This document shows positions 1 to 64,000 of a stretch of 64,000 nucleotides of DNA, in pieces. Numbering within the stretch: position 1 is the first letter of the stretch; every line of letters begins with the position of its first letter. Origin of the DNA: Sphingomonas kaistensis. Lineage in GTDB: Bacteria > Pseudomonadota > Alphaproteobacteria > Sphingomonadales > Sphingomonadaceae. Below the pieces are notes generated by a model. That model ran no database searches. It was not told where the DNA came from and was given only the letters and a program-made list of their open reading frames with translations. The stretch spans positions 2,425,001 to 2,489,000 of the forward strand of contig NZ_JAATJC010000001.1 in the NCBI RefSeq assembly GCF_011927725.1, read 5' to 3'. Made by a program: the position numbers and the translations under genes.

Positions 1-715
<715 letters not shown>

Positions 716-765
716 GCGCTTTCTTCCTTGTCCATGATGAAGGCGGATGCCCCCGTTACGGAGAT

Positions 766-794
766 GATGTACACTGTTCGTTCCGCAAGAACAA
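766..794 (-). promoter_or_regulatory. Putative recA promoter
   Basis: On the minus strand TTGTTC (794-789) and TACATC (771-766) are separated by exactly 17 nt, an acceptable sigma70-type arrangement with a weak -10. The -35 hexamer lies within the LexA box, so LexA binding would block RNA polymerase. The pairing is inferred from spacing only. Confidence 0.45.
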
Positions 795-803
795 GAGCAG
801 AAC
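789..803 (-). promoter_or_regulatory. LexA (SOS) box upstream of recA
   Basis: Read towards recA the site is GTTC-TGCTCTT-GTTC, the direct repeat GTTC-N7-GTTC that is the established LexA recognition pattern in alphaproteobacteria (enterobacteria use CTG-N10-CAG). It overlaps the putative -35 element. Its type is also a lineage clue. Confidence 0.85.
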
Positions 804-957
804 ATCGGTGTAGGAAGGAAACGCACGACCCCATTTAGCCGAGCGGTCGCAATCTAGCCGAGTTGAGGTCGAGTGCAACCGCCATGGTGCCGCTCGGCGA
901 CAGGAAATGCGGGCCTGATCAGTCCTGGCGCATCGCCGGGAGCGTGCCGTACCCGGC

Positions 958-2223
958 CTAGGATCGCCGGTCGGGAGCGAGCCGGAACGGTGCCGACAGC
1001 AGCGCCTGCAGCGCCGCGCGCTGCGCCGGCCCTGCCCCCTCTGGCGCGACCTGCCCGAAGGACGGGCGCAGCGTGGCGCCGCTGCGCTGCCACTCGAAAT
1101 GCAGGTGCGGACCGGTGGCGAGGCCACTCGATCCCACCTTGCCCACCACTGCCCCGCGCGGAACCCGTTGTCCGCCGATCACGTCGATCTCGGACAGGTG
1201 GGCATAAAGCGTGGTGCTACCATCGCCATGAGCGATCCGCACCGCTCGGCCGTAGCCGCCTTGCCAGCCGGCACTTACAACCCGCCCTTCCAGTGCGGCC
1301 TGCACCGGTGTGCCGGCCGGCGAGGCGAAGTCGGTGCCGCGGTGCCAGCGCAGATAACGAAGGATCGGATGGAAGCGCAGTCCCGGATTGGACGTCACGG
1401 CCCCCGGAAGCGGTCGCAGCAGCCCGCCGGACGCCGCCTCCTCGCCGCCGAGCGGCCTCAGCCCGCCCCCGACCCAGCGGCGCATTGTCCCGTCGACCTC
1501 GTAGGCGCCAAGATACAGCGGCTCGCCATAGGACGAGCCCGACGCCGCAGATTGATGGGCGATGATGAGATCGATCGCAGCCAGCCGTTCGCCCGCCACC
1601 CTGTCGAGCAACCGGTCGCGAACATCCCGCGGCAGCCCGGCCTCGACAAGGCCAGCGGCAAGCCCTGCTCCCCCCTCCAGCCGGATCCGGACGGGCGTCG
1701 CGTCCACTGCTTCCACCAGGTCGCGGCGCGTGAATCCGTCGCCTTGCCGCTCGATGATCGTCTGCCGGCCAGGCCCGCGGTGCAGCGCGACCCGCTCGAG
1801 CGCCCGCGCACCGGGCCCAACCTGCTCGCCGAGCCAGAGTTGCACCGACCCGGAGCCCGCGTCGGCACCCTCGCTCGCCAGCACCGAATCCAGGCCTCCG
1901 ATGCCTGATCGCAACAGCAGGGCAGCCAAGGGTTCGCCCGGTCGCCGCTCCACCGTCAGGTCGGCGGCCCGCAGCGCCGGGCGGTCAGGATCGGACGATT
2001 GCGGAACGACCGGAGTCGCACCCGTTCGCATCCTCTCGGGCCGCTCTCCCGTAGCTGCATAGCCCATGGCGCCGGCGCCGAGGGCGAGGACGGCAAGGGC
2101 CGAGGTCAGGAGTGCGCTTTGGGACATTGGAGGGTGACGCCAGGCATAGGGGAGCCAAGCACCTTCGGCAACGCGCCGGCGCTCCCGGGCCGGCGCTGCG
2201 AAGATACTGTCATTGCCATGCAA
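958..2223 (-). CDS. M23-family metallopeptidase, membrane-anchored
   Basis: Predicted zinc peptidase acting on peptidoglycan cross-bridges in the periplasm. A short cytoplasmic tail is followed by one hydrophobic segment (about residues 37-57), a roughly 200-residue linker domain, and a C-terminal LytM/M23 domain. The zinc ligands are visible: HRGTDF (H...D, about residue 293) and HLHF (about residue 372), with YAHLS between them. The ATG at 2127 (MSQSALL) is an alternative start, 32 codons in; neither start has a clear Shine-Dalgarno sequence. It lies between recA and the divergent gsp operon. An active enzyme is likely because all three ligands are present. Confidence 0.85.
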   Translation of the reverse strand: MHGNDSIFAAPARERRRVAEGAWLPYAWRHPPMSQSALLTSALAVLALGAGAMGYAATGERPERMRTGATPVVPQSSDPDRPALRAADLTVERRPGEPLAALLLRSGIGGLDSVLASEGADAGSGSVQLWLGEQVGPGARALERVALHRGPGRQTIIERQGDGFTRRDLVEAVDATPVRIRLEGGAGLAAGLVEAGLPRDVRDRLLDRVAGERLAAIDLIIAHQSAASGSSYGEPLYLGAYEVDGTMRRWVGGGLRPLGGEEAASGGLLRPLPGAVTSNPGLRFHPILRYLRWHRGTDFASPAGTPVQAALEGRVVSAGWQGGYGRAVRIAHGDGSTTLYAHLSEIDVIGGQRVPRGAVVGKVGSSGLATGPHLHFEWQRSGATLRPSFGQVAPEGAGPAQRAALQALLSAPFRLAPDRRS

Positions 2224-2268
2224 CTTTGCTTATTCAGGGGCTTCTGGCGGGAAGTTGAACGGGCCTGA

Positions 2269-3084
2269 ATGCGGCGTACCATGATCATTCGGCGGGCGGT
2301 GGCCGCGCGGCAACTGCTGCCGCGCGACGTCTACTTCTGGCTGAAAGCGGTCCTGCTGGCGCTGGTGGCGGTCCAGGCGGCGCGGCTGATCTGGATCCTT
2401 GTCACTCCGCTTGGCCCAGTCGGGCGCTGGCTTCCACCGGCGCCACCGACCATTCCCGCAACAGCGCAGCTCGCGCTGTTCTCGACCTTCGATCCATTCG
2501 CCACCGCGCAGGCGCCGGCGAATGCCGCCGCTCCGGCGCCTGCGGTCAGCGGCTTTACCCTGTTCGGCACCCGCATGTCGTTCGGCGGCGCACCGGGCTC
2601 CGCGATCATCGCCGGCGCCGACGGCGTGCAGACAAGCTATTTGGTCGGTGAGGAAGTGGCGCCCGGCGTCCGCCTGCTGTCGGTCGGTTTCGATTTCGTT
2701 CTGCTTGGCGGCAACGGCGCCGAACAACGGCTTGCGATGGAAGGGGCCGAGCCGCCCGTCGCTGCAGCAGCCGCCGGCACCGTTCCGGCTGGAAGCGCAG
2801 CGCTTGCACTGACCCCCGCCGCGATCCGCAACAATGTCGCTTTGGCCCCGCGGCTGGTCGCGGGGCGGGTCAGCGGATTTCTCGTCAGCGCGACCGGAAA
2901 CCCCGCTGTCCTCGCCCGCACCGGGCTTCGCGACGGCGACATCATCACGCAGGTGAACGGTCGCCCGCTCACCGACCCTGCCGCACTCCAGTCCCAGCTG
3001 AGCCCCGGCGCCCGCCTGTCGCTCACCGTCGAACGCGGTGCCGCAACCGTGCCGGTGGCCTTGCTGCTTGAAGGAAATCCATGA
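2269..3084 (+). CDS. gspC: Type II secretion system protein GspC
   Basis: Inner-membrane clamp protein that links the T2SS platform to the secretin. The 271-residue product has a cytoplasmic N-terminus, one transmembrane helix (about residues 23-45), an alanine/proline linker, a homology-region domain around residues 95-160 (GFTLFGTRMSF through VLLGGNGAEQRL), and a C-terminal PDZ-like domain (GRVSGFLVSATGNP through LRDGDIITQVNGRPL). It is the first gene of the gsp operon, and its stop overlaps gspD by 4 nt. MIIRR at 2281 is an alternative start. Confidence 0.9.
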   Translation: MRRTMIIRRAVAARQLLPRDVYFWLKAVLLALVAVQAARLIWILVTPLGPVGRWLPPAPPTIPATAQLALFSTFDPFATAQAPANAAAPAPAVSGFTLFGTRMSFGGAPGSAIIAGADGVQTSYLVGEEVAPGVRLLSVGFDFVLLGGNGAEQRLAMEGAEPPVAAAAAGTVPAGSAALALTPAAIRNNVALAPRLVAGRVSGFLVSATGNPAVLARTGLRDGDIITQVNGRPLTDPAALQSQLSPGARLSLTVERGAATVPVALLLEGNP

Positions 3085-5195
3085 AGCCGCTCTCGATCTT
3101 CCTGGCCGGAGCGATGCTCCTCGTCGCCGTCCCTGCGCCCGCGCAATATGCGCTGAACCTGCGCGACGTCGACGTCCGGGCCCTCGCCTCCGACGTGGCC
3201 AAGACCACCGGCCTGACCCTCGTCGTGGACGGTCGGGTCAACCAGAAGGTCAGCGTCACCACCCGCACCTCGCTCAGCCGCAGCGAATATTTCGAGGTGT
3301 TCCTCTCGACCCTGCGCGCCAACGGGCTGGTCGCCATCCCCATCCGTGGTGGCTATCGCATCCAGCCGGTCGAGGGCGCGGCCAGCCAGCCGACCCGCAT
3401 CGGCAGCCGCAACGCCTCGCGCAACCAGGTCGTCACCGAGATCTTCCGCCTCCGCAACATCGAGGCCGCGCAGGCGGTCGAGACGCTTCGCCCGCTGGTC
3501 AGCCCGCAAGGCAGCGTCACTGCCAATCGCAATGCCAACAGCCTGATCGTCGTCGATTTCGCCGACAACATCGCCCGCGTCCGGCAGCTGGTCGGGTCGA
3601 TCGACCGGCAGAGCCAGACCAACCAGATCGTCTACCTCCGCAACGCCGGCGCGCGCGAGATCGCGACCTCGCTGTCGGCGCTGGCCGGCCAGAACAGCGG
3701 CGTCGCCGTGTCCGCCGTGGACAGCAGCAACGCACTGGCGTTCAGCGGCGAACCGGGCGCCGTCGCACGCCTTGCCGCCATTGCCCGCGACCTCGATACG
3801 CGCGCCTCAGGCAACGCCGACATCCGCGTCTATTTCCTCGAACATGCCGATGCCGAGCAGCTCCTTCCGGTACTGCAGCAACTGCTCGGCCAGCCGGTGA
3901 CGCAGGGCACCAGCGCTCCGTCCTTCATCCGCAGCCAGGAAGGCGAAGGCACCGGTGCTGGCCCGGCCACGCCCGCCCCCGCCCCGGTGCAGAGCAGCGG
4001 CAACGGTGAACAGAATAATGGCATCGCCCGCCGCGGGCCGGCAGTGGTCGCGCGCTATCCGGGCACCAACGCGATCGTCATCGCCGCCAACGCCGACGTG
4101 CAGCGCCAGTTGGGCGAGGTCATCCGCCAGCTCGACACCCGCCGCGAGCAGGTGCTGGTGGAAGCCATCATCGTCGAGATCGGCGACCTTGCCGCCAAGC
4201 GCCTCGGCGTCCAGTTCCTGCTGGCCGGCCAGAACGCCCCGTTCCTTGCGACCAACTACTCGAACGCGGTTCCCAACATCCTGACGGTCGGCGGCGCGAT
4301 CGCAAATTATCAGCTGGGCCGGACCACCACCACCAGCACCGACGGCACCGTCACCACCACGACAGATCGCCCGCTCGGCGACAACATCACCGACGCCGCG
4401 GTGCAGTCGGTGCTTCAGGCGACCGGCGGTTTTGCCGGCGGCCTCATCGACATCGGCAAGAATGCGGTGTTCGGCGCGATCCTCAACGCGGTGAAGTCCG
4501 ACACGCAGAGCAACATCCTGTCGACCCCGTCGATCATGACGCTCGACAACCAGGAAGCGAAGCTGCTGGTCGGGCAGGAAGTCCCGGTCACCACCGGCGA
4601 GCGGCTCAGCACCAACTTCGACAACGCCTTCCGCACCGTCCAGCGTCAGAACGTCGGCATCCAGCTCGACGTCAAGCCGCAGGTCAATTCGTCGGGCTCG
4701 ATCAAGCTGTTCCTCCGCCAGGAAGTGTCCAGCATCGCCGGCCCGGTCGCGACGGGCTCGGCCGACCTCATCATCAACAAGCGCGAGTTCAAGACCGTGC
4801 TGACCGTCGACGACGGCGAGATCCTGGCGATCGGCGGCCTGCTCGACGAGAACGAGCGTCGGACGATCGAGAAGATCCCGCTGCTCGGCGACCTGCCGGT
4901 GCTCGGCAACCTGTTCCGCTCCAAGAGCCGGTCCAAGGCAAAGACCAACCTGATGGTCTTCATCCGCCCGACCATCATCCGCAGCGCCGCCGACGCCCGC
5001 CGCATCACCGCCCAGCGCTACGGCACCATCCGCAACGACCAGCTTCGCGTCCGACCGCTCGAGGAGCCGTCGATCGACACGTTGGTCCGCGACTATCTCG
5101 GCACCGTCCCCCCGATTGCCGTCGAGGAGCGCCCGGGCGACCTCCGCTACGGCCCGCCTCCGCCACCCCCACTGCCCGCGCCCGTGCGTGGCTGA
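3081..5195 (+). CDS. gspD: Type II secretion secretin GspD
   Basis: Outer-membrane secretin that forms the T2SS exit pore. The 704-residue protein has a signal peptide (about residues 1-21, ending APAPAQ), an N0 domain (YALNLRDVDVRALASDV), N1-N3 repeats including VTEIFRLRNIEAAQAVETLRPL, and the C-terminal secretin domain with VPVTTG and GGLLDENERRTIEKIPLLGD. A Ser/Thr/Gly-rich insert sits near residues 275-310. The C-terminus is proline-rich. No pilotin gene is present in this window, so lipoprotein-assisted targeting cannot be judged. Confidence 0.95.
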   Translation: MKPLSIFLAGAMLLVAVPAPAQYALNLRDVDVRALASDVAKTTGLTLVVDGRVNQKVSVTTRTSLSRSEYFEVFLSTLRANGLVAIPIRGGYRIQPVEGAASQPTRIGSRNASRNQVVTEIFRLRNIEAAQAVETLRPLVSPQGSVTANRNANSLIVVDFADNIARVRQLVGSIDRQSQTNQIVYLRNAGAREIATSLSALAGQNSGVAVSAVDSSNALAFSGEPGAVARLAAIARDLDTRASGNADIRVYFLEHADAEQLLPVLQQLLGQPVTQGTSAPSFIRSQEGEGTGAGPATPAPAPVQSSGNGEQNNGIARRGPAVVARYPGTNAIVIAANADVQRQLGEVIRQLDTRREQVLVEAIIVEIGDLAAKRLGVQFLLAGQNAPFLATNYSNAVPNILTVGGAIANYQLGRTTTTSTDGTVTTTTDRPLGDNITDAAVQSVLQATGGFAGGLIDIGKNAVFGAILNAVKSDTQSNILSTPSIMTLDNQEAKLLVGQEVPVTTGERLSTNFDNAFRTVQRQNVGIQLDVKPQVNSSGSIKLFLRQEVSSIAGPVATGSADLIINKREFKTVLTVDDGEILAIGGLLDENERRTIEKIPLLGDLPVLGNLFRSKSRSKAKTNLMVFIRPTIIRSAADARRITAQRYGTIRNDQLRVRPLEEPSIDTLVRDYLGTVPPIAVEERPGDLRYGPPPPPPLPAPVRG

Positions 5196-6786
5196 GCCTG
5201 TGGAGAGCGAAGCCAAGGAACTGGTGGTCGACACGCCGGCCGTCCCGCTCGACGAGGACCCGCTGCTGGCGGACGTCCAGGCGACCGAGCTGCAGTCGGT
5301 TCCTGTCACCGCACTGGTCGACCTGCCCTTCGCCATCGTCCGCGAAAGCGGTCTGCTTCCGCTCCCGCGCGAGGATGGCAGCCTCGAGGTCGCGCTGCGC
5401 GAAGGCGCCGACCCGCGCCGCCTGATCGAGCTTCGCCGCCACCTCGGCCAGGCCTTCGACCTGCGCCGGGTCACCACAGCCGAATTCGATCGCCTGCTGC
5501 AGGACCGCTACGCGCTGGGCGGGAGTGCCGCCGGGCTGGCGCAGTCGATCGGCGACGAAGACGGGCTCGACGCCCTCGCCAGCGGCATTCCGACCGCCGA
5601 GGACCTGCTCGCCTCCCCCGACGATGCCCCCGCCATCCGTCTCATCAACGGCATCCTCGCCGAGGCCGTCCGCGCCGGGGTCAGCGACATCCACATCGAG
5701 CCTTATGAGAGCGGCCTCATCGTCCGCATGCGCCGCGACGGGGTGCTCAAGGAATCGCTGCGCATGCCGGCCCACGTCGCGCCGGTGGTGGTCAGCCGCA
5801 TCAAGGTCATGGCCCGCCTCGACATCGCCGAGCGACGCATTCCGCAGGACGGGCGGATCGGCGTCCAGCTCGGCGGCCGCGCGCTCGACGTGCGCGTGTC
5901 CACCCTCCCCAGCCGCGCCGGCGAGCGGGTCGTGCTGCGCGTGCTCGACAAGCAGCAGGCCGGCCTCACCCTTGAACAGCTCGGCCTGTCGGGCGCCGCC
6001 GCCGACATCCTCGTCAAGGCGCTGGCCGAACCCAACGGCATCATCCTCGTCACCGGGCCGACCGGATCGGGCAAGACGACCACGCTTTATGCTGCGCTGG
6101 CGCACCTCAACGATGGCAGCCGCAACATCCTGACGGTCGAGGATCCGGTCGAATATGCGATGGACGGGGTCGGCCAGACGCAGGTCAATTCCAAGGTCGG
6201 AATGACCTTCGCCAACGGCCTTCGCGCCATCCTTCGCCAAGACCCCGACGTCGTGATGGTCGGCGAAATCCGCGACCGCGAAACAGCCGACATCGCGGTG
6301 CAGGCCTCGCTGACCGGCCACCTCGTCCTCTCCACCGTGCACACCAACGACGCCCCGGGCGCCATCACCCGCCTGCGCGACATGAAGGTCGAGCCGTTCC
6401 TGCTCGCCTCCTCGCTTCGCGCGGTCATCGCCCAGCGGCTGGTCCGGCGGTTGTGCGACCAGTGCCGGGCGCCCGAGGAGGATTCGACCGGCGCCGCGGC
6501 CCTACTCGGCTTTCCGCCCGAGACGATCCTCTACCGCCCGGTCGGCTGCAAGGCCTGCAACGGCGCCGGCTATCGCGGCCGGATCGGCTTGTTCGAGGCG
6601 GTCGCGGTCGACGCCGAGATCCGCCGCCTAATCCTCGGCGACGGCGATGAGGGCGCGATCGCTGCCCACGCTTTCGCCCATTCGCCGAGCCTCTATGCCG
6701 CCGCCCGCGCACTGGTCGCGCAGGGCGTCACCACCGCGGCCGAGGCGATCCGCGTGTCGCGCGCAGCGGAAGAACCCCTTGCCTAG
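5188..6786 (+). CDS. gspE: Type II secretion ATPase GspE
   Basis: Cytoplasmic hexameric ATPase that powers pseudopilus assembly. It has an N1E-like N-terminal domain, then the nucleotide-binding fold with Walker A GPTGSGKTTTLY (about residue 291), an Asp box, the RAILRQDPDVVMVGEIRD segment and His box LSTVHTNDAPGAITRL. A tetracysteine zinc motif (CDQC...CKAC) lies at about residues 423-455. The GTG at 5188 is chosen because it overlaps the gspD stop by 8 nt and leaves a normal-length N-terminus; GTG at 5200 is the alternative. Confidence 0.92.
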   Translation: MAEPVESEAKELVVDTPAVPLDEDPLLADVQATELQSVPVTALVDLPFAIVRESGLLPLPREDGSLEVALREGADPRRLIELRRHLGQAFDLRRVTTAEFDRLLQDRYALGGSAAGLAQSIGDEDGLDALASGIPTAEDLLASPDDAPAIRLINGILAEAVRAGVSDIHIEPYESGLIVRMRRDGVLKESLRMPAHVAPVVVSRIKVMARLDIAERRIPQDGRIGVQLGGRALDVRVSTLPSRAGERVVLRVLDKQQAGLTLEQLGLSGAAADILVKALAEPNGIILVTGPTGSGKTTTLYAALAHLNDGSRNILTVEDPVEYAMDGVGQTQVNSKVGMTFANGLRAILRQDPDVVMVGEIRDRETADIAVQASLTGHLVLSTVHTNDAPGAITRLRDMKVEPFLLASSLRAVIAQRLVRRLCDQCRAPEEDSTGAAALLGFPPETILYRPVGCKACNGAGYRGRIGLFEAVAVDAEIRRLILGDGDEGAIAAHAFAHSPSLYAAARALVAQGVTTAAEAIRVSRAAEEPLA

Positions 6787-8011
6787 CTTCGCCTACACCG
6801 CGATCGACCTGCGCGGTCGCGAACAGCAGGGCCGGCTGAGCGCCCCGACCCGTGAGGAAGCGCAGGGGCAGCTCACGAAACGTCGCCTCCACGTCCTGCG
6901 CCTCGCCGAAGCGCAGGACGGCGGATCGCCGACCCCGGCAAGGACCGGCATCACACTCCCGTGGCGGCGGGGCGAGCGCCTCCGCTTCCGTGACCTCACC
7001 CTGTTTACACGCCAGCTCGCCACCCTCACCTCGGTCTCCCCGATCGAGGAGTCGCTGCGCACCATCGCCCGGCAAAGCGATCGGCCCGAAGTCCGCGGCA
7101 TCGTCGCCCGGGTCGCCGACGCGGTGGTGGAAGGCCGCCGCCTCGCCGATGCGCTCGGCCGCGAACCGCGCAGCTTCCCGCCACTCTACCGGGCGATGGT
7201 ATCGGCCGGCGAAAGCTCGGGCTCGCTGCCCGACATCCTCGAACGCCAGTCGGTCCTGCTCGAACGGCAGGCGGCGATGCGCTCCAAGCTCCTGTCGGCG
7301 CTCGCCTACCCCGCCGTCCTGACGCTGGTGGCTCTCGGCGTGGTCGCGGCGCTGATGATCGCAGTGGTGCCGCGCGTGGTTGAGCAGTTCGACAACGTCG
7401 GCCAGCAATTGCCCTTGCTGACCCGCATCATCATCGCCCTGTCGAGCTTCATGGCCAACTACTGGTGGGCCTTGCTGTTGCTGATCGGCGGTGGCCTCGC
7501 GTTGCTGTCGGTCGCGCTCCAGCGGCCCGACACTCGGCTGGTGATCGACCGCTTCCTGCTCCGCCTCCCCTTCATCGGCCGCCTGGTCCGCGATCTCCAT
7601 GCCGCAAGCATCGCGCGCACGCTGTCGACCATGATCGGCAGCCGCCTGCCCCTGATCGAAGGACTGCGCCTCACTGCCGAGACGGTCCACAACCGCGCCC
7701 TGCGCGCCGCGACCGAGGGGCTGGTCGAGGCGATCCGCCGCGGTGGCAGCCTGTCGGGCGCGCTGGGCCGGGCCGGCGTGTTTCCGCCCTTGCTCGTCTA
7801 CCTCGCGGCCAGCGGCGAAAGCGCCGGCCGGCTGGAACTGATGCTGGCCCGCGCCGCCGACTATCTGGAGCGCGAGTTCGACGCTTTTACTACGACCGTT
7901 CTGGCGCTGCTCGAACCGATGATCATCGTCGTTCTCGGCGTGATCGTCGCCACCATCGTGCTCGCCATCCTTCTTCCCATCCTGCAGCTGCAGTCCCTAG
8001 TCGGAGCCTGA
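6779..8011 (+). CDS. gspF: Type II secretion inner-membrane platform protein GspF
   Basis: Polytopic platform protein that couples GspE to pseudopilin insertion. The product is about 410 residues, beginning SFAYTAIDLRGREQQG, which is typical of the family, with two T2SF domains and transmembrane segments at roughly residues 170-200, 220-245 and 375-405. The start is set at TTG 6779 because it is the only start codon just before the conserved N-terminus, it overlaps the gspE stop by 8 nt, and GCGGAAG precedes it. Starting further upstream would add an implausible basic extension encoded inside gspE. Confidence 0.9.
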   Translation: MPSFAYTAIDLRGREQQGRLSAPTREEAQGQLTKRRLHVLRLAEAQDGGSPTPARTGITLPWRRGERLRFRDLTLFTRQLATLTSVSPIEESLRTIARQSDRPEVRGIVARVADAVVEGRRLADALGREPRSFPPLYRAMVSAGESSGSLPDILERQSVLLERQAAMRSKLLSALAYPAVLTLVALGVVAALMIAVVPRVVEQFDNVGQQLPLLTRIIIALSSFMANYWWALLLLIGGGLALLSVALQRPDTRLVIDRFLLRLPFIGRLVRDLHAASIARTLSTMIGSRLPLIEGLRLTAETVHNRALRAATEGLVEAIRRGGSLSGALGRAGVFPPLLVYLAASGESAGRLELMLARAADYLEREFDAFTTTVLALLEPMIIVVLGVIVATIVLAILLPILQLQSLVGA

Positions 8012-8016
8012 CCGAA

Positions 8017-8451
8017 ATGCCGCGCCAACCCGCTCGCCCCCGCAATCGCCGCAAGCCCCGCCGCAACGGCTTCACGCTCGTCGAATTGATGGTCGTGATC
8101 GTGATCATCGGCCTGCTGGCGACCGTCGTGATGATCAACGTCCTTCCCAGCCAGGACCGGGCGATGACGACCAAGGCCCGTGCCGATATCGCGACGCTCA
8201 GCCAGGCGATGGAAATGTACCGCCTCGACAACATGCGTTACCCGCCCTCGCTCGAGGCCCTGTCGCAGCCGCGGCCGGGGGGCGGCGGCTCCTACGTCCG
8301 CAATCTTCCCGACGATCCGTGGGGCCGTCCCTACCAGATGAGCGCGCCCGGCCAGAACGGCAGCCCATTCGACATCGTCTCGCTCGGCGCCGACGGCACG
8401 CCCGGCGGCGAAAATGAGAATGCCGACATCCGTGGTTCCGAGCAGCCCTGA
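8017..8451 (+). CDS. gspG: Major pseudopilin GspG
   Basis: Main subunit of the T2SS pseudopilus. It has a strongly basic leader, the prepilin peptidase site before GFTLVELMVVIVIIGLLA (E5 present), and the GspG-specific C-terminal region with LPDDPWGRPY and FDIVSLGADGTPGGENENADI, which includes the calcium-loop residues. It is 144 residues long, as expected. It starts 5 nt after gspF and overlaps gspH by 38 nt. Confidence 0.94.
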   Translation: MPRQPARPRNRRKPRRNGFTLVELMVVIVIIGLLATVVMINVLPSQDRAMTTKARADIATLSQAMEMYRLDNMRYPPSLEALSQPRPGGGGSYVRNLPDDPWGRPYQMSAPGQNGSPFDIVSLGADGTPGGENENADIRGSEQP

Positions 8452-8893
8452 CCGTCGGCGCGAGGCCGGCTTCACGCTTGTCGAGCTGATGGTCGTGCTC
8501 GCCGTGATGGGCCTGCTCGCCGGTGTCGCGGTATGGCGCTGGCCGGCCGGGAACAGCCGGGTGCGGGCGGACGCGGTGGCGCTCTCCAGCCGGGTCGCCG
8601 CCGCCCGCGACCAGGCGATCATCTCCGGCCGGCCGCTGGCGCTTGAAATCGACGCGGCCGGCTATCGCTTCGTGCAACGCGGGGAAGAAGGCTGGGAGCC
8701 GGTGGCCGAGCCAAGCCTGCGCGAACGCCGCTGGAGCCGCGGAGTCAGGCCGACCGGCGCCGCCACGGCCTCCGCCCGGCTGGGCTTCGACAGCGTCGGC
8801 CTGCCCGACCGGGCGCTCGACCTCACCCTTGCCGGGGACAGCGCCAGCGCCGTGGTCGAGATCGCAGCCGATGGCGAGGTCGTCGTGAAGTGA
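8414..8893 (+). CDS. gspH: Minor pseudopilin GspH
   Basis: Minor pseudopilin thought to sit near the pseudopilus tip. The 159-residue product has a class III prepilin signal (GFTLVELMVVLAVMGLLAG) followed by a beta-rich GspH-type domain containing AARDQAIISGRPLALEID. It begins inside gspG and ends in a GTGA overlap with gspI. MPTSVV at 8420 is an alternative start. Confidence 0.9.
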   Translation: MRMPTSVVPSSPDRRREAGFTLVELMVVLAVMGLLAGVAVWRWPAGNSRVRADAVALSSRVAAARDQAIISGRPLALEIDAAGYRFVQRGEEGWEPVAEPSLRERRWSRGVRPTGAATASARLGFDSVGLPDRALDLTLAGDSASAVVEIAADGEVVVK

Positions 8894-9246
8894 CCCGCAA
8901 CGGCTTCACCCTGCTGGAAATGCTGGTCGCGCTGGCGGTCTTTTCGATCGCCGCGCTCGCCCTGCTGCGCCTCGATGCCGTCGCGGTCGCCACCGCCACC
9001 GAGCTCAAGGCGCGCGAGGGCGCCATGCTCGTCGCCGAAAACGAGGCCGCGCGGATCGCGACCGATCCGGCCGCGCCCCCGCTCGGCGTCGCCAGCCGGC
9101 GCGTTGCCAATGGCGGGCAGAACTTTGTCGTCGGCCAGTCGGTCGCGCCGACCCCGGACCAGCGCCTTCTCCGGGTCGACCTCGCGGTGCGCGGCGCCGA
9201 CGTCCCCGCCACCGTCCGCCTGACCTTCATCCGGAGCGCGCGGTGA
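8890..9246 (+). CDS. gspI: Minor pseudopilin GspI
   Basis: Minor pseudopilin that nucleates the tip complex with GspJ and GspK. The 118-residue product has a very short leader (MTRNG) and the cleavage motif FTLLEMLVALAVFSIAALAL. The GTG start overlaps the gspH stop (GTGA), and its own stop overlaps the gspJ GTG in the same way. Length and position match the family. Confidence 0.9.
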   Translation: MTRNGFTLLEMLVALAVFSIAALALLRLDAVAVATATELKAREGAMLVAENEAARIATDPAAPPLGVASRRVANGGQNFVVGQSVAPTPDQRLLRVDLAVRGADVPATVRLTFIRSAR

Positions 9247-9839
9247 GACCCGGTCCCGCCACGCGCGGCTTCACCCTGGTCGAGATGGTGGTCGCACTGC
9301 TGATCTTCGCCATCCTTGCGGGCGCCGGGGTCGGGCTGCTGCGCGCCAGCGTCGATACGCAGGAAGCCGTCGGCGGAGCACTCGCCGATCTCAGCGCCGC
9401 CGCCCGCCTTCGCGCCCTGCTGTCGGCCGACCTGACCCAGGTCGTCGTTCGCCCGGTCGACGGCGCCCCGGCTGGCTTTGCGGGTACCTCGACCGAACTG
9501 CGGCTGGTCCGCTCGTTCGAGCCAGCCGAGCGCGTCGTGGGCTCGAGCGGGTTGCAGGCGATCCGCTGGCAGGTCGAGGGCGGTCGCCTCGTCCGGCAGT
9601 CGGTCACGCCTTCCGGGACCGCAACCGGCCCTGCCGCCGTTCTTGCACGCGACATCGACGCCGTCTCACTCCGTTACCGGGCCGCGGACGGAGGCTGGCG
9701 CAGTCAATGGGCACCGCTCGCCACCGAGGCCGCCTTGCCGCGCGCCGTTGAAATGCGGATGCAGCGCCGGGGCGAAGCTGAAGTCACCATCACCGTCGCC
9801 CTTCCCGAAGGCCCGGCACCGGCAAGGACGACGGCATGA
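9243..9839 (+). CDS. gspJ: Minor pseudopilin GspJ
   Basis: Tip-complex minor pseudopilin of 198 residues with the motif GFTLVEMVVALLIFAILAG after a short leader. The rest is a GspJ-like domain (LRALLSADLTQVVVRP..., MRMQRRGEAEVTITVALPEG). GTG start in a 4-nt overlap with gspI; ATGA overlap with gspK. Confidence 0.9.
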   Translation: MRPGPATRGFTLVEMVVALLIFAILAGAGVGLLRASVDTQEAVGGALADLSAAARLRALLSADLTQVVVRPVDGAPAGFAGTSTELRLVRSFEPAERVVGSSGLQAIRWQVEGGRLVRQSVTPSGTATGPAAVLARDIDAVSLRYRAADGGWRSQWAPLATEAALPRAVEMRMQRRGEAEVTITVALPEGPAPARTTA

Positions 9840-10810
9840 CCCCGCAACCCCATGAGCGCGGCGCCGCCCTCCTCACGGTCCTGATGCTGGTCGCGGTGAT
9901 CGCGACGCTGGCGGCAACCACCCTTGACCGGCTGACCGTCGCCACCCGCCTTGCCGCCAACACCAGCATTGCGGCCCAGGGCCGGCAATGGCTCGGTCTC
10001 GCCGAACAGCTTGCCGCCGTCCGCTTGCAGGATCTTGCCGCCCTCGATCCCGCCCGCACCCGCGGCGGCGCCTTGCTTGGCCAGGTGCGCGAGATCCGCC
10101 TGCCCGATGGCGGCACGTTGCGAGCCGAAGTCCGGGACGGCGGCAATTGCTTCAACCTCAACGCCCTCGCTCGTGACCAGATCGACGGCACCACCGTCGC
10201 CGATGTCGCCGCGGTTCAGCAATTCTCGCAGCTTTTGATCCTGCTCGGCGTCGACGGTTCGCGCGCCGCCAACATCGCCTCCGCCGCTGCCGATTGGGTC
10301 GACAGCGATCTCGTGCCCCTGCCCGCCGGGACCGAGCAGGCCCGCGCCGGAAGCGCCTGGCCGCCCGCCAACGCGCCGTTTGCCGACGCTGCAGAGCTGG
10401 GCGCGGTGCAGGGCGTCACGCCCGATCTCCTCGGCCTCGTCCTGCCGTTCCTGTGCGCTCTTCCCGAAGGCGGGCCGCAGGCGATCAACCCCAACACCCT
10501 TCTGCCGGAACAGGCCCCGCTCCTTTCCATGCTCGCACCGCAGCAGCTCTCGATCGGCGCCGCCCGGGCGCTCATCTCCGGCCGTCCCGCCGGCGGCTAC
10601 GACAGCAGCGTCGCCTTCTGGCAGGCCTCCGGGATCGCCGCCGACGCCATCCCCCCGGGCGCGGCCGAGCAGGTACGACTGAAGTCGCGCTGGTTCGAAC
10701 TTCGCGCCCAAGTCGGCAATGACGGCCAGTCGCTCAGCAGCACGACGCTCCTCGACCTGCGAGAAACAGGTGCCCGGATCGTTCGCCGCCGCTACGGAGA
10801 CTGGCGATGA
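9836..10810 (+). CDS. gspK: Minor pseudopilin GspK
   Basis: Largest minor pseudopilin (324 residues), which caps the pseudopilus. The N-terminal helix RGAALLTVLMLVAVIATLA lacks the Glu at position 5, a normal trait of GspK, and the long alpha-helical insert domain follows (NCFNLNALARDQ..., AAADWVDSDLVPL..., NPNTLLPEQAPLLSML). It overlaps both neighbours by 4 nt. Confidence 0.92.
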   Translation: MTPQPHERGAALLTVLMLVAVIATLAATTLDRLTVATRLAANTSIAAQGRQWLGLAEQLAAVRLQDLAALDPARTRGGALLGQVREIRLPDGGTLRAEVRDGGNCFNLNALARDQIDGTTVADVAAVQQFSQLLILLGVDGSRAANIASAAADWVDSDLVPLPAGTEQARAGSAWPPANAPFADAAELGAVQGVTPDLLGLVLPFLCALPEGGPQAINPNTLLPEQAPLLSMLAPQQLSIGAARALISGRPAGGYDSSVAFWQASGIAADAIPPGAAEQVRLKSRWFELRAQVGNDGQSLSSTTLLDLRETGARIVRRRYGDWR

Positions 10811-11904
10811 GCGATGCCACCCTCCTTCTTCTCCCCGCGGTCTGCGATCCGGCGGATGCGACGGCCTGCTGGTGGCGGCTGTCCGGCGATGCTGTCCTCT
10901 CCGACCATGTCGATGCTGACTGGCGCAGCCAGGGGCTGCCGCTGATCGCGCTTGCGCCGGTCGCCTCGGTGCGCCTCGACTTTCCCGACCGCCACGGCGA
11001 AACCGCGCGTCAGGCTCAGGCCATCGCCCGCTCCGCCGCGATCGAGCAAGGCATGGCCGACGCCGCCACGCTGCACGCCGTCGCGGGGCTGCTCGACGAG
11101 CGGCTTGCGACCGCCGTGGTCGCCAACGGCAGCATGATCGAATGGCTCGACTGGCTCGCCGCGCATGGCGCCGATCCGGTCGCCATCCTGCCCGCGGGCG
11201 CCCTCATCCCGCCGAGCGAAAACTGGTCGTCGCTGACCCTCGGGCCCGATGGGGTGCTCGCGCGCGGCGGGCTGGTCGCGCCGGACGAGCCTGCCATGCG
11301 CGACATGCTGGTGGAGCCGGGCGAAGAGGTCGAGCTGCTTCCGCCGCACCTCGTTCACCAGCGCCTCCTCGCCCTGGCCCAGCTGCTTCCGCTCAACCTT
11401 CGCACCGGCCGCTTTGCCCGCCGCCGCCTGCTCCTGCTCGACTGGCGCCGCCTGCGCGAGCTTGCTGCCCTCGCGCTGCTGATCCCCCTGCTCGGCCTGG
11501 TGATGGGCCTGGCCCTCATGATCCGCCTCGACCAGGATGCGTCGCGGCTCGAGGCTGAAACCGCGCGCCTGACCAGTGCCGCCATCGGTCAGGAGGTCTC
11601 CGCGGCCGCGGCGGCGGCGGCGCTCGACACCCGGATCGGAGCGACGCCAGGCGCCAGCGGCTCGCCCTTCCCGCCGCTCGCCGCCCTCTATCAGCAGCTC
11701 CAGCAATTGCAGGGAGTCACCGCCGTCTCGGTCACCTATCGCCCCGACGGGACGCTTGCCGCCAGTCTCGCCGCCACCCGGGTCGAGGACATCAACCGCC
11801 TGCTGCTTTCGCTCCAGCGGCTAGGCTACCGCGTGACCGCCTCGACCCGACCCGGAGCCAGCGGGCAAATGATCGCCGACCTTACCCTGCGGAGCGCGGA
11901 ATGA
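10807..11904 (+). CDS. gspL: Type II secretion platform protein GspL
   Basis: Bitopic inner-membrane protein that recruits GspE and binds GspM. The 365-residue product has a cytoplasmic actin-like domain (about residues 1-210), one transmembrane helix (about residues 217-240, LALLIPLLGLVMGLALMI) and a periplasmic ferredoxin-like domain. The assignment rests on this architecture and on position between gspK and gspM, since GspL sequence is poorly conserved. Confidence 0.87.
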   Translation: MSDATLLLLPAVCDPADATACWWRLSGDAVLSDHVDADWRSQGLPLIALAPVASVRLDFPDRHGETARQAQAIARSAAIEQGMADAATLHAVAGLLDERLATAVVANGSMIEWLDWLAAHGADPVAILPAGALIPPSENWSSLTLGPDGVLARGGLVAPDEPAMRDMLVEPGEEVELLPPHLVHQRLLALAQLLPLNLRTGRFARRRLLLLDWRRLRELAALALLIPLLGLVMGLALMIRLDQDASRLEAETARLTSAAIGQEVSAAAAAAALDTRIGATPGASGSPFPPLAALYQQLQQLQGVTAVSVTYRPDGTLAASLAATRVEDINRLLLSLQRLGYRVTASTRPGASGQMIADLTLRSAE

Positions 11905-12395
11905 ACCCGCTCGTCCCCGTCAGTGGCTGGTACATGGCCCGCACCGTCCGCGAACGCTGGCTGGTCGGAGTGATGCTTGCGATCGCCATTCCACTGCTCT
12001 GTTTCCTGCTTATCTATCGCCCGCTGACCGCCGCGATCGAACGGGCCGAGGAGCGCCATTCGGCCGCCGTCCGCAACCACGGACTGGTGCTCGCCCGCCT
12101 TGCCCAGCTCGACCAGGTGCAGCGCCCGGCCGTCGCCCTTCCCGCGGGCAGCGCCCCTCTGTCGCTGCGCATCACCGAAGCTGCCGCATTGGCCGGCGTC
12201 TCGCTCAGCGCCAACGAGCCGCGAGGGACCAGTTCGGCCCTGATCACGCTTGCCCCGTCCGCGCCCACGGCGGCGCTTCGCTGGTTGCGGCAACTGGAAC
12301 AACAAGGGATCGTCGTGCGCGAACTCACCATCACCCCGCAGCAAGGCGGCCAGGTCGTGGTCACCTCCACCCTGTCGCAGGCAGGGTCGCAATGA
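11901..12395 (+). CDS. gspM: Type II secretion platform protein GspM
   Basis: Small bitopic platform protein (164 residues) with one N-terminal transmembrane helix (LVGVMLAIAIPLLCFLLIY) and a periplasmic domain. The sequence WYMARTVRERWLVG before the helix is typical of GspM. It overlaps gspL and gspN by 4 nt each. Confidence 0.87.
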   Translation: MNPLVPVSGWYMARTVRERWLVGVMLAIAIPLLCFLLIYRPLTAAIERAEERHSAAVRNHGLVLARLAQLDQVQRPAVALPAGSAPLSLRITEAAALAGVSLSANEPRGTSSALITLAPSAPTAALRWLRQLEQQGIVVRELTITPQQGGQVVVTSTLSQAGSQ

Positions 12396-13099
12396 ACTGG
12401 CGTTGGGCGGTCTGGACCACCGGCATCGCGCTGATCGCGCTGCTGTTGCTGCTTCCGCTGCGCATTGCGCTGTCGGCAGCCGACCTCCAGCAGCTGGGGT
12501 TGAGCGCCCGGCAGGTCGGCGGCACCATCTGGCAGGGCCGCATCGGTGAACTGACGCTCGGCCGTCAGCTGCTCGGTACCTTCGACGTCCGGCTCGATCC
12601 TGCCGCACTGATGCTCGGCCGCGTCGCCATGCCGTTCGAACGTCTCGACCAGATCCAGGGCCCGCTGACCGGCGTCCTCCGCGCGGGCGGCTCGGTTACC
12701 GGGGTCGAACGCCTGAGCGGTGCAATTCCCGCCGCCAACCTCCTTGGCGGGGCCCCGATCGACAGCCTCACCTTCACCGACACCACCATCCTGTTCGAGG
12801 ACGGGCGTTGCGCCCAGGCGAGCGGGCGGCTTGCCGCCAACCTCGCCGTGCGTTTCGGCCCGCTTGCGCTCGACCGCGGGTTCGCCGGCACCGTGTCGTG
12901 CGACGGCGACCGCGTGCGCGCGCGCCTCGCCAGCCAGGCCGGCTCCGAGCAGGTCGAATTCTTCGTCAGTTCGTCGGGCCAGGTGCGCGGCTGGATCACC
13001 ATCCGCTCGCCGCTTCCAGGTCTCGACACCCTGCTCTCCACCTACGGTTTCAGGACCGGTCCCAGAGGACTGACGCTGCCGTTCGAAACGCGGCTGTGA
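12392..13099 (+). CDS. gspN: Type II secretion protein GspN
   Basis: Predicted inner-membrane-anchored protein of 235 residues with one N-terminal transmembrane helix (ALIALLLLLPLRIAL) and a beta-rich periplasmic domain (VGGTIWQGRIGELTLG, LDPAALMLGRVAM). GspN is an optional T2SS component of uncertain role. Here it sits inside the overlapping gsp chain, which supports the assignment more than sequence does. Confidence 0.82.
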   Translation: MNWRWAVWTTGIALIALLLLLPLRIALSAADLQQLGLSARQVGGTIWQGRIGELTLGRQLLGTFDVRLDPAALMLGRVAMPFERLDQIQGPLTGVLRAGGSVTGVERLSGAIPAANLLGGAPIDSLTFTDTTILFEDGRCAQASGRLAANLAVRFGPLALDRGFAGTVSCDGDRVRARLASQAGSEQVEFFVSSSGQVRGWITIRSPLPGLDTLLSTYGFRTGPRGLTLPFETRL

Positions 13100-13833
13100 T
13101 CCATCTTGCCGGGGGCGTCGCCGGGTTCCTGCTCGGCGCCATCTTCGGCAGCTTCATCGCAACCCTCTGCCTGCGCTGGCCCGAAGGCGAAAGCGTGCTT
13201 CGCGGTCGGTCGACCTGTGACGGTTGCGGCGAGCCGATCCCGCCTGGCCGCCTCGTCCCCCTTCTCAGCGCGGCGCTGTCGCGGGGCCGCGCAACTTGCT
13301 GCGGCAGCCGCATCGACCCCTTCCATTTTCGCGTGGAGCTGGCGGCAGCGCTGATCGGCGCCGTCGCGCTTGCGCTTGCCCCCTCGGGACAGGGGCTGGC
13401 CCTGGCCGCCTTCGGCTGGTTGCTCCTGCCCTTGTTCCTGCTCGACCGGCACCATTTCTGGCTTCCCGACCCGCTAACCCTGTGTCTCGCGGCGGCAAGC
13501 TTTGTGGCGGCGCCTTTCCTCAACGATGTCCCGCTCGCCGAGCGCATCGCCAGCGGCCTGGTCGCCGGTTTAGGCCTCGCCCTGATCGGCTGGAGCTACG
13601 CCCGCTTCCGCCACCGGGAAGGCCTTGGCCAAGGCGATCCCAAGCTGTTCGCGGCGCTCGCTTTGTGGCTTGGCCCGGAAGCAACCGTCGCGACCTTGCT
13701 TGGCGCCGCGCTGCTCGGCCTGGGCGAGGCGCTGGTCCGTCGCAAGGCCCGCGACGAAGCGCTGCCATTCGGCGCCTATCTGTGTCTCGCCGCCTGGCTG
13801 ATCGCCACCCTGCGCGTTGCAGCCGTGCCATAA
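13096..13833 (+). CDS. gspO: Prepilin leader peptidase/N-methyltransferase GspO
   Basis: Polytopic aspartic protease that cleaves and N-methylates pseudopilins, and possibly also Tad prepilins. The 245-residue product has the N-terminal GSFIATLCLRWPEGESVLRGRS segment, a cysteine motif (CDGC, then CC in TCCGS), and the two catalytic aspartates in LLDRHHFWLPD and GLGQGDPKL. The second cysteine pair is adjacent rather than CxxC, which could alter zinc binding. The GTG at 13096 overlaps the gspN stop (GTGA). Last gene of the gsp operon. Confidence 0.9.
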   Translation: MIHLAGGVAGFLLGAIFGSFIATLCLRWPEGESVLRGRSTCDGCGEPIPPGRLVPLLSAALSRGRATCCGSRIDPFHFRVELAAALIGAVALALAPSGQGLALAAFGWLLLPLFLLDRHHFWLPDPLTLCLAAASFVAAPFLNDVPLAERIASGLVAGLGLALIGWSYARFRHREGLGQGDPKLFAALALWLGPEATVATLLGAALLGLGEALVRRKARDEALPFGAYLCLAAWLIATLRVAAVP

Positions 13834-13981
13834 TGTAACGAATATTCTGCTTGGCTGTCAGCAGCTTGTAACAGCCCAATGGCACTGGCAGGAGCGAATC
13901 ATCGTCATTGCAAGGCTTGAAGGCCGGGCTCCCTGAAACGGGCGAACGGACCGGCTGGCTTGCGTTCAAGGGGAAACATGC

Positions 13982-16900
13982 GTGGCCAAGACCTACTTCA
14001 GCCTGAAGACCGGCACCTTCGTCCAGGACTGGAGCGACACCGGCCTCATCACGCAGAATGACGATTGGTCGAACGTCCCCAGCATCGTCGGTTACCTAGG
14101 CGACGGAATGATCGGCGGCTCGACCGGCGTGAACCCGGGCACGGTCACCGGCGACAGCGTCAGCGCCGACGTGATCGCCAACCTGACCGCGGCCACCAAC
14201 ACCAGCGGCGGCGTGGGCGAATTCCAGCTCGCCAATCCGACGGTCGCGCTGCAGGGCTCCGGCACCGCCGGCGCGCCCTATCTCGCTCTCTACATGGACT
14301 CGACCGGGCGCGAGAACATCGTGCTCAAGTTCAATGCCCGCGACATCGACGGAACCGGCGACAATGCGGTGCAGCCGATCGCCGTCCAGTATCGCATCGG
14401 CGACAGCGGCGTCTGGATCAATCTACCCGCCGGCTCGATCAGCGACGCCTCGACCGGGCCGAGCCTTGCCACGCTGGTCACGCCGATCACCGTTGCCCTG
14501 CCGACCGAGGCGAACAACCAGGCCCAGCTGCAGATCCGCATCATCACCACCAACGCCGCCAACAGTGATGAGTGGATCGGGATCGACGACATCTCGGTCA
14601 GCAGCACGGAAGTCGCGGGGTTGTCGCCCGGCATCCTGTCGATCGGCGATGCAAACCTTGGCGAAGGTGATGCGGGCGCCGCCGACATGCTGTTCACCGT
14701 TACCCGCACCGGTGGCAGCGACGGCGCGGTCTCGGCCGGCTGGAGCGTGTCGCTCGACGGAAGCGCCAACGCCGCCGACCTCGGCACCACCCTGTCCGGC
14801 ACCGTCAGCTTTGCCGCTGGCCAGACCAGCGCGGTGATCCGCGTGCCCGTCGTCGGCGATCTGGTCACCGAGACCAACGAAACCTTCTCGGTGCGTCTGT
14901 CCGCACCGACAGGCGGCGCATCACTCGGTGACGGCGTGGGCATCGGCACCATCACCAACGACGACCTGCCGCCGCCCGCGAACGTCTTCATCAACGAGAT
15001 CAATTACGATCCGGCCGGGACTGACACCGGCGAGTTCATCGAGGTCGCGGGCGTCGCCGGGACCGACCTCACCGGCTGGTCGCTGGTGCTCTACAACGGC
15101 AATGGCGGCGGCGTGTACGGCACGGTGAACCTGTCGGGCACCCTTTCCGACACCGCCAATGGCTTCGGCTTCCGCTCGGTCACCACCGCCTCAAACGGCA
15201 TCCAGAACGGCTCCCCTGACGCCATCGCACTGGTCGATCCGTTCGGCCGGGTGATCCAGTTCCTCAGCTACGAAGGCACGATGACCGCGGTAGGCGGTCC
15301 GGCGGCTGGCCTCACCGCGACCGACATCGGCGTGTTCCAGGACCAGGCGGCGGTCGGCACCAGCCTCCAGCTGCAGGGAACCGGGTCGAGCTACGGCGAC
15401 TTCACCTGGGGCTTCGACATCGCCTCCACCAGCGGCGGGGCAAATGCCGGGCAGAGCTTCCTGTCCGGGACCGACCAGGGCCAGATCCGGATCAGTGACG
15501 CCGCCGTGGTCGAAGGCAATAGCGGCACCACCGCCATCACCTTCACCGTGACGCGCGCCGGCGGTTTCGCAAGCGAGGCAAGCGTCGGCTACACCCTCGA
15601 CTTCGGAACCTCGGCCTCGGCCGACGACCTCGCCCCGGGCACGCCCGCCAGCGGCACCGTCACCTTCGCCGCCAACGAATTCACCAAGACCATCACCCTG
15701 CAGGTGCAGGGCGATACCGCCGGAGAGGGCAACGAGGGTTTCCTCGTCCGTCTCGGCAGCGTCACCGGCAATGCGGCGGTGGTAGACGGCAGCGGGCTCG
15801 GCATCATCCTCAACGACGATCCGGTCGCCCGCACGATCATGGCGATCCAGGGTGAGGGCCACGCCTCCGCCTTCGTCGACCAGCCGATCATCACCACCGG
15901 CATCGTCACCGCGGTCGACAGCATCGGCTTTTATCTTCAGGACCCGAACGGCGACGGCAATGCGCGCACTTCCGACGCCATCTTCATCAAGACCGCCGCG
16001 GCCCCGACCGTGAAGGTCGGCGACGCGGTCGAGCTTACCGGCGTCGTGAACGAGTATAAGCCAAGCGAACTGGGCCTGTCGGTGACGCAGGTCACCGCCT
16101 CGTCGATCACCGTCCTGTCGAGCGGCAACGCCCTGCCCGCCGCGATCCTGATCGGGGCGAATGGCCTGCTTCCGCCGACCGAGAGCATCGACAGCGACGG
16201 CCTCACCGTCTTCAATCCCGAAACCGACGGCATCGATTTCTGGGAAACGCTGGAAGGGATGCGGGTCACCATCGACAGCCCGATCGCCGTCGCCAACAGC
16301 AACGGGTTCGGCGAAACCGACATCGTCGCGTCGGCGGGCTTCGGCGCCACGGGCATCAACGAGCGTGGCGGGATCACCATCAGCGATGGCGACTACAACC
16401 CCGAAAAGATCCAGCTCGACGACCGTCTGGCCTTGCAGCCGACCCTCAGCACCGGCGACATCCTTGCACCGGTCACGGGCGTCATCAATTACAGCTTCGA
16501 ACGGTACGAATTGCTTGCGACCGAGCAGGCGGTGATCACCACCGACCGCACCCTTGGCGACAACAACACGGTGCTGAAGGGCGACGCCAATTACGTCAGC
16601 ATCGCCACCTACAACCTCGAAAACCTCGATCCGTCGGACGGCAAGTACGACATCCTTGCAAGCGACATCGTGTACAGCCTCAAGGCCCCTGACATCATCG
16701 GCGTCCAGGAAGTCCAGGATGCCGATGGTGCGGGCAGCGGATCCAACCTTTCGGGCGCGAGCAATGTCCAGGGGCTGATCGACTCGATCAGGGCGATCAG
16801 CGGCCTGGTCTACACCTACGTCGAGATCGCTCCGGCGACCGCCAACTCGACCGGCGGCGAGCCCGGCGGCAACATCCGCAACGGCTACCTGTACCTGTCC

Positions 16901-18592
16901 GAGCGCGTCTCGCTGGTCGAAGGCAGCCTCGGCCTGATCGACGACCCCGCCTTCGCCGGCTCGCGAAAGCCCTTGGTCGCGACCTGGTACTTTAACAACC
17001 AGGAATTCAGCACCATCAACGTGCACTTCACCTCGCGTCTTGGCTCCGATCCGCTGTGGGGCGATGCCCAGCCGCCGCGTGATGGCGGTGACGCATCGCG
17101 CACGGCTCAGGCCGCTGCGGTCGGCGAATATGTCTTCGACATCCTCGATGAAGACGCCTCGCAGCAGTTCGTCCTGCTCGGCGACTGGAACGGCTTCTAT
17201 TTCGAGGAGGCGCAGACCCAGCTCACGAACGGCGGCGTGTTCACCAACCTGTCGACGCTGCTGCCCGAAGCGGAGCGTTACTCCTACCTGTTCGACGGCA
17301 ATTCGCAGCTGATCGACAATATGCTGGTGACCGGCGGGCTACTGCCGGGTGTGCGTTACGACGCGGTCCACATCAACGCCGAATTCACCGGCTCGCGGCC
17401 GACCGACCATGACCCGCAGCTTGCCCTTCTGCGCGTCGCGATCACCCCGCACGACGTGGTCATCGATGACGGCCTGGTCGACGAAAACCTCCCTGCAGGC
17501 ACCATCGTCGGCACCTTGTCGGCGACCGACACCGCCGGCGACACGCTGACCTACACCTTGCTCGACAATGCAGGCGGACGCTTCGTCGTCGACTCCGCGA
17601 CCGGCATCGTCCGGACCGCAGTGGCGCTCGATTACGAGACTGCGACCAGCTTCACGCTGAAGGTGCAGGTCACCGACGCCGCGGGGCTCAGCAGCTCGAA
17701 CGACGTGGTCATCTCCGTCGGCAACGTCAACGAAGCGCCGGTCGCAGCGAACGACGCCATCTCGGTCAACGAAGATGCGACCACCGCCAATCTGTGGAAC
17801 CTGCTGCTGGGCAACGACCGCGACTCCGATGCCGGCGATGCCCTGTCCATCACCGCCGTCAGCGGCATCGGGACGCTCGGCAGCCTGGTGTTCGACGCTG
17901 CGACGCAGAGCCTTCGCTACGTCGCCGACAATGACGCGTTCGACGCCCTTGCGCCGGGCGCCACGGCGACCGACCGCTTCACCTACACCGTGACCGACAG
18001 CGGCGGCCTGACCAGCACCGCGACCGTCGCGGTGACGGTCACCGGCATTGCCGACGGGATCATCCTCAACGGCGGCAACGGCGACGATGTCGTGAACGGC
18101 ACCGGTGGCGAGGATCGCCTGTCGGGCGGCAACGGCATGGATCGCCTGTTCGGGCTCGACGGCCATGACCGCCTCGAGGGTGGGAATGGCAACGATCAGC
18201 TGTTCGGGGGCCGCGGCAACGACCTCCTGATCGGCGGTCAGGGCGACGATCTGCTGGAAGGCGGCGCGGGACGCGATTCCTTCGTCGTCGCTGCGCGCGG
18301 CGGCAACGACGTCATCCGTGACTTCGACATCGCCAACGACAGCTTGTTGTTCGACGGCACGGCCATCCGCTCCAGCCAGGTCGGCGACACCAATGGCGAC
18401 GGAATCGCCGATCTGCGGATCAACCTGACCGCAGGCGGGTCGGTGACGCTGCTTGGCCTGTCGTCGCTGTCCGGGGTCAAGACCGGTGACTATGTCGAAG
18501 GTTCGGCCTCGCAGGCTTATCGTTACGACGGCGCCGAGACGGTCGCCGTTCGCCATGACTTCGGAATCGGAGAAGCCTGGCAATTCGCCTGA
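13982..18592 (+). CDS. ExeM/NucH-like extracellular endonuclease with RTX repeats
   Basis: Multidomain 1536-residue secreted protein. Order: an N-terminal beta-rich domain (1-205), Calx-beta-like repeat (220-330), lamin-tail-like domain (333-490, NVFINEINYDPAGTDTGEF), second Calx-beta repeat (498-615), OB-like domain (620-720), endonuclease/exonuclease/phosphatase domain (870-1145; ATYNLENLD, IIGVQEVQD, LLGDWNGF, DHDPQLAL), cadherin-like domain, Ig-like domain, about eight RTX nonapeptides (1361-1437, GGNGNDQLFGG type) and a C-terminal region. It should degrade extracellular DNA. No Sec signal peptide is visible; RTX repeats point to a type I exporter, although the gene follows the T2SS operon. 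The GTG start has AAGGGG upstream. Confidence 0.88.
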   Translation: MAKTYFSLKTGTFVQDWSDTGLITQNDDWSNVPSIVGYLGDGMIGGSTGVNPGTVTGDSVSADVIANLTAATNTSGGVGEFQLANPTVALQGSGTAGAPYLALYMDSTGRENIVLKFNARDIDGTGDNAVQPIAVQYRIGDSGVWINLPAGSISDASTGPSLATLVTPITVALPTEANNQAQLQIRIITTNAANSDEWIGIDDISVSSTEVAGLSPGILSIGDANLGEGDAGAADMLFTVTRTGGSDGAVSAGWSVSLDGSANAADLGTTLSGTVSFAAGQTSAVIRVPVVGDLVTETNETFSVRLSAPTGGASLGDGVGIGTITNDDLPPPANVFINEINYDPAGTDTGEFIEVAGVAGTDLTGWSLVLYNGNGGGVYGTVNLSGTLSDTANGFGFRSVTTASNGIQNGSPDAIALVDPFGRVIQFLSYEGTMTAVGGPAAGLTATDIGVFQDQAAVGTSLQLQGTGSSYGDFTWGFDIASTSGGANAGQSFLSGTDQGQIRISDAAVVEGNSGTTAITFTVTRAGGFASEASVGYTLDFGTSASADDLAPGTPASGTVTFAANEFTKTITLQVQGDTAGEGNEGFLVRLGSVTGNAAVVDGSGLGIILNDDPVARTIMAIQGEGHASAFVDQPIITTGIVTAVDSIGFYLQDPNGDGNARTSDAIFIKTAAAPTVKVGDAVELTGVVNEYKPSELGLSVTQVTASSITVLSSGNALPAAILIGANGLLPPTESIDSDGLTVFNPETDGIDFWETLEGMRVTIDSPIAVANSNGFGETDIVASAGFGATGINERGGITISDGDYNPEKIQLDDRLALQPTLSTGDILAPVTGVINYSFERYELLATEQAVITTDRTLGDNNTVLKGDANYVSIATYNLENLDPSDGKYDILASDIVYSLKAPDIIGVQEVQDADGAGSGSNLSGASNVQGLIDSIRAISGLVYTYVEIAPATANSTGGEPGGNIRNGYLYLSERVSLVEGSLGLIDDPAFAGSRKPLVATWYFNNQEFSTINVHFTSRLGSDPLWGDAQPPRDGGDASRTAQAAAVGEYVFDILDEDASQQFVLLGDWNGFYFEEAQTQLTNGGVFTNLSTLLPEAERYSYLFDGNSQLIDNMLVTGGLLPGVRYDAVHINAEFTGSRPTDHDPQLALLRVAITPHDVVIDDGLVDENLPAGTIVGTLSATDTAGDTLTYTLLDNAGGRFVVDSATGIVRTAVALDYETATSFTLKVQVTDAAGLSSSNDVVISVGNVNEAPVAANDAISVNEDATTANLWNLLLGNDRDSDAGDALSITAVSGIGTLGSLVFDAATQSLRYVADNDAFDALAPGATATDRFTYTVTDSGGLTSTATVAVTVTGIADGIILNGGNGDDVVNGTGGEDRLSGGNGMDRLFGLDGHDRLEGGNGNDQLFGGRGNDLLIGGQGDDLLEGGAGRDSFVVAARGGNDVIRDFDIANDSLLFDGTAIRSSQVGDTNGDGIADLRINLTAGGSVTLLGLSSLSGVKTGDYVEGSASQAYRYDGAETVAVRHDFGIGEAWQFA

Positions 18593-18650
18593 AACTGCAG
18601 CCGGCGGGCCGTCCCCCAAATCGGGTGGCGGCACGCCGGCTGGCTGCCGG

Positions 18651-19769
18651 TCATGAAAGCGGCGCCGCCTTGCCCCACAGGAAGCCCTGCCCCAGGTCGG
18701 CGCCAAGCGCTGTGGCGAATTCCTGCTGCGCGTCTGATTCAATCCCTTCGATAGTGGTCAGGATGCCCTGCGCGCGGCAGTAGCCGATCACCTCGCGGAG
18801 CATCTGCATCGCCGCACCGCCCTGCAGCACGCTCCAGAAGAAATCCTTGTCGATCTTCAACTCGGTGAAGGGAAGCTGCATCAGCAGTTCGAACCCGGCA
18901 TTGCCTCTTCCGAAATCGTCGACGGCGAAATTGTAGCCGAGCATCGTAAGCTGGCTCGCCGCGCGGGACAGCGACTGCAACCCCGCAAGCGTCGGATGCT
19001 CGGTCAGCTCCACGGTGAGACACGACCGATCGATCCCGGCGGCCGATACCTCTCCTTCCAGCAGTGTAAGGAAGTCTGGATGGCAAAGGATTTCCGCCCG
19101 GCAATTGAAGGCGATGGTCATCGGCTGGTGCTCGAAGCGCCGGATCGCGGCGACGCTTTGCTGGATCACACGGCCGGTGATGGCGAGGGTAGTGTCGATC
19201 GGAACAAGGTCTCCGAACAGTAGATCGGGTGAGATGGACGAACCGTCGCTTGCCCGCGCCAGGGCCTCGAACCCCACCAGCGACTTGGTCGCGAGCGAAT
19301 GCTTGGGCTGGAAATGCACGGTGGTACGATCGGCCAGGCTTCCCTCGGCAAGGCGTTCCTTGACCCACTCCTCGCCCCGCCGCTCGGGGTCCTGGTAAGT
19401 CGCGAACCGCGTTTCCAGCAGTTCGACCAGGCGGCGCGCGGTGTAGGGCTTCTGCAGCGTCCCGACCACCGTTAGCCCGGCGGACTGCGCCGTCATCACG
19501 GCTGCATTGATGACCCGCGGTTGCTGACCGCTGGCGATGATCACCCTCGCAACGCTGCGGTCCCGGGCGATTCGGTCGATCGCACCGAAGCCATCGATCT
19601 CGGGCATGGCAAGGTCGAGGACGACGATGTTGCTGCGGTCGCGGTCGATCCGCAGATCCCGCACCCGCGGAGTCCAGCACGCCTCATAGCCGCGCTGTGC
19701 GAGCGACTGCTGGAGCAGTCTGCCGCTCGATTCGTCGTCCTCCAGGAGATGGACCAGCGGACGCGTCAT
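18651..19769 (-). CDS. Receiver-EAL protein (c-di-GMP phosphodiesterase)
   Basis: Predicted response regulator that hydrolyses cyclic di-GMP. The N-terminal receiver domain (about 1-115) has LLEDDE, phosphoacceptor Asp in NIVVLDLAMPEIDGF, and Lys in TLQKPYTA. The EAL domain (about 140-370) retains GFEALAR, the Asn in AFNCRAEIL, ELTEHPT, DDFGRG, KIDKDF, TIEGIES and GQGFLWG, so most metal and catalytic residues are present and activity is plausible. It overlaps the upstream kinase gene by 4 nt, making it the likely output of that kinase. Converges on the nuclease gene. Confidence 0.88.
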   Translation of the reverse strand: MTRPLVHLLEDDESSGRLLQQSLAQRGYEACWTPRVRDLRIDRDRSNIVVLDLAMPEIDGFGAIDRIARDRSVARVIIASGQQPRVINAAVMTAQSAGLTVVGTLQKPYTARRLVELLETRFATYQDPERRGEEWVKERLAEGSLADRTTVHFQPKHSLATKSLVGFEALARASDGSSISPDLLFGDLVPIDTTLAITGRVIQQSVAAIRRFEHQPMTIAFNCRAEILCHPDFLTLLEGEVSAAGIDRSCLTVELTEHPTLAGLQSLSRAASQLTMLGYNFAVDDFGRGNAGFELLMQLPFTELKIDKDFFWSVLQGGAAMQMLREVIGYCRAQGILTTIEGIESDAQQEFATALGADLGQGFLWGKAAPLS

Positions 19770-22084
19770 GGCTGGTGCTCGAGCAAGGGTTCGGCGGAGG
19801 CCCTGCAGGGCACGGTGATGGTCAGGATGGCGCCCCCGTCCGGTCCGTTGGCAAGATCCAGTCGCCCGCCAGCCTCGATCATGATCTGCCGGCAGATGTA
19901 CAGGCCGAGGCCGGTGCCGCGGTGCGGTCCCTTGGTCGTGAAGAAAGCCTCAAAGGCCTTGCTGCTGGCATCGCCGGAAAGGCCGGTACCGTTGTCGGCG
20001 ATGGTGATCTCCACCAGATCGTCGACCGCGCGAAGTCCGATGGTGATCCGTCCCGGGGTGCGATCGCCTCCCTGTCGCCGGGTCAGGATCGAATCATGCG
20101 CGTTCTGCAGCGCGTTGACGACGATCTGCTCGAGCCCGACCCGCGCCATCGAAACCTGCAGCGACCGATCCTGATCGCAGGCGATGGAGAGCGTCATCTC
20201 GTCGGCGACCAGGATCGGACGGACGAAGCTTGCCGAGGCGGTCACCGCCTCCATCGGATCGAACAGCTCCCCTTCGGGCGTTTCGAGCCTGGCATAATGG
20301 CCGACCTGGTCGATGATCGAGCGGGCGCGATCGACCTGCTCGCCAATCCGTCCCAGCTTTTTGACGATGGGCTGGAGGCTTTCGTCACCACTCGCCTCGA
20401 CGTGAAACAACGCGTTTTCCGCGGCGAGCGCGATCGTGAAGAGAGGCTGCTTGATCTCGTGACTGAGCGCCGAGGCCATGCCGCCGAGGTCCATCAGGCG
20501 TCCCTGGTGCAACATTCGGTCCTGCTGGATCTTGGACTGGCGCAGCCGCAGCATGCAGCCGGCTTTCCAGCGCGCGTGGCGGTCGGGATTGCGTGCGATC
20601 AGCATATGCCATTCGGTCGCCGACCCGCCGGCCGGCCTGAATTCCACCACCGCCTCGGACCTGCCGGCCGCGGTGACGAGCTCCTGCCGATCACCTTCGT
20701 GGATGAGGATGCGGTGGCGTTCCCGGCGCGTGCTGTCGAGAACATCGAAGACCAATTCTCCCCTCGCCTGATCGAAGTAGATGTCCGCGACGAGCGTGAG
20801 GTCGATGGCGCTCTTCAGTTCGCCGACGGCAAGGGCGAGCTGCTCGCGCTCACGGGCCAGTGCGACATAGGCGTTGTTCTCGTGGACGAAGGCATCGATC
20901 GCGGGCTGGAAATCCTTGAGCGGCACGGGCGGCGGAGCGATCAGTCCGGGGGTGCCGAAGTCGCGGACCACTTCGAACCAGCTGATCATCGTCTTGTGGG
21001 TCAGGCGCCGAAGCCACTGGCAACTGAGGATGCCGAGTGCCGCCAATGCAATCACCGCGAGCAGCTGGGTGAGCAGGGTCTGGTAGGCCTTCAGGACCAG
21101 GGGGCGGATCGACGCCGCATACGCGAGGCGGTGGTCGTCCCCGCCAAGCTCCCCGATCCGGCAGGCATTGACCCAATAGGCAAAGGTGCCACGGTCGTTG
21201 GGCCCCGTGACCTGCCGCCCATCGTCGAACGTTGTGCAACCCAGTTCACGGCCAATTGCCGCAGTGTCGCCAAGCATTGACCGGTTGGGCGCCAGGATGA
21301 CTCGCACCGGTCCCATGAAGGTCTGGACCAGATGTTCGCCGCGGACGCGATGCACGGCGGCGTGATCTTCGTCCGTGATTTTCAGCACCTGCAGGTCGAC
21401 GTCCCGGATCGCGGCGTCGAACCGCACGCTGAAGTTGCCGACTTCGACCACGAACAGGGCCATGCAACCCACGACCGCGAAGAACATGGTAGAGGTGGTG
21501 ACCGCCGCCGGCAGCCAGACGCAGCGACGGCGGACCAGTGCAATCCGCCGCTTGTCGACCTGCAGCAGGAGCCTGAAGCAATCGATCATTGCGGCGAACA
21601 GGACGTCGTTGAGGATCTTCCGAAGGACCAGCAATGTCGCGAGCGCCGGCGGGACCTCGTAATTCCAGATGATCAGCGCGTAGCCGGCGACGGCCGCGAC
21701 GGTCGTCCCGTAGATCAGCGAGCCGATGCTGTAGGAAGCCTGTCGCTTACCGATCCAGTGAAGGAACAGCACGTGCCCGACCCCGAGCAGGACGGAGATT
21801 GGGTGACCCCACCAGAAATAGGTCGGAGCCATGGTCACGATCGCCATCGCGACCCCGGCCCGCACCCCGAACAGCCAGTAAGCGAACAGGTAGAACAATG
21901 GACCGAGGTAGAGTTCCAGGCCGGGGGCCATCACCACCCGCTGGCTGGAGACGGCAAGCCCGACGACCCCGAGCAGGACGAGAAGGAGCTTCGCGAACAG
22001 GCGGCGCCGCTTGCGCAGTCGCCGGCGCTCGCGGAAGTGCGATACGGGCTCGAGAAATCTGTCGTGCGGAATGGCGGCGGTCAT
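19766..22084 (-). CDS. Membrane-bound sensor histidine kinase
   Basis: Predicted sensor of 772 residues. A basic N-terminus is followed by a multi-helix membrane module (about residues 31-230, MASE-like in appearance), then two helices flanking an extracytoplasmic region (about 250-400). The cytoplasmic part has the H-box SALSHEIKQPLF (His near residue 540) and an HATPase domain with N-box VVNALQNAHDS, IADNGTGLS and TKGPHRGTGLGLYICRQI. The ATG at 22084 overlaps the stop of the upstream receiver gene (ATGA); the open frame continues upstream but that part is antisense shadow. The signal is unknown. Confidence 0.9.
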   Translation of the reverse strand: MTAAIPHDRFLEPVSHFRERRRLRKRRRLFAKLLLVLLGVVGLAVSSQRVVMAPGLELYLGPLFYLFAYWLFGVRAGVAMAIVTMAPTYFWWGHPISVLLGVGHVLFLHWIGKRQASYSIGSLIYGTTVAAVAGYALIIWNYEVPPALATLLVLRKILNDVLFAAMIDCFRLLLQVDKRRIALVRRRCVWLPAAVTTSTMFFAVVGCMALFVVEVGNFSVRFDAAIRDVDLQVLKITDEDHAAVHRVRGEHLVQTFMGPVRVILAPNRSMLGDTAAIGRELGCTTFDDGRQVTGPNDRGTFAYWVNACRIGELGGDDHRLAYAASIRPLVLKAYQTLLTQLLAVIALAALGILSCQWLRRLTHKTMISWFEVVRDFGTPGLIAPPPVPLKDFQPAIDAFVHENNAYVALAREREQLALAVGELKSAIDLTLVADIYFDQARGELVFDVLDSTRRERHRILIHEGDRQELVTAAGRSEAVVEFRPAGGSATEWHMLIARNPDRHARWKAGCMLRLRQSKIQQDRMLHQGRLMDLGGMASALSHEIKQPLFTIALAAENALFHVEASGDESLQPIVKKLGRIGEQVDRARSIIDQVGHYARLETPEGELFDPMEAVTASASFVRPILVADEMTLSIACDQDRSLQVSMARVGLEQIVVNALQNAHDSILTRRQGGDRTPGRITIGLRAVDDLVEITIADNGTGLSGDASSKAFEAFFTTKGPHRGTGLGLYICRQIMIEAGGRLDLANGPDGGAILTITVPCRASAEPLLEHQP

Positions 22085-22464
22085 TCGCCCGGATCTCCGG
22101 CGACCAGGCTCAGCAGCGTCTTCGGACCGACCGGTTTGCCGATCACGCAGGCGCCGCCCTGCGCAAGCTCCTGCAACGCAGCGTCGGTGAGGTCGGTCTG
22201 CCCCGTCATCAGGTAGAAGCGACAGGTCCGGTGGGAGTCGAATTCGCTGGCGCGGCAACTCCTCAACAGGTCGAGCCCACTTGGCCCAGGCATTCTGAAA
22301 TCGCTGATGATGGTCGCAACGAACGTGCCCCGGCCGAGAAATTCCAGCGCCTGGGGCACACAATGCGCTCCGTGCGCGCGATGGCCGAACGCGGTCAGAA
22401 GCTCGCAAAGCTCCTCGACGATCTCGATCTCGTCATCGACGACGAGCACACTTCCTCCTGCCAT
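22081..22464 (-). CDS. Single-domain response regulator
   Basis: Stand-alone receiver domain of 127 residues: VLVVDDEIEIVEEL (acidic pocket), IISDFRMPGPSGLDLL (phosphoacceptor Asp), the switch Thr in FYLMTGQTD, and Lys in CVIGKPVGP. There is no output domain, so it may act as a phosphate shuttle or sink for the downstream kinase and receiver-EAL protein. The ATG at 22464 (MAGGSVLVVDDE) is preferred for its GGGAAG ribosome site and family-typical N-terminus; a GTG at 22497 would add 11 residues. Confidence 0.88.
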   Translation of the reverse strand: MAGGSVLVVDDEIEIVEELCELLTAFGHRAHGAHCVPQALEFLGRGTFVATIISDFRMPGPSGLDLLRSCRASEFDSHRTCRFYLMTGQTDLTDAALQELAQGGACVIGKPVGPKTLLSLVAGDPGE

Positions 22465-22653
22465 GCGCTTCCCGTTCCTGTCGGACGGCGGCCGCACCGC
22501 TACCCCTCTTATTTGTAGAGGATTGCCGGGCGCTTCGGTCTTTTCCGCACCAAGCGCGCACGGATTGGGACGCTGCGACGGTGCCGCGTTGCCCGGGTCC
22601 TTTCCCTAGCGAGACAATGACGCGGACAGGGTCACGCCAAAGGCAATATCACT

Positions 22654-23223
22654 TCAGGCGAACTGGTCCCGCCGCTCGACGATGGCGAAGCGGGTGACGT
22701 TTTCGGCCTCGCCTTGCAGGTCGCGCGAAAGCAGTTGCAGTCCATGCAGGACAGCCGCCGCCTCGGACGCGATGGCGGCATGGGTCGGGTCGTTCGAAGC
22801 CGCCACCTGTCGCGCCGCTTCGGACGTGCTCGTGGTCGGCGCCACCGTCCAGTTGCGTTCGCCGAGATAGGCTTCGCATTGCACCAGCGCAGCCGGGTGG
22901 CTCGAAACCCGGCGGACCGCGTCGACGGTCGATCCGCTGCATCCAAGAAGGTGCAGGCGCACGCCCAGAACTTCCTCCCCGACCACGCGCAATTCGGGAT
23001 GGGCGAGCAACTGCCGCACGGTTGCGATGGGCCCGACCCTGCTGTTCGACACGGGAAGCAACGCAAGGTCGGCGGATCCCTGGCACACGGCGCGCGCAAC
23101 CGAGGCGAAATCGCGGAGCGGCATCAGCTGGTGGGCCGGGACGAAGCGGCGGCAGGCTTCTTCCGAGAAACTGCCATGGCCGCCAAGATAAGCGACGATG
23201 CGGGCGGAAGCGGCGGCGGTCAC
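22654..23223 (-). CDS. Prephenate dehydratase, catalytic domain only
   Basis: Converts prephenate to phenylpyruvate, the precursor of phenylalanine. The 189-residue product aligns by eye with the PDT domain of PheA: AYLGGHGSFSEEA, ADLALLPVSNSRVGPI, VSSHPAALVQCEAYL, AAIASEAAAVLHGLQLL and the catalytic NVTRFAIVE. It ends soon after TRF, so the C-terminal ACT domain with its ESRP motif is absent and feedback inhibition by phenylalanine is not expected. The GTG start overlaps the stop of the DAHP synthase fusion gene (GTGA). The usual SNS-type Ser/Asn residues look substituted (VSNSRVG), so activity should be tested. Confidence 0.8.
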   Translation of the reverse strand: MTAAASARIVAYLGGHGSFSEEACRRFVPAHQLMPLRDFASVARAVCQGSADLALLPVSNSRVGPIATVRQLLAHPELRVVGEEVLGVRLHLLGCSGSTVDAVRRVSSHPAALVQCEAYLGERNWTVAPTTSTSEAARQVAASNDPTHAAIASEAAAVLHGLQLLSRDLQGEAENVTRFAIVERRDQFA

Positions 23224-24941
23224 GGGCGGCACTCCACGGCGGCTGCGTAGGCGGCGACCACCCGCAGTGCCTGTTCGGCATTCAGGCGCGGATCGCACAG
23301 GCTTTCGAAGGGCCGATCGGCGGTCGCCTCGTCTAGCCGTTCGACGCATTCGAGCACCGGCTGCGGCGTGACCTCGAGGTGAAGGCCTCCCGCAACGACA
23401 CCGCTGCGATGCGCGATGCGGACGAATGCCTCGGTCTCTGCAATGATCTCGGGCACGAGGCGAAGCTTGGTGCCGTTTGCCGAACGGTTGTTGCCATGCA
23501 TCGGATCGCACACCCACAGCACCGGGCGACCACTGGCCCTGACCGCCGCCATCAGCGACGGAAGGCGTTGCTCCACCTGTCCGGCGCCAAGGCGCGACAC
23601 CAGGGTGATGCGACCGGGCGTCGCGTCCGGATCGAGGCGATCGAGCAGCGCGGTGAGTTGCTCCGCTTCGAGCGTCGGACCGCACTTGATCCCGATCGGG
23701 TTGGCGATACCCCGCAGATATTCGACATGCGCGCCCGCCACGTCGCGGGTCCGCTCGCCCAGCCACAGGCTGTGCGCGCTCGTGGCCCAGCTCCGTCCCT
23801 TCGACGTGCGCGTCAGAGCCGCCTCGTAGTCGAGGAGCAGGGCCTCGTGGCTGGTGTGGATCGACCGGCCGGCCAGCCAGCCCCGCACCCGCTCGCTTTG
23901 ATCGCGGGCGGTGAGCAGGCGGGACGGGTCGGGCGTGCGGCCATGCGGACAGGCGCTGCGGGAATTGACCGCATCGCCGCGGTAGGCGGGCATGCGCGCC
24001 GTCCCCTCGCCTTCCGCCGCCTGCGAGCGGGGCTTGGCATATTGGCCGCCCAGCCTGCCGATCCGGATGGCAGGAAGCCCCAGCCTCTCTTCCAGGTCCG
24101 CGCCCAGCCGATCGACCAGCGCGACCATGGCGTGAACATCTTGCGCCGCCGCATCCATCCGCTCGGCGCAATCGCCGGCCTGGAGCACCACCGCACGGCC
24201 CCCCTGCGCATCGGCGACGAGCGCCTGCAGCCCGGCAACCTCTTCCAGCGGGACGATGCCGCTACTGTCCGCGAGATGCTGCACCGCTTCGCGCGCCAGT
24301 CGCGGTTCCGGATAGGCCGGAAGCTGCTGATGCACCTTGCCCTGCCAGCTGCCCGGGCTCCAACCATCTCGCGCATGGTCGTCGCTGCCGAGCCGACCAA
24401 GTTCGAGCGCCCAGGGATGCTCGACACATCCGGTCGCATGCTGGGCGATCAGCTCCAGTCCCTGTCGGAGCCCGTCGCTCGCTTGGTCGGCTGCGACCAG
24501 GAGCACCGCTTCGCCGCGCTCCGCCGCCTCGAGCGCCTTTCCCTGGTCGTCGAGCCATTCCACCGGGACGCCCGAGTAGCGCGCCGAGGCGAGGGAAAGC
24601 AGCGCGGCGCGCGCCGTCGCAGGACCTGACACGAGCACGCGATAGGCCCGCTGGTGGTGCGCGCTCAGCGACAGGATCGAGCGCCAGATGTGTGCCACAT
24701 CGGCTTCCGGAACGTGGATCGCACGTGCGGACAGTCGTTCGAGGATGGCGGCCTCGCGCGCTGGGCGCACCGCCAGCACCTGCTCGGCGTCGCGGTGCTT
24801 GGCCCAGGCGACCTTCTTCACCACCGCATAGCGCTGTTCGAGCAGGTCGAGGATCTGGTCGTCGATCCAGTCGATATCCTTCCGCAGCACGTCGAGGACG
24901 GGCGGAATGGGACTGATGATATTCTGTGATTTGGGATTCAT
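23220..24941 (-). CDS. Chorismate mutase - class II DAHP synthase fusion
   Basis: Combines the first step of the shikimate pathway with the branch to prephenate. Residues about 12-90 are an AroQ-type chorismate mutase (LRKDIDWIDDQILDLLEQRY, VAWAKH, RPAREAAILERL). Residues about 92-190 are an unassigned linker. From about 192 a class II DAHP synthase follows: WSPGSWQGK, LQAGDCAER, RIGRLGGQYAKPRS, RGWLAGRSIHTSHEALLLDYE, IKCGPT, WVCDPMHGNN and GGLHLEVTPQ. The synthase part (about 380 residues) is shorter than plant-type enzymes. The next gene supplies prephenate dehydratase. Preceded by a hairpin that can hide the ribosome site. Confidence 0.85.
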   Translation of the reverse strand: MNPKSQNIISPIPPVLDVLRKDIDWIDDQILDLLEQRYAVVKKVAWAKHRDAEQVLAVRPAREAAILERLSARAIHVPEADVAHIWRSILSLSAHHQRAYRVLVSGPATARAALLSLASARYSGVPVEWLDDQGKALEAAERGEAVLLVAADQASDGLRQGLELIAQHATGCVEHPWALELGRLGSDDHARDGWSPGSWQGKVHQQLPAYPEPRLAREAVQHLADSSGIVPLEEVAGLQALVADAQGGRAVVLQAGDCAERMDAAAQDVHAMVALVDRLGADLEERLGLPAIRIGRLGGQYAKPRSQAAEGEGTARMPAYRGDAVNSRSACPHGRTPDPSRLLTARDQSERVRGWLAGRSIHTSHEALLLDYEAALTRTSKGRSWATSAHSLWLGERTRDVAGAHVEYLRGIANPIGIKCGPTLEAEQLTALLDRLDPDATPGRITLVSRLGAGQVEQRLPSLMAAVRASGRPVLWVCDPMHGNNRSANGTKLRLVPEIIAETEAFVRIAHRSGVVAGGLHLEVTPQPVLECVERLDEATADRPFESLCDPRLNAEQALRVVAAYAAAVECRP

Positions 24942-24944
24942 TGT

Positions 24945-24980
24945 CTTGCCTCGCCGCGCTTGTTCCGCGGGGGAGGCAAG
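24945..24980 (-). promoter_or_regulatory. Hairpin sequestering the ribosome site of the CM-DAHPS gene
   Basis: Inverted repeat with an 8-bp outer stem (CTTGCCTC against GAGGCAAG), a small bulge and a 5-bp CCGCG inner stem around a 7-8-nt loop. It ends 3 nt before the ATG at 24941, and the only Shine-Dalgarno-like GAGG lies in the arm next to the start codon. There is no T-tract, so control of translation is more likely than termination. Confidence 0.55.
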
Positions 24981-24988
24981 CGCTCAGA

Positions 24989-25066
24989 TCAGGTGTTGAA
25001 CAGCATCTCCGGCACCCCGCAGGAATGCCGGCCTGTAAAGTTCACCATGACCCGGTATCGAAGCAT
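24989..25066 (-). CDS. Possible 25-residue leader ORF before CM-DAHPS
   Basis: A short open frame starts MLRYRVMVNF and stops 8 nt before the hairpin described above. A ribosome stopping or stalling at its end could influence that hairpin. It contains two Phe and one Tyr but no cluster of aromatic codons, and its ribosome site is poor (AGGGA about 18 nt upstream), so this is only a candidate leader peptide. Confidence 0.25.
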   Translation of the reverse strand: MLRYRVMVNFTGRHSCGVPEMLFNT

Positions 25067-25230
25067 GTTGCTCGTGTTAGTCCCTTGGCAGCTCCGAAAT
25101 GTCTGCCGTTTTCGTAAGCTGCCTTGTTTCCGGAACGAGCGCAAGGGGACAAATTCACGCTCGCGGTTCGCCTCGCCTCACGCTTCCGAGGAGGTCGGAC
25201 GGCCTCGAACGCACCCGTTGCGGACGCGAT

Positions 25231-25244
25231 GACGGGATCCCGTC
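25231..25244. promoter_or_regulatory. GGGATCCC palindrome, met / DAHPS divergent region
   Basis: Perfect 14-bp palindrome GACGGGATCCCGTC between the divergent CM-DAHPS and metX units, 50 bp before the SAM riboswitch and directly before a TTGACT hexamer (25245-25250). One of five exact copies of the GGGATCCC core in the control regions of this cluster. Function inferred. Confidence 0.5.
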
Positions 25245-25280
25245 TTGACTCGGCGGCGGTCGCTGGGCGATGAGCGCCTT

Positions 25281-25398
25281 TCCATCGAGACCGGCTGAGG
25301 GACAGGCCCGAAGAAGCCGGGGCAACCGGAGGCGGACATCACGTCCGGCTCAACGGTGCCAAGTCCTGCGGGGGCCTTCGGGCTTACCGGCAGATGGT
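25281..25398 (+). ncRNA. SAM-I (S-box) riboswitch aptamer
   Basis: S-adenosylmethionine-sensing leader of metX-metB. The conserved S-box pieces appear in order: P1 CCATC (25282-25286) pairs with GATGG (25393-25397); GAGA; GAGGGACAGGCCC (kink-turn region); GAAGAAGCCGGGGCAACC; a P3 arm; GGTGCCAAGTCCTGC; and a P4 hairpin closed by CTGC/GCAG (25365-25394). Sequence and order match the S-box consensus rather than the smaller SAM-II aptamer that is usual in alphaproteobacteria. Confidence 0.88.
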
Positions 25399-25434
25399 CC
25401 GGATCGCTCCGATGCGCGGAGCTTTCAGCCCATT

Positions 25435-25474
25435 GGCCGCCGTTCGGACCCTCGTGGACGAGGGAGAAACGGCC
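25435..25474 (+). promoter_or_regulatory. Expression platform of the SAM riboswitch
   Basis: GGCCG (25435-25439) pairs with CGGCC (25470-25474), enclosing CCCTCG-TGGA-CGAGGG (25449-25464). The ribosome site AGGGAG of metX lies in this structure, 10 nt before the GTG. There is no run of T residues, so control of translation initiation rather than termination is inferred. A second small hairpin (GCTCCG/CGGAGC, 25406-25422) lies between aptamer and platform. Confidence 0.55.
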
Positions 25475-25476
25475 AC

Positions 25477-26451
25477 GTGAGCGCAGCAAGTCTGAGAATC
25501 ATCCGCGAGGAGCCGCAAGGCTTCGGCGACTGTCGGATCATCTTGCCTTTCGTCCATGGCCCACCGGCGCCGGTCGCGGTCCGCTTCGAGCTTGCCGGCG
25601 ACGAGCAGGCCCCGTTGCTGATCCTCGCCGGAGGCATTTCGGCCGACGCCCACGTGATCGCCAGCGACACCCTTCCCCACCCCGGCTGGTGGGAAGCCCA
25701 GGCCGGTCCCCTCGGTCGCTTCCGCCGGCTGGCGATCGACTGGGTCGGGGCAGACGGTTCGCTCGACCGCCCGATCCACCCCGCCGACCAGGCCCGCGCC
25801 CTCCTGTTGATGATGGATAACCTTGGCCTCGACCGGGCCGCCGCCTTCATCGGGGCGAGCTATGGCGCGATGGTCGGCATGCACTTGGCGGCGCTGGCGC
25901 CCGAGCGCTGCGGCGCGCTGCTCGCGATCAGTGCCGCGCACCGGTCGCATCCGTTCGTTTCCGCCCAGCGCGCCTTGCAGCGGCAGGCGGTGGAGCTTGG
26001 CGAGCGGCTGGGCGACCCGCGTGCCGGCGTGGCGCTGGCCCGCAAGATCGCGATGACCGCCTATCGAACCCCTGTGGAATTCGCCGACCGGTTCGACGAA
26101 CCCCGCCTGAGCGGCGAGCGCGTGACCTGCGGCGCCGAGCCCTATCTCGATGCGCAGGGCACGCGCCATTCGGGCCGGGTCAGCGCCGCTGCCTATCGGC
26201 GGCTATCGGAATCGATCGATCTCCACGCCATCGAGCCCGAGCGGATCACCGTCCCTGCGCTGTTCGCCGCCGCGCTTGACGACTGCCTGATCCCTCATGC
26301 CGACATCGCCGAACTCGCCGAACGGGCGCCGCGCGGTCGCTTCGCGGCCCTGCCGACCCGCTTCGGCCACGACAGTTTCCTCAAGGAGCAGGCGCTGATC
26401 GCCGCGCTCCTGTCCGATTTCCTCACGACCCTGGAGCACCGCCATGACTGA
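25477..26451 (+). CDS. metX: Homoserine O-acyltransferase MetX-like (alpha/beta hydrolase)
   Basis: Activates homoserine by O-acylation in methionine synthesis. The 324-residue protein has the MetX elements LLILAGGISADAHV, nucleophile Ser in IGASYGAMVGM, Asp in AALDDCLIP and His in FGHDSFLKE. The partner gene encodes a MetB-type enzyme, which suggests O-succinylhomoserine as the product, but succinyl versus acetyl specificity cannot be read from sequence. The GTG at 25477 follows AGGGAG and is the first codon after the riboswitch platform; the frame is open further upstream through the aptamer but that is not coding. Overlaps metB by 8 nt. Confidence 0.87.
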   Translation: MSAASLRIIREEPQGFGDCRIILPFVHGPPAPVAVRFELAGDEQAPLLILAGGISADAHVIASDTLPHPGWWEAQAGPLGRFRRLAIDWVGADGSLDRPIHPADQARALLLMMDNLGLDRAAAFIGASYGAMVGMHLAALAPERCGALLAISAAHRSHPFVSAQRALQRQAVELGERLGDPRAGVALARKIAMTAYRTPVEFADRFDEPRLSGERVTCGAEPYLDAQGTRHSGRVSAAAYRRLSESIDLHAIEPERITVPALFAAALDDCLIPHADIAELAERAPRGRFAALPTRFGHDSFLKEQALIAALLSDFLTTLEHRHD

Positions 26452-27631
26452 CCGCCACTTCGCGACCACGGCGGTGCGCGCCGGGATCGACTGCGACACC
26501 GCTTTCGGTGCGGTCGCCCCGCCGATCGTGCTGTCGTCTAACTTCACCTTTGCCGGCTTCAACGACAAGCGCGCCTACGACTACAGCCGAAGCGGCAATC
26601 CTACCCGCGATCAGTTGGCCGAGGCATTGGCCGAGCTGGAAGGCGGGCACGGCGCGGTGGTCACCGCCAGCGGCCTGGCGGCGGAGACACTGGTGCTCCA
26701 CGCGGTGCTGAAGCCGGGCGACCGCCTGCTGGTCCCGCACGATTGCTATGGCGGAAGCTGGCGGCTGTTCGACGCGCTGTCGCGGCGCGGCCATTTCGAG
26801 CTTTCCACCGTCGATTTCACCGATGCGGCGGCGCTCGCAGCGGCACTGGCGCAGAAGCCGGCGCTGGTGTGGATCGAAACGCCGTCCAATCCCCTGCTGC
26901 GGATCACCGATCTCCAGGCGACGATCGCCGCCGCGCACCGGGTCGGGGCGCTGACCGTGGTCGACAACACTTTCCTGTCGCCCGCCCTGCAGCGGCCGAT
27001 CGGCTTCGGGGCCGACATCGTGCTTCATTCGACCACCAAATATATCAACGGGCACAGCGACGTGGTCGGCGGCGCGGTGGTGGCGAAGGACGCGGACGTG
27101 CATGGGCATCTGGCCTGGTGGGCCAATGCGCTGGGCCTGACCGGCGCGCCGTTCGACAGCTTCCTGACCCTGCGCGGCCTGAGGACGCTTCCGGCGCGAA
27201 TCCGCGTCCATCAGGAAAATGCTGAGCGAGTGGTCGAATTGCTGGAGGGGCACCCCGCGGTCGCGGCGGTGCATTATCCCGGGCGTGCCTCCCATCCCGG
27301 CCATGCCAACGCCGCCCGCCAGCAGGCCGGCTTCGGTGGGATGATCTCGTTCGAGCTTGCCGGCGGAGAGGAAGCGGTGCGAGCCCTGATCGACGGCCTG
27401 CAATTCTTCAGCCTCGCCGAATCGCTCGGCGGGGTGGAAAGCCTGATCGCGCATCCGGCAACCATGACCCATGCGGCGATGAGCGCCGAGGCGCGGCAGC
27501 GAGCGGGCATCGGCGCCGGGCTGCTGCGGCTGTCGGTCGGGATCGAGGAAGCGGCCGACCTCCTGGCCGACCTGTCGGACGGGCTGGAGCGAGCGGCGGC
27601 GGTGCGGCCGTCCCGCCTACGCTGCGCCTGA
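26444..27631 (+). CDS. metB: Cystathionine gamma-synthase MetB
   Basis: PLP enzyme that joins O-acylhomoserine and cysteine to cystathionine. The 395-residue product is close to enterobacterial MetB over its whole length: AVRAGIDCDTAFGAVAPPI, DYSRSGNPTRD, PHDCYGGSWRLFD, ETPSNPLLRITD, DNTFLSPALQ, the PLP lysine in HSTTKYINGHSDVVGG, and SLAESLGGVESLIAHPATMTHA. It is more like MetB than MetZ. Translationally coupled to metX. Its 3' end overlaps the convergent gntR gene by 15 nt. Confidence 0.9.
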   Translation: MTDRHFATTAVRAGIDCDTAFGAVAPPIVLSSNFTFAGFNDKRAYDYSRSGNPTRDQLAEALAELEGGHGAVVTASGLAAETLVLHAVLKPGDRLLVPHDCYGGSWRLFDALSRRGHFELSTVDFTDAAALAAALAQKPALVWIETPSNPLLRITDLQATIAAAHRVGALTVVDNTFLSPALQRPIGFGADIVLHSTTKYINGHSDVVGGAVVAKDADVHGHLAWWANALGLTGAPFDSFLTLRGLRTLPARIRVHQENAERVVELLEGHPAVAAVHYPGRASHPGHANAARQQAGFGGMISFELAGGEEAVRALIDGLQFFSLAESLGGVESLIAHPATMTHAAMSAEARQRAGIGAGLLRLSVGIEEAADLLADLSDGLERAAAVRPSRLRCA

Positions 27632-28330
27632 GGAGGGCACCTCGTTGAACCGTTCCTCGAGCCCGAGGCTGCGGCGGGCGGCCGCCGAATGACCGCGCAT
27701 CAGGCTTTCGGCAAAGTCGGCCTGCCCAGCGGCTATGGCGTCGATCATGGCGTGATGCTGATGCTGCGCCGACATCAGGATCGGGAAGATCTCCTCCGCC
27801 GGGATGCGGTTGAAGGCCACCACGTCGGGGGCGACGAAAGGAATGGCATAAACCCGCTGGATCATGTCCTGCAGCAGGCTGTCGCCCGCGCCGTTGACGA
27901 CCAGGTCATGGAATCGCCGGTTCATCGCGGCATAGCGATCCTCATCCTCACGCTCGAGGAAGCCCTTGGTGAAGATGGCGTCGCCGTCGGTCATCGCTTC
28001 GCGCAATTGCTCGACCACCGGTGCGCGATCGTCGCGCAGCGCAAGCTTGCGGGCGGCATAGCCTTCCAGCACGCAGCGCAGCTCGGTCGCGGCGTAGCTT
28101 TCCTCCTTGGTGAAGGCGCGCACCGCAAAGCCGCGCTTGCCGACCGGTTCCAGCAAGCCTTCGCTTGCAAGCACCGGCAACGCGTTGCGGACGGGCGTGC
28201 GCGACACGCCCAGCCGTTCGGCCAGCGCCGCCTCGGCGACCCGCGCGCCCGGTTCCAGCACGCCTTCGACGATCAGCTGCCGGATATGCCGGGCCACGCG
28301 GCCGGCCGCGCCATGCCCTTCCACCATCAT
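27617..28330 (-). CDS. GntR-family regulator with FCD domain
   Basis: Predicted transcription factor of 237 residues. The N-terminal winged helix-turn-helix is typical of GntR (RHIRQLIVEGVLEPGARVAEAALAERLGVSRTPVRNAL, about 12-47). The C-terminal FCD ligand domain carries the metal/ligand residues in AAMNRRFHDLVV and the SAQHQHHAMIDAI helix. It lies between metB and thrA and diverges from the thr leader. One GGGATCCC palindrome lies 68 nt before its ATG and another sits at the thr start region, so it is a candidate regulator of the cluster. Its ligand is unknown. Confidence 0.85.
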   Translation of the reverse strand: MMVEGHGAAGRVARHIRQLIVEGVLEPGARVAEAALAERLGVSRTPVRNALPVLASEGLLEPVGKRGFAVRAFTKEESYAATELRCVLEGYAARKLALRDDRAPVVEQLREAMTDGDAIFTKGFLEREDEDRYAAMNRRFHDLVVNGAGDSLLQDMIQRVYAIPFVAPDVVAFNRIPAEEIFPILMSAQHQHHAMIDAIAAGQADFAESLMRGHSAAARRSLGLEERFNEVPSSGAA

Positions 28331-28397
28331 GTTCGTTTCATTCCCTCGCTCCGATGGGCTTCTTATCGGGGACGCCGCTTGCCGTCCACAGCCACGA

Positions 28398-28405
28398 GGG
28401 ATCCC
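28398..28405. promoter_or_regulatory. GGGATCCC palindrome upstream of gntR
   Basis: Exact GGGATCCC in CGAGGGATCCCGAACG, 68 bp before the gntR ATG and 109 bp from the thr copy. Compatible with autoregulation if GntR binds this sequence. Confidence 0.45.
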
Positions 28406-28476
28406 GAACGCAGGGAATTTCCTGCGCTGCTACAAGACCTTAGGCCCAGTTTTCCTCAAAGTCGCCGCGGCGTGGG

Positions 28477-28505
28477 TTGACAGGATTGTTCTCCACTGAC
28501 AGTTT
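28477..28505 (+). promoter_or_regulatory. Putative thr operon promoter
   Basis: A consensus -35 TTGACA (28477-28482) is followed 17 nt later by a weak -10 (CAGTTT). Transcription would start around 28512, within or next to the GGGATCCC palindrome, leaving about 80 nt before the thr leader peptide. The -35 is clear, the -10 is not. Confidence 0.4.
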
Positions 28506-28506
28506 T

Positions 28507-28514
28507 GGGATCCC
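28507..28514. promoter_or_regulatory. GGGATCCC palindrome at the thr promoter
   Basis: Exact copy in TTTTGGGATCCCATGC, at the expected transcription start of thr. A protein bound here would block initiation. Confidence 0.5.
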
Positions 28515-28592
28515 ATGCAAGGCCACCTTCCCCTCGCTTCCGCTGTTGCGCCGTTCGGCGCCGCGGTGTCGTGCGCGGGCCGTGCCACCATC

Positions 28593-28640
28593 ATGATGAC
28601 CATTATCACCACACTGCACCCGTGGGGCGCGAGCGGCTGA
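28593..28640 (+). CDS. thrL: thr operon leader peptide
   Basis: Fifteen-residue peptide MMTIITTLHPWGASG. Three Thr and two Ile codons lie within five positions (TIITT), the composition expected for attenuation by charged tRNA-Thr and tRNA-Ile. The stop codon is 29 nt before a rho-independent terminator. The frame stays open upstream to an ATG at 28515 (41 residues), but that ATG coincides with the predicted transcription start, so the short form is preferred. No good ribosome site is visible. Confidence 0.7.
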   Translation: MMTIITTLHPWGASG

Positions 28641-28669
28641 CGTTGGTCTGAAAACCAGGTTTCACCCGA

Positions 28670-28699
28670 CCCGCCCTCCGCCCGGAGAGCGGGTTTTTT
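28670..28699 (+). terminator. thr attenuator terminator
   Basis: CCCGC-C-CTCC, loop GCCC, GGAG-A-GCGGG, then TTTTTT. It lies between the thr leader peptide and thrA. An upstream segment (TGGT/ACCA, 28644-28656) can form competing pairing. Classic attenuator arrangement. Confidence 0.8.
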
Positions 28700-28731
28700 A
28701 TTTTCTTTTCCAGCCGAAAGCGATCCCACCC

Positions 28732-30486
28732 ATGGCCCAGCAGCTTCATCTTCAAGCCCAGCATTCGCAGCCAGCCCACGCTCTTTGCGTGCTCAAGTTC
28801 GGCAGTTCGGTGGTCCGTGACGAGCGCGATTATCCGCGGGTGGTGCAAGAGATCTACGCCCATGTCCGCGAAGGCGAAAAGGTCGTCGCGGTGGTTTCGG
28901 CGCTGGCCGGCGATACCGACGCACTGCTGGGCCAGGCCGAGCGGGTCGGCGGCGAGGCCGCGCCCGGCAATCTGGTTGCGCGGCTGGCCCGCGTCGGGGA
29001 ATTGCGCTCGGCGGCGTTACTGGCGCTGGCCTTGGCCAAGGTCGGTGTCCGCGCCGCGACCCTCGACCCGCACGAGATGAAACTCGTGGCGGAAGGTCCT
29101 GCGCTCGATTCCGACCTCGTCGATCTCGATGCCGCCCACGTGCTTGCCGCGCTGGAGCAACAGGACGTGGTGGTAGTTCCCGGCTTCATCGCCGACCATG
29201 AGGAGCATGGGGTGGTAACCCTCGGGCGCGGTGGCACCGACCTCAGCGCGGTCTTCTTCGCCGATCGACTGCAGGCGCACCGGGTCCGGCTGATCAAGGA
29301 TGTCGATGGGGTGTATGAGGCCGATCCGAGCGAAATGCCGGGCGCGCGCCGCTTCGAGCGGCTGAGCTATGCCGAGGCGGAGGTCGCGAGTGACGGGCTG
29401 GTGCAGCCCAAGGCGCTGCGGGTGGCGGCGGACAAGAAAGTGCTGGTCGAAGTCGCCGCGCTCGGCTCGTGCGAGGCGACGGTGATCTGTGATCTCGGCG
29501 CAAAGCCATCGGCGCCGCTGCGCAGCGACGCCGTTCGCCTTTCGCTGCTCGGCTGCGGCGCGGTCGGCGGCGGGGTGAAGCAACTGCTCGAAGCTCAGCC
29601 CGATGTCTTCGAACTCGGACCGGTGCTGGTGCAGCGGCCACGCTCGTCGCGCCCCGGCGAGTATACCCGCGACCTCGAAGAGGCGCTTGCGGGCGAACCG
29701 GAACTGCTGGTCGAACTGATCGGCGGCACCGACTTGGCGGCCGACGCCATGCATCGCGCCCTGTCGCATGGCGCCGAGGTGGTGACCGGCAACAAGGCGG
29801 CGCTTGCCCGTCACTGGGACTCGCTCCACGCTTGCGCAGCGCGGCACGGCGGCGGCCTGCATTTTTCCGCGGCGGTCGGTGGCGGCGCCCCGATCCTCGA
29901 AACCTTGCGCCGTCTCAACGGTGAAGTGGCGGCGGTCGAGGGGGTGATGAACGGCACCTGCAATTTCCTGCTCAGCCGGCTTGCGGAAGGCTGGGACTTC
30001 GACCGCGCGCTTGCGACCGCGCAGGAGCTTGGCTTTGCCGAGGCCGACCCGTCGGGCGACGTCGACGGGCATGATGCCGCCGACAAGCTGTCCATCCTGG
30101 TTCGCGAGGCATTCGGCGTCGCGCTTGCGCCCAGCCTCATCCCCAAGCAGTCGCTGCGCGACCTGGCCCTCGGCGCCGCTGCCGAAGCGCATCGCCGCGG
30201 CGAGGTGCTGAAGCAGGTCGGCCGCTGTTGGCTCGAACCCGACGGCTCGGCCGCCGCCTCGGTCGAGCTGGTGGCACTGCCTGCCGACCATGCGCTGGCG
30301 AACGTCCACAATGAAGAAAATCGCTTTCTTGTCACCGATGCCGGCGGCAAGCTGCATCAGGTGCATGGAAAGGGTGCAGGACGATGGCCGACGGCAACGG
30401 CTGTGATGGCCGACGTTCACGACGCCCGGCGCGCGATCCTGCGCAAGGAACCGGCGGTGAGCGGACCGCTGAAGCTGAGCGCCTGA
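28732..30486 (+). CDS. thrA: Aspartokinase - homoserine dehydrogenase fusion lacking ACT domains
   Basis: Catalyses the first and third steps of the aspartate pathway. Residues about 18-255 form the aspartokinase catalytic domain (LKFGSSVV, VVAVVSALAGDTD, LGRGGTDLSAVF, KDVDGVYEADPSEMPGARR, AEAEVASDGLVQPKAL). The homoserine dehydrogenase begins at about 263 (LSLLGCGAVGGGV) with TGNKAALA, GVMNGTCNFLLSRL and GFAEADPSGDVDGHDAADKL. At 584 residues it is about 230 shorter than E. coli ThrA. The ACT interface region between the two enzymes is missing, so threonine feedback may be absent. First gene of thrABC; TGATG junction with thrB. Confidence 0.9.
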   Translation: MAQQLHLQAQHSQPAHALCVLKFGSSVVRDERDYPRVVQEIYAHVREGEKVVAVVSALAGDTDALLGQAERVGGEAAPGNLVARLARVGELRSAALLALALAKVGVRAATLDPHEMKLVAEGPALDSDLVDLDAAHVLAALEQQDVVVVPGFIADHEEHGVVTLGRGGTDLSAVFFADRLQAHRVRLIKDVDGVYEADPSEMPGARRFERLSYAEAEVASDGLVQPKALRVAADKKVLVEVAALGSCEATVICDLGAKPSAPLRSDAVRLSLLGCGAVGGGVKQLLEAQPDVFELGPVLVQRPRSSRPGEYTRDLEEALAGEPELLVELIGGTDLAADAMHRALSHGAEVVTGNKAALARHWDSLHACAARHGGGLHFSAAVGGGAPILETLRRLNGEVAAVEGVMNGTCNFLLSRLAEGWDFDRALATAQELGFAEADPSGDVDGHDAADKLSILVREAFGVALAPSLIPKQSLRDLALGAAAEAHRRGEVLKQVGRCWLEPDGSAAASVELVALPADHALANVHNEENRFLVTDAGGKLHQVHGKGAGRWPTATAVMADVHDARRAILRKEPAVSGPLKLSA

Positions 30487-31448
30487 TGCCTCCCATGCCC
30501 CTGTCCGCGACGGCGAGCGCACCGGCGAGCATCGGCAATGTCGGCGTCGGCTTCGATATCCTCGGCCTTGCCTTCCCCGCTGCGCATGACGTCGTCACTG
30601 CCACCCGCCAGGAGGCACGGGGCGTGCGTCTGGCGCAGGTGTCGGGACTGCTCACTCACCTGCCGGCCGAGCCTCACCGCAACACCGCGCTGGCCGCGGC
30701 GCAGGCGGTGCTGCAGGCCGCCGGCTCGCCGTTCGGCGTTTCGCTGGCCATCGACAAGGGCGTTCCGCTGTCGGCCGGGATGGGCGGATCCGCCGCCTCC
30801 GCCGTGGCCGCCGCCGCCGCCGCCAACGCTTTGCTCGACCGGCCCTTCACCACCGATGAGCTGCTGCCATTTGCGATCGAAGGCGAGCGCGCGTCGTCCG
30901 ACCCGCCGCCATGGGACAATGTGATCGCCAGCCTGTTCGGCGGACTGGTCCTCGCCGCTTCGGAACAGCCGCCGCTGATCCGCCGCCTGCCGGTGCCGGA
31001 CGGACTGGTAGCGATCCTCTTCCACCCTTCCGCCAGAATCGAGACGCGCGAAGCCCGCGCATTGCTCGGCGCGACCGTTCCGCTGCGCGTGGCGGTAGAG
31101 CACAGCCGCCGCGTCGCCGCTTTCGTCGCCGGCTGCGCGACCGGCGACCTGGCGCTGGTGAAGGCCGGCCTCGAGGATCTGCTGGTCGAACCGCAACGGG
31201 TCCATCTCCTCCCCTGCCTCCCAGCCGTACAGCGCGCCGCCGTCGAGGCCGGAGCGCTCGGCTGTTCCTTTTCCGGCTCGGGACCGTCGGTGTTCGCGCT
31301 TTCCGAACAACGGCTTGCGGGCCGGGTCGAGCAGGCGATGGGTGCTGCCTTCGCCGAAGCCGCCATGCCCGTCACCCGGTACCGCGCCCCGCTCGGCGGC
31401 CACGGCGTGAAGGTCGTGGCGCAGGACAGCGGCCGCGTCGCGGCATGA
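30486..31448 (+). CDS. thrB: Homoserine kinase ThrB
   Basis: GHMP-family kinase that phosphorylates homoserine. The 320-residue product has the GHMP elements ASAPASIGNVGVGFDILGLAF, the ATP loop PLSAGMGGSAASAVAAAAAAN, and the C-terminal FSGSGPSVFAL. The ATG at 30486 shares an A with the thrA stop (TGATG), and its own stop overlaps thrC (ATGA). Confidence 0.93.
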   Translation: MPPMPLSATASAPASIGNVGVGFDILGLAFPAAHDVVTATRQEARGVRLAQVSGLLTHLPAEPHRNTALAAAQAVLQAAGSPFGVSLAIDKGVPLSAGMGGSAASAVAAAAAANALLDRPFTTDELLPFAIEGERASSDPPPWDNVIASLFGGLVLAASEQPPLIRRLPVPDGLVAILFHPSARIETREARALLGATVPLRVAVEHSRRVAAFVAGCATGDLALVKAGLEDLLVEPQRVHLLPCLPAVQRAAVEAGALGCSFSGSGPSVFALSEQRLAGRVEQAMGAAFAEAAMPVTRYRAPLGGHGVKVVAQDSGRVAA

Positions 31449-32746
31449 TGTTCGTCAGTACCCGTGGCGGCACCCCGCCAGTCACCCTGTCGCAAGCGCT
31501 CCGGCTTGGCGCGGCTCCCGGCGGCGGGCTGTTCATGCCCTCGGAAATTCCGCGGCATGAGTCGACGCGCTTTGCCGCGGGCCGGCCGCTTGCGCAGTTC
31601 GCTGCCGACTGGCTCCGTCCCTTCTTCGACGGCGACCCGCTTGCCGCTGATCTCGATGCGATCTGCGCCGAAGCCTTTACCTTTCCGGTGCCGCTGGTGG
31701 CGGCGCTGGGCGGCGATTCCTCGCTACGGGCGCTCGAGCTGTTTCACGGGCCAACCGGCGCGTTCAAAGATTTCGGCGCCCGCTTCCTGCTGGCCTGCTT
31801 CGACCGCCTGGCCGGCGACGAACCGCTGACGGTGCTTGCGGCGACGTCCGGCGATACCGGCGGCGCGGTCGGCTGCGCCGCGGAGGGCCGGCGTTCGGCA
31901 CGGGCCGTGATCCTCTACCCCAAGGACCGTGTCTCACCCTTCCAGGAGCGGCAGCTGACCTGCTGGGGCGATAACGTCGCTGCGGTCGAGGTCGATGGGG
32001 ACTTCGACGCCTGCCAGGCGATGGTGAAAGCGGCCTTCGCCGACCCGCGGCTCAGCGCGTCGCATCGGCTGACCTCCGCCAACAGCATCAACCTCGGACG
32101 ACTGCTCCCGCAAGTGGCTTACTGCGCACACGCTGCCTTCGAAGCCGCTGCACTCAACACTGGGAATCGCCCCGGTTTCATCATTCCCAGCGGAAACCTC
32201 GGCCATGGCTTCGCCCTGCTGCTTGCGCGAGCGATGGGGGCACCGGTCGGCCCCGTCGTCCTCGCCACCAATGCCAACCGCACTTTGCTCGATTGGTGCC
32301 AGACTGGCCGCTATCAGCCGCGGCCCTCGGTGGCGACGCTGGCCAATGCCATGGATGTCGGCAACCCGAGCAATTTCGAGCGGGTCGCGGCGCTTGGCGA
32401 CGGCGCGGCGGAGGTGGCGGTGGAGCTGGCCCATGACGAAGCCATCCGCCACCGCATCGCCGCGGACTATCGCGACAGCGGCTATGTCTGGTGTCCCCAT
32501 TCAGCGATCGCGGCGGAGGCGTGGCGGCGACTTGCCGGGCCCGCCCGCGACGAACGTTTGTGGGTCGCCGCAGCCACCGCGCATCCGTTCAAGTTCGCCG
32601 AGATCGTCGAGCCGCTGATCGGCCGGGCGCTTGAACCATCCTCCGCCCTTGCCGCGATCGCCGGGCGCCCCACCGCCAGGCAGCGGATCGCCCCGCATCT
32701 TGCCGACCTTGCCGCACTGCTCGAGCAGCAACGGGTCGCCGCCTAG
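31445..32746 (+). CDS. thrC: Threonine synthase ThrC
   Basis: PLP enzyme that converts O-phosphohomoserine to threonine. The 433-residue protein starts [22 protein letters not shown] and has the PLP lysine in [25 protein letters not shown], the [13 protein letters not shown] segment and IPSGNLGHG. It is translationally coupled to thrB. The stop overlaps the convergent ilvD gene by 4 nt, so no terminator separates the two. Confidence 0.94.
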
Positions 32747-34416
32747 CCCGGCAGCGTCACCGCACCCTGGGACGCCGAACTGACCGACGCGGCATATTTG
32801 GCAAAGGCTCCGGTGGCCTCGGGCGATACCGGCCAGTCACGCGCCGGACGCGCGGCCAGGTCGGCGTCGGTTTCGACAACGCGCCGCTCGACATCGATCA
32901 GGATCGTGTCGCCGTCGTTCAGCAACGCGATCGGTCCGCCCCGCGCCGCTTCGGGCGAGACATGGCCGACCATGAAACCGTAGGTCGCGCCCGAAAAGCG
33001 CCCGTCGGTGATCAGCGCGACATGATCGCCCAGCCCGCGCCCCTGGATCGCGGCGGTCACGCCCAGCATCTCGCGCATGCCGGGCCCGCCCGCCGGGCCT
33101 TCGCCGCGGATCACCACCACGTCGCCAGCCTGGATGACGCCAGCCGTGACGGCGGCGAATGCCGCTTCCTCCCCATCGAAGACGCGGGCAGGTCCCTCGA
33201 AGCGCAGCTTGCCGTGCCCGGCGAGCTTCACCACGCAGCCCGCGGGCGCGATATTGCCGTAGCAGATGCCGAAGCCGCCGCGCGCCTTGATCGGCTGGGC
33301 GGCAGTGACGATCACTTCTTGGCCCGGCGTCTCCGGGGCGTCGGCGAAGCATGCGAACAGGCTTTGCCCGGTCACGGTCGGGGCATCCTCGATCAGGCCG
33401 GCCTCCATCAGGCGGCGTCCGAGCAAAGCGGTGCCACCCGCGGCCGACATGTCCGGCGCCATGAAGCGCCCGCCGGGCTTGAGGTCGGCGATCACCGGGG
33501 TCGCGCGGGACACTTCGTCGAACAGGTCGATGTCGAAGTCGGACGCCGGGATGCCGGCCTCGCGCGCGATCGCCAGAAGGTGAAGGATAAGGTTGGTCGA
33601 ACCAGCGGTGGCGGTCCCGGCCACCGCGGCGTTGCGCAGCGCGGTGGCGGTGATCATCTGGCGCGCGTTGCGCCCGGCACGAAGCGCCTCGACGGTGAGC
33701 CGGCCGGCCTCTCGGGCGGCTTCGGCCTTTTCCTTGAGCACCGCCGGAATATCGTTGAGGCCGATCGGCGACAGGCCGAGGAAGCTCATCGCCAGCGCCA
33801 TGGTGTTGGCGGTGAATTGCCCGCCGCACGCACCGGCACCCGGACAGGCGGCAGCTTCGACCGCGTGCAATTCGGCGTCGTCGATCCCGCCCGCGCTATG
33901 CTGGCCGACGGCTTCGAACACGTCCTGGATGGTGATCGCCTTGCCCGCATGGCGCCCGGGCAGGATCGACCCGCCGTAGAGGATCACGCTTGGAAGATCG
34001 AGCCGGGCGGCGGCCATCGCCGCTGCCGGAATGGTCTTGTCGCAGCCGACGATGAACAGCACTGCGTCCATCGAATGGCCGCGCACCACCAGTTCGGCGC
34101 TGTCGGTGATCACTTCGCGGCTCATCAGCGAGGCGCGCATTCCTCGAGTGCCCATCGCGATCCCGTCGGTGACGACGATAGTGTTGAATTCGACCGGGGT
34201 CGCGCCCGCCGCCTTGATGCCCTCCGCCGCGTGGGCGGCAAGGTCGCGCAGGTGCATGTTGCAGGGGGTGACGTTGGAATAGCTGTGGACGATCGCGATC
34301 ATCGGCTTGGCCAGCGCCGACGCATCGAACCCTGCCGCATGAAGCATCGCCCGCGCCGGAGCCCGCGACGGCCCGTCGATCATCTCACGCGAGGGAAGCC
34401 TGCCATCCTGCGTCAT
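32743..34416 (-). CDS. ilvD: Dihydroxy-acid dehydratase IlvD
   Basis: Iron-sulfur dehydratase of isoleucine and valine synthesis. The 557-residue product has Fe-S cysteines in [18 protein letters not shown] and [13 protein letters not shown], with [24 protein letters not shown] near the end. The ATG at 34416 ([15 protein letters not shown]) is chosen because it matches the family N-terminus and has GGGAG upstream; the frame is open 36 codons further. Transcribed divergently from ilvC-leuD across a 376-bp control region. Confidence 0.94.
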
Positions 34417-34557
34417 TTTCGAAACCCACTCCCTTTTTCGCTCACTCACCGACCCGTTGAAGCACGGCCACGGTCTGCAGGAAAGTGTCAAAAGGGATAC
34501 GATTGCAGCGATTAGGACTTGCATGACGGCATATCCGCCAGCATACCCGCGTCATTC

Positions 34558-34565
34558 GGGATCCC
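34558..34565. promoter_or_regulatory. GGGATCCC palindrome between ilvD and the ilv-leu leader
   Basis: Exact copy in ATTCGGGATCCCGTA, 142 bp before ilvD and 66 bp before the ilv leader peptide. It could control both divergent units. Confidence 0.5.
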
Positions 34566-34630
34566 GTATTGGGCCTGAACCGGGGATTGGAACGCAACTG
34601 GTGCTGACGCTGACTGCCGCTTCGAATATT

Positions 34631-34708
34631 ATGATTCTCGCGACAGTCGACGTGCGCCTTCCCCTCATGGCGCTCGTACTTATCGAGCGACATGGAGGAG
34701 CGACCTGA
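34631..34708 (+). CDS. ilvL: ilv-leu operon leader peptide
   Basis: Twenty-five residues beginning MILATVDVRLPLMALVLIER, with eleven Ile, Leu or Val codons in the first 18 positions. The stop lies 32 nt before a strong terminator, the layout of branched-chain attenuators. A GTG at 34601 in the same frame would add ten residues, again Leu/Val-rich, and has a weak purine-rich site before it, so the exact start is open. Confidence 0.75.
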   Translation: MILATVDVRLPLMALVLIERHGGAT

Positions 34709-34740
34709 AGCCCAGTCCCAACGGACACAGGAATTCACGG

Positions 34741-34769
34741 CCCCCGCTCCTCACCAGAGCGGGGGTTTT
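34741..34769 (+). terminator. ilv-leu attenuator terminator
   Basis: A perfect 9-bp stem CCCCCGCTC / GAGCGGGGG with a 7-nt loop is followed by TTTTCTTT. It lies between the leader peptide and ilvC and is a textbook rho-independent terminator. Confidence 0.85.
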
Positions 34770-34792
34770 CTTTGCGCGAGAAGGAAGACCCG

Positions 34793-35836
34793 ATGGAACG
34801 CATTTACACCGACGACGACGCCCGCCACGATGCCCTGCGCGATGCGACGGTTGCAGTCATCGGCTATGGCAGCCAGGGGCGAAGCCACGCCCGCAACATC
34901 CGCGACAGCGGATATCACGTCATCGTCGGCGCACGGGCCGGCGGTGGCGCGGAGCGCCGAGCGCGCGACGACGGCTTCGCCACCTTCTCACCGGCAGAGG
35001 CGGCGAGACAGGCGCAACTCGTCTGCCTGCTGACGCCCGACATGAGCCACCGCAAGGTCTATGCTGACGACATCGCGCCTAACCTCCAGGCCGGCGGCGC
35101 GCTGCTGGTCGCGCACGGTTTCTCGGTCATCTACGGCGAAGTGCAGCCGCGGCCCGATATCGACGTCATCCTCGTCGCGCCCAAGGGCCCCGGCGACCTC
35201 GTCCGCCGTGAATATGAGATCGGCCGCGGCGTACCCTGCCTGTTCGCGGTCGAGCAGGACGCCAGCGGCAGCGCCCGTGCCCGCGCCCTGTCCTATGCCC
35301 GCGGCATCGGCGGCACCCGGGCCGGAGCGATCGAGACCAGCTTCCGCGAGGAAACGGAGACCGACCTGTTCGGCGAGCAGGCGGTCCTGTGCGGCGGCGC
35401 GACCGAACTTGTCGCCGCCGGTTTCAAGACTCTCGTCGACGCCGGATACAAGCCAGAAGTCGCTTATTTCGAATGCCTTCACGAGCTGAAGCTGATCGTC
35501 GACCTGATGTACGAGGGCGGCTTCGCCAAGATGCTGCACTTCGTGTCCGAGACCGCAAAATATGGCGACTTCGTCTCCGGCCCGCGGGTCATCAACGATG
35601 AAACCCGCGCCCGCATGGGCGAAGTTCTCGCCGACATCCAGAGCGGCGCCTTCGCCCGCCAGTGGATCGCCGAAAGCGCGGCCGGCAAGCCCGAATATCA
35701 ACGAATGTGGGAAGCCGATCTCGACCAGCCGATCGAGCAGGTCGGCGCCAGCCTGCGCAAGCACATGGCGTGGCTTCAGCAGCCCGCCCCCGAGGCGCCC
35801 GCGGCGGCGGCGCAACCCCAATCCAAGGCGGCCTGA
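34793..35836 (+). CDS. ilvC: Ketol-acid reductoisomerase IlvC
   Basis: Class I NADPH-dependent enzyme of branched-chain synthesis, 347 residues. The Rossmann loop is [20 protein letters not shown] (usually GYGSQGHAHA), followed by [27 protein letters not shown] and the metal ligands in [17 protein letters not shown]. The ATG at 34793 ([10 protein letters not shown]) is preferred because GAAGGAAG precedes it; ATG 34772 lies against the terminator tract. First structural gene of the ilv-leu operon. Confidence 0.93.
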
Positions 35837-35839
35837 ACC

Positions 35840-37531
35840 ATGCTCTCGCCCGCGCAAAGACCGCCAGAACCACAGCCCGAGCAGGTCTCGGGCGCAAGGC
35901 TCGTCGTTGAAGCGCTCGAGCGGGCGGGGGCAGAGTATATCTTCGGCTATCCCGGCGGCGCGATCATGCCCGTCTACGACGCGCTGACCGGGTCCAGTCT
36001 CAAGCACATCCTGGTCCGTCACGAACAGGCCGCGGCACTGGCCGCCGACGCCTATGCCCGAGTGACCGGCAAGGCAGGCGTGTGCCTGGCGACGTCGGGG
36101 CCGGGCGCGACCAACCTCATCACCGGGATCGCCAATGCCTTCATGGACAGCGTGCCCATGGTGGCGATCACCGGGCAGGTCCCGACGACGCTGATGGGCA
36201 CCGACGCCTTCCAGGAGATTGACACGTTCGGACTGATGATGCCGATCGTGAAGCACAGCTTCCTGGTCCGCGACCCCGCCAACATCCCGCACGTCTTTGC
36301 GCAGGCCTTTCGCATCGCCACCTCCGGCCGGCCGGGGCCGGTGCTGATCGACTTGCCGAAGAACGTCACCAACGGCTTCGCTCCGCGCTGCGAGCCGCCC
36401 TCGCCCCAGCCGCAGCCACCCGCGTTCGATGGCGCCGCGATCGCCGCGGCAGACGCGCTGATCGCGGCGGCCTCCAAGCCCCTGCTCTATGTCGGCGGCG
36501 GCGTGGCGATGGCCGGGGCCGAGGAGGCGCTGCGTCGCTTCGTTGCGCGCACCGCCATCCCATCGGTGGCGACGCTCAAGGGCCTCGGCTCGATCCCGAC
36601 CGACGACCCGACCTTTATCGGCATGCTTGGGATGCACGGCTCGCGCGCCGCCAACATCGCGGTCGAGGAATGCGACCTGCTGATCTGCATCGGCGCCCGC
36701 TTCGACGATCGCGCCACGGGCAAGCTCGCCAGCTTCGCGCCCAATGCCAAGGTCATCCACCTCGACGCCGACCCGTCCGAGATCGGCAAGCTGCGCCGCG
36801 CCGAGGTCGGCTTTGCCGGCGATATTGTCGCAGCGCTCGACGCGTTCGAAGCTACCCCCGACGTCGGCGGCTGGCTGGCGCATTGCCAAGGGCGCAAACG
36901 CCTTTGGGCGCCGCGCTACGATGCGCCGGGCCAGGGCATCTACGCCCCTGCCCTGCTCAAGACCCTTGCAGACAAGGCAGGCGACGGCGCCATCTTTACC
37001 TGCGACGTCGGGCTGCACCAGATGTGGGTCGCCCAGCATTGCCGCTTCTCGCGCCCGCAGGCGCACCTCACCAGCGGCGGGCTCGGCACCATGGGTTATG
37101 GCGTCCCGGCTGGGATCGGCGCACTGCTGGCCGAGCCTGACGCGACCGTCATCACGGTCTCAGGCGACGGCTCCTTCATGATGAACGTCCAGGAGCTGGC
37201 GACCCTTCGCCGCTATCGACTGCCGCTGAAGATCGTGCTGATCGACAATTCCCAGCTCGGCATGGTCCGCCAGTGGCAGGAATTGTTCTTCGAGGAGAAC
37301 TTCTCGGAGATCGACCTCAGCGACAATCCCGATTTCTCCGAGGTCGCCCATGCTTTCGGGATCGAGGCCTTTACCATCGACCACCGCTCGCAGGTCGCGG
37401 GCGCGATCGACCGCCTGCTCGGCACCAGCGGTCCGATCCTGATGCACGTCCGCATCGACCCGCGCGAGAATGTCTGGCCGCTGGTTCCGCCCAACAGCCC
37501 CAATGTCGAAATGCTGGAGAAACGCTGGTGA
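35840..37531 (+). CDS. ilvB: Acetolactate synthase large subunit
   Basis: Thiamin-diphosphate enzyme that forms acetolactate or acetohydroxybutyrate. The 563-residue product has GYPGGAIMPVYDAL, the catalytic Glu in VRHEQAAALAADAYAR, TSGPGATNLITGIANAFMDS, and the ThDP motif GDGSFMMNVQELATL...DNSQLGMVRQWQ. It starts 3 nt after ilvC and overlaps the small-subunit gene by 4 nt (GTGA). Close to IlvB/IlvG; the symbol follows common use. Confidence 0.93.
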   Translation: MLSPAQRPPEPQPEQVSGARLVVEALERAGAEYIFGYPGGAIMPVYDALTGSSLKHILVRHEQAAALAADAYARVTGKAGVCLATSGPGATNLITGIANAFMDSVPMVAITGQVPTTLMGTDAFQEIDTFGLMMPIVKHSFLVRDPANIPHVFAQAFRIATSGRPGPVLIDLPKNVTNGFAPRCEPPSPQPQPPAFDGAAIAAADALIAAASKPLLYVGGGVAMAGAEEALRRFVARTAIPSVATLKGLGSIPTDDPTFIGMLGMHGSRAANIAVEECDLLICIGARFDDRATGKLASFAPNAKVIHLDADPSEIGKLRRAEVGFAGDIVAALDAFEATPDVGGWLAHCQGRKRLWAPRYDAPGQGIYAPALLKTLADKAGDGAIFTCDVGLHQMWVAQHCRFSRPQAHLTSGGLGTMGYGVPAGIGALLAEPDATVITVSGDGSFMMNVQELATLRRYRLPLKIVLIDNSQLGMVRQWQELFFEENFSEIDLSDNPDFSEVAHAFGIEAFTIDHRSQVAGAIDRLLGTSGPILMHVRIDPRENVWPLVPPNSPNVEMLEKRW

Positions 37532-37781
37532 CCGCGCGCCTCGATGTCGATTTCACCCCAGCGGAGGGCGCCATGTTGCGCATCCTCGGGCTGATCGAAC
37601 GGCGCGGCTACCGCATCCGCGAGCTTATCCTCGCCGAACGGCCGGCGCACACCTCGTCGCTCTCGATCCTGATCGAAGCGCACGACGCGGGCCGTCAGCC
37701 GGACACCGTCGCCCGCCAGCTGGGCAACCTGTTCGACGTGTCGTCGGTGACCCTCTCCCCAAGCCAACAGAGTGCGTGCCC

Positions 37782-37785
<4 letters not shown>
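37528..37785 (+). CDS. ilvM: Acetolactate synthase small subunit, IlvM-like
   Basis: ACT-domain regulatory subunit of only 85 residues (VDFTPAEGAMLRILGLIERRGYRIRELIL...SLSILIEAHD), the size of enterobacterial IlvM and about half of the IlvN/IlvH type usual in alphaproteobacteria. The GTG start overlaps the ilvB stop, and the stop overlaps leuA (ATGA). IlvM-type subunits confer little valine inhibition, so the enzyme may be only mildly regulated; this is inferred. Confidence 0.85.
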
Positions 37786-39358
<1,573 letters not shown>

Positions 39359-39362
<4 letters not shown>

Positions 39363-40453
39363 TTCACATCGCGGTACTCCCCGGCGACGGCATCGGTCCC
39401 GAAGTCACGCGCGAAGCGGTCGCCTGCCTCGAGCTTCTGTCAGCCGAACGCCAGCTCGGCCTTCATTTCACTGAGCATGACTTCGGCGGCGTGGCGATTG
39501 ATCGGCATAGCGAGCCTCTTCCGCCATCGACGCTCGCGGCGTGCAAAAAGGCTGATGCCATTCTGCTCGGGGCGGTCGGCGGCGATCGCTGGAACGACTG
39601 CGCGGAGCGGCCCGAGGCCGGATTATTGAAGATCAGGCAGGAACTCGGCCTCTACGCCAACCTACGGCCGGTCGAAGTGCTGCAGGGCGGCCAGTGGTCG
39701 CCGCTGCGGAGCGAGGTTGCCAGCGGATCCGACATCCTGGTGGTTCGCGAGCTTACCGGCGGCATCTATTACGGCGGACACCGCCTGAGCGAGGACCAGG
39801 CCTCCGACCTTTGCACCTACACCCGCGCGCAGGTGGAACGGGTGGCCCATGTCGCATTCCGTGCGGCTCGCCTGCGCAAGGGCAAGGTGACCCAGGTCGA
39901 CAAGGCCAACGTGCTGGCAACCTCCAGGCTGTGGCGCGCGACCGTCGACGAGGTCGCCAAGGCCTATCCCGACGTCGCGCTCGACCATCTCTACGTCGAT
40001 GCCTGCGCAATGGCGGTGATCACCGAACCGCGCCGTTTCGACGTGATCCTGACCGAGAATCTGTTCGGCGACATCCTGTCTGACCTGCTGTCGGTAATCG
40101 GCGGCTCGATCGGACTGCTCGGTTCGGCCAGCCTCGGGTCCGGCGGGCCGGGCCTGTTCGAGCCGGTCCACGGATCGGCCCCGCAGATCGCCGGGCTCGA
40201 CATCGCCAATCCGGCCGGTGCGATCGCAAGCGCCGCGATGATGCTCGACGAACTTGGGCTCGGCGACGCCGGTTCGGTGCTGCGCGAAGCGCTGGAAGCG
40301 ACCCTGCTCTCGGGCTGCCGCACACCGGATCTCGGCGGCGATGCCAGCACGTCGGGCTTCGGCGCGGCGGTTCGCGAGCGGCTCCAGGTCCGCTCCCGTC
40401 GCGACACCGGCCTGCGCCACCTGTTCTTGACCAATCGCGGATGCTGCGGATGA
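39359..40453 (+). CDS. leuB: 3-Isopropylmalate dehydrogenase LeuB
   Basis: NAD-dependent beta-decarboxylating dehydrogenase, 364 residues: [48 protein letters not shown], the catalytic Lys in [32 protein letters not shown] and [12 protein letters not shown]. Coupled to leuA (ATGA) and to leuC. The C-terminal tail after FGAAVRERL is a little longer than usual. Confidence 0.94.
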
Positions 40454-41904
40454 TTGCGCGGCCCCTCACCCTCTACGAGAAGATCTGGAACAGCCATGTC
40501 GTCGAGCGCCGCGACGATGGCACCTGTCTGCTCTACATCGACCGGCACCTCGTCCACGAAGTCACTTCGCCGCAAGCCTTCGAGGGCCTGCGCGCGGCAG
40601 GCCGGCGCGTTCGGCGGCCGGACCTGACGCTGGCGGTGCCCGATCATAATCTGCCGACCACTCCGCGTGTGCGGCACAACGGCGGGCCGCTCCTGATCGA
40701 AGATCCGGCCAGCGCCGCACAGCTGAACGCGCTCGAGGCGAACGTCGCTGAGTTCGGCATTCCCTACATCGACGCGCTGTCGCCCGACCAGGGCATCGTC
40801 CATGTGGTGGGACCCGAGCAGGGTTTCACCTTGCCGGGTACCACCATCGTCTGCGGCGACAGCCACACCGCTGCACACGGCGCGCTGGGGGCCCTGGGAT
40901 TCGGTATCGGAACCACCGAAGTCGAGCATGTGCTGGCGACCCAGACCTTGCTCCTCAAGCCTTCCCGGACGCTGGAGGTCAGGGTCGACGGCAGTCTTGG
41001 TCCCGGGGTCACTCCAAAAGACCTGATCCTTGAGATCATCGCGCGCCTTGGCGTCGGCGGCGGCGCCGGCCATGTGATCGAATTCCGCGGGACGACATTT
41101 GAAGCGATGAGTGTCGAGGGCAGGCTGACGGTCGCCAACATGGCGATCGAGGCCGGTGCCCGGTCGGGACTGATCGCCCCTGACGACAAGACCTTCGCCT
41201 ATCTCGAGGGCCGGCCCCGCGCGCCGAAGGGCGAGGCATGGGACCGCGCAGTACAACGGTGGCGCGCGTTGCGCACCGACGAAGGCGCGCAATTTGACCG
41301 GTCGCTGCACTTCGATGCGGAGGAAGTCGCTCCGACCGTCACCTGGGGCACGTCGCCCGACCAGGCGCTGCCGATCGACGCCCGCATCCCCGACCTCGCC
41401 TCCTTCACCGATCCCGCGCGCCGCGACGAAGTGGCCCGCGCCCTCGCCTACATGGGCCTGTCTCCGGGCCAGCGGCTTGCGGACATCGGCATCGACCATG
41501 TTTTCATCGGCAGTTGCACCAACAGCCGGATCGAGGATCTACGGGCAGCCGCCGCAATACTGGTTGGCCGCCGCCGTCATCCCGGTCTGCGCCAGGCCCT
41601 GGTCGTGCCCGGCTCGGGCCTCGTCCGCCGCCAGGCCGAGGCTGAGGGGCTCGACCGCATCTTCCTCGCCGCCGGCTTCGAATGGCGTGAGCCTGGTTGC
41701 TCGATGTGCCTGGCCATGAACCCCGACAAGGTGCCGCCGGGCGAGCGCTGCGCGTCGACTTCCAACCGAAACTTCGTCGGCCGGCAGGGTCCGGGGGCGC
41801 GCACGCACCTGATGTCTCCGGCCATGGCCGCCGCCGCCGCCGTTGCCGGCCGGCTGACCGACGTCCGCGACCTCCCCCCGGTCGGACAGGAGTTGGCGGC
41901 ATGA
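40450..41904 (+). CDS. leuC: 3-Isopropylmalate dehydratase large subunit LeuC
   Basis: 4Fe-4S isomerase subunit (484 residues) that acts with LeuD. Visible: [68 protein letters not shown], and the cluster cysteines in [12 protein letters not shown] and CSMCLAMN. The ATG at 40450 overlaps the leuB stop (ATGA) and fits the family N-terminus; ATG 40441 would add three residues. Confidence 0.94.
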
Positions 41905-42473
41905 CGCCCTTCACCAAGGTCTGCGGCCGCGCTTATCCGCTGCCGCTCGACAACATCGACACCGACCTCATCATCCCCGCCGAGCACCTCAAGACCATCA
42001 CACGCGCCGGGCTCGGCCGCTTCGCCTTCGAGGCACTTCGAACGCAGCCGGACAGCGTCTTCGATGATCCCCATTATGCCGGCGCGCCGATCCTGCTCGC
42101 GCTCGCCAATTTCGGCTGCGGGTCGAGCCGCGAGCATGCCGCCTGGGCGCTTGCGGATCTCGGTGTCCGCGCCGTGATCGCGACGAGCTTCTCCGACATC
42201 TTCGCCAGCAACGCCTTCAAGAACGGAATTGCCGCGATCAGCCTCGACAAGACAGCAGTGCAGGCCCTGATCGAGGCCGCGCCCGACCATGCGATCACGG
42301 TCGATCTCGAACAGCAGCTGGTCCGAACGGCAGCGGGGCATTTCTTCCCGATCCACATGGATCCGTTCCGCCGCCAGTGCCTGCTGGCGGGGCAGGACGA
42401 GATCGCCCTGACCTTGCAAAGCGAGGCGGCGATCAGCGCCTTCGAACGCGCGAGGGAACTGGCTCAGGCCTGA
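41901..42473 (+). CDS. leuD: 3-Isopropylmalate dehydratase small subunit LeuD
   Basis: Swivelling-domain subunit of isopropylmalate isomerase, 190 residues: [46 protein letters not shown]. It overlaps leuC by 4 nt and ends the operon; its last 10 nt overlap the convergent gltD. Confidence 0.94.
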
Positions 42474-43873
42474 GCCAGCGCCTCGTGGACCGCGGCCGCA
42501 CAGTCGCGGCCTTCACGAATGGCCCACACCACCAGCGACTGTCCGCGCCGGGCGTCGCCGCACGCCAGCACCCGCGGGCGGCTGGTGGCAAAGCGCACGG
42601 CATCCGCCGCGATCGCGCCTCGCTCCGTGTCCAGACCCGCTGCCTCGAACGGAAAGGCCGTTCCGGTGAAACCCATACCGAGCAGCACAAGGTCGGCCTT
42701 AATCTCGAAGTGCGACCCCTCGACCTCTTGCAGTCGGCCGCCGTCCCAGCGGGCGCGCGCACAGCGCAACCCTTCGACCTGCCCATTCCCGAAAAACTCG
42801 TTCGTCAGCACCGAGAAGTCACGCTCGCAACCTTCTTCCTGGCTCGACGAAGTGCGCAGGCGAAGCGGCCACAGGGGCCAGGTCAGCGCCTTGTTCTCGC
42901 GCTCGGGAGGCTGCGGCATGATCTCGAGCTGGGTGACCGATGCCGCGCCCTGCCGGTTGGCCGTGCCGATGCAATCGGACCCGGTGTCGCCGCCCCCGAT
43001 CACGACAACGTGCTTCCCCGTCGCGCTGATCGTGCCCGACGGCGCCGCCGCTTCTTCTGCGTCGCCCGCTACACGCCGGTTCTGCTGCGCCAAATAATCC
43101 ATCGCGAAGTGGATCCCGGGGAGGTCGCGACCCGGCACGTCGAGATCGCGCGGGCGCTCGGCACCGACCGCCAGCACGACCAGTTCGTAATCATCGAGAA
43201 GACGGTCGAGGGGAAGGTCGTGGCCGACATCGACATTGGTGCGGAAAAGAACGCCCTCGCGCTCCATCTGCGCGACCCGGCGATCGATCAGGCTCTTCTC
43301 CAGCTTGAAGTCGGGTATGCCGTAGCGCAGCAGGCCGCCTATCCGGTTGGTCTTCTCGAACACCGTCGCATTATGCCCTAGCCGCGCAAGTTGCTGGGCG
43401 CAGGCGAGGCCCGCGGGGCCCGACCCGACGATCGCGATCCGCCGCCCGGTCCCCTTGCTCGCCAGCCGCGGCGTCACCCAGCCCTCCCGGAACCCGCGAT
43501 CCGCGATCTCGCACTCGATCGTCTTGATCGTCACCGGCCGATCCTCGAGGTTCAGCGTACATGCGGCTTCGCAGGGCGCCGGGCAGACGCGGCCGGTGAA
43601 TTCCGGGAAATTGTTGGTGGCGTGCAGACGGTCGAGTGCTGCCTGCCAGTCTCCCGAGGTGACGAGATCGTTCCAGTCGGGAATGAGATTGTTCACCGGG
43701 CAGGCCGAGTGGCAGAATGGGACGCCGCAATCCATGCAGCGCTGCGCCTGCCGCGCGACCGTTCCTTCGGGCAGCGGCTCGACGAACTCGCGCCAGCTCT
43801 TCAGCCGTTCGCTGACCGGACGATAATGACGATCCTCGCGGTCGATCTCGAGGAAACCGGTGGGGTTGTTCAT
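42464..43873 (-). CDS. gltD: Glutamate synthase (NADPH) small subunit GltD
   Basis: Electron-transfer subunit of GOGAT, 469 residues. It has the N-terminal 4Fe-4S cysteines ([38 protein letters not shown]), an FAD Rossmann motif ([15 protein letters not shown]) and an NADPH motif ([15 protein letters not shown]). It passes electrons from NADPH to GltB. It starts 3 nt after gltB and is certainly cotranscribed. Confidence 0.94.
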
Positions 43874-43876
43874 GAC

Positions 43877-48346
<4,470 letters not shown>

Positions 48347-48396
48347 CCGGCTGTTCAAGCGCCTGTCCTTGCGTTTTTCGAGCTCCGCTCCGCCAT

Positions 48397-48417
48397 GCGC
48401 AACCACTCATGTTGCGC
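48397..48417. promoter_or_regulatory. Inverted repeat upstream of gltB
   Basis: Perfect 7-bp dyad GCGCAAC-N7-GTTGCGC, 51 bp before the gltB ATG. Similar half-sites (GCAACAT, GTTGC) recur before the porin-glnK-amtB operon at 51142. Probable regulator site; the spacing does not fit the classic NtrC box. Confidence 0.4.
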
Positions 48418-48432
48418 TGCAGCGAAAGTGCA

Positions 48433-48449
48433 CGAATGGATCCCATTCG
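48433..48449. promoter_or_regulatory. Degenerate GGATCC palindrome upstream of gltB
   Basis: CGAATGG-ATC-CCATTCG contains TGGATCCCA, one base from the GGGATCCC core seen before met, gntR, thr, ilv and porin-glnK, and is itself a 7-bp dyad. Placed 87 bp before gltB. Confidence 0.35.
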
Positions 48450-48508
48450 CAAAGGGAAAAACGCAAGGGCCAAGGCGGCAAAGTGATCCGCACAATCGGC
48501 AAAGTGAA

Positions 48509-48545
48509 TTGCGCCGGCCCGAGGAGGAGGAGTGGGCCGGCGCAA
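48509..48545 (-). terminator. Hairpin after amtB
   Basis: Perfect 12-bp inverted repeat TTGCGCCGGCCC / GGGCCGGCGCAA with a 13-nt loop starts 5 nt after the amtB stop. There is no continuous T run afterwards (AATTCACTTTG in the transcript direction), so it may stabilise the mRNA 3' end or act as a weak terminator between amtB and gltB. Confidence 0.6.
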
Positions 48546-48550
48546 ACTGG

Positions 48551-49960
48551 TCAGAGGTTATAGGCGCGCTCCCCGTGCGAGGAGATGTCGAGCCCTTCGC
48601 GTTCGGCATCGACGGTCGGCCGAAGGCCGATGGTCTTGTCGATCAGGTAGAACAGCACGAATGACAGGCCGCCCGACCAGGCTAGGGTCAGTCCCACGGC
48701 CTTGAGCTGGACCAGCAGCTGCGCGGCGATGTCGTAGGTCCCGGGAACGGCCGGCAGCACCGTATAGTCGAAGAAACCCTGCCCGCCGAGCGAGGGGGCC
48801 GCTACGATGCCGGTTCCGATCGCCCCGACGATGCCGCCGATGCAGTGCACCCCAAATACGTCCAGCGAGTCGTCATAGCCGAACCGGTTCTTTACCTTGG
48901 CGACGAAGAAGAAGCACACCGCCGACGCGACCGCGCCGAGCAGGATCGACGTCCCTGGAGCGCCGAAGCCTGCCGCCGGCGTGATCGCGACCAGCCCGGC
49001 CACTGCGCCGGTCGCCCCGCCCAGCAGCGAGGACTTGCGGTGGATGAGCTGCTCGATAAGCGCCCAGGTCAGCGCCGCCGCCGCGGTGGCGACAAAGGTA
49101 TTGATGAAGGCCAGCGCGGTGACCCCGTTGGCTTCGAGGTTGGACCCGGCATTGAAGCCGAACCAGCCGACCCACAGCAGCGAGGCGCCGATCATGGTCA
49201 TCACCAGCGAATGGGGCGCCAGCGGCTCGCTGTTATAGCCGATCCGCTTGCCGATCACGAGGCAGCCGACCAGTCCCGCGATGCCGGCGTTGATGTGGAC
49301 GACTGTGCCGCCGGCGAAGTCGAGCGCGCCCCAGCCGTAGATCAGGCCATGGTCGCCCGGCTGATTGGGCAGGAAATCCGGGCCGGCCCAGTACCAGACC
49401 ATGTGCGCCAGCGGGAAGTAGACCACCGTCAGCCACAGCACCACGAACAGCATCAACGGCCAGAACCGCACCCGCTCCGCGAACGCCCCGACGATCAGCG
49501 CCGGGGTGATGCAGGCAAAGGTCATCTGGAACACGACATAGGCATATTCCGGGATGTAGACCCCGTTGGAGAAGGTCGCGGCGAGCGTGGTGGCATCGAC
49601 CCCGCTGAGGAAGGCCTTGGACAGGCCGCCGATGAACGGATTGCCGGCGGTGAACGCCAGGCTGTAGCCCCAGCCGACCCACACCAGCGCAGCGATGGCG
49701 ACGATGGTCAGCACCTGCATCAGCACCGACAGCATGTTCTTGGCCCGCACCAGCCCGCCGTAGAACAGGGCAAGGCCCGGTACCGACATCATCAGCACCA
49801 GCGCGGAGGAGATCAGCATCCAGGTCGTGTCGCCCTTGTCGGGCGCCGGTGGAGCGGTTGCCGCAGCCGCCGCGGCCTCCTGCGCCCATGCGGGCGAGGC
49901 GGCGACGGCAGTCGCCAGCAACGCCGCCGTTGCGCCGCCAAGCAGGTGTCCGAGCTTCAT
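48551..49960 (-). CDS. amtB: Ammonium transporter AmtB
   Basis: Trimeric ammonium channel of the inner membrane, 469 residues. A cleavable signal peptide is visible (MKLGHLLGGATAALLATAVAASPAWA), then eleven membrane helices. The pore histidines lie in GGTVVHINAGIAGLVG and DVFGVHCIGGIVGAIG, and the signature FAGGTVVHI and MTFACITPALIVGAFAER are present. The ATG at 49960 is chosen for the signal peptide. It sits 13 nt after glnK, the usual partnership in which GlnK blocks the channel. Confidence 0.95.
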   Translation of the reverse strand: MKLGHLLGGATAALLATAVAASPAWAQEAAAAAATAPPAPDKGDTTWMLISSALVLMMSVPGLALFYGGLVRAKNMLSVLMQVLTIVAIAALVWVGWGYSLAFTAGNPFIGGLSKAFLSGVDATTLAATFSNGVYIPEYAYVVFQMTFACITPALIVGAFAERVRFWPLMLFVVLWLTVVYFPLAHMVWYWAGPDFLPNQPGDHGLIYGWGALDFAGGTVVHINAGIAGLVGCLVIGKRIGYNSEPLAPHSLVMTMIGASLLWVGWFGFNAGSNLEANGVTALAFINTFVATAAAALTWALIEQLIHRKSSLLGGATGAVAGLVAITPAAGFGAPGTSILLGAVASAVCFFFVAKVKNRFGYDDSLDVFGVHCIGGIVGAIGTGIVAAPSLGGQGFFDYTVLPAVPGTYDIAAQLLVQLKAVGLTLAWSGGLSFVLFYLIDKTIGLRPTVDAEREGLDISSHGERAYNL

Positions 49961-49973
49961 TCTCCCCCTCCCC

Positions 49974-50312
49974 TCAAAGCGCGTCATGATCGGTATCCCC
50001 AGTGCGGATGCGAAGCGCGGATTCGAGGTCGAGCACGAAGATCTTGCCGTCGCCGATCGAGTCCGTCCGAGCGACGTTGGCAATGATCTCCACCACGCCG
50101 TGCGCCTGGTCATCAGCCACCGCGATCTCGAGCTTGATCTTGGGGACGAAGGTCGTGTTGTACTCGGCGCCGCGATAGAACACCGGCTGCCCCTTCTGCC
50201 GGCCGAAGCCGCGCACTTCGGACACGGTCATGCCCTCGATCCCGGCTTCCTGAAGCGCGTCGCGAACGGGCTCCAGCTTGAACGGCTTGATGTATGCAAT
50301 GATGAATTTCAC
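49974..50312 (-). CDS. glnK: PII signal protein GlnK
   Basis: Trimeric nitrogen/energy sensor of 112 residues. It has MKFIIAYIKPFKLEPVRDAL, the T-loop with uridylylated Tyr51 in YRGAEY, and the B-loop region TDSIGDGKIFVLDLESALRIRTGD. The T-loop is followed by NTTFVPKIKLEIAV rather than the more common VDFLPKVKIE. Located directly before amtB, so it is named glnK rather than glnB. Confidence 0.93.
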   Translation of the reverse strand: MKFIIAYIKPFKLEPVRDALQEAGIEGMTVSEVRGFGRQKGQPVFYRGAEYNTTFVPKIKLEIAVADDQAHGVVEIIANVARTDSIGDGKIFVLDLESALRIRTGDTDHDAL

Positions 50313-50323
50313 GCCTGCCCTCC

Positions 50324-51073
50324 TCAGAATGCCACGCCGAGCGAGGCGACGATGCCAGCCTTGCTGGCGTTGCGCCCGCTGGGCGTGATGAAGGTCTTGT
50401 CGGTATCGACGTAGGCGATCCCGGCGGTCAGCTCCTTGAAGGTGGCGCTTGCCCTCAGGCTCCAGTCGGTATGCGCCTTGCCGAGCGTGATATAGCTCGG
50501 CCCGAAGCTTCGGCCGACGTGCGCGGTGACGCTGATCGGCGACCCCGCGAGCGCGGCGCTGAGGTCGCCCGCGAGATAGAGGTTATCCTCCTTCCCGTTG
50601 CCGACCGTCAGCGCATTCTGCTTGGGCGCATAAGCTGCCAGCGCCTTGGCCGTGACCGGCCCGAAGGTCTGGCTGACCGCGACATAAGGTTCGACGAAGT
50701 CCGTGTTCGCGTTCCCCGCGCCCGGGTAATAATAATAAAGCACACCGACATCGAAGGTGGTGGCGCCGACGCTGCGCTTGTACCCTATGGTGAGGTCGAT
50801 CTCCTGGTCCGAGCCGGCGGCGACATAATCGTCGATCGAGGACCCCCAGATGCTCCCATAGAGGCCGCTCCTGTGGGTCACCGCCAGGCTTCCCTGCAGG
50901 GCCGCCCGCCGGTCGGTTTGCGACACGCCGCGATAGCGATAGTCGGACACCAGCGTCGCGCCGCCGGAGACCACCACCGCCGGCGGAACCTCGGCCGGGG
51001 AATCTTGGGCGGCGGCCGTGGACGGCAGGACGAGCAAGCCCGCCATGGTCGTTATCAACGCAAGCTGTCGCAT
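50324..51073 (-). CDS. TorF-family putative outer-membrane porin
   Basis: Predicted beta-barrel of 249 residues with signal peptide MRQLALITTMAGLLVLPSTAAAQ. The mature start VSGGATLVSDYRYRGVSQTDRRAALQGSL is typical of the TorF/Gcw_chp family, and the protein ends SLGVAF with a terminal aromatic residue. It precedes glnK-amtB by 11 nt and probably helps uptake of a nitrogen compound; the substrate is unknown. The ATG at 51073 has AGGGGGG 9 nt upstream. Confidence 0.83.
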   Translation of the reverse strand: MRQLALITTMAGLLVLPSTAAAQDSPAEVPPAVVVSGGATLVSDYRYRGVSQTDRRAALQGSLAVTHRSGLYGSIWGSSIDDYVAAGSDQEIDLTIGYKRSVGATTFDVGVLYYYYPGAGNANTDFVEPYVAVSQTFGPVTAKALAAYAPKQNALTVGNGKEDNLYLAGDLSAALAGSPISVTAHVGRSFGPSYITLGKAHTDWSLRASATFKELTAGIAYVDTDKTFITPSGRNASKAGIVASLGVAF

Positions 51074-51111
51074 CTTCGCACCCCCCTGATCGGGCGACCG
51101 GCCCCCATTTT

Positions 51112-51119
51112 GGGATCCC
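51112..51119. promoter_or_regulatory. GGGATCCC palindrome upstream of porin-glnK-amtB
   Basis: Exact copy in TTTTGGGATCCCGTTCC, 39 bp before the porin ATG. It links the nitrogen operon to the met, thr and ilv units carrying the same core. Confidence 0.5.
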
Positions 51120-51141
51120 GTTCCGACTCCTGTCGGTAGGC

Positions 51142-51163
51142 GCAACATGCACAGGGATGTTGC
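51142..51163. promoter_or_regulatory. GCAACAT dyad upstream of porin-glnK-amtB
   Basis: GCAACAT-N8-ATGTTGC, a perfect 7-bp dyad 69 bp before the porin gene. Half-sites resemble those before gltB at 48397. Confidence 0.4.
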
Positions 51164-51201
51164 AGCGCACAATTATGCTGCAGGTGCGTGAGAATATTTC
51201 A

Positions 51202-51219
51202 CCAACATAACAATGTTGG
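51202..51219. promoter_or_regulatory. CCAACAT dyad between receptor and porin genes
   Basis: CCAACAT-AACA-ATGTTGG, a perfect 7-bp stem with a 4-nt loop, 23 bp after the TonB receptor stop. It may be a transcript-end hairpin of the receptor gene (no T run) or a second copy of the CAACAT operator. Confidence 0.35.
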
Positions 51220-51242
51220 CGCGGCCGGGCGCGAGTACCGTC

Positions 51243-53345
51243 CTAGAAGGTTCCGCGGACGCTCAGCGAGAAGATCGGGCCGATCAGCCGGTTGCGGGTC
51301 TCGACGAAGTCGACCGGAGAGCTGTTGCGCCGTCCGCTATAGACCACCCGGTCCCACCGGCTGCGCGCGTTGATGAGGTTGCTGGCCGAGGCTCGGACCG
51401 TCAGTCCGAACACGTCCTTGTTCTCGACGAACATGCCTACCCACACCGGGCCTTCAAATTGCCGCCCGACCTCGTTCAGGCGGAAAGCGCGGGTGACGTG
51501 GACATATTCGGCGTCGGCGCCATAGGCCCAGTCGCTGCCCGGGACGTCGTGGCGGAAGTCGATTTCGACCAGCCGGTCGGTAAAGCTCGACAGCGGCCGC
51601 TTCACGCCGGTCAGGGGATCGCGGATGTTACTGAACTGCGCCAGTGCGCGCAGGTTGATCTTCGCGCCCTTGATGCCGAGCGGATCGAGCTGGAAGGTGC
51701 TGTTCCAGTCGATCGCATAGGCCCGCGCCTTGTCGATGTTGCCGGGCGACTCCCCGGTCAGGCCGATCGGGATGATGTCGACATAATCCTCGAATAGCGC
51801 GGCGACCAGGTTGACCCGGGTCTTGCCGTAGCGACCGAGATCCTTGGCCAGCTCCAGTTCGAAACGCCATTGCTGCGACGGGACGAGGTCGGGATTGCCG
51901 GCATTCTGGTTGTCGTTGTCGAGGAACACCCGGGCGAGAAACTGGCCGAAGTCGAGCTGGCCAACCCGGCGGATGATCTTGAAGTTAGCGTTGAAGGTCG
52001 GGGTCACCTGCGCGGCGAAGTTCAGCGAGCCCTTGGGACGGAAGAAGCGACGCTCCTTCCCGCCCGGGCCTTCCTGGACGATGGTCGACCATTCGCCGCC
52101 AGCGACCAGCTGCACCGACAGGGCCTTGGACAGCGGCCGGCCGATCGTCACCAGCCCTTCGTAGCGGTCTTCGCTGACCTTCCCGGTGCCCGACGGAAAG
52201 AATTCCTCCACGTAGGTGCCATTGGCATTCAGCGAATAAAGCCGGGAGACGAGGTCGAGGCTGTTGAACGCCGCTTCGCCCGACAGCTGGACATCGGTCT
52301 TGCCCCACTTCCAGCGATATTCGCTGCGTCCGATCAGTTCCTTCGACCGGCCGTCCTGGACGTAGCGGCTGCCGATCTTCGGGCTCTGGTCGTCGAAGGT
52401 CAGCAGGGCGGACTGGAAGAAGGGTTCGTCCGACGAGCGGGTCAGGCCGATGAACTTCAACCGCCCACCGCCGAGCGCGAATTCATAGTCCGCGCCGGCC
52501 TCGTAATTCTTGCCCTTCTCGCGCTGGCTCAGCAGCCGCTCGAGATCGGCGCCGCTGGCTCGGTCGCGCTCGCTGATTTCGTCGAAGCGATAATTGAACG
52601 ACCGTCTGAGCAGGTTGAGGTTGCCGACCGACGAGCCGGGGCCGTCCCACTTGAACTGACCGCTGATCTGCGGCTGGTCGAAGTTGCCGGTCCAGCTGTC
52701 GTTGCGGGTTTCGAAAAGGGTGCCGTCCCCGCGGCTGATGACCGTCGGACCGCCCGCGGAGCTGCGGCTCGCGTCGTTCTTGAGGCTAAGGGTATATTCG
52801 ATCGGGCCGCTGGTTCCGCTGACCGATACGTCGCCGCGCGTGTACAGCGGATCGGCGTAATGGGCGCGGAATTCCGGCCGGTAGCTGAACTGGCCGCTGA
52901 TCTTCTTCTTGGCTTCGTAGACGACGTTGGCGACCTGCCCGGTCAGTCCCGGCACATCCACTTCCGCGGCGTCGACGATCTCGATCCGGGTGACGTTGCC
53001 CGACGGGATCGCCTGCAGCGCGGTGACCGGATCGGTCGACTTGCCGCTGATCCGCTTGCCGTTGAGGAGCACGTTGCCCGACGCCTGGCCAAGCCCGCGC
53101 GAACTGGTGTCCTCGCCGCGGATGGAGAAGCCGGGCACCTGGTTGAGCATGTCCAGCGCGGTGCGCGGGGCGAAGCGGGTGAAGTCGGCTGGCGTGTAGA
53201 TGCGCTTGTTGCCGGCGGGTGCGGACACCGGGGCCGGCGCGTCTCCGGTGGCGGGCGGCGAGGCCTCCTGCGCCGTTACCGGAGCGCCCAGTGCAATCGA
53301 TGACGCAAAGCCAAGCCACATCGCCCGGCGGTGAAAACCACGCAT
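51243..53345 (-). CDS. TonB-dependent outer-membrane receptor
   Basis: Predicted 700-residue receptor with signal peptide (WLGFASSIALGAPVTAQ), an N-terminal plug (about residues 48-150: YTPADFTRFAPRTALDMLNQVPGFSI, GLGQASGNVLLNGKRISGK, IPSGNVTRIEIVDAAEV) and a C-terminal beta barrel ending SLSVRGTF with terminal Phe. No classic TonB box is recognised by eye. The substrate cannot be told; no transporter or degradation genes adjoin it. AGGGGAAG precedes the ATG. Confidence 0.88.
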   Translation of the reverse strand: MRGFHRRAMWLGFASSIALGAPVTAQEASPPATGDAPAPVSAPAGNKRIYTPADFTRFAPRTALDMLNQVPGFSIRGEDTSSRGLGQASGNVLLNGKRISGKSTDPVTALQAIPSGNVTRIEIVDAAEVDVPGLTGQVANVVYEAKKKISGQFSYRPEFRAHYADPLYTRGDVSVSGTSGPIEYTLSLKNDASRSSAGGPTVISRGDGTLFETRNDSWTGNFDQPQISGQFKWDGPGSSVGNLNLLRRSFNYRFDEISERDRASGADLERLLSQREKGKNYEAGADYEFALGGGRLKFIGLTRSSDEPFFQSALLTFDDQSPKIGSRYVQDGRSKELIGRSEYRWKWGKTDVQLSGEAAFNSLDLVSRLYSLNANGTYVEEFFPSGTGKVSEDRYEGLVTIGRPLSKALSVQLVAGGEWSTIVQEGPGGKERRFFRPKGSLNFAAQVTPTFNANFKIIRRVGQLDFGQFLARVFLDNDNQNAGNPDLVPSQQWRFELELAKDLGRYGKTRVNLVAALFEDYVDIIPIGLTGESPGNIDKARAYAIDWNSTFQLDPLGIKGAKINLRALAQFSNIRDPLTGVKRPLSSFTDRLVEIDFRHDVPGSDWAYGADAEYVHVTRAFRLNEVGRQFEGPVWVGMFVENKDVFGLTVRASASNLINARSRWDRVVYSGRRNSSPVDFVETRNRLIGPIFSLSVRGTF

Positions 53346-53452
53346 AAACTCTTCCCCTGTTCGATTCTATTGAGCGCATTTCTGCGGCGCGCGATGCGCA
53401 ACAGTTGCGAGCGGCCGTGCCCGTTCGACAGACCGACGAGTGACCTGCCGTT

Positions 53453-54316
53453 TTAGGGCAGCAGGCCACTCATGATGACCGGAGCAGCCTGTTCGGCGCT
53501 GAGACTGGTCCTCCGCCCGGACGATTGGCGCTTCAGCTCTTCCGGGCGGATCCCGAGCGCTTTCAGCTGGACCAGCCGTGACACGGACAGGTCGCGGAAG
53601 CCGTGGCGCTGGTAATTCGCGATGAAATCGGCGGTGATGCCAAGGGCCTTGAGCTGGATCACTTCCTCGACCGGCACCCGGTCGTAGCCGACGCGCTTCA
53701 GCGAGCCGAGATAGGCCGGCGACACGTCGAGCGCCTTCAACGGCAGGAAGTCCTCGGTCTTGCTCGGCCGGTAGCCCGCAGCGGCCATGGCGGCGATATA
53801 GTCGGGCGTGACGCCCAGCGCGGTCATGCCCACCAGCGTGTTGGGGGTCGGCATGACGAACCGGCCGCGCTTCAGCGCATCGACCAGCGAGCGGTTGGCG
53901 CCGACCATGGTGAGGTCGATCGCTTCACCCTCCGTTGGCTGGCGGATGCCCGACGCGACGAGGAAGGAGGCGAAGGCCGGATTGCCGGTGAAGCGGCAGC
54001 TGCCCGTCGCGCGGCGGTTGGCCGTGCGGCCCGAGCAGTCGAGCCGTCCCGCCTCGCGCGTAAGGGTGAAGTTGACGGGCGATCCGTCCCTCCCCTGCAA
54101 GGCAGTGCGGTCGACGCCGGCAAGCTCGGTCACCTCGAACGAGGACCCGGACGTGCGATTGGCCGACAAGGTGCGGCTGAGCGACAGCTGGAGCCAGTCC
54201 CGGCTTGCGCCTGACAGCTCGAAGCGGAGGGTGCCTCCTTCGGCGGCAAAGCCGGTGGTGGCGATGCTGAGCGTGGCGAGGATCAGGGCCAGGCAGATGG
54301 AGAGCGAACGGTGCAT
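53453..54316 (-). CDS. Secreted protein with 29-residue repeats
   Basis: Unrecognised 287-residue protein with signal peptide (SICLALILATLSIATTGFAA). The first half is a beta-rich region. Residues about 160-265 hold four copies of a 29-30-residue repeat beginning [KM]-ALG-type (TALGVTPDYIAAMAAAGY, KALDVSPAYLGSLKRVGY, KALGITADFIANYQRHGF, KALGIRPEEL). The same repeat forms the C-terminus of the M56 protein encoded just upstream, so the two probably work together. Separated from it by a 98-bp gap with a GC-rich hairpin. Confidence 0.75.
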   Translation of the reverse strand: MHRSLSICLALILATLSIATTGFAAEGGTLRFELSGASRDWLQLSLSRTLSANRTSGSSFEVTELAGVDRTALQGRDGSPVNFTLTREAGRLDCSGRTANRRATGSCRFTGNPAFASFLVASGIRQPTEGEAIDLTMVGANRSLVDALKRGRFVMPTPNTLVGMTALGVTPDYIAAMAAAGYRPSKTEDFLPLKALDVSPAYLGSLKRVGYDRVPVEEVIQLKALGITADFIANYQRHGFRDLSVSRLVQLKALGIRPEELKRQSSGRRTSLSAEQAAPVIMSGLLP

Positions 54317-54414
54317 GGTGGTGCTCCTTGTCTCGGGAATGAGTTGGCAAGCCGGTCCCGTTCGCCCCGGGCGGGGCGTCGATTGCGGCAGCAGTGAGGG
54401 TGTTGGGGTCGGCG

Positions 54415-56220
54415 CTAGCCGGCGTCGGGTTTGGGCGGCTCGGGTGCTTCCGGCGGCTCGGGCGTCTCCGGTCGCGGTCGTCGCGGCAGGTTGGGCGGCC
54501 AGTTGCTCGGCGGCTGGCTCCGGCCGGTCGCGAACTCCTTGATCCGAACCGCCCGCAATTCGATGATCCGGTTGGGCGTCAGCCCGGTGTAGCCGGCGTC
54601 GCGCAGCTTCTGGATGGAGGTGGCGGTGATGCCCAGGGCGCGCATCGCGGTGAGGTCGCCGAGCGACACGTTGCGCACTCCCGCCCCGGCCAGCTCGGCC
54701 ACGTAGGTGGGACTGACCCCCACGGCGCGCGCCCCGGTCAAGTCGCCGACGTCACTGGTGCGAGAGCCGGCACGGGCCATGGCACGCACCCAGTCGGGCG
54801 TGGCACCGACCGCTCGCAAGCCCATGAGGTCGCCATCGTCGATCTGCATACCGCCCAGGGCAGCGCGGATCGAGGCGGCATATTCCGGCGTGATGCCGAG
54901 CGCCTTGCTGGCGATCGCACGGTCGATCGCTTCGTCGGCGCTGACACGCTTCGGCGGAACCGGCGGCTGCGGTGAAACGGGGGGCTGCGGAGCGGGGTGC
55001 GGATGCACCATTGCCAGCCGCACTTCTTCCGCCAGCGCCCGGCGGTCCGCGGCAATCGCGGCGGCGTCTTGGGCCGCGGCTGCGCTGGCGACCGCTGCTT
55101 CCCTGCCCGACACGGCAACGCTGACCGCCTCGGTGGTGACTGCAGTGGCGGTGGCGACCGACTGGGCGACCAGCGACGGCAGCGAGTCGGCCGGGTTGGC
55201 CTTGACCACCGCGACCCCCGCTTCGGATGCGCCGTCGCTGGCCCGCGGGCTGAAGGTGATGGCGGCAAGCGGCGTCGCTGCGGCGACCACACCCATGAAC
55301 AGGCCGGCGGCGAAGCCCTTGCCCATCGGCGTGCGCGGCAGGGTGCTGTCGAGCACGCGCTGCACTCGGCGGGTCAGGCTTCCCTTGCCCGGCGCGACGC
55401 CATGGGCGCCGAGCAGCAGGCCCCTGCAGTCGTGACGCGCCACGCCGACCAGCAATTGGGCATAATCGACCCCCTCGACGTCGGCGGCGAGCACCGCATC
55501 GTCGGCGGTTTCCTCGCGCAGCTGGTGGGCTTCGCGGGCCAGTATCCAGACCAGGGGATTGAACCAGAACAAGGCGGTGGCGATCCGGCCCAGCAGCAGT
55601 TTGGCCCAGTCGAGCCCCCGGACATGCGCCAGTTCATGGGCGATGATCGCCTCGGCTTCCGCCTTGGCCCCTAGCGCTTTCTCGTTAAGCAGGATCACCG
55701 GCCGGAACAGGCCCCAGCTGATCGGCGACTTGAGGTCGCTGCTGGTCAGCAGCGCAGTGCCGTTCTTGAAGTTCATCCGCCGCTGGGCATGGGCCAGTGC
55801 GGACAGCCACGACGGCTCGACCAGCACCGAGGCCTTGGTCCGCAGCGTCACCAGGCGCAGCACGGCAATCAGGGTCACCGCCAGCAGCAGGACCACCGGG
55901 ATGCCGTACAGCAGGGGCCACCAGGGTTCGGGGGAAGCGGCGGCCTGGAATGCTTCCGCGGCGGGTAGCGGCGGGTTGTCGGTGATCGGCGCGGCAGGCA
56001 GCTGCGCCGGCATCGTCGGAGCGGCCTCCATCAGCGGCGCACTGACCACCAATTGCGGCAGGAACATCGCGCCAAGGGGGAACAGCACCAGGGACAGCAG
56101 GCCGAGATGGGCGACCATTCCTCGCTCAGCCGCCGAGCGGCCGCGCAGGAAATGAAGCAGGGCAAGCGTGACGCCGGCGATCAGCACCGACTTCAGGGCA
56201 AAGGTGACAAGCAGTTCCAT
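54415..56220 (-). CDS. M56 (BlaR1-like) membrane metallopeptidase with C-terminal repeats
   Basis: Predicted sensor protease of 601 residues. Membrane helices lie near residues 5-25, 37-55, 95-120 and around 300-320. The cytoplasmic zinc peptidase motif HELAH is in AEAIIAHELAHVRGLDWAK, with REETADDAVLAADVEGVDYAQLL following. In BlaR1 this domain inactivates BlaI. Instead of a penicillin-binding sensor domain, residues about 440-570 carry four 29-residue repeats (KALGITPEY, RAVGATPDW, RAVGVSPTY, RALGITATS) and a proline-rich tail. It lies 3 nt after blaI. The signal is unknown. Confidence 0.85.
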   Translation of the reverse strand: MELLVTFALKSVLIAGVTLALLHFLRGRSAAERGMVAHLGLLSLVLFPLGAMFLPQLVVSAPLMEAAPTMPAQLPAAPITDNPPLPAAEAFQAAASPEPWWPLLYGIPVVLLLAVTLIAVLRLVTLRTKASVLVEPSWLSALAHAQRRMNFKNGTALLTSSDLKSPISWGLFRPVILLNEKALGAKAEAEAIIAHELAHVRGLDWAKLLLGRIATALFWFNPLVWILAREAHQLREETADDAVLAADVEGVDYAQLLVGVARHDCRGLLLGAHGVAPGKGSLTRRVQRVLDSTLPRTPMGKGFAAGLFMGVVAAATPLAAITFSPRASDGASEAGVAVVKANPADSLPSLVAQSVATATAVTTEAVSVAVSGREAAVASAAAAQDAAAIAADRRALAEEVRLAMVHPHPAPQPPVSPQPPVPPKRVSADEAIDRAIASKALGITPEYAASIRAALGGMQIDDGDLMGLRAVGATPDWVRAMARAGSRTSDVGDLTGARAVGVSPTYVAELAGAGVRNVSLGDLTAMRALGITATSIQKLRDAGYTGLTPNRIIELRAVRIKEFATGRSQPPSNWPPNLPRRPRPETPEPPEAPEPPKPDAG

Positions 56221-56223
56221 GGC

Positions 56224-56601
56224 TTACTTCCCCTTCGACTTGCGGGCCTCGGCGATCATCTTCTCGAGCGCGTCGAGTTCGCTCGACTCGATCCCGTCCG
56301 ACATGCCCAGCAGTGCGCTCGCAGCACTGGTCGGCGAACCGTTGAAGAACACCCGTACCACTTCCGACAAGGCTGACTTGCGCGCGGTCTGGTCCGACAC
56401 CGCCGGGCTGTAGAGATAGCCGCGCTCATGATCCTCGCGGCGGACGAACCCCTTGTCCTCGAGCCGCTTGAGCATCGTGCGCACGGCCGAACCGCTCACC
56501 GCGCCGGGCAGCCCGTCGGTCACTTCCGCCGCGGTCATCGCGCCCTGCTGATACAACAGGTCGACGATCTGGCGTTCTTTGGGGGGCAGACGGTTCAGCA
56601 C
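56224..56601 (-). CDS. blaI: BlaI/MecI-family repressor
   Basis: Winged-helix repressor of 125 residues (LPPKERQIVDLLYQQGAMTAAEVTDGL, SAVRTMLKRLEDKGFVRREDHERGYLYSPAVS) with a C-terminal dimerisation helix region (LDALEKMIAEARKSKGK). It is expected to repress its own operon until cleaved through the M56 protein. The GTG start has GGAG 7 nt upstream. Two operators begin 15 bp upstream of the start. Confidence 0.9.
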   Translation of the reverse strand: MLNRLPPKERQIVDLLYQQGAMTAAEVTDGLPGAVSGSAVRTMLKRLEDKGFVRREDHERGYLYSPAVSDQTARKSALSEVVRVFFNGSPTSAASALLGMSDGIESSELDALEKMIAEARKSKGK

Positions 56602-56615
56602 ATTCAGGCTCCGAG

Positions 56616-56647
56616 GCTACATTTGTAGCGTGTGCTACATTTGTAGC
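56616..56647. promoter_or_regulatory. Two tandem BlaI operators
   Basis: GCTACA-TT-TGTAGC occurs at 56616-56629 and again at 56634-56647, centres 18 bp apart. The core TACA-N2-TGTA is the known BlaI/MecI recognition pattern. The pair lies just upstream of blaI and 115 bp before the divergent AI-2E transporter gene, so both units could respond. Confidence 0.8.
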
Positions 56648-56761
56648 TTCGAGGCAAGCACCGCGATCGGTCGTTGGTCGATTTCGCGCCATCGACGAAC
56701 GGCGGCCGGCCAATTAGGCTCGGTCAAGGGAAGCATCGGGAGGGTTGCTCGTTTGGCGGTC

Positions 56762-57853
56762 ATGGAATCACCCCCTCGTCCCCGTTCCGGCGCCGGAGCG
56801 CTGACCCTGATCGCGGTCGCAGCCGGGCTATGGCTGCTGCATTGGCTTGCCGACATCATCACGCCGCTGGTGGTCGCGGCGGTTCTGGTCGTGCTGGTGC
56901 AGGCGTTGATCCACGCGATCGACAAGCGCTGGCCGTGGATGCCGACCTGGCTGGTGGTCGTGTTCGCGGCGGTCCTGATCATCGCCACACTTGGCGTCGC
57001 GATGCTGGTCCTGATCGAGGGCGTCAGCGAGATCGCGGCACAGGCCCCCGCTCTCTACGAACGCATCGACGGAATCCTTGCGACGCTCAGTCGCACCCTG
57101 GAACTCGAGCAACCGCTGCAGCTGACCGGACTGGTCGGCAACATCAATGTTCCGCAGTTCGCCGGGCGGGTTCTTGGCGGGGTGCAGGGATTGGTCTCGA
57201 CCCTGCTGCTGGTCATCCTCTACTTTGCGTTTCTGTTGGCGGAACGTCGCAAGGTCGCTCGCAAGGTGCGCGGTTCGACCGGTGACGGCGCGCGTTCGCG
57301 CTCGATCCTTCAGGGCATCGGCCAGGTAGGCAAGGACATCGAGACCTATGTCTGGGTGCAGACCCTGACCGGCGTGATGCTCGCGTCGGGGGCAAGCATC
57401 GTGATGTTCGCCGTCGGTCTCGACAATGCCCTGTTCTGGACCTTTCTGCTGTTCCTGCTGTCGTTCATTCCGATCGTCGGGGTCACTGCCGGCTCCCTCG
57501 CTCCTGCCGCCTTTGCCCTGCTGCAATTCCCGACCCTGACCCCAGCGCTGATCATTTTCGGCGGCATCCAGCTGGTTGCCTTCATCATTGGCAACCTTGT
57601 CTACCCGCGGATGCAGGCCGACGCGCAGAACATCAGTCCGGTCGCGACCCTGCTGTCGCTCGCCTTCTGGTCGTTCCTGTGGGGGATGCCTGGCGCCTTC
57701 CTGTCGGTGCCCCTGACGCTGACCCTGATGCTGATCTGCGCCCAGTTCGATCAGGCCCGGTGGGTCGCCGTGATGCTGTCAAATGACGGAACGCCGGCGG
57801 CCGTCCGCAAGCGACCCAAGGCCCCGGCCTCGTCAGCAAGGAAAGGCGCCTGA
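56762..57853 (+). CDS. AI-2E family transporter (PerM-like)
   Basis: Polytopic inner-membrane protein of 363 residues with about eight helices in the AI-2E exporter pattern: LHWLADIITPLVVAAVLVVLVQAL, a soluble loop with ETYVWVQTLTGVMLASGASI, and the conserved FLLSFIPIVGVTAGSLAPAAFAL and GNLVYPRMQADAQNISPVATLLSLAFWSFLWGMPGAFLSVPLT. The family is diverse and true substrates are mostly unknown. ATG 56762 is used; TTG 56753 has a better-spaced GGGAGGG and is possible. Confidence 0.85.
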   Translation: MESPPRPRSGAGALTLIAVAAGLWLLHWLADIITPLVVAAVLVVLVQALIHAIDKRWPWMPTWLVVVFAAVLIIATLGVAMLVLIEGVSEIAAQAPALYERIDGILATLSRTLELEQPLQLTGLVGNINVPQFAGRVLGGVQGLVSTLLLVILYFAFLLAERRKVARKVRGSTGDGARSRSILQGIGQVGKDIETYVWVQTLTGVMLASGASIVMFAVGLDNALFWTFLLFLLSFIPIVGVTAGSLAPAAFALLQFPTLTPALIIFGGIQLVAFIIGNLVYPRMQADAQNISPVATLLSLAFWSFLWGMPGAFLSVPLTLTLMLICAQFDQARWVAVMLSNDGTPAAVRKRPKAPASSARKGA

Positions 57854-57987
57854 CCGTCTGTCTGACACGGCCGCTCTCCCGCTTTGGGTCAGCTGGTCGC
57901 AGGCAAGGCGATGCGCCGCCTTTTGATACTGCAGTGGACGTCGATTCATTGTAAAGGAGTCGGCGACCAACTCCGGGGGAGGAGCTG

Positions 57988-58512
57988 ATGACTGCGGGCG
58001 CTTTGCTGTTGCTGGTGATGGCCGGATCGGTGACGTCACCCGGCACCGACTTCGGGGTGAGGGTCGTCGACGGCCGCACGGTCCAATCCGCGCCGCTGAT
58101 CGCAGCCCGCCGGCAGCTTCCATCGAGTAACCGCTTCAGCCTCGCTGCGGCTGCTAGCGTTGCGCGAGGCTTCGGGCGGGTGACCAGCACGATCCGCTCG
58201 CCCGAGCGCAATCGCCGCGTGGGCGGGGTACCCAACAGCTGGCACCTGCTTGGCCGCGCGATCGACGTCGCCCGCTCACCGAGCGTCAGCCATGCCGCCC
58301 TTGCAGCGGAATTGCGGAGGCGCGGTTATCACCTGATCGAATCGCTCGACGAGGGCGATCATAGCCACTTCGCCTTCAGCGATGGCGCCATCGCTCCACG
58401 GCAACGCAGCAGCGCCGACCAGATGGCCGAGGTCAGCCGCGAGGCGGATTACTTCCGCTTCGTCACCATGCCCGTCACCCGCGGCGACAAGCAGGGCGCC
58501 GCCCTAAGGTGA
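57988..58512 (+). CDS. M15-family D-Ala-D-Ala carboxypeptidase-like protein
   Basis: Predicted small zinc peptidase (174 residues) acting on peptidoglycan stem peptides. A hydrophobic N-terminus (AGALLLLVMAGSVTS) may be a signal peptide. Zinc ligands are visible: PNSWHLLGRAIDVAR (H, D) and EGDHSHFAF (H). GGGGGAGGAG lies right before the ATG, a strong ribosome site. Its last 9 nt overlap the convergent TPR gene. Confidence 0.83.
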   Translation: MTAGALLLLVMAGSVTSPGTDFGVRVVDGRTVQSAPLIAARRQLPSSNRFSLAAAASVARGFGRVTSTIRSPERNRRVGGVPNSWHLLGRAIDVARSPSVSHAALAAELRRRGYHLIESLDEGDHSHFAFSDGAIAPRQRSSADQMAEVSREADYFRFVTMPVTRGDKQGAALR

Positions 58513-59310
58513 ACCTGCCGCGGCGTCGGCGAGCGCCAGATTGTTGGCCGCCCGCGCGAACCAGCGATCGCTTCCTTCCAGCGCCCGCGCAAAGGCGGCG
58601 CGGGCCTTGGCGACGTTGCCGGCATGAAGCGCAAGTGCTCCGGCATCGTTGAGCCGCGCGGAATAGGACGAACCGCTTTCCCCGGCGCGGCGGGCCGGCA
58701 GGTCGGCAAGTAGCGCCGAGTCGGCGAGATCGAGATTGGAGGCGATGCGCGGGTTGGTCGGGGCCAGCCTCGCCGCCTGCGCAAGTCGTCGCTGCGCCTC
58801 GCTCCACTGCCCCCGCAGGAGGAGCGACCAGCCGAGGTTGTTGAGCAATTCCGGCGACGCCGCCTTCAACCGCAACCCGCGCGCGTAAGCGGCATCGGCC
58901 GAACGCCAGTCCTGCATCCGGTCGGCTGCCACGCCCCTTGCATTGAAGGTCCGCCATCCGGCGTCCGGCAAGGCGGCGGCTTCGTCGAGGAGAACGATTG
59001 CCGCCGCGCCGTCGCCCTGCTCGAGCGCCGCGATCCCGGCCTGGCTCAGGACGTGGGTATTCCGCTCGCCCGCCTTGAGCAGCGCGGCGTAGCGGATGGT
59101 CGCCTCCGGCCAGCGCCGCTCGGCAAAGGCGAGGTCGGCAAAAAGGCGATCGACCGCCGCGCCCGACGCACCTTCCGCTACTGCCGTACGGATCATCTCG
59201 CGCGCCTGAACTGCACGGCCATGCGACAAGGCGCTGGCGGCGTCGCTGACGGCGTCGGTTGCAGGCGGCGCCGACGCCATCGCCAGCATGACGGCAAGCG
59301 CCAGGATCAC
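58504..59310 (-). CDS. TPR-repeat protein of the Tad cluster
   Basis: Predicted exported protein of 268 residues with N-terminal signal (ILALAVMLAMASAPPA) and about five tetratricopeptide repeats (for example AEVRYAALLK-type and LLNNLGWSLLLRGQWSEAQRRLAQAARLAP). TPR proteins in tad loci are often called TadD and help pilus assembly or secretin stability. It overlaps the upstream lipoprotein gene by 4 nt, so it is part of the operon. Role inferred from position. Confidence 0.78.
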   Translation of the reverse strand: MILALAVMLAMASAPPATDAVSDAASALSHGRAVQAREMIRTAVAEGASGAAVDRLFADLAFAERRWPEATIRYAALLKAGERNTHVLSQAGIAALEQGDGAAAIVLLDEAAALPDAGWRTFNARGVAADRMQDWRSADAAYARGLRLKAASPELLNNLGWSLLLRGQWSEAQRRLAQAARLAPTNPRIASNLDLADSALLADLPARRAGESGSSYSARLNDAGALALHAGNVAKARAAFARALEGSDRWFARAANNLALADAAAGSP

Positions 59311-60281
59311 GTGCGCCCGACGCTGCCCGCCCCATCCTGGCCGAGCCGGAGAACGATGCGGTCCACCTTGTCCGACTGGCGGGCCTGCGCCGAAACCCGC
59401 AACTGCCGTGCGAGGCGCTTGCCTTCCCGTTCCATCGCCGCCGGGTAGACGAGTTCAGTGCGGTCGAGCGCCTGGGCTGCATTGGCGATCGCGATGCCGG
59501 TCCAGCCCAGCTGCCGAAGCTTGAGGCGGGTTCGTGCCGCAAGACCCTCCGTCGTTCCGGCGTTGAGAATGGTGATGCGTGTCGTGCCGGCGCCAACCGC
59601 CGCCAGTCGCTTCACCTCGGCCGATCGTGCCAGCTTCGGGGCCGGAAGCGGCTGCCAGTGGGGCGACCTTCCCGTCAGCAGGATGACCTCGCCAAGATCC
59701 GCACGCTCGAGCCGGGGGCCCGTCTTGCGCTCCTGCACCAGTGCAGCAAGCTGTTGCTTTGCGGGAGCCAGCCACGACAGGACTCCTCCCTCGGTCAGCG
59801 CCGACGAACGATCGAGGTCCAGCGCGGCGACGAGTTCGGCCAGATCCGTCGCGACAAGGCCCGGGGCTCGTGATTGCGACGCCAGTTCCGCCCGCACCCT
59901 TCCCGCTTCCTCCCTTGCGCCGGAGCGGTCGAGCGACGCGGCAAAGGCGACAAGGATTGCGCCGTCTCTCGGCCGCAGCGCCAGCGCACGCTCATAGTGC
60001 AGGCGCGACAGGTCGAAGCGGCCCATGCGATCGTAGCAGCCCGCAAGCCCGGTCAGCGCGTCGACGCTTCCCGGATCGTCGCGCAGGGCCCGGCGAAAGC
60101 CCTCGGAAGCAAGCGCGACATTGCCAAGCGCGAGATGGGCCCGTGCTTCGTTGACCCGGAACAGCGCGGAATGAGCGCCTTGCGCGAGCGCGTTGCCGGA
60201 TGGCCGGATGGTCAGCGTCCCGCCGCTGCTGCATCCAGCCAGGGCAAGCATAGCCGACGCGATTGCGAGAAACCTCTTCAT
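59307..60281 (-). CDS. TPR lipoprotein with LytR C-terminal domain (TadD-like)
   Basis: Predicted lipoprotein of 324 residues. The lipobox is LALAGC in MKRFLAIASAMLALAGCSS. TPR repeats follow (RVNEARAHLALGNVALASEGFRRAL, GLAGCYDRMGRFDLSRLHYERALALRP), then a LytR_C-type domain (TRITILNAGTTEGLAARTRLKLRQLGW). The start at 60281 shares a base with the tadC stop (TGATG). It is likely the TadD-like assembly factor of this pilus; the LytR_C domain may bind cell wall. Confidence 0.8.
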   Translation of the reverse strand: MKRFLAIASAMLALAGCSSGGTLTIRPSGNALAQGAHSALFRVNEARAHLALGNVALASEGFRRALRDDPGSVDALTGLAGCYDRMGRFDLSRLHYERALALRPRDGAILVAFAASLDRSGAREEAGRVRAELASQSRAPGLVATDLAELVAALDLDRSSALTEGGVLSWLAPAKQQLAALVQERKTGPRLERADLGEVILLTGRSPHWQPLPAPKLARSAEVKRLAAVGAGTTRITILNAGTTEGLAARTRLKLRQLGWTGIAIANAAQALDRTELVYPAAMEREGKRLARQLRVSAQARQSDKVDRIVLRLGQDGAGSVGRT

Positions 60282-61258
60282 CACCCTGCCCCCTGCATGG
60301 CTGGAAGAATATTGCGGATGACCCGGATGACCGCCGGAAGCATCAGCACGCCGATCATCACCGGCAGCATGCAGGCGACCAGCGGAACCGACAGAAGCAC
60401 CGGCAGCCGGTGGGCCTTCTCCTCCGCCCGCATCCGCCGCTTCTCCCGCATTTCCGCGGCATAGATTCGAAGCGTCTGGCCGATCGACGACCCCAGCTTG
60501 GTCGACTGGATCAGAAGCGTTGCGAAGGCGCGGATCTCGTCCACTTCCGCGCGATCGGCGAGCCTGCGCAGCGCATCCTCGCGGCTTCGCCCGGCGCGCA
60601 ATTCCAGCACCAGAAGGCTCAGTTGTTCGGCGATCAGGGGATGCGATTGCACCATCTCCTGCCCGACCTTGCTGAACGCCGCTTCCAGTCCCAGCCCCGC
60701 CTCGACGCACACCAGCATCAGGTCGAGTGCGTCGGGGAAACCGTTGACCAGGGCCTGGCGGCGGCGGTCGCTCTTGGCCTGCACCACCAATGTCGGGACG
60801 TAGAGCCCGAGCAGCGCCGCCACCATCGCCTCGACATAGATGATCATCATTCCCGGCGGGTCGGCGGAGAGCCAGTTCACGAGCAGGACCGCAGCCGGCA
60901 GAAGCACGACGAGGCACAGCCGGATAAGGGTGTAGGAACGCGGCGCGAGGGGGCTGGAAAATCCCGCCGCAGCCAGTCGCTGGCGAAGCTCACGATCCTT
61001 GGTGTCGGCAAGGCTGAGCCCGGATTGCTCGATCCTCGCGATCAGCTTGCCCCAGGCCCCCGCGCTATGATCGCCCCGCAGGCTCTGCCCGGGCGCGAAA
61101 TCGATCGGCGCGTGACCGGCGGGTTCCAGCCGCCTGCGCAGGTCGCGCCGCACCGACAGCCAGTTGACCGCGAAAAAGGCGCCGGTCGCGACGGCGGCGA
61201 ACAGCAGCACCAACAGGCTGATGCGGGCGATCTGGTTCTGCGCGAACAGTTCGACCAT
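60281..61258 (-). CDS. tadC: Tad pilus platform protein TadC
   Basis: Inner-membrane T2SF-family protein of 325 residues with helices near 12-32, 110-135, 140-160 and 290-315. The T2SF core is GFPDALDLMLVCVEAGLGLEAAFSKVG and STKLGSSIGQTLRIYAAEMREKRRMRAEEKAHRLPV, which is characteristic of TadC. It follows tadB by 4 nt. Confidence 0.88.
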   Translation of the reverse strand: MVELFAQNQIARISLLVLLFAAVATGAFFAVNWLSVRRDLRRRLEPAGHAPIDFAPGQSLRGDHSAGAWGKLIARIEQSGLSLADTKDRELRQRLAAAGFSSPLAPRSYTLIRLCLVVLLPAAVLLVNWLSADPPGMMIIYVEAMVAALLGLYVPTLVVQAKSDRRRQALVNGFPDALDLMLVCVEAGLGLEAAFSKVGQEMVQSHPLIAEQLSLLVLELRAGRSREDALRRLADRAEVDEIRAFATLLIQSTKLGSSIGQTLRIYAAEMREKRRMRAEEKAHRLPVLLSVPLVACMLPVMIGVLMLPAVIRVIRNILPAMQGAG

Positions 61259-61262
61259 GTCC

Positions 61263-62264
61263 CTACACCTTCAAATCGACGAGGCGCCGGATCGAGAAGA
61301 ACCCGATGCAGTAAAGGAGGATGAGGCCAAGGAAGCCGGGAACGAACAAAGGATCGTCGGCGACCTCGAGGTAGAATTTGGCATTGATCAGAAACAGGCC
61401 GCTGAACGTCGCGACCGGAAGCAAGGTCAGGATCACCCCCGTCATGCGCCCCTCGCTGGACAGGGCCCGGACCTTCATCAGCATCGATTGGCGGTCGCGG
61501 ATCACGCGCGACAAATTCTCGAGGATCTCGGCGAGGTTGCCGCCCGTCTCGTTCTGCACCGACAGGCTGACCACGAACATCCGCATGTCGTCGAGGTCCC
61601 ACCGTTCGGCCAGCGCCGACAGGGAATCGCGAAGCTCGGCGCCGTAAGTCACTTCGTCGACCACCAGCCCGAACTGCGATCCGATCGGGTCTGGCATCTC
61701 GACCGTCAGCAGGTCCAGCGCCGCGGCCACCGGATGCCCGGCGCGAAGCCCGCGGACGAAGACGTCGAGCGCGACGGGGAACTGCTCCTGCATCTTCTTG
61801 CGCCGCTTCTGCGCGCGGCGCGACAGGATCATCAGCGGGAAGAAGGTGCCGATCAGGATCGAGATCGTGCTGACCAGCAGCAGGCGGCCGGCTCCGATCG
61901 GTGCGCCTGCCGCCAGCATGACGACGACGATGGCGGCGATCAGGATCACCGGCGCGAGCCCGATCAGCAGGAGCAGACGCCCGGTCGGCATCAGCAGCCC
62001 GGTCGCCAGAAGCATCCGCTCCAGCTTGCGCACCGTGCCCTTGAAGGGTGCAGGCACCCGGCTCACGATATCGAGATTGTGGCGGCGCAGGGTGCTGAAG
62101 GCGTCGGCGCGCGATTGGCCTCGGCCGATCAATTGCAGGCGCTGGTTGATCGACCGGTCCCTCGAACGGGCGCGGAGATAGCCCCCGACCAGGACCTCGA
62201 CGAGAAGCAGTACCGCCGCGAAGACGAGCACCAGGATGAGGATGCGCAGCAGGCTGTCGGTCAT
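61263..62264 (-). CDS. tadB: Tad pilus platform protein TadB
   Basis: Inner-membrane T2SF-family protein of 333 residues. N-terminal helix (LLRILILVLVFAAVLLLVEVLVGG), two central helices, the T2SF core (QFPVALDVFVRGLRAGHPVAAALDLLTVEMPDP, NETGGNLAEILENLSRVIRDR) and C-terminal helices. It pairs with TadC as the assembly platform. Overlaps tadA by 4 nt. Confidence 0.88.
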   Translation of the reverse strand: MTDSLLRILILVLVFAAVLLLVEVLVGGYLRARSRDRSINQRLQLIGRGQSRADAFSTLRRHNLDIVSRVPAPFKGTVRKLERMLLATGLLMPTGRLLLLIGLAPVILIAAIVVVMLAAGAPIGAGRLLLVSTISILIGTFFPLMILSRRAQKRRKKMQEQFPVALDVFVRGLRAGHPVAAALDLLTVEMPDPIGSQFGLVVDEVTYGAELRDSLSALAERWDLDDMRMFVVSLSVQNETGGNLAEILENLSRVIRDRQSMLMKVRALSSEGRMTGVILTLLPVATFSGLFLINAKFYLEVADDPLFVPGFLGLILLYCIGFFSIRRLVDLKV

Positions 62265-63664
62265 GCGTCGAACCTTACGTCCGGTCGGAACAGGTCAGGC
62301 GACAGCATGATCCCGTGGCTCATCGCATCCTCGAGGAAACGCGGGCGGATTCCGGTGGCCTCGAACCGGCCGAGGACGTCGCCGTCGCTCGACCTGCCGG
62401 TCTGCCGGAAGCGGAAGATTTCCTGCATGGTGATGACGTCGCCTTCCATGCCGATGATCTCGGACACGCTGATCAGGCGGCGGCGGCCATCGGCAAGGCG
62501 GACAAGCTGCAGCACGATGTTGATGGCCGAGGCAATCTGCGCGCGTGCCGAGCGGGCAGGAATGTCGATGCCCGACATGCCGATCATCTGCTCGACGCGG
62601 GACACGGCATCGCGCGCGGTGTTGGCGTGAACGGTGGTCATCGAGCCGTCGTGGCCGGTGTTCATCGCCTGCAGCATGTCGAATGCCTCGCCCGCGCGAA
62701 CCTCGCCGACGATGATCCGGTCCGGCCGCATGCGCAGCGCGTTCTTGACGAGGTCGCGCTGGGCGATCTCGCCCTTCCCTTCGGTATTGGGTGGCCGGGT
62801 TTCCAGCCGTGCGACATGGACCTGCTGGAGCTGCAGCTCGGCACTGTCCTCGATGGTGACGATGCGCTCGCGATTATCGATATAGGCCGACATCGCGTTC
62901 AGCATGGTCGTCTTGCCCGACCCGGTGCCGCCCGAAATGAGCACGTTGCGGCGCGATCGGACGATCGCCTGCAGGACCTCGGCAATGGCGTGCGGGACCG
63001 ACCCGATTTCGACCAGCCGGTCCATCGAGATGGGGACCTTGGCGAACTTGCGGATCGACAGCAAAGGGCCGTCGATCGCCAGCGGCGGGACGACCGCGTT
63101 GACGCGGCTGCCGTCGGCGAGGCGGGCATCGACCAAGGGCGAGCTTTCGTCGACCCGCCGGCCGACCGCCGACACGATCTTCTGGATGATGCGGATGAGG
63201 TGGCGGTCGTCCTTGAACTGCACCGAGCTCAATTCGAGCGAGCCGTAGCGCTCGACGAAGATGCGCTTGTGACCGTTGACCAGGATGTCGGTGATCGTCG
63301 GATCCTTGAGCAGCGGCTCCAGCGGGCCGAGGCCAAGCAATTCGTCGATCACATCGTCGACCAGCTGGCGCCGCTCGGCTTGGTTCAGCGCATGGTTCTG
63401 CTTTGCGAGCTCCTCCTGCACCATCTCGCCGATCTCGTCCTGGATCTGCGCCCGCGACATGGTTTCCAGCGCCGCCAGGTTGATGAGGTCGAGCAACCGC
63501 TGGTGAAGCGCGACCTTGAGCTCGGTGTTGGCGTCGCGGCTAGCAAAGGCACCCGCGTCGCCGACATTCATCAGCCGCCGTTCCTCGAGCGGAACCACCT
63601 TCTCCTCGTCCGGTGCGCCTTCCGGCTGTGGCTGCTGCTGCTGCGGTTTGCGGATCTGCCACAT
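62261..63664 (-). CDS. tadA: Tad pilus assembly ATPase TadA/CpaF
   Basis: Secretion-type ATPase (467 residues) that drives Tad/Flp pilus assembly. It has an N-terminal helical domain and then the motor domain: [20 protein letters not shown] (Walker A), the [10 protein letters not shown] region, the Walker B-like [38 protein letters not shown]. Encoded 3 nt after the TadZ/CpaE-like gene and overlapping tadB. Confidence 0.92.
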
Positions 63665-63667
63665 GGC

Positions 63668-64000
63668 TCAGCGCTCCAGTCCGAGGATGTCGACGAGCGC
63701 CTTGTCGAGCCGGTCGAGATCACTGCCGAACAGGCTCTTGCGCTTGATCTCGTCGACCATGACTCCGCGCTCGATTGCGCCGTTGACGGTGGCGGGATCG
63801 TTGGCGACGGTGAACCGCGCCTCCCTGCCCAGCGCCTTGGCGGCGTCGGCCGACTTGACCGACCCGAACAGGCTTTTCTCGTGGCGGTTGAGGACGACCT
63901 CGAGCGGGACGTCGCCAAGCTCCTGTTCCTGCAACAGGTCGAGCTGGCGGCGGGCTTGGCGCAGACCGGCGACGCTGAGGTCGGCGACCAGCAGGATCAG
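63668..64000 (-). CDS. TadZ/CpaE-like pilus localisation ATPase, C-terminal part (runs off right edge)
   Basis: The last 110 codons of a MinD/ParA-like protein: LILLVADLSVAGLRQARRQLDLL, VVLNRHEKSLFG, FTVANDPATVNGAIERGVMVDEI. This is the CpaE/TadZ C-terminus, which positions the Tad machinery at a pole. The Walker A region lies beyond the window. First visible gene of the operon leading into tadA. Confidence 0.82.
   Translation of the reverse strand: MILLVADLSVAGLRQARRQLDLLQEQELGDVPLEVVLNRHEKSLFGSVKSADAAKALGREARFTVANDPATVNGAIERGVMVDEIKRKSLFGSDLDRLDKALVDILGLER

Follow-up and report, generated by a model that had tools for sequence, protein, structure and literature searches.

FCD-type GntR proteins are known chiefly for switching catabolic operons locally, and CodY and Lrp are global regulators whose scope is comparable to that of the GntR regulon proposed here. 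The solved sequence nearest to the GntR protein analyzed in this work (E 1e-27 with a single sequence, 2.5e-36 with a profile) is Atu1419 of Agrobacterium fabrum, a VanR-group FCD GntR repressor (PDB 6Z74, 6ZA0, 6ZA3, 6ZA7 and 6ZAB), described in the text of PMC7797058 as reading a 10-bp palindrome through Arg-G3 and Thr-A5 contacts. Control of amino-acid operons by transcription factors is likewise exerted in Proteobacteria by TyrR, ArgR, TrpR, MetJ, MetR and SahR, whose protein families and sites differ from those considered here; the passages considered from PMC5343134 and PMC4239095 contain no GntR regulon resembling the one outlined below.

Here we analyze a 64-kb stretch of DNA (the window) from a Sphingomonas-like bacterium, in which the palindrome GGGATCCC recurs in the control regions of amino-acid and nitrogen operons. 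Comparative evidence leads us to propose, with considerable confidence, that the gene at 27617-28330 encodes a GntR regulator whose operator is the extended form WY-GGGATCCC-RW. This protein would repress its own gene and a dispersed met, thr, ilv-leu and glt/gln regulon in the window genome, which in relatives would also cover aro/trp, pro, his, asd, dapA and glnA. The literature searched, with supplements and most subscription papers outside its scope, holds no description of an amino-acid regulon of this kind, and the matches listed for the ten-letter operator motif look unrelated by title and abstract start.

Palindrome copies and their control regions

As the preliminary description of this DNA had reported, the window search returns five exact copies of GGGATCCC, all between genes according to simple gene calls, and no sixth copy in the 64 kb (Table 1). 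The interval 25231-25244 given there for the first copy corresponds to the 14-base GACGGGATCCCGTC around it, within which the exact palindrome starts at 25234, and the near copy noted before gltB is ATGGATCCCAT, which, read by eye, lies within an inverted repeat whose 7-bp arms are separated by 3 bp. The flank rule given there, TT[TC] and G[TA], is better expressed as WY-GGGATCCC-RW. This form fits four of the five window copies, the exception being that at 28398, and none of the 21 copies of GGGATCCC that the genome carries outside the window.

Table 1. Coordinates of operator copies, genes and leader elements in the window
Feature	Position	Strand	Basis or remark
Operator copy before metX-metY	25234..25241	.	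3 bp 5' of TTGACT -35-like box
SAM-I riboswitch, metX leader	25279..25400	+	Rfam RF00162, 67 bits
metX (homoserine O-acyltransferase)	25477..26451	+	NCBIfam NF006449
metY-like Cys/Met PLP enzyme	26444..27631	+	Pfam PF01053
gntR, FCD-domain GntR regulator, proposed palindrome binder	27617..28330	-	Pfam PF00392 + PF07729
Operator copy	28398..28405	.	68 bp from gntR start; 109 bp from next copy; also in G071
Operator copy at predicted thr transcription start	28507..28514	.	TTGACA at 28477
Possible thr leader peptide rich in Ile and Thr (16 codons with the stop)	28593..28640	+	by eye
Terminator-like hairpin after possible thr leader peptide	~28669-28705		by eye
thrA (aspartokinase-homoserine dehydrogenase), thrB, thrC	28732..32746	+	thrA Pfam; thrB, thrC by eye
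ilvD, divergent	32743..34416	-	Pfam
Operator copy between ilvD and ilvC	34558..34565	.	
ilvC, ilvB, small subunit, leuA, leuB, leuC, leuD	34793..42473	+	ilvC, ilvB Pfam; others by eye
gltB	43877..48406	-	named by eye
9-bp variant site ATGGATCCCAT upstream of gltB	48436..48446	.	
amtB, glnK, TorF-family porin	48551..51046	-	amtB Pfam; glnK by eye
Operator copy upstream of porin-glnK-amtB	51112..51119	.	

At metX, the transcription start predicted from the TTGACT box falls near the SAM riboswitch, and the spacing between site and box is equal in the near relative G071. GntR would sit just upstream of the -35 box at met and at the transcription start for most thr and ilv sites. In two relatives (G003 and G057) the thr site precedes the nearest TTGAC box instead of following it, and site position is therefore not uniform.

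Conservation and the candidate regulator

Protein search identified five genomes with close thrA/ilvC (the window genome and four relatives), and GGGATCCC lies upstream of thrA in all five and of ilvC in four, the fifth ilvC region carrying the 9-bp variant instead. Loss of the palindrome from orthologous promoters of close relatives, which the preliminary description had named as evidence against an operator, did not occur. Across a comparison of 23 upstream regions, GGGATCCC is present in 20, including exact copies in 9/9 thrA regions, and any other of the 256 8-bp palindromes occurs in at most three; the GGATCC core is among the invariant blocks in all nine aligned ilv regions. The palindrome is absent from the ilvC loci of genus mates (0/13) and order mates (0/12) that have no gntR ortholog.

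Sites also precede his, glnA, zwf, pro/aro, asd and TonB receptor genes in G007, metXY and DAHPS in G003, an LL-DAP aminotransferase gene in G004, and dapA and DAHPS-trpE in S. parva. The porin-glnK-amtB operon is preceded by a site in G007, G071 and S. deserti as well, and sites before amino-acid operons occur elsewhere in the genomes of G007, S. parva and S. deserti. A copy near aspartokinase in G018, which by eye is coding and lies in a ubiG-like gene, and the aroE sites of G004 and G072, which lie inside the gene, were discarded. From this footprint we infer, by comparative genomics, that the palindrome is an undescribed amino-acid/nitrogen operator; this part of the earlier proposal holds, whereas its far-beyond-chance argument does not.

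The preliminary description named no regulator. The most likely one is encoded by gntR, which adjoins two of the copies. Its product combines a GntR winged helix (PF00392, 6.8e-17) with an FCD domain (PF07729, 3.8e-14), as expected of the FCD subfamily, and scores 109.1 bits against the phnR_burk equivalog (TIGR03338), below the curated cut-off of 271.5. Orthologs 58-97% identical to it occur in 8 of 61 genus genomes, including the window genome, and these eight average 5.75 WY-GGGATCCC-RW sites per genome vs 1.62 in the other 53 (Mann-Whitney 5e-5, for related genomes and hence non-independent statistics). The GntR of Sphingomonas daechungensis KACC 18115 is 71-72% identical to that of the window, and S. 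parva and S. deserti have the gene as well. All eight orthologs retain the DNA contacts of Atu1419 (Arg31, Glu34, Ser44, Arg45, Thr46 and Arg49) and its pocket residues (Arg86, Tyr133, Asn137, His141, His192 and His214), among them the four Zn ligands of the Atu1419-like VanR group (Asn137, His141, His192 and His214). The citrate-contact residues Arg86, Tyr133, Asn137, His141 and His214 are conserved, and Asn221 is replaced by Ser or Thr in the window GntR family. We predict that GntR binds the sites and acts as a repressor, with Arg44 and Thr45 of its recognition helix reading G3 and A5 in the 10-mer. A carboxylate effector would occupy a putative Zn-holding pocket of the FCD domain and cause the protein to leave the DNA; candidates are folates, for example 5,10-methylene-THF, and other dicarboxylates, for example 2-oxoglutarate.

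Five gntR homologs of unrelated bacteria, at 45-50% identity, were compared over the 300 bp upstream. An exact GGGATCCC precedes four of them at 41-120 bp, namely those of Neopusillimonas, Luteimonas, a Rhizobiales and a gammaproteobacterial MAG; for the fifth, from an Acetobacteraceae MAG, a copy stands 44 bp ahead of the gene that opens its presumed operon. Within the genus, only four of the eight gntR orthologs have an exact site in the 300 bp upstream, and the same is true of two of seven named loci at 60-72% identity. The Paraburkholderia-group homologs (39-42%) have no GGGATCCC within that distance (0/14), and GGTATACC is found upstream of 7/14.

The alternative that fares best, although we consider it improbable, is that the palindrome is the operator of another regulator travelling with the amino-acid block, gntR being merely one of its targets. 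Such a reading draws on G057, which has 11 sites (including those at thr, ilv, metXY and gltBD) and in whose assembly we find no gntR ortholog; the nearest protein there is a paralog at 29-34% whose recognition helix differs. The assembly comprises 140 contigs and is 6% contaminated, and a search of it for the region next to the gntR of G003 found nothing; an assembly gap is a possible, if unproven, reason for the missing gene. Synteny fails as an account, the moeA neighbour in G003 having only a 43% homolog there. Three further genomes have TGGGATCCCA-type sites and no gntR ortholog (G001, G046 and G032), and the five such sites fetched, from G001 (2 of 3) and G046 (3 of 4), all lie in gene calls. 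Across the genus, close thrA/ilvC, gntR and the sites are present or absent as a set, and co-occurrence alone therefore cannot separate them. What argues against another regulator is that the palindrome also stands upstream of the gntR homologs of four unrelated bacteria, or arguably of five, whose fetched surroundings contain no homologs of the window's amino-acid genes, and that GGGATCCC fits the base contacts of Atu1419.

Control of these operons through an NtrC-, Lrp- or ArgR-type site, with GGGATCCC incidental, is very unlikely. The gltB, glnK-amtB, ilv and thr content does resemble Lrp and nitrogen regulons, but GGGATCCC is not known to form part of the consensus sites of those regulators, and a regulator of nitrogen alone would not account for his, dapA, asd, metXY and TonB genes.

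Chance occurrence and leader RNA

That an 8-mer occurring five times in GC-rich DNA is intergenic each time by chance is scarcely credible, even though the number of copies is unexceptional. Shuffled sequences contain 2.08 copies on average (sd 1.49) and 7/100 reach five, which removes the earlier argument that five copies lie far beyond chance; their placement, rather than the raw count, is what is unusual. The genome has 26 copies, 19 of them inside gene calls (a few of these weak), and seven intergenic, five of which are in the window (binomial P 0.007 against a non-coding share of ~9% in 184 kb of own sequence sampled). Intergenic enrichment genome-wide, by which the preliminary description had proposed to judge the palindrome, is thus weak and nearly null in this genome, because the recognisable sites there sit in one 26-kb block. 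By density, the window holds 5/26 copies vs 0.48 expected from the other 21 (Poisson 1.5e-4, a post hoc figure). A search of the genome for TGGGATCCCA with up to one mismatch gives 27 sites (15 + 11 placed, the 27th being the 51112 site), of which 25 lie outside the window, 21 coding and four intergenic; none of the 25 precedes a recognised amino-acid gene, and none of the four intergenic ones has such a gene beside it. Of nine matches to the 9-bp variant (five coding, four intergenic), the gltB site is the only one before a recognised amino-acid or nitrogen gene. Against chance stand the conservation in orthologous promoters and the absence of GGGATCCC from all 25 ilvC control loci without gntR.

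Equally hard to accept is an RNA-level element forming part of a thr/ilv leader hairpin or attenuator: both operons show, by eye, leader-peptide-like ORFs and terminator-like hairpins downstream, and their sites lie near the predicted transcription start, but the metX site precedes the predicted -35 box and is therefore probably untranscribed, and sites also occur before asd and porin-glnK and between the divergent ilvD and ilvC.

Comparison with described regulators

If the proposed GntR operator is correct, a single FCD GntR protein would govern biosynthesis globally and serve as master switch of amino-acid production in bacteria for which the literature searched shows no such regulator. Operator, protein, base contacts and candidate effectors are all defined closely enough to be tested directly at the bench.

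The FadR-subfamily GntR regulators described in PMC4494728 have in common with the proposed window system a winged helix-turn-helix plus FCD architecture and a palindrome with boxes 2-3 nt apart and A/T-rich flanks. Their consensus boxes, TKGT/ACMA, are common rather than universal and differ from TGGG/CCCA in the window, where the candidate operator TGGG-AT-CCCA fits in spacing and G3 and has G in place of the inner T; deviation from these boxes is also seen for NanR and BioR. For this subfamily, the parts of PMC4494728 considered name no amino-acid biosynthesis regulon of such breadth, and its main text contains no match to GGGATCCC or Sphingomonad.

In Luteimonas and the Acetobacteraceae and gammaproteobacterial MAGs, the neighbours of the gntR homolog with its nearby palindrome are LigA/LigB, VanA-type or GCV_T-type genes, in contrast to the amino-acid operons of the window. 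More speculatively, and as a scenario we regard as rather doubtful, a GntR/FCD repressor of the kind linked to lignin-aromatic O-demethylation and its GGGATCCC operator might have been re-used in some sphingomonads as a genome-wide amino-acid/nitrogen switch, sensing the folate one-carbon intermediate 5,10-methylene-THF as its one metabolic signal and looping DNA between paired sites.

With Atu1419, as described in PMC7797058, the proposed window system shares a 10-bp palindromic operator with G3 and A5, autoregulation (proposed for the window gntR) and paired palindromes, separated by 190 and 109 bp for Atu1419 and by 109 bp in the window. The operators, ATGTATACAT for Atu1419 and TGGGATCCCA in the window, differ at positions 1, 2 and 4 of each half, and the residue following VR is Glu in Atu1419 and Asn in the window GntR. 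The G4-vs-T4 difference pairs with Asn/Gln vs Glu/Tyr in the recognition helix, offering a ready test of specificity evolution. The two differ most plainly in reach: Atu1419 represses three hydroxycinnamate-degradation genes, whereas the window GntR would control biosynthesis genome-wide.

Distribution of the palindrome and its footprint in related genomes

The window contains five exact copies of GGGATCCC, all of which lie between genes, as the preliminary description had reported. Its claim that five copies far exceed chance was not borne out: the count is by itself unremarkable, since shuffled windows average 2.08 copies and seven of 100 reach at least five. The genome-wide split that it proposed gave a mixed answer. 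The single 2.85 Mb contig carries 26 copies, seven of them intergenic (the five in the window and those of loci L009 and L011), where non-coding DNA makes up approximately 9% of a 184-kb sample (binomial P = 0.007, post hoc), but the other 19 are coding. Relative to the density of the 21 copies elsewhere, the 64-kb window is enriched (Poisson P = 1.5e-4, post hoc), and all four genomic copies of the pattern WYGGGATCCCRW fall inside it. Further regulon members were sought in this genome outside the amino-acid gene block, and none was recognised. Gene calls throughout come from a simple script, and the evidence is that of comparative genomics only.

Protein searches for thrA and ilvC covered 31 genomes (this one and 30 relatives), 19 of them from the genus. 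Five genus members (this genome, G003, G004, G007 and G010) carry both a close thrA (57–65% over the matched part) and a close ilvC (72–79%). Retention in orthologous promoters, the other check put forward initially, was observed: the thrA upstream locus contains GGGATCCC in 5/5 genomes and the ilvC upstream locus in 4/5, with TTGGATCCCAA in its place in G010. Gene neighbours differ between genomes, the gene upstream of thrA in G007 not being gntR. The remaining fetched ilvC loci lack GGGATCCC (0/13 in the genus, 0/12 in the order). A set of 23 regions longer than 60 bp, upstream of thrA, ilvC, metX and porin genes, was taken from 18 stretches in one script; GGGATCCC occurs in 20, and the runner-up among all 256 8-bp palindromes reaches three. 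The misses are ilvC of G010 (where a leader ORF shortens the region to 89 bp), ilvC of G064 (GGGATCCT in the aligned ilv regions) and one G072 porin. Because some of the genomes (G057, G064, G071, G072, S. parva, S. deserti and MAG39) were fetched for motif or gntR hits, the unbiased part of this footprint comprises the five thrA and five ilvC regions; G000 and G071, moreover, are near relatives. Nine aligned ilv regions share GGATCC among their invariant blocks. The palindrome lies 215–282 bp from the called thrA start, and its nearer copy 214–261 bp from ilvC.

In 37 stretches of gntR-bearing genomes, processed in one script, 52 of 66 exact copies fall outside gene calls. The base adjoining the core is T/C, and the second base out A/T, each in 100/104 half-sites (stretches of G010, G057 and G071 and loci L153, L154, L243 and L250 left out). 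This flank rule, WY-GGGATCCC-RW, is partly circular, because most stretches were fetched with WYGGGATCCCRW itself; an independent hint comes from the thrA and ilvC sites, from which the rule was derived.

Coordinates of features (window positions unless a locus or alignment is named)
Feature	Location	Remarks
Gene block	22654–51046	aro, met, thr, ilv-leu, glt and gln genes
SAM-I riboswitch (RF00162)	25279–25400	leads metX
gntR	27617–28330 (−)	GntR with FCD domain; adjoins two window sites
thr leader	28593–28705	short ORFs, terminator-like hairpins
ilv leader	about 34600–34770	short ORFs, terminator-like hairpins
S. daechungensis thrA (L025)	G010:C1:187558–189246	split over several frames, perhaps assembly errors
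Half-like site, type TTTGGGATAC	alignment A2, columns about 174–185	second conserved site, upstream of ilvD, 7/9 regions
GGGATCCC, L201	8884	44 bp before first gene of presumed operon
GGGATCCC, L201	9573	within that gene
Pentose-phosphate-like and hisF-like genes (by eye), L201 (Acetobacteraceae MAG)	3506–8856, 13539–14315	flank gntR homolog and vanA/lig genes on both sides

GntR as candidate regulator

The gntR gene or an ortholog (58–97% identical) occurs in eight of 61 genus genomes, searched as sets of 37 and 24 (G000, G003, G004, G007, G010, G064, G071 and G072). These eight average 5.75 WY-GGGATCCC-RW sites, against 1.62 in the other 53 (one-sided Mann-Whitney 5.3e-5, ignoring relatedness of the genomes). 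G057 is an outlier that the GntR assignment leaves unexplained, with 11 sites and no gntR ortholog found in its assembly.

Scanning named genomes with the eight orthologs yielded 34 loci. Exact GGGATCCC lies within 300 bp upstream of gntR in 4/8 genus orthologs, in 2/7 loci at 60–72% identity (L196 and L198, the latter with the same site as G003) and in 4/5 homologs at 45–50% (L200 Neopusillimonas, L202 Luteimonas, L203 Rhizobiales and L218, a gammaproteobacterial MAG). The fifth such homolog, L201, has its copies at the presumed operon. GGGATCCC was absent from this interval in the 39–42% loci of Paraburkholderia/Burkholderia (0/14) and in weaker loci (0/8). Neighbours of the homologs in L201, L202 and L218 include LigA, LigB, VanA-type or GCV_T-type genes. 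It is mainly because GGGATCCC accompanies the 45–50% homologs that we assign the operator to GntR over another factor of the amino-acid block.

Candidate regulon and other possible layers of control

Sites in relatives precede further genes, whose names, where Pfam/NCBIfam support is lacking, rest on visual inspection or on the best-matching window protein.

Sites in five relatives
Genome	Sites	Genes
G007	12	hisG, glnA, zwf, pro and aro operons, gntR, thrA, ilvC/ilvD, porin-glnK-amtB, asd, two TonB-receptor-like genes (one of them named by eye); one in coding call
G003	6	thr, pro, phhA, metXY, class I DAHP synthase, ilv; extra site at gntR, outside WYGGGATCCCRW
G004	9	thr, pro/DAHPS, ilv, LL-diaminopimelate aminotransferase, TonB-receptor-like gene; one adjoining glnB/glnK-like gene; three in coding calls
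S. parva (G085)	9	thr, ilv, dapA, phhA / DAHPS-trpE, chorismate mutase-DAHPS (two), tonB-exbB, TonB-receptor-like gene; one without gene assignment
S. deserti (G086)	9	thr, porin-glnK-amtB, asd, LL-DAP aminotransferase, DAHPS, tonB; one coding, two without gene assignment

The sites at tonB, like that at the S. parva receptor gene, lie within ORF calls of uncertain value; flanks of the site by tonB-exbB are near-identical in S. parva and S. deserti (L243, L254). The S. deserti ilv region has the exact core, outside WYGGGATCCCRW.

Since a SAM-I riboswitch precedes metX, this gene would be under both operator and riboswitch. The thr and ilv leaders look attenuator-like, and the operator upstream of them would add a second layer. 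An ilvC at 42–49% occurs in 18/19 genus members, against the close thrA/ilvC in five, and the gene block may confer prototrophy and be inherited patchily.

In 7/9 thr regions a TTGAC box begins 29–30 bp before the core, which would place the site over the start point; in G003 and G057 the nearest such box is downstream. A TTGC box precedes the ilv core, as does a CATA-like element in most regions, and the metX core lies 3 bp before TTGACT. These placements at predicted promoters suit a repressor.

Comparison with Atu1419

The PDB chain closest to the window GntR is 6Z74, Atu1419 of Agrobacterium fabrum. Its study (PMC7797058) describes binding to the 10-mer ATGTATACAT, with Arg45 contacting G3 and Thr46 contacting A5, binding being abolished by G3 to A. 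Both G3 and A5 are retained in TGGGATCCCA here, and the aligned DNA-contact residues (Arg30, Glu33, Ser43, Arg44, Thr45, Arg48) are identical in 8/8 orthologs. The residue after VR differs, being Glu in Atu1419 but Asn in all eight orthologs; it is Gln in the five 45–50% homologs and Tyr in the Paraburkholderia group, where GGTATACC, possibly a related operator, lies upstream of gntR in 7/14 loci (L204–L217). From these sequences we infer a contribution of this residue to the choice between G4 and T4 in the operator.

The same study proposes DNA looping by the Atu1419 tetramer and 5,10-methylene-THF as effector (PMC7797058). Here 109 bp separate the gntR site from the thr site, and paired sites occur elsewhere too, an arrangement that would suit looping by analogy with that tetramer. 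Pocket residues Arg85, Tyr133, Asn137, His141, His192 and His214 are identical in 8/8 orthologs, and conservation of most of the pocket allows a putative effector that is the same as that of Atu1419 or another dicarboxylate.
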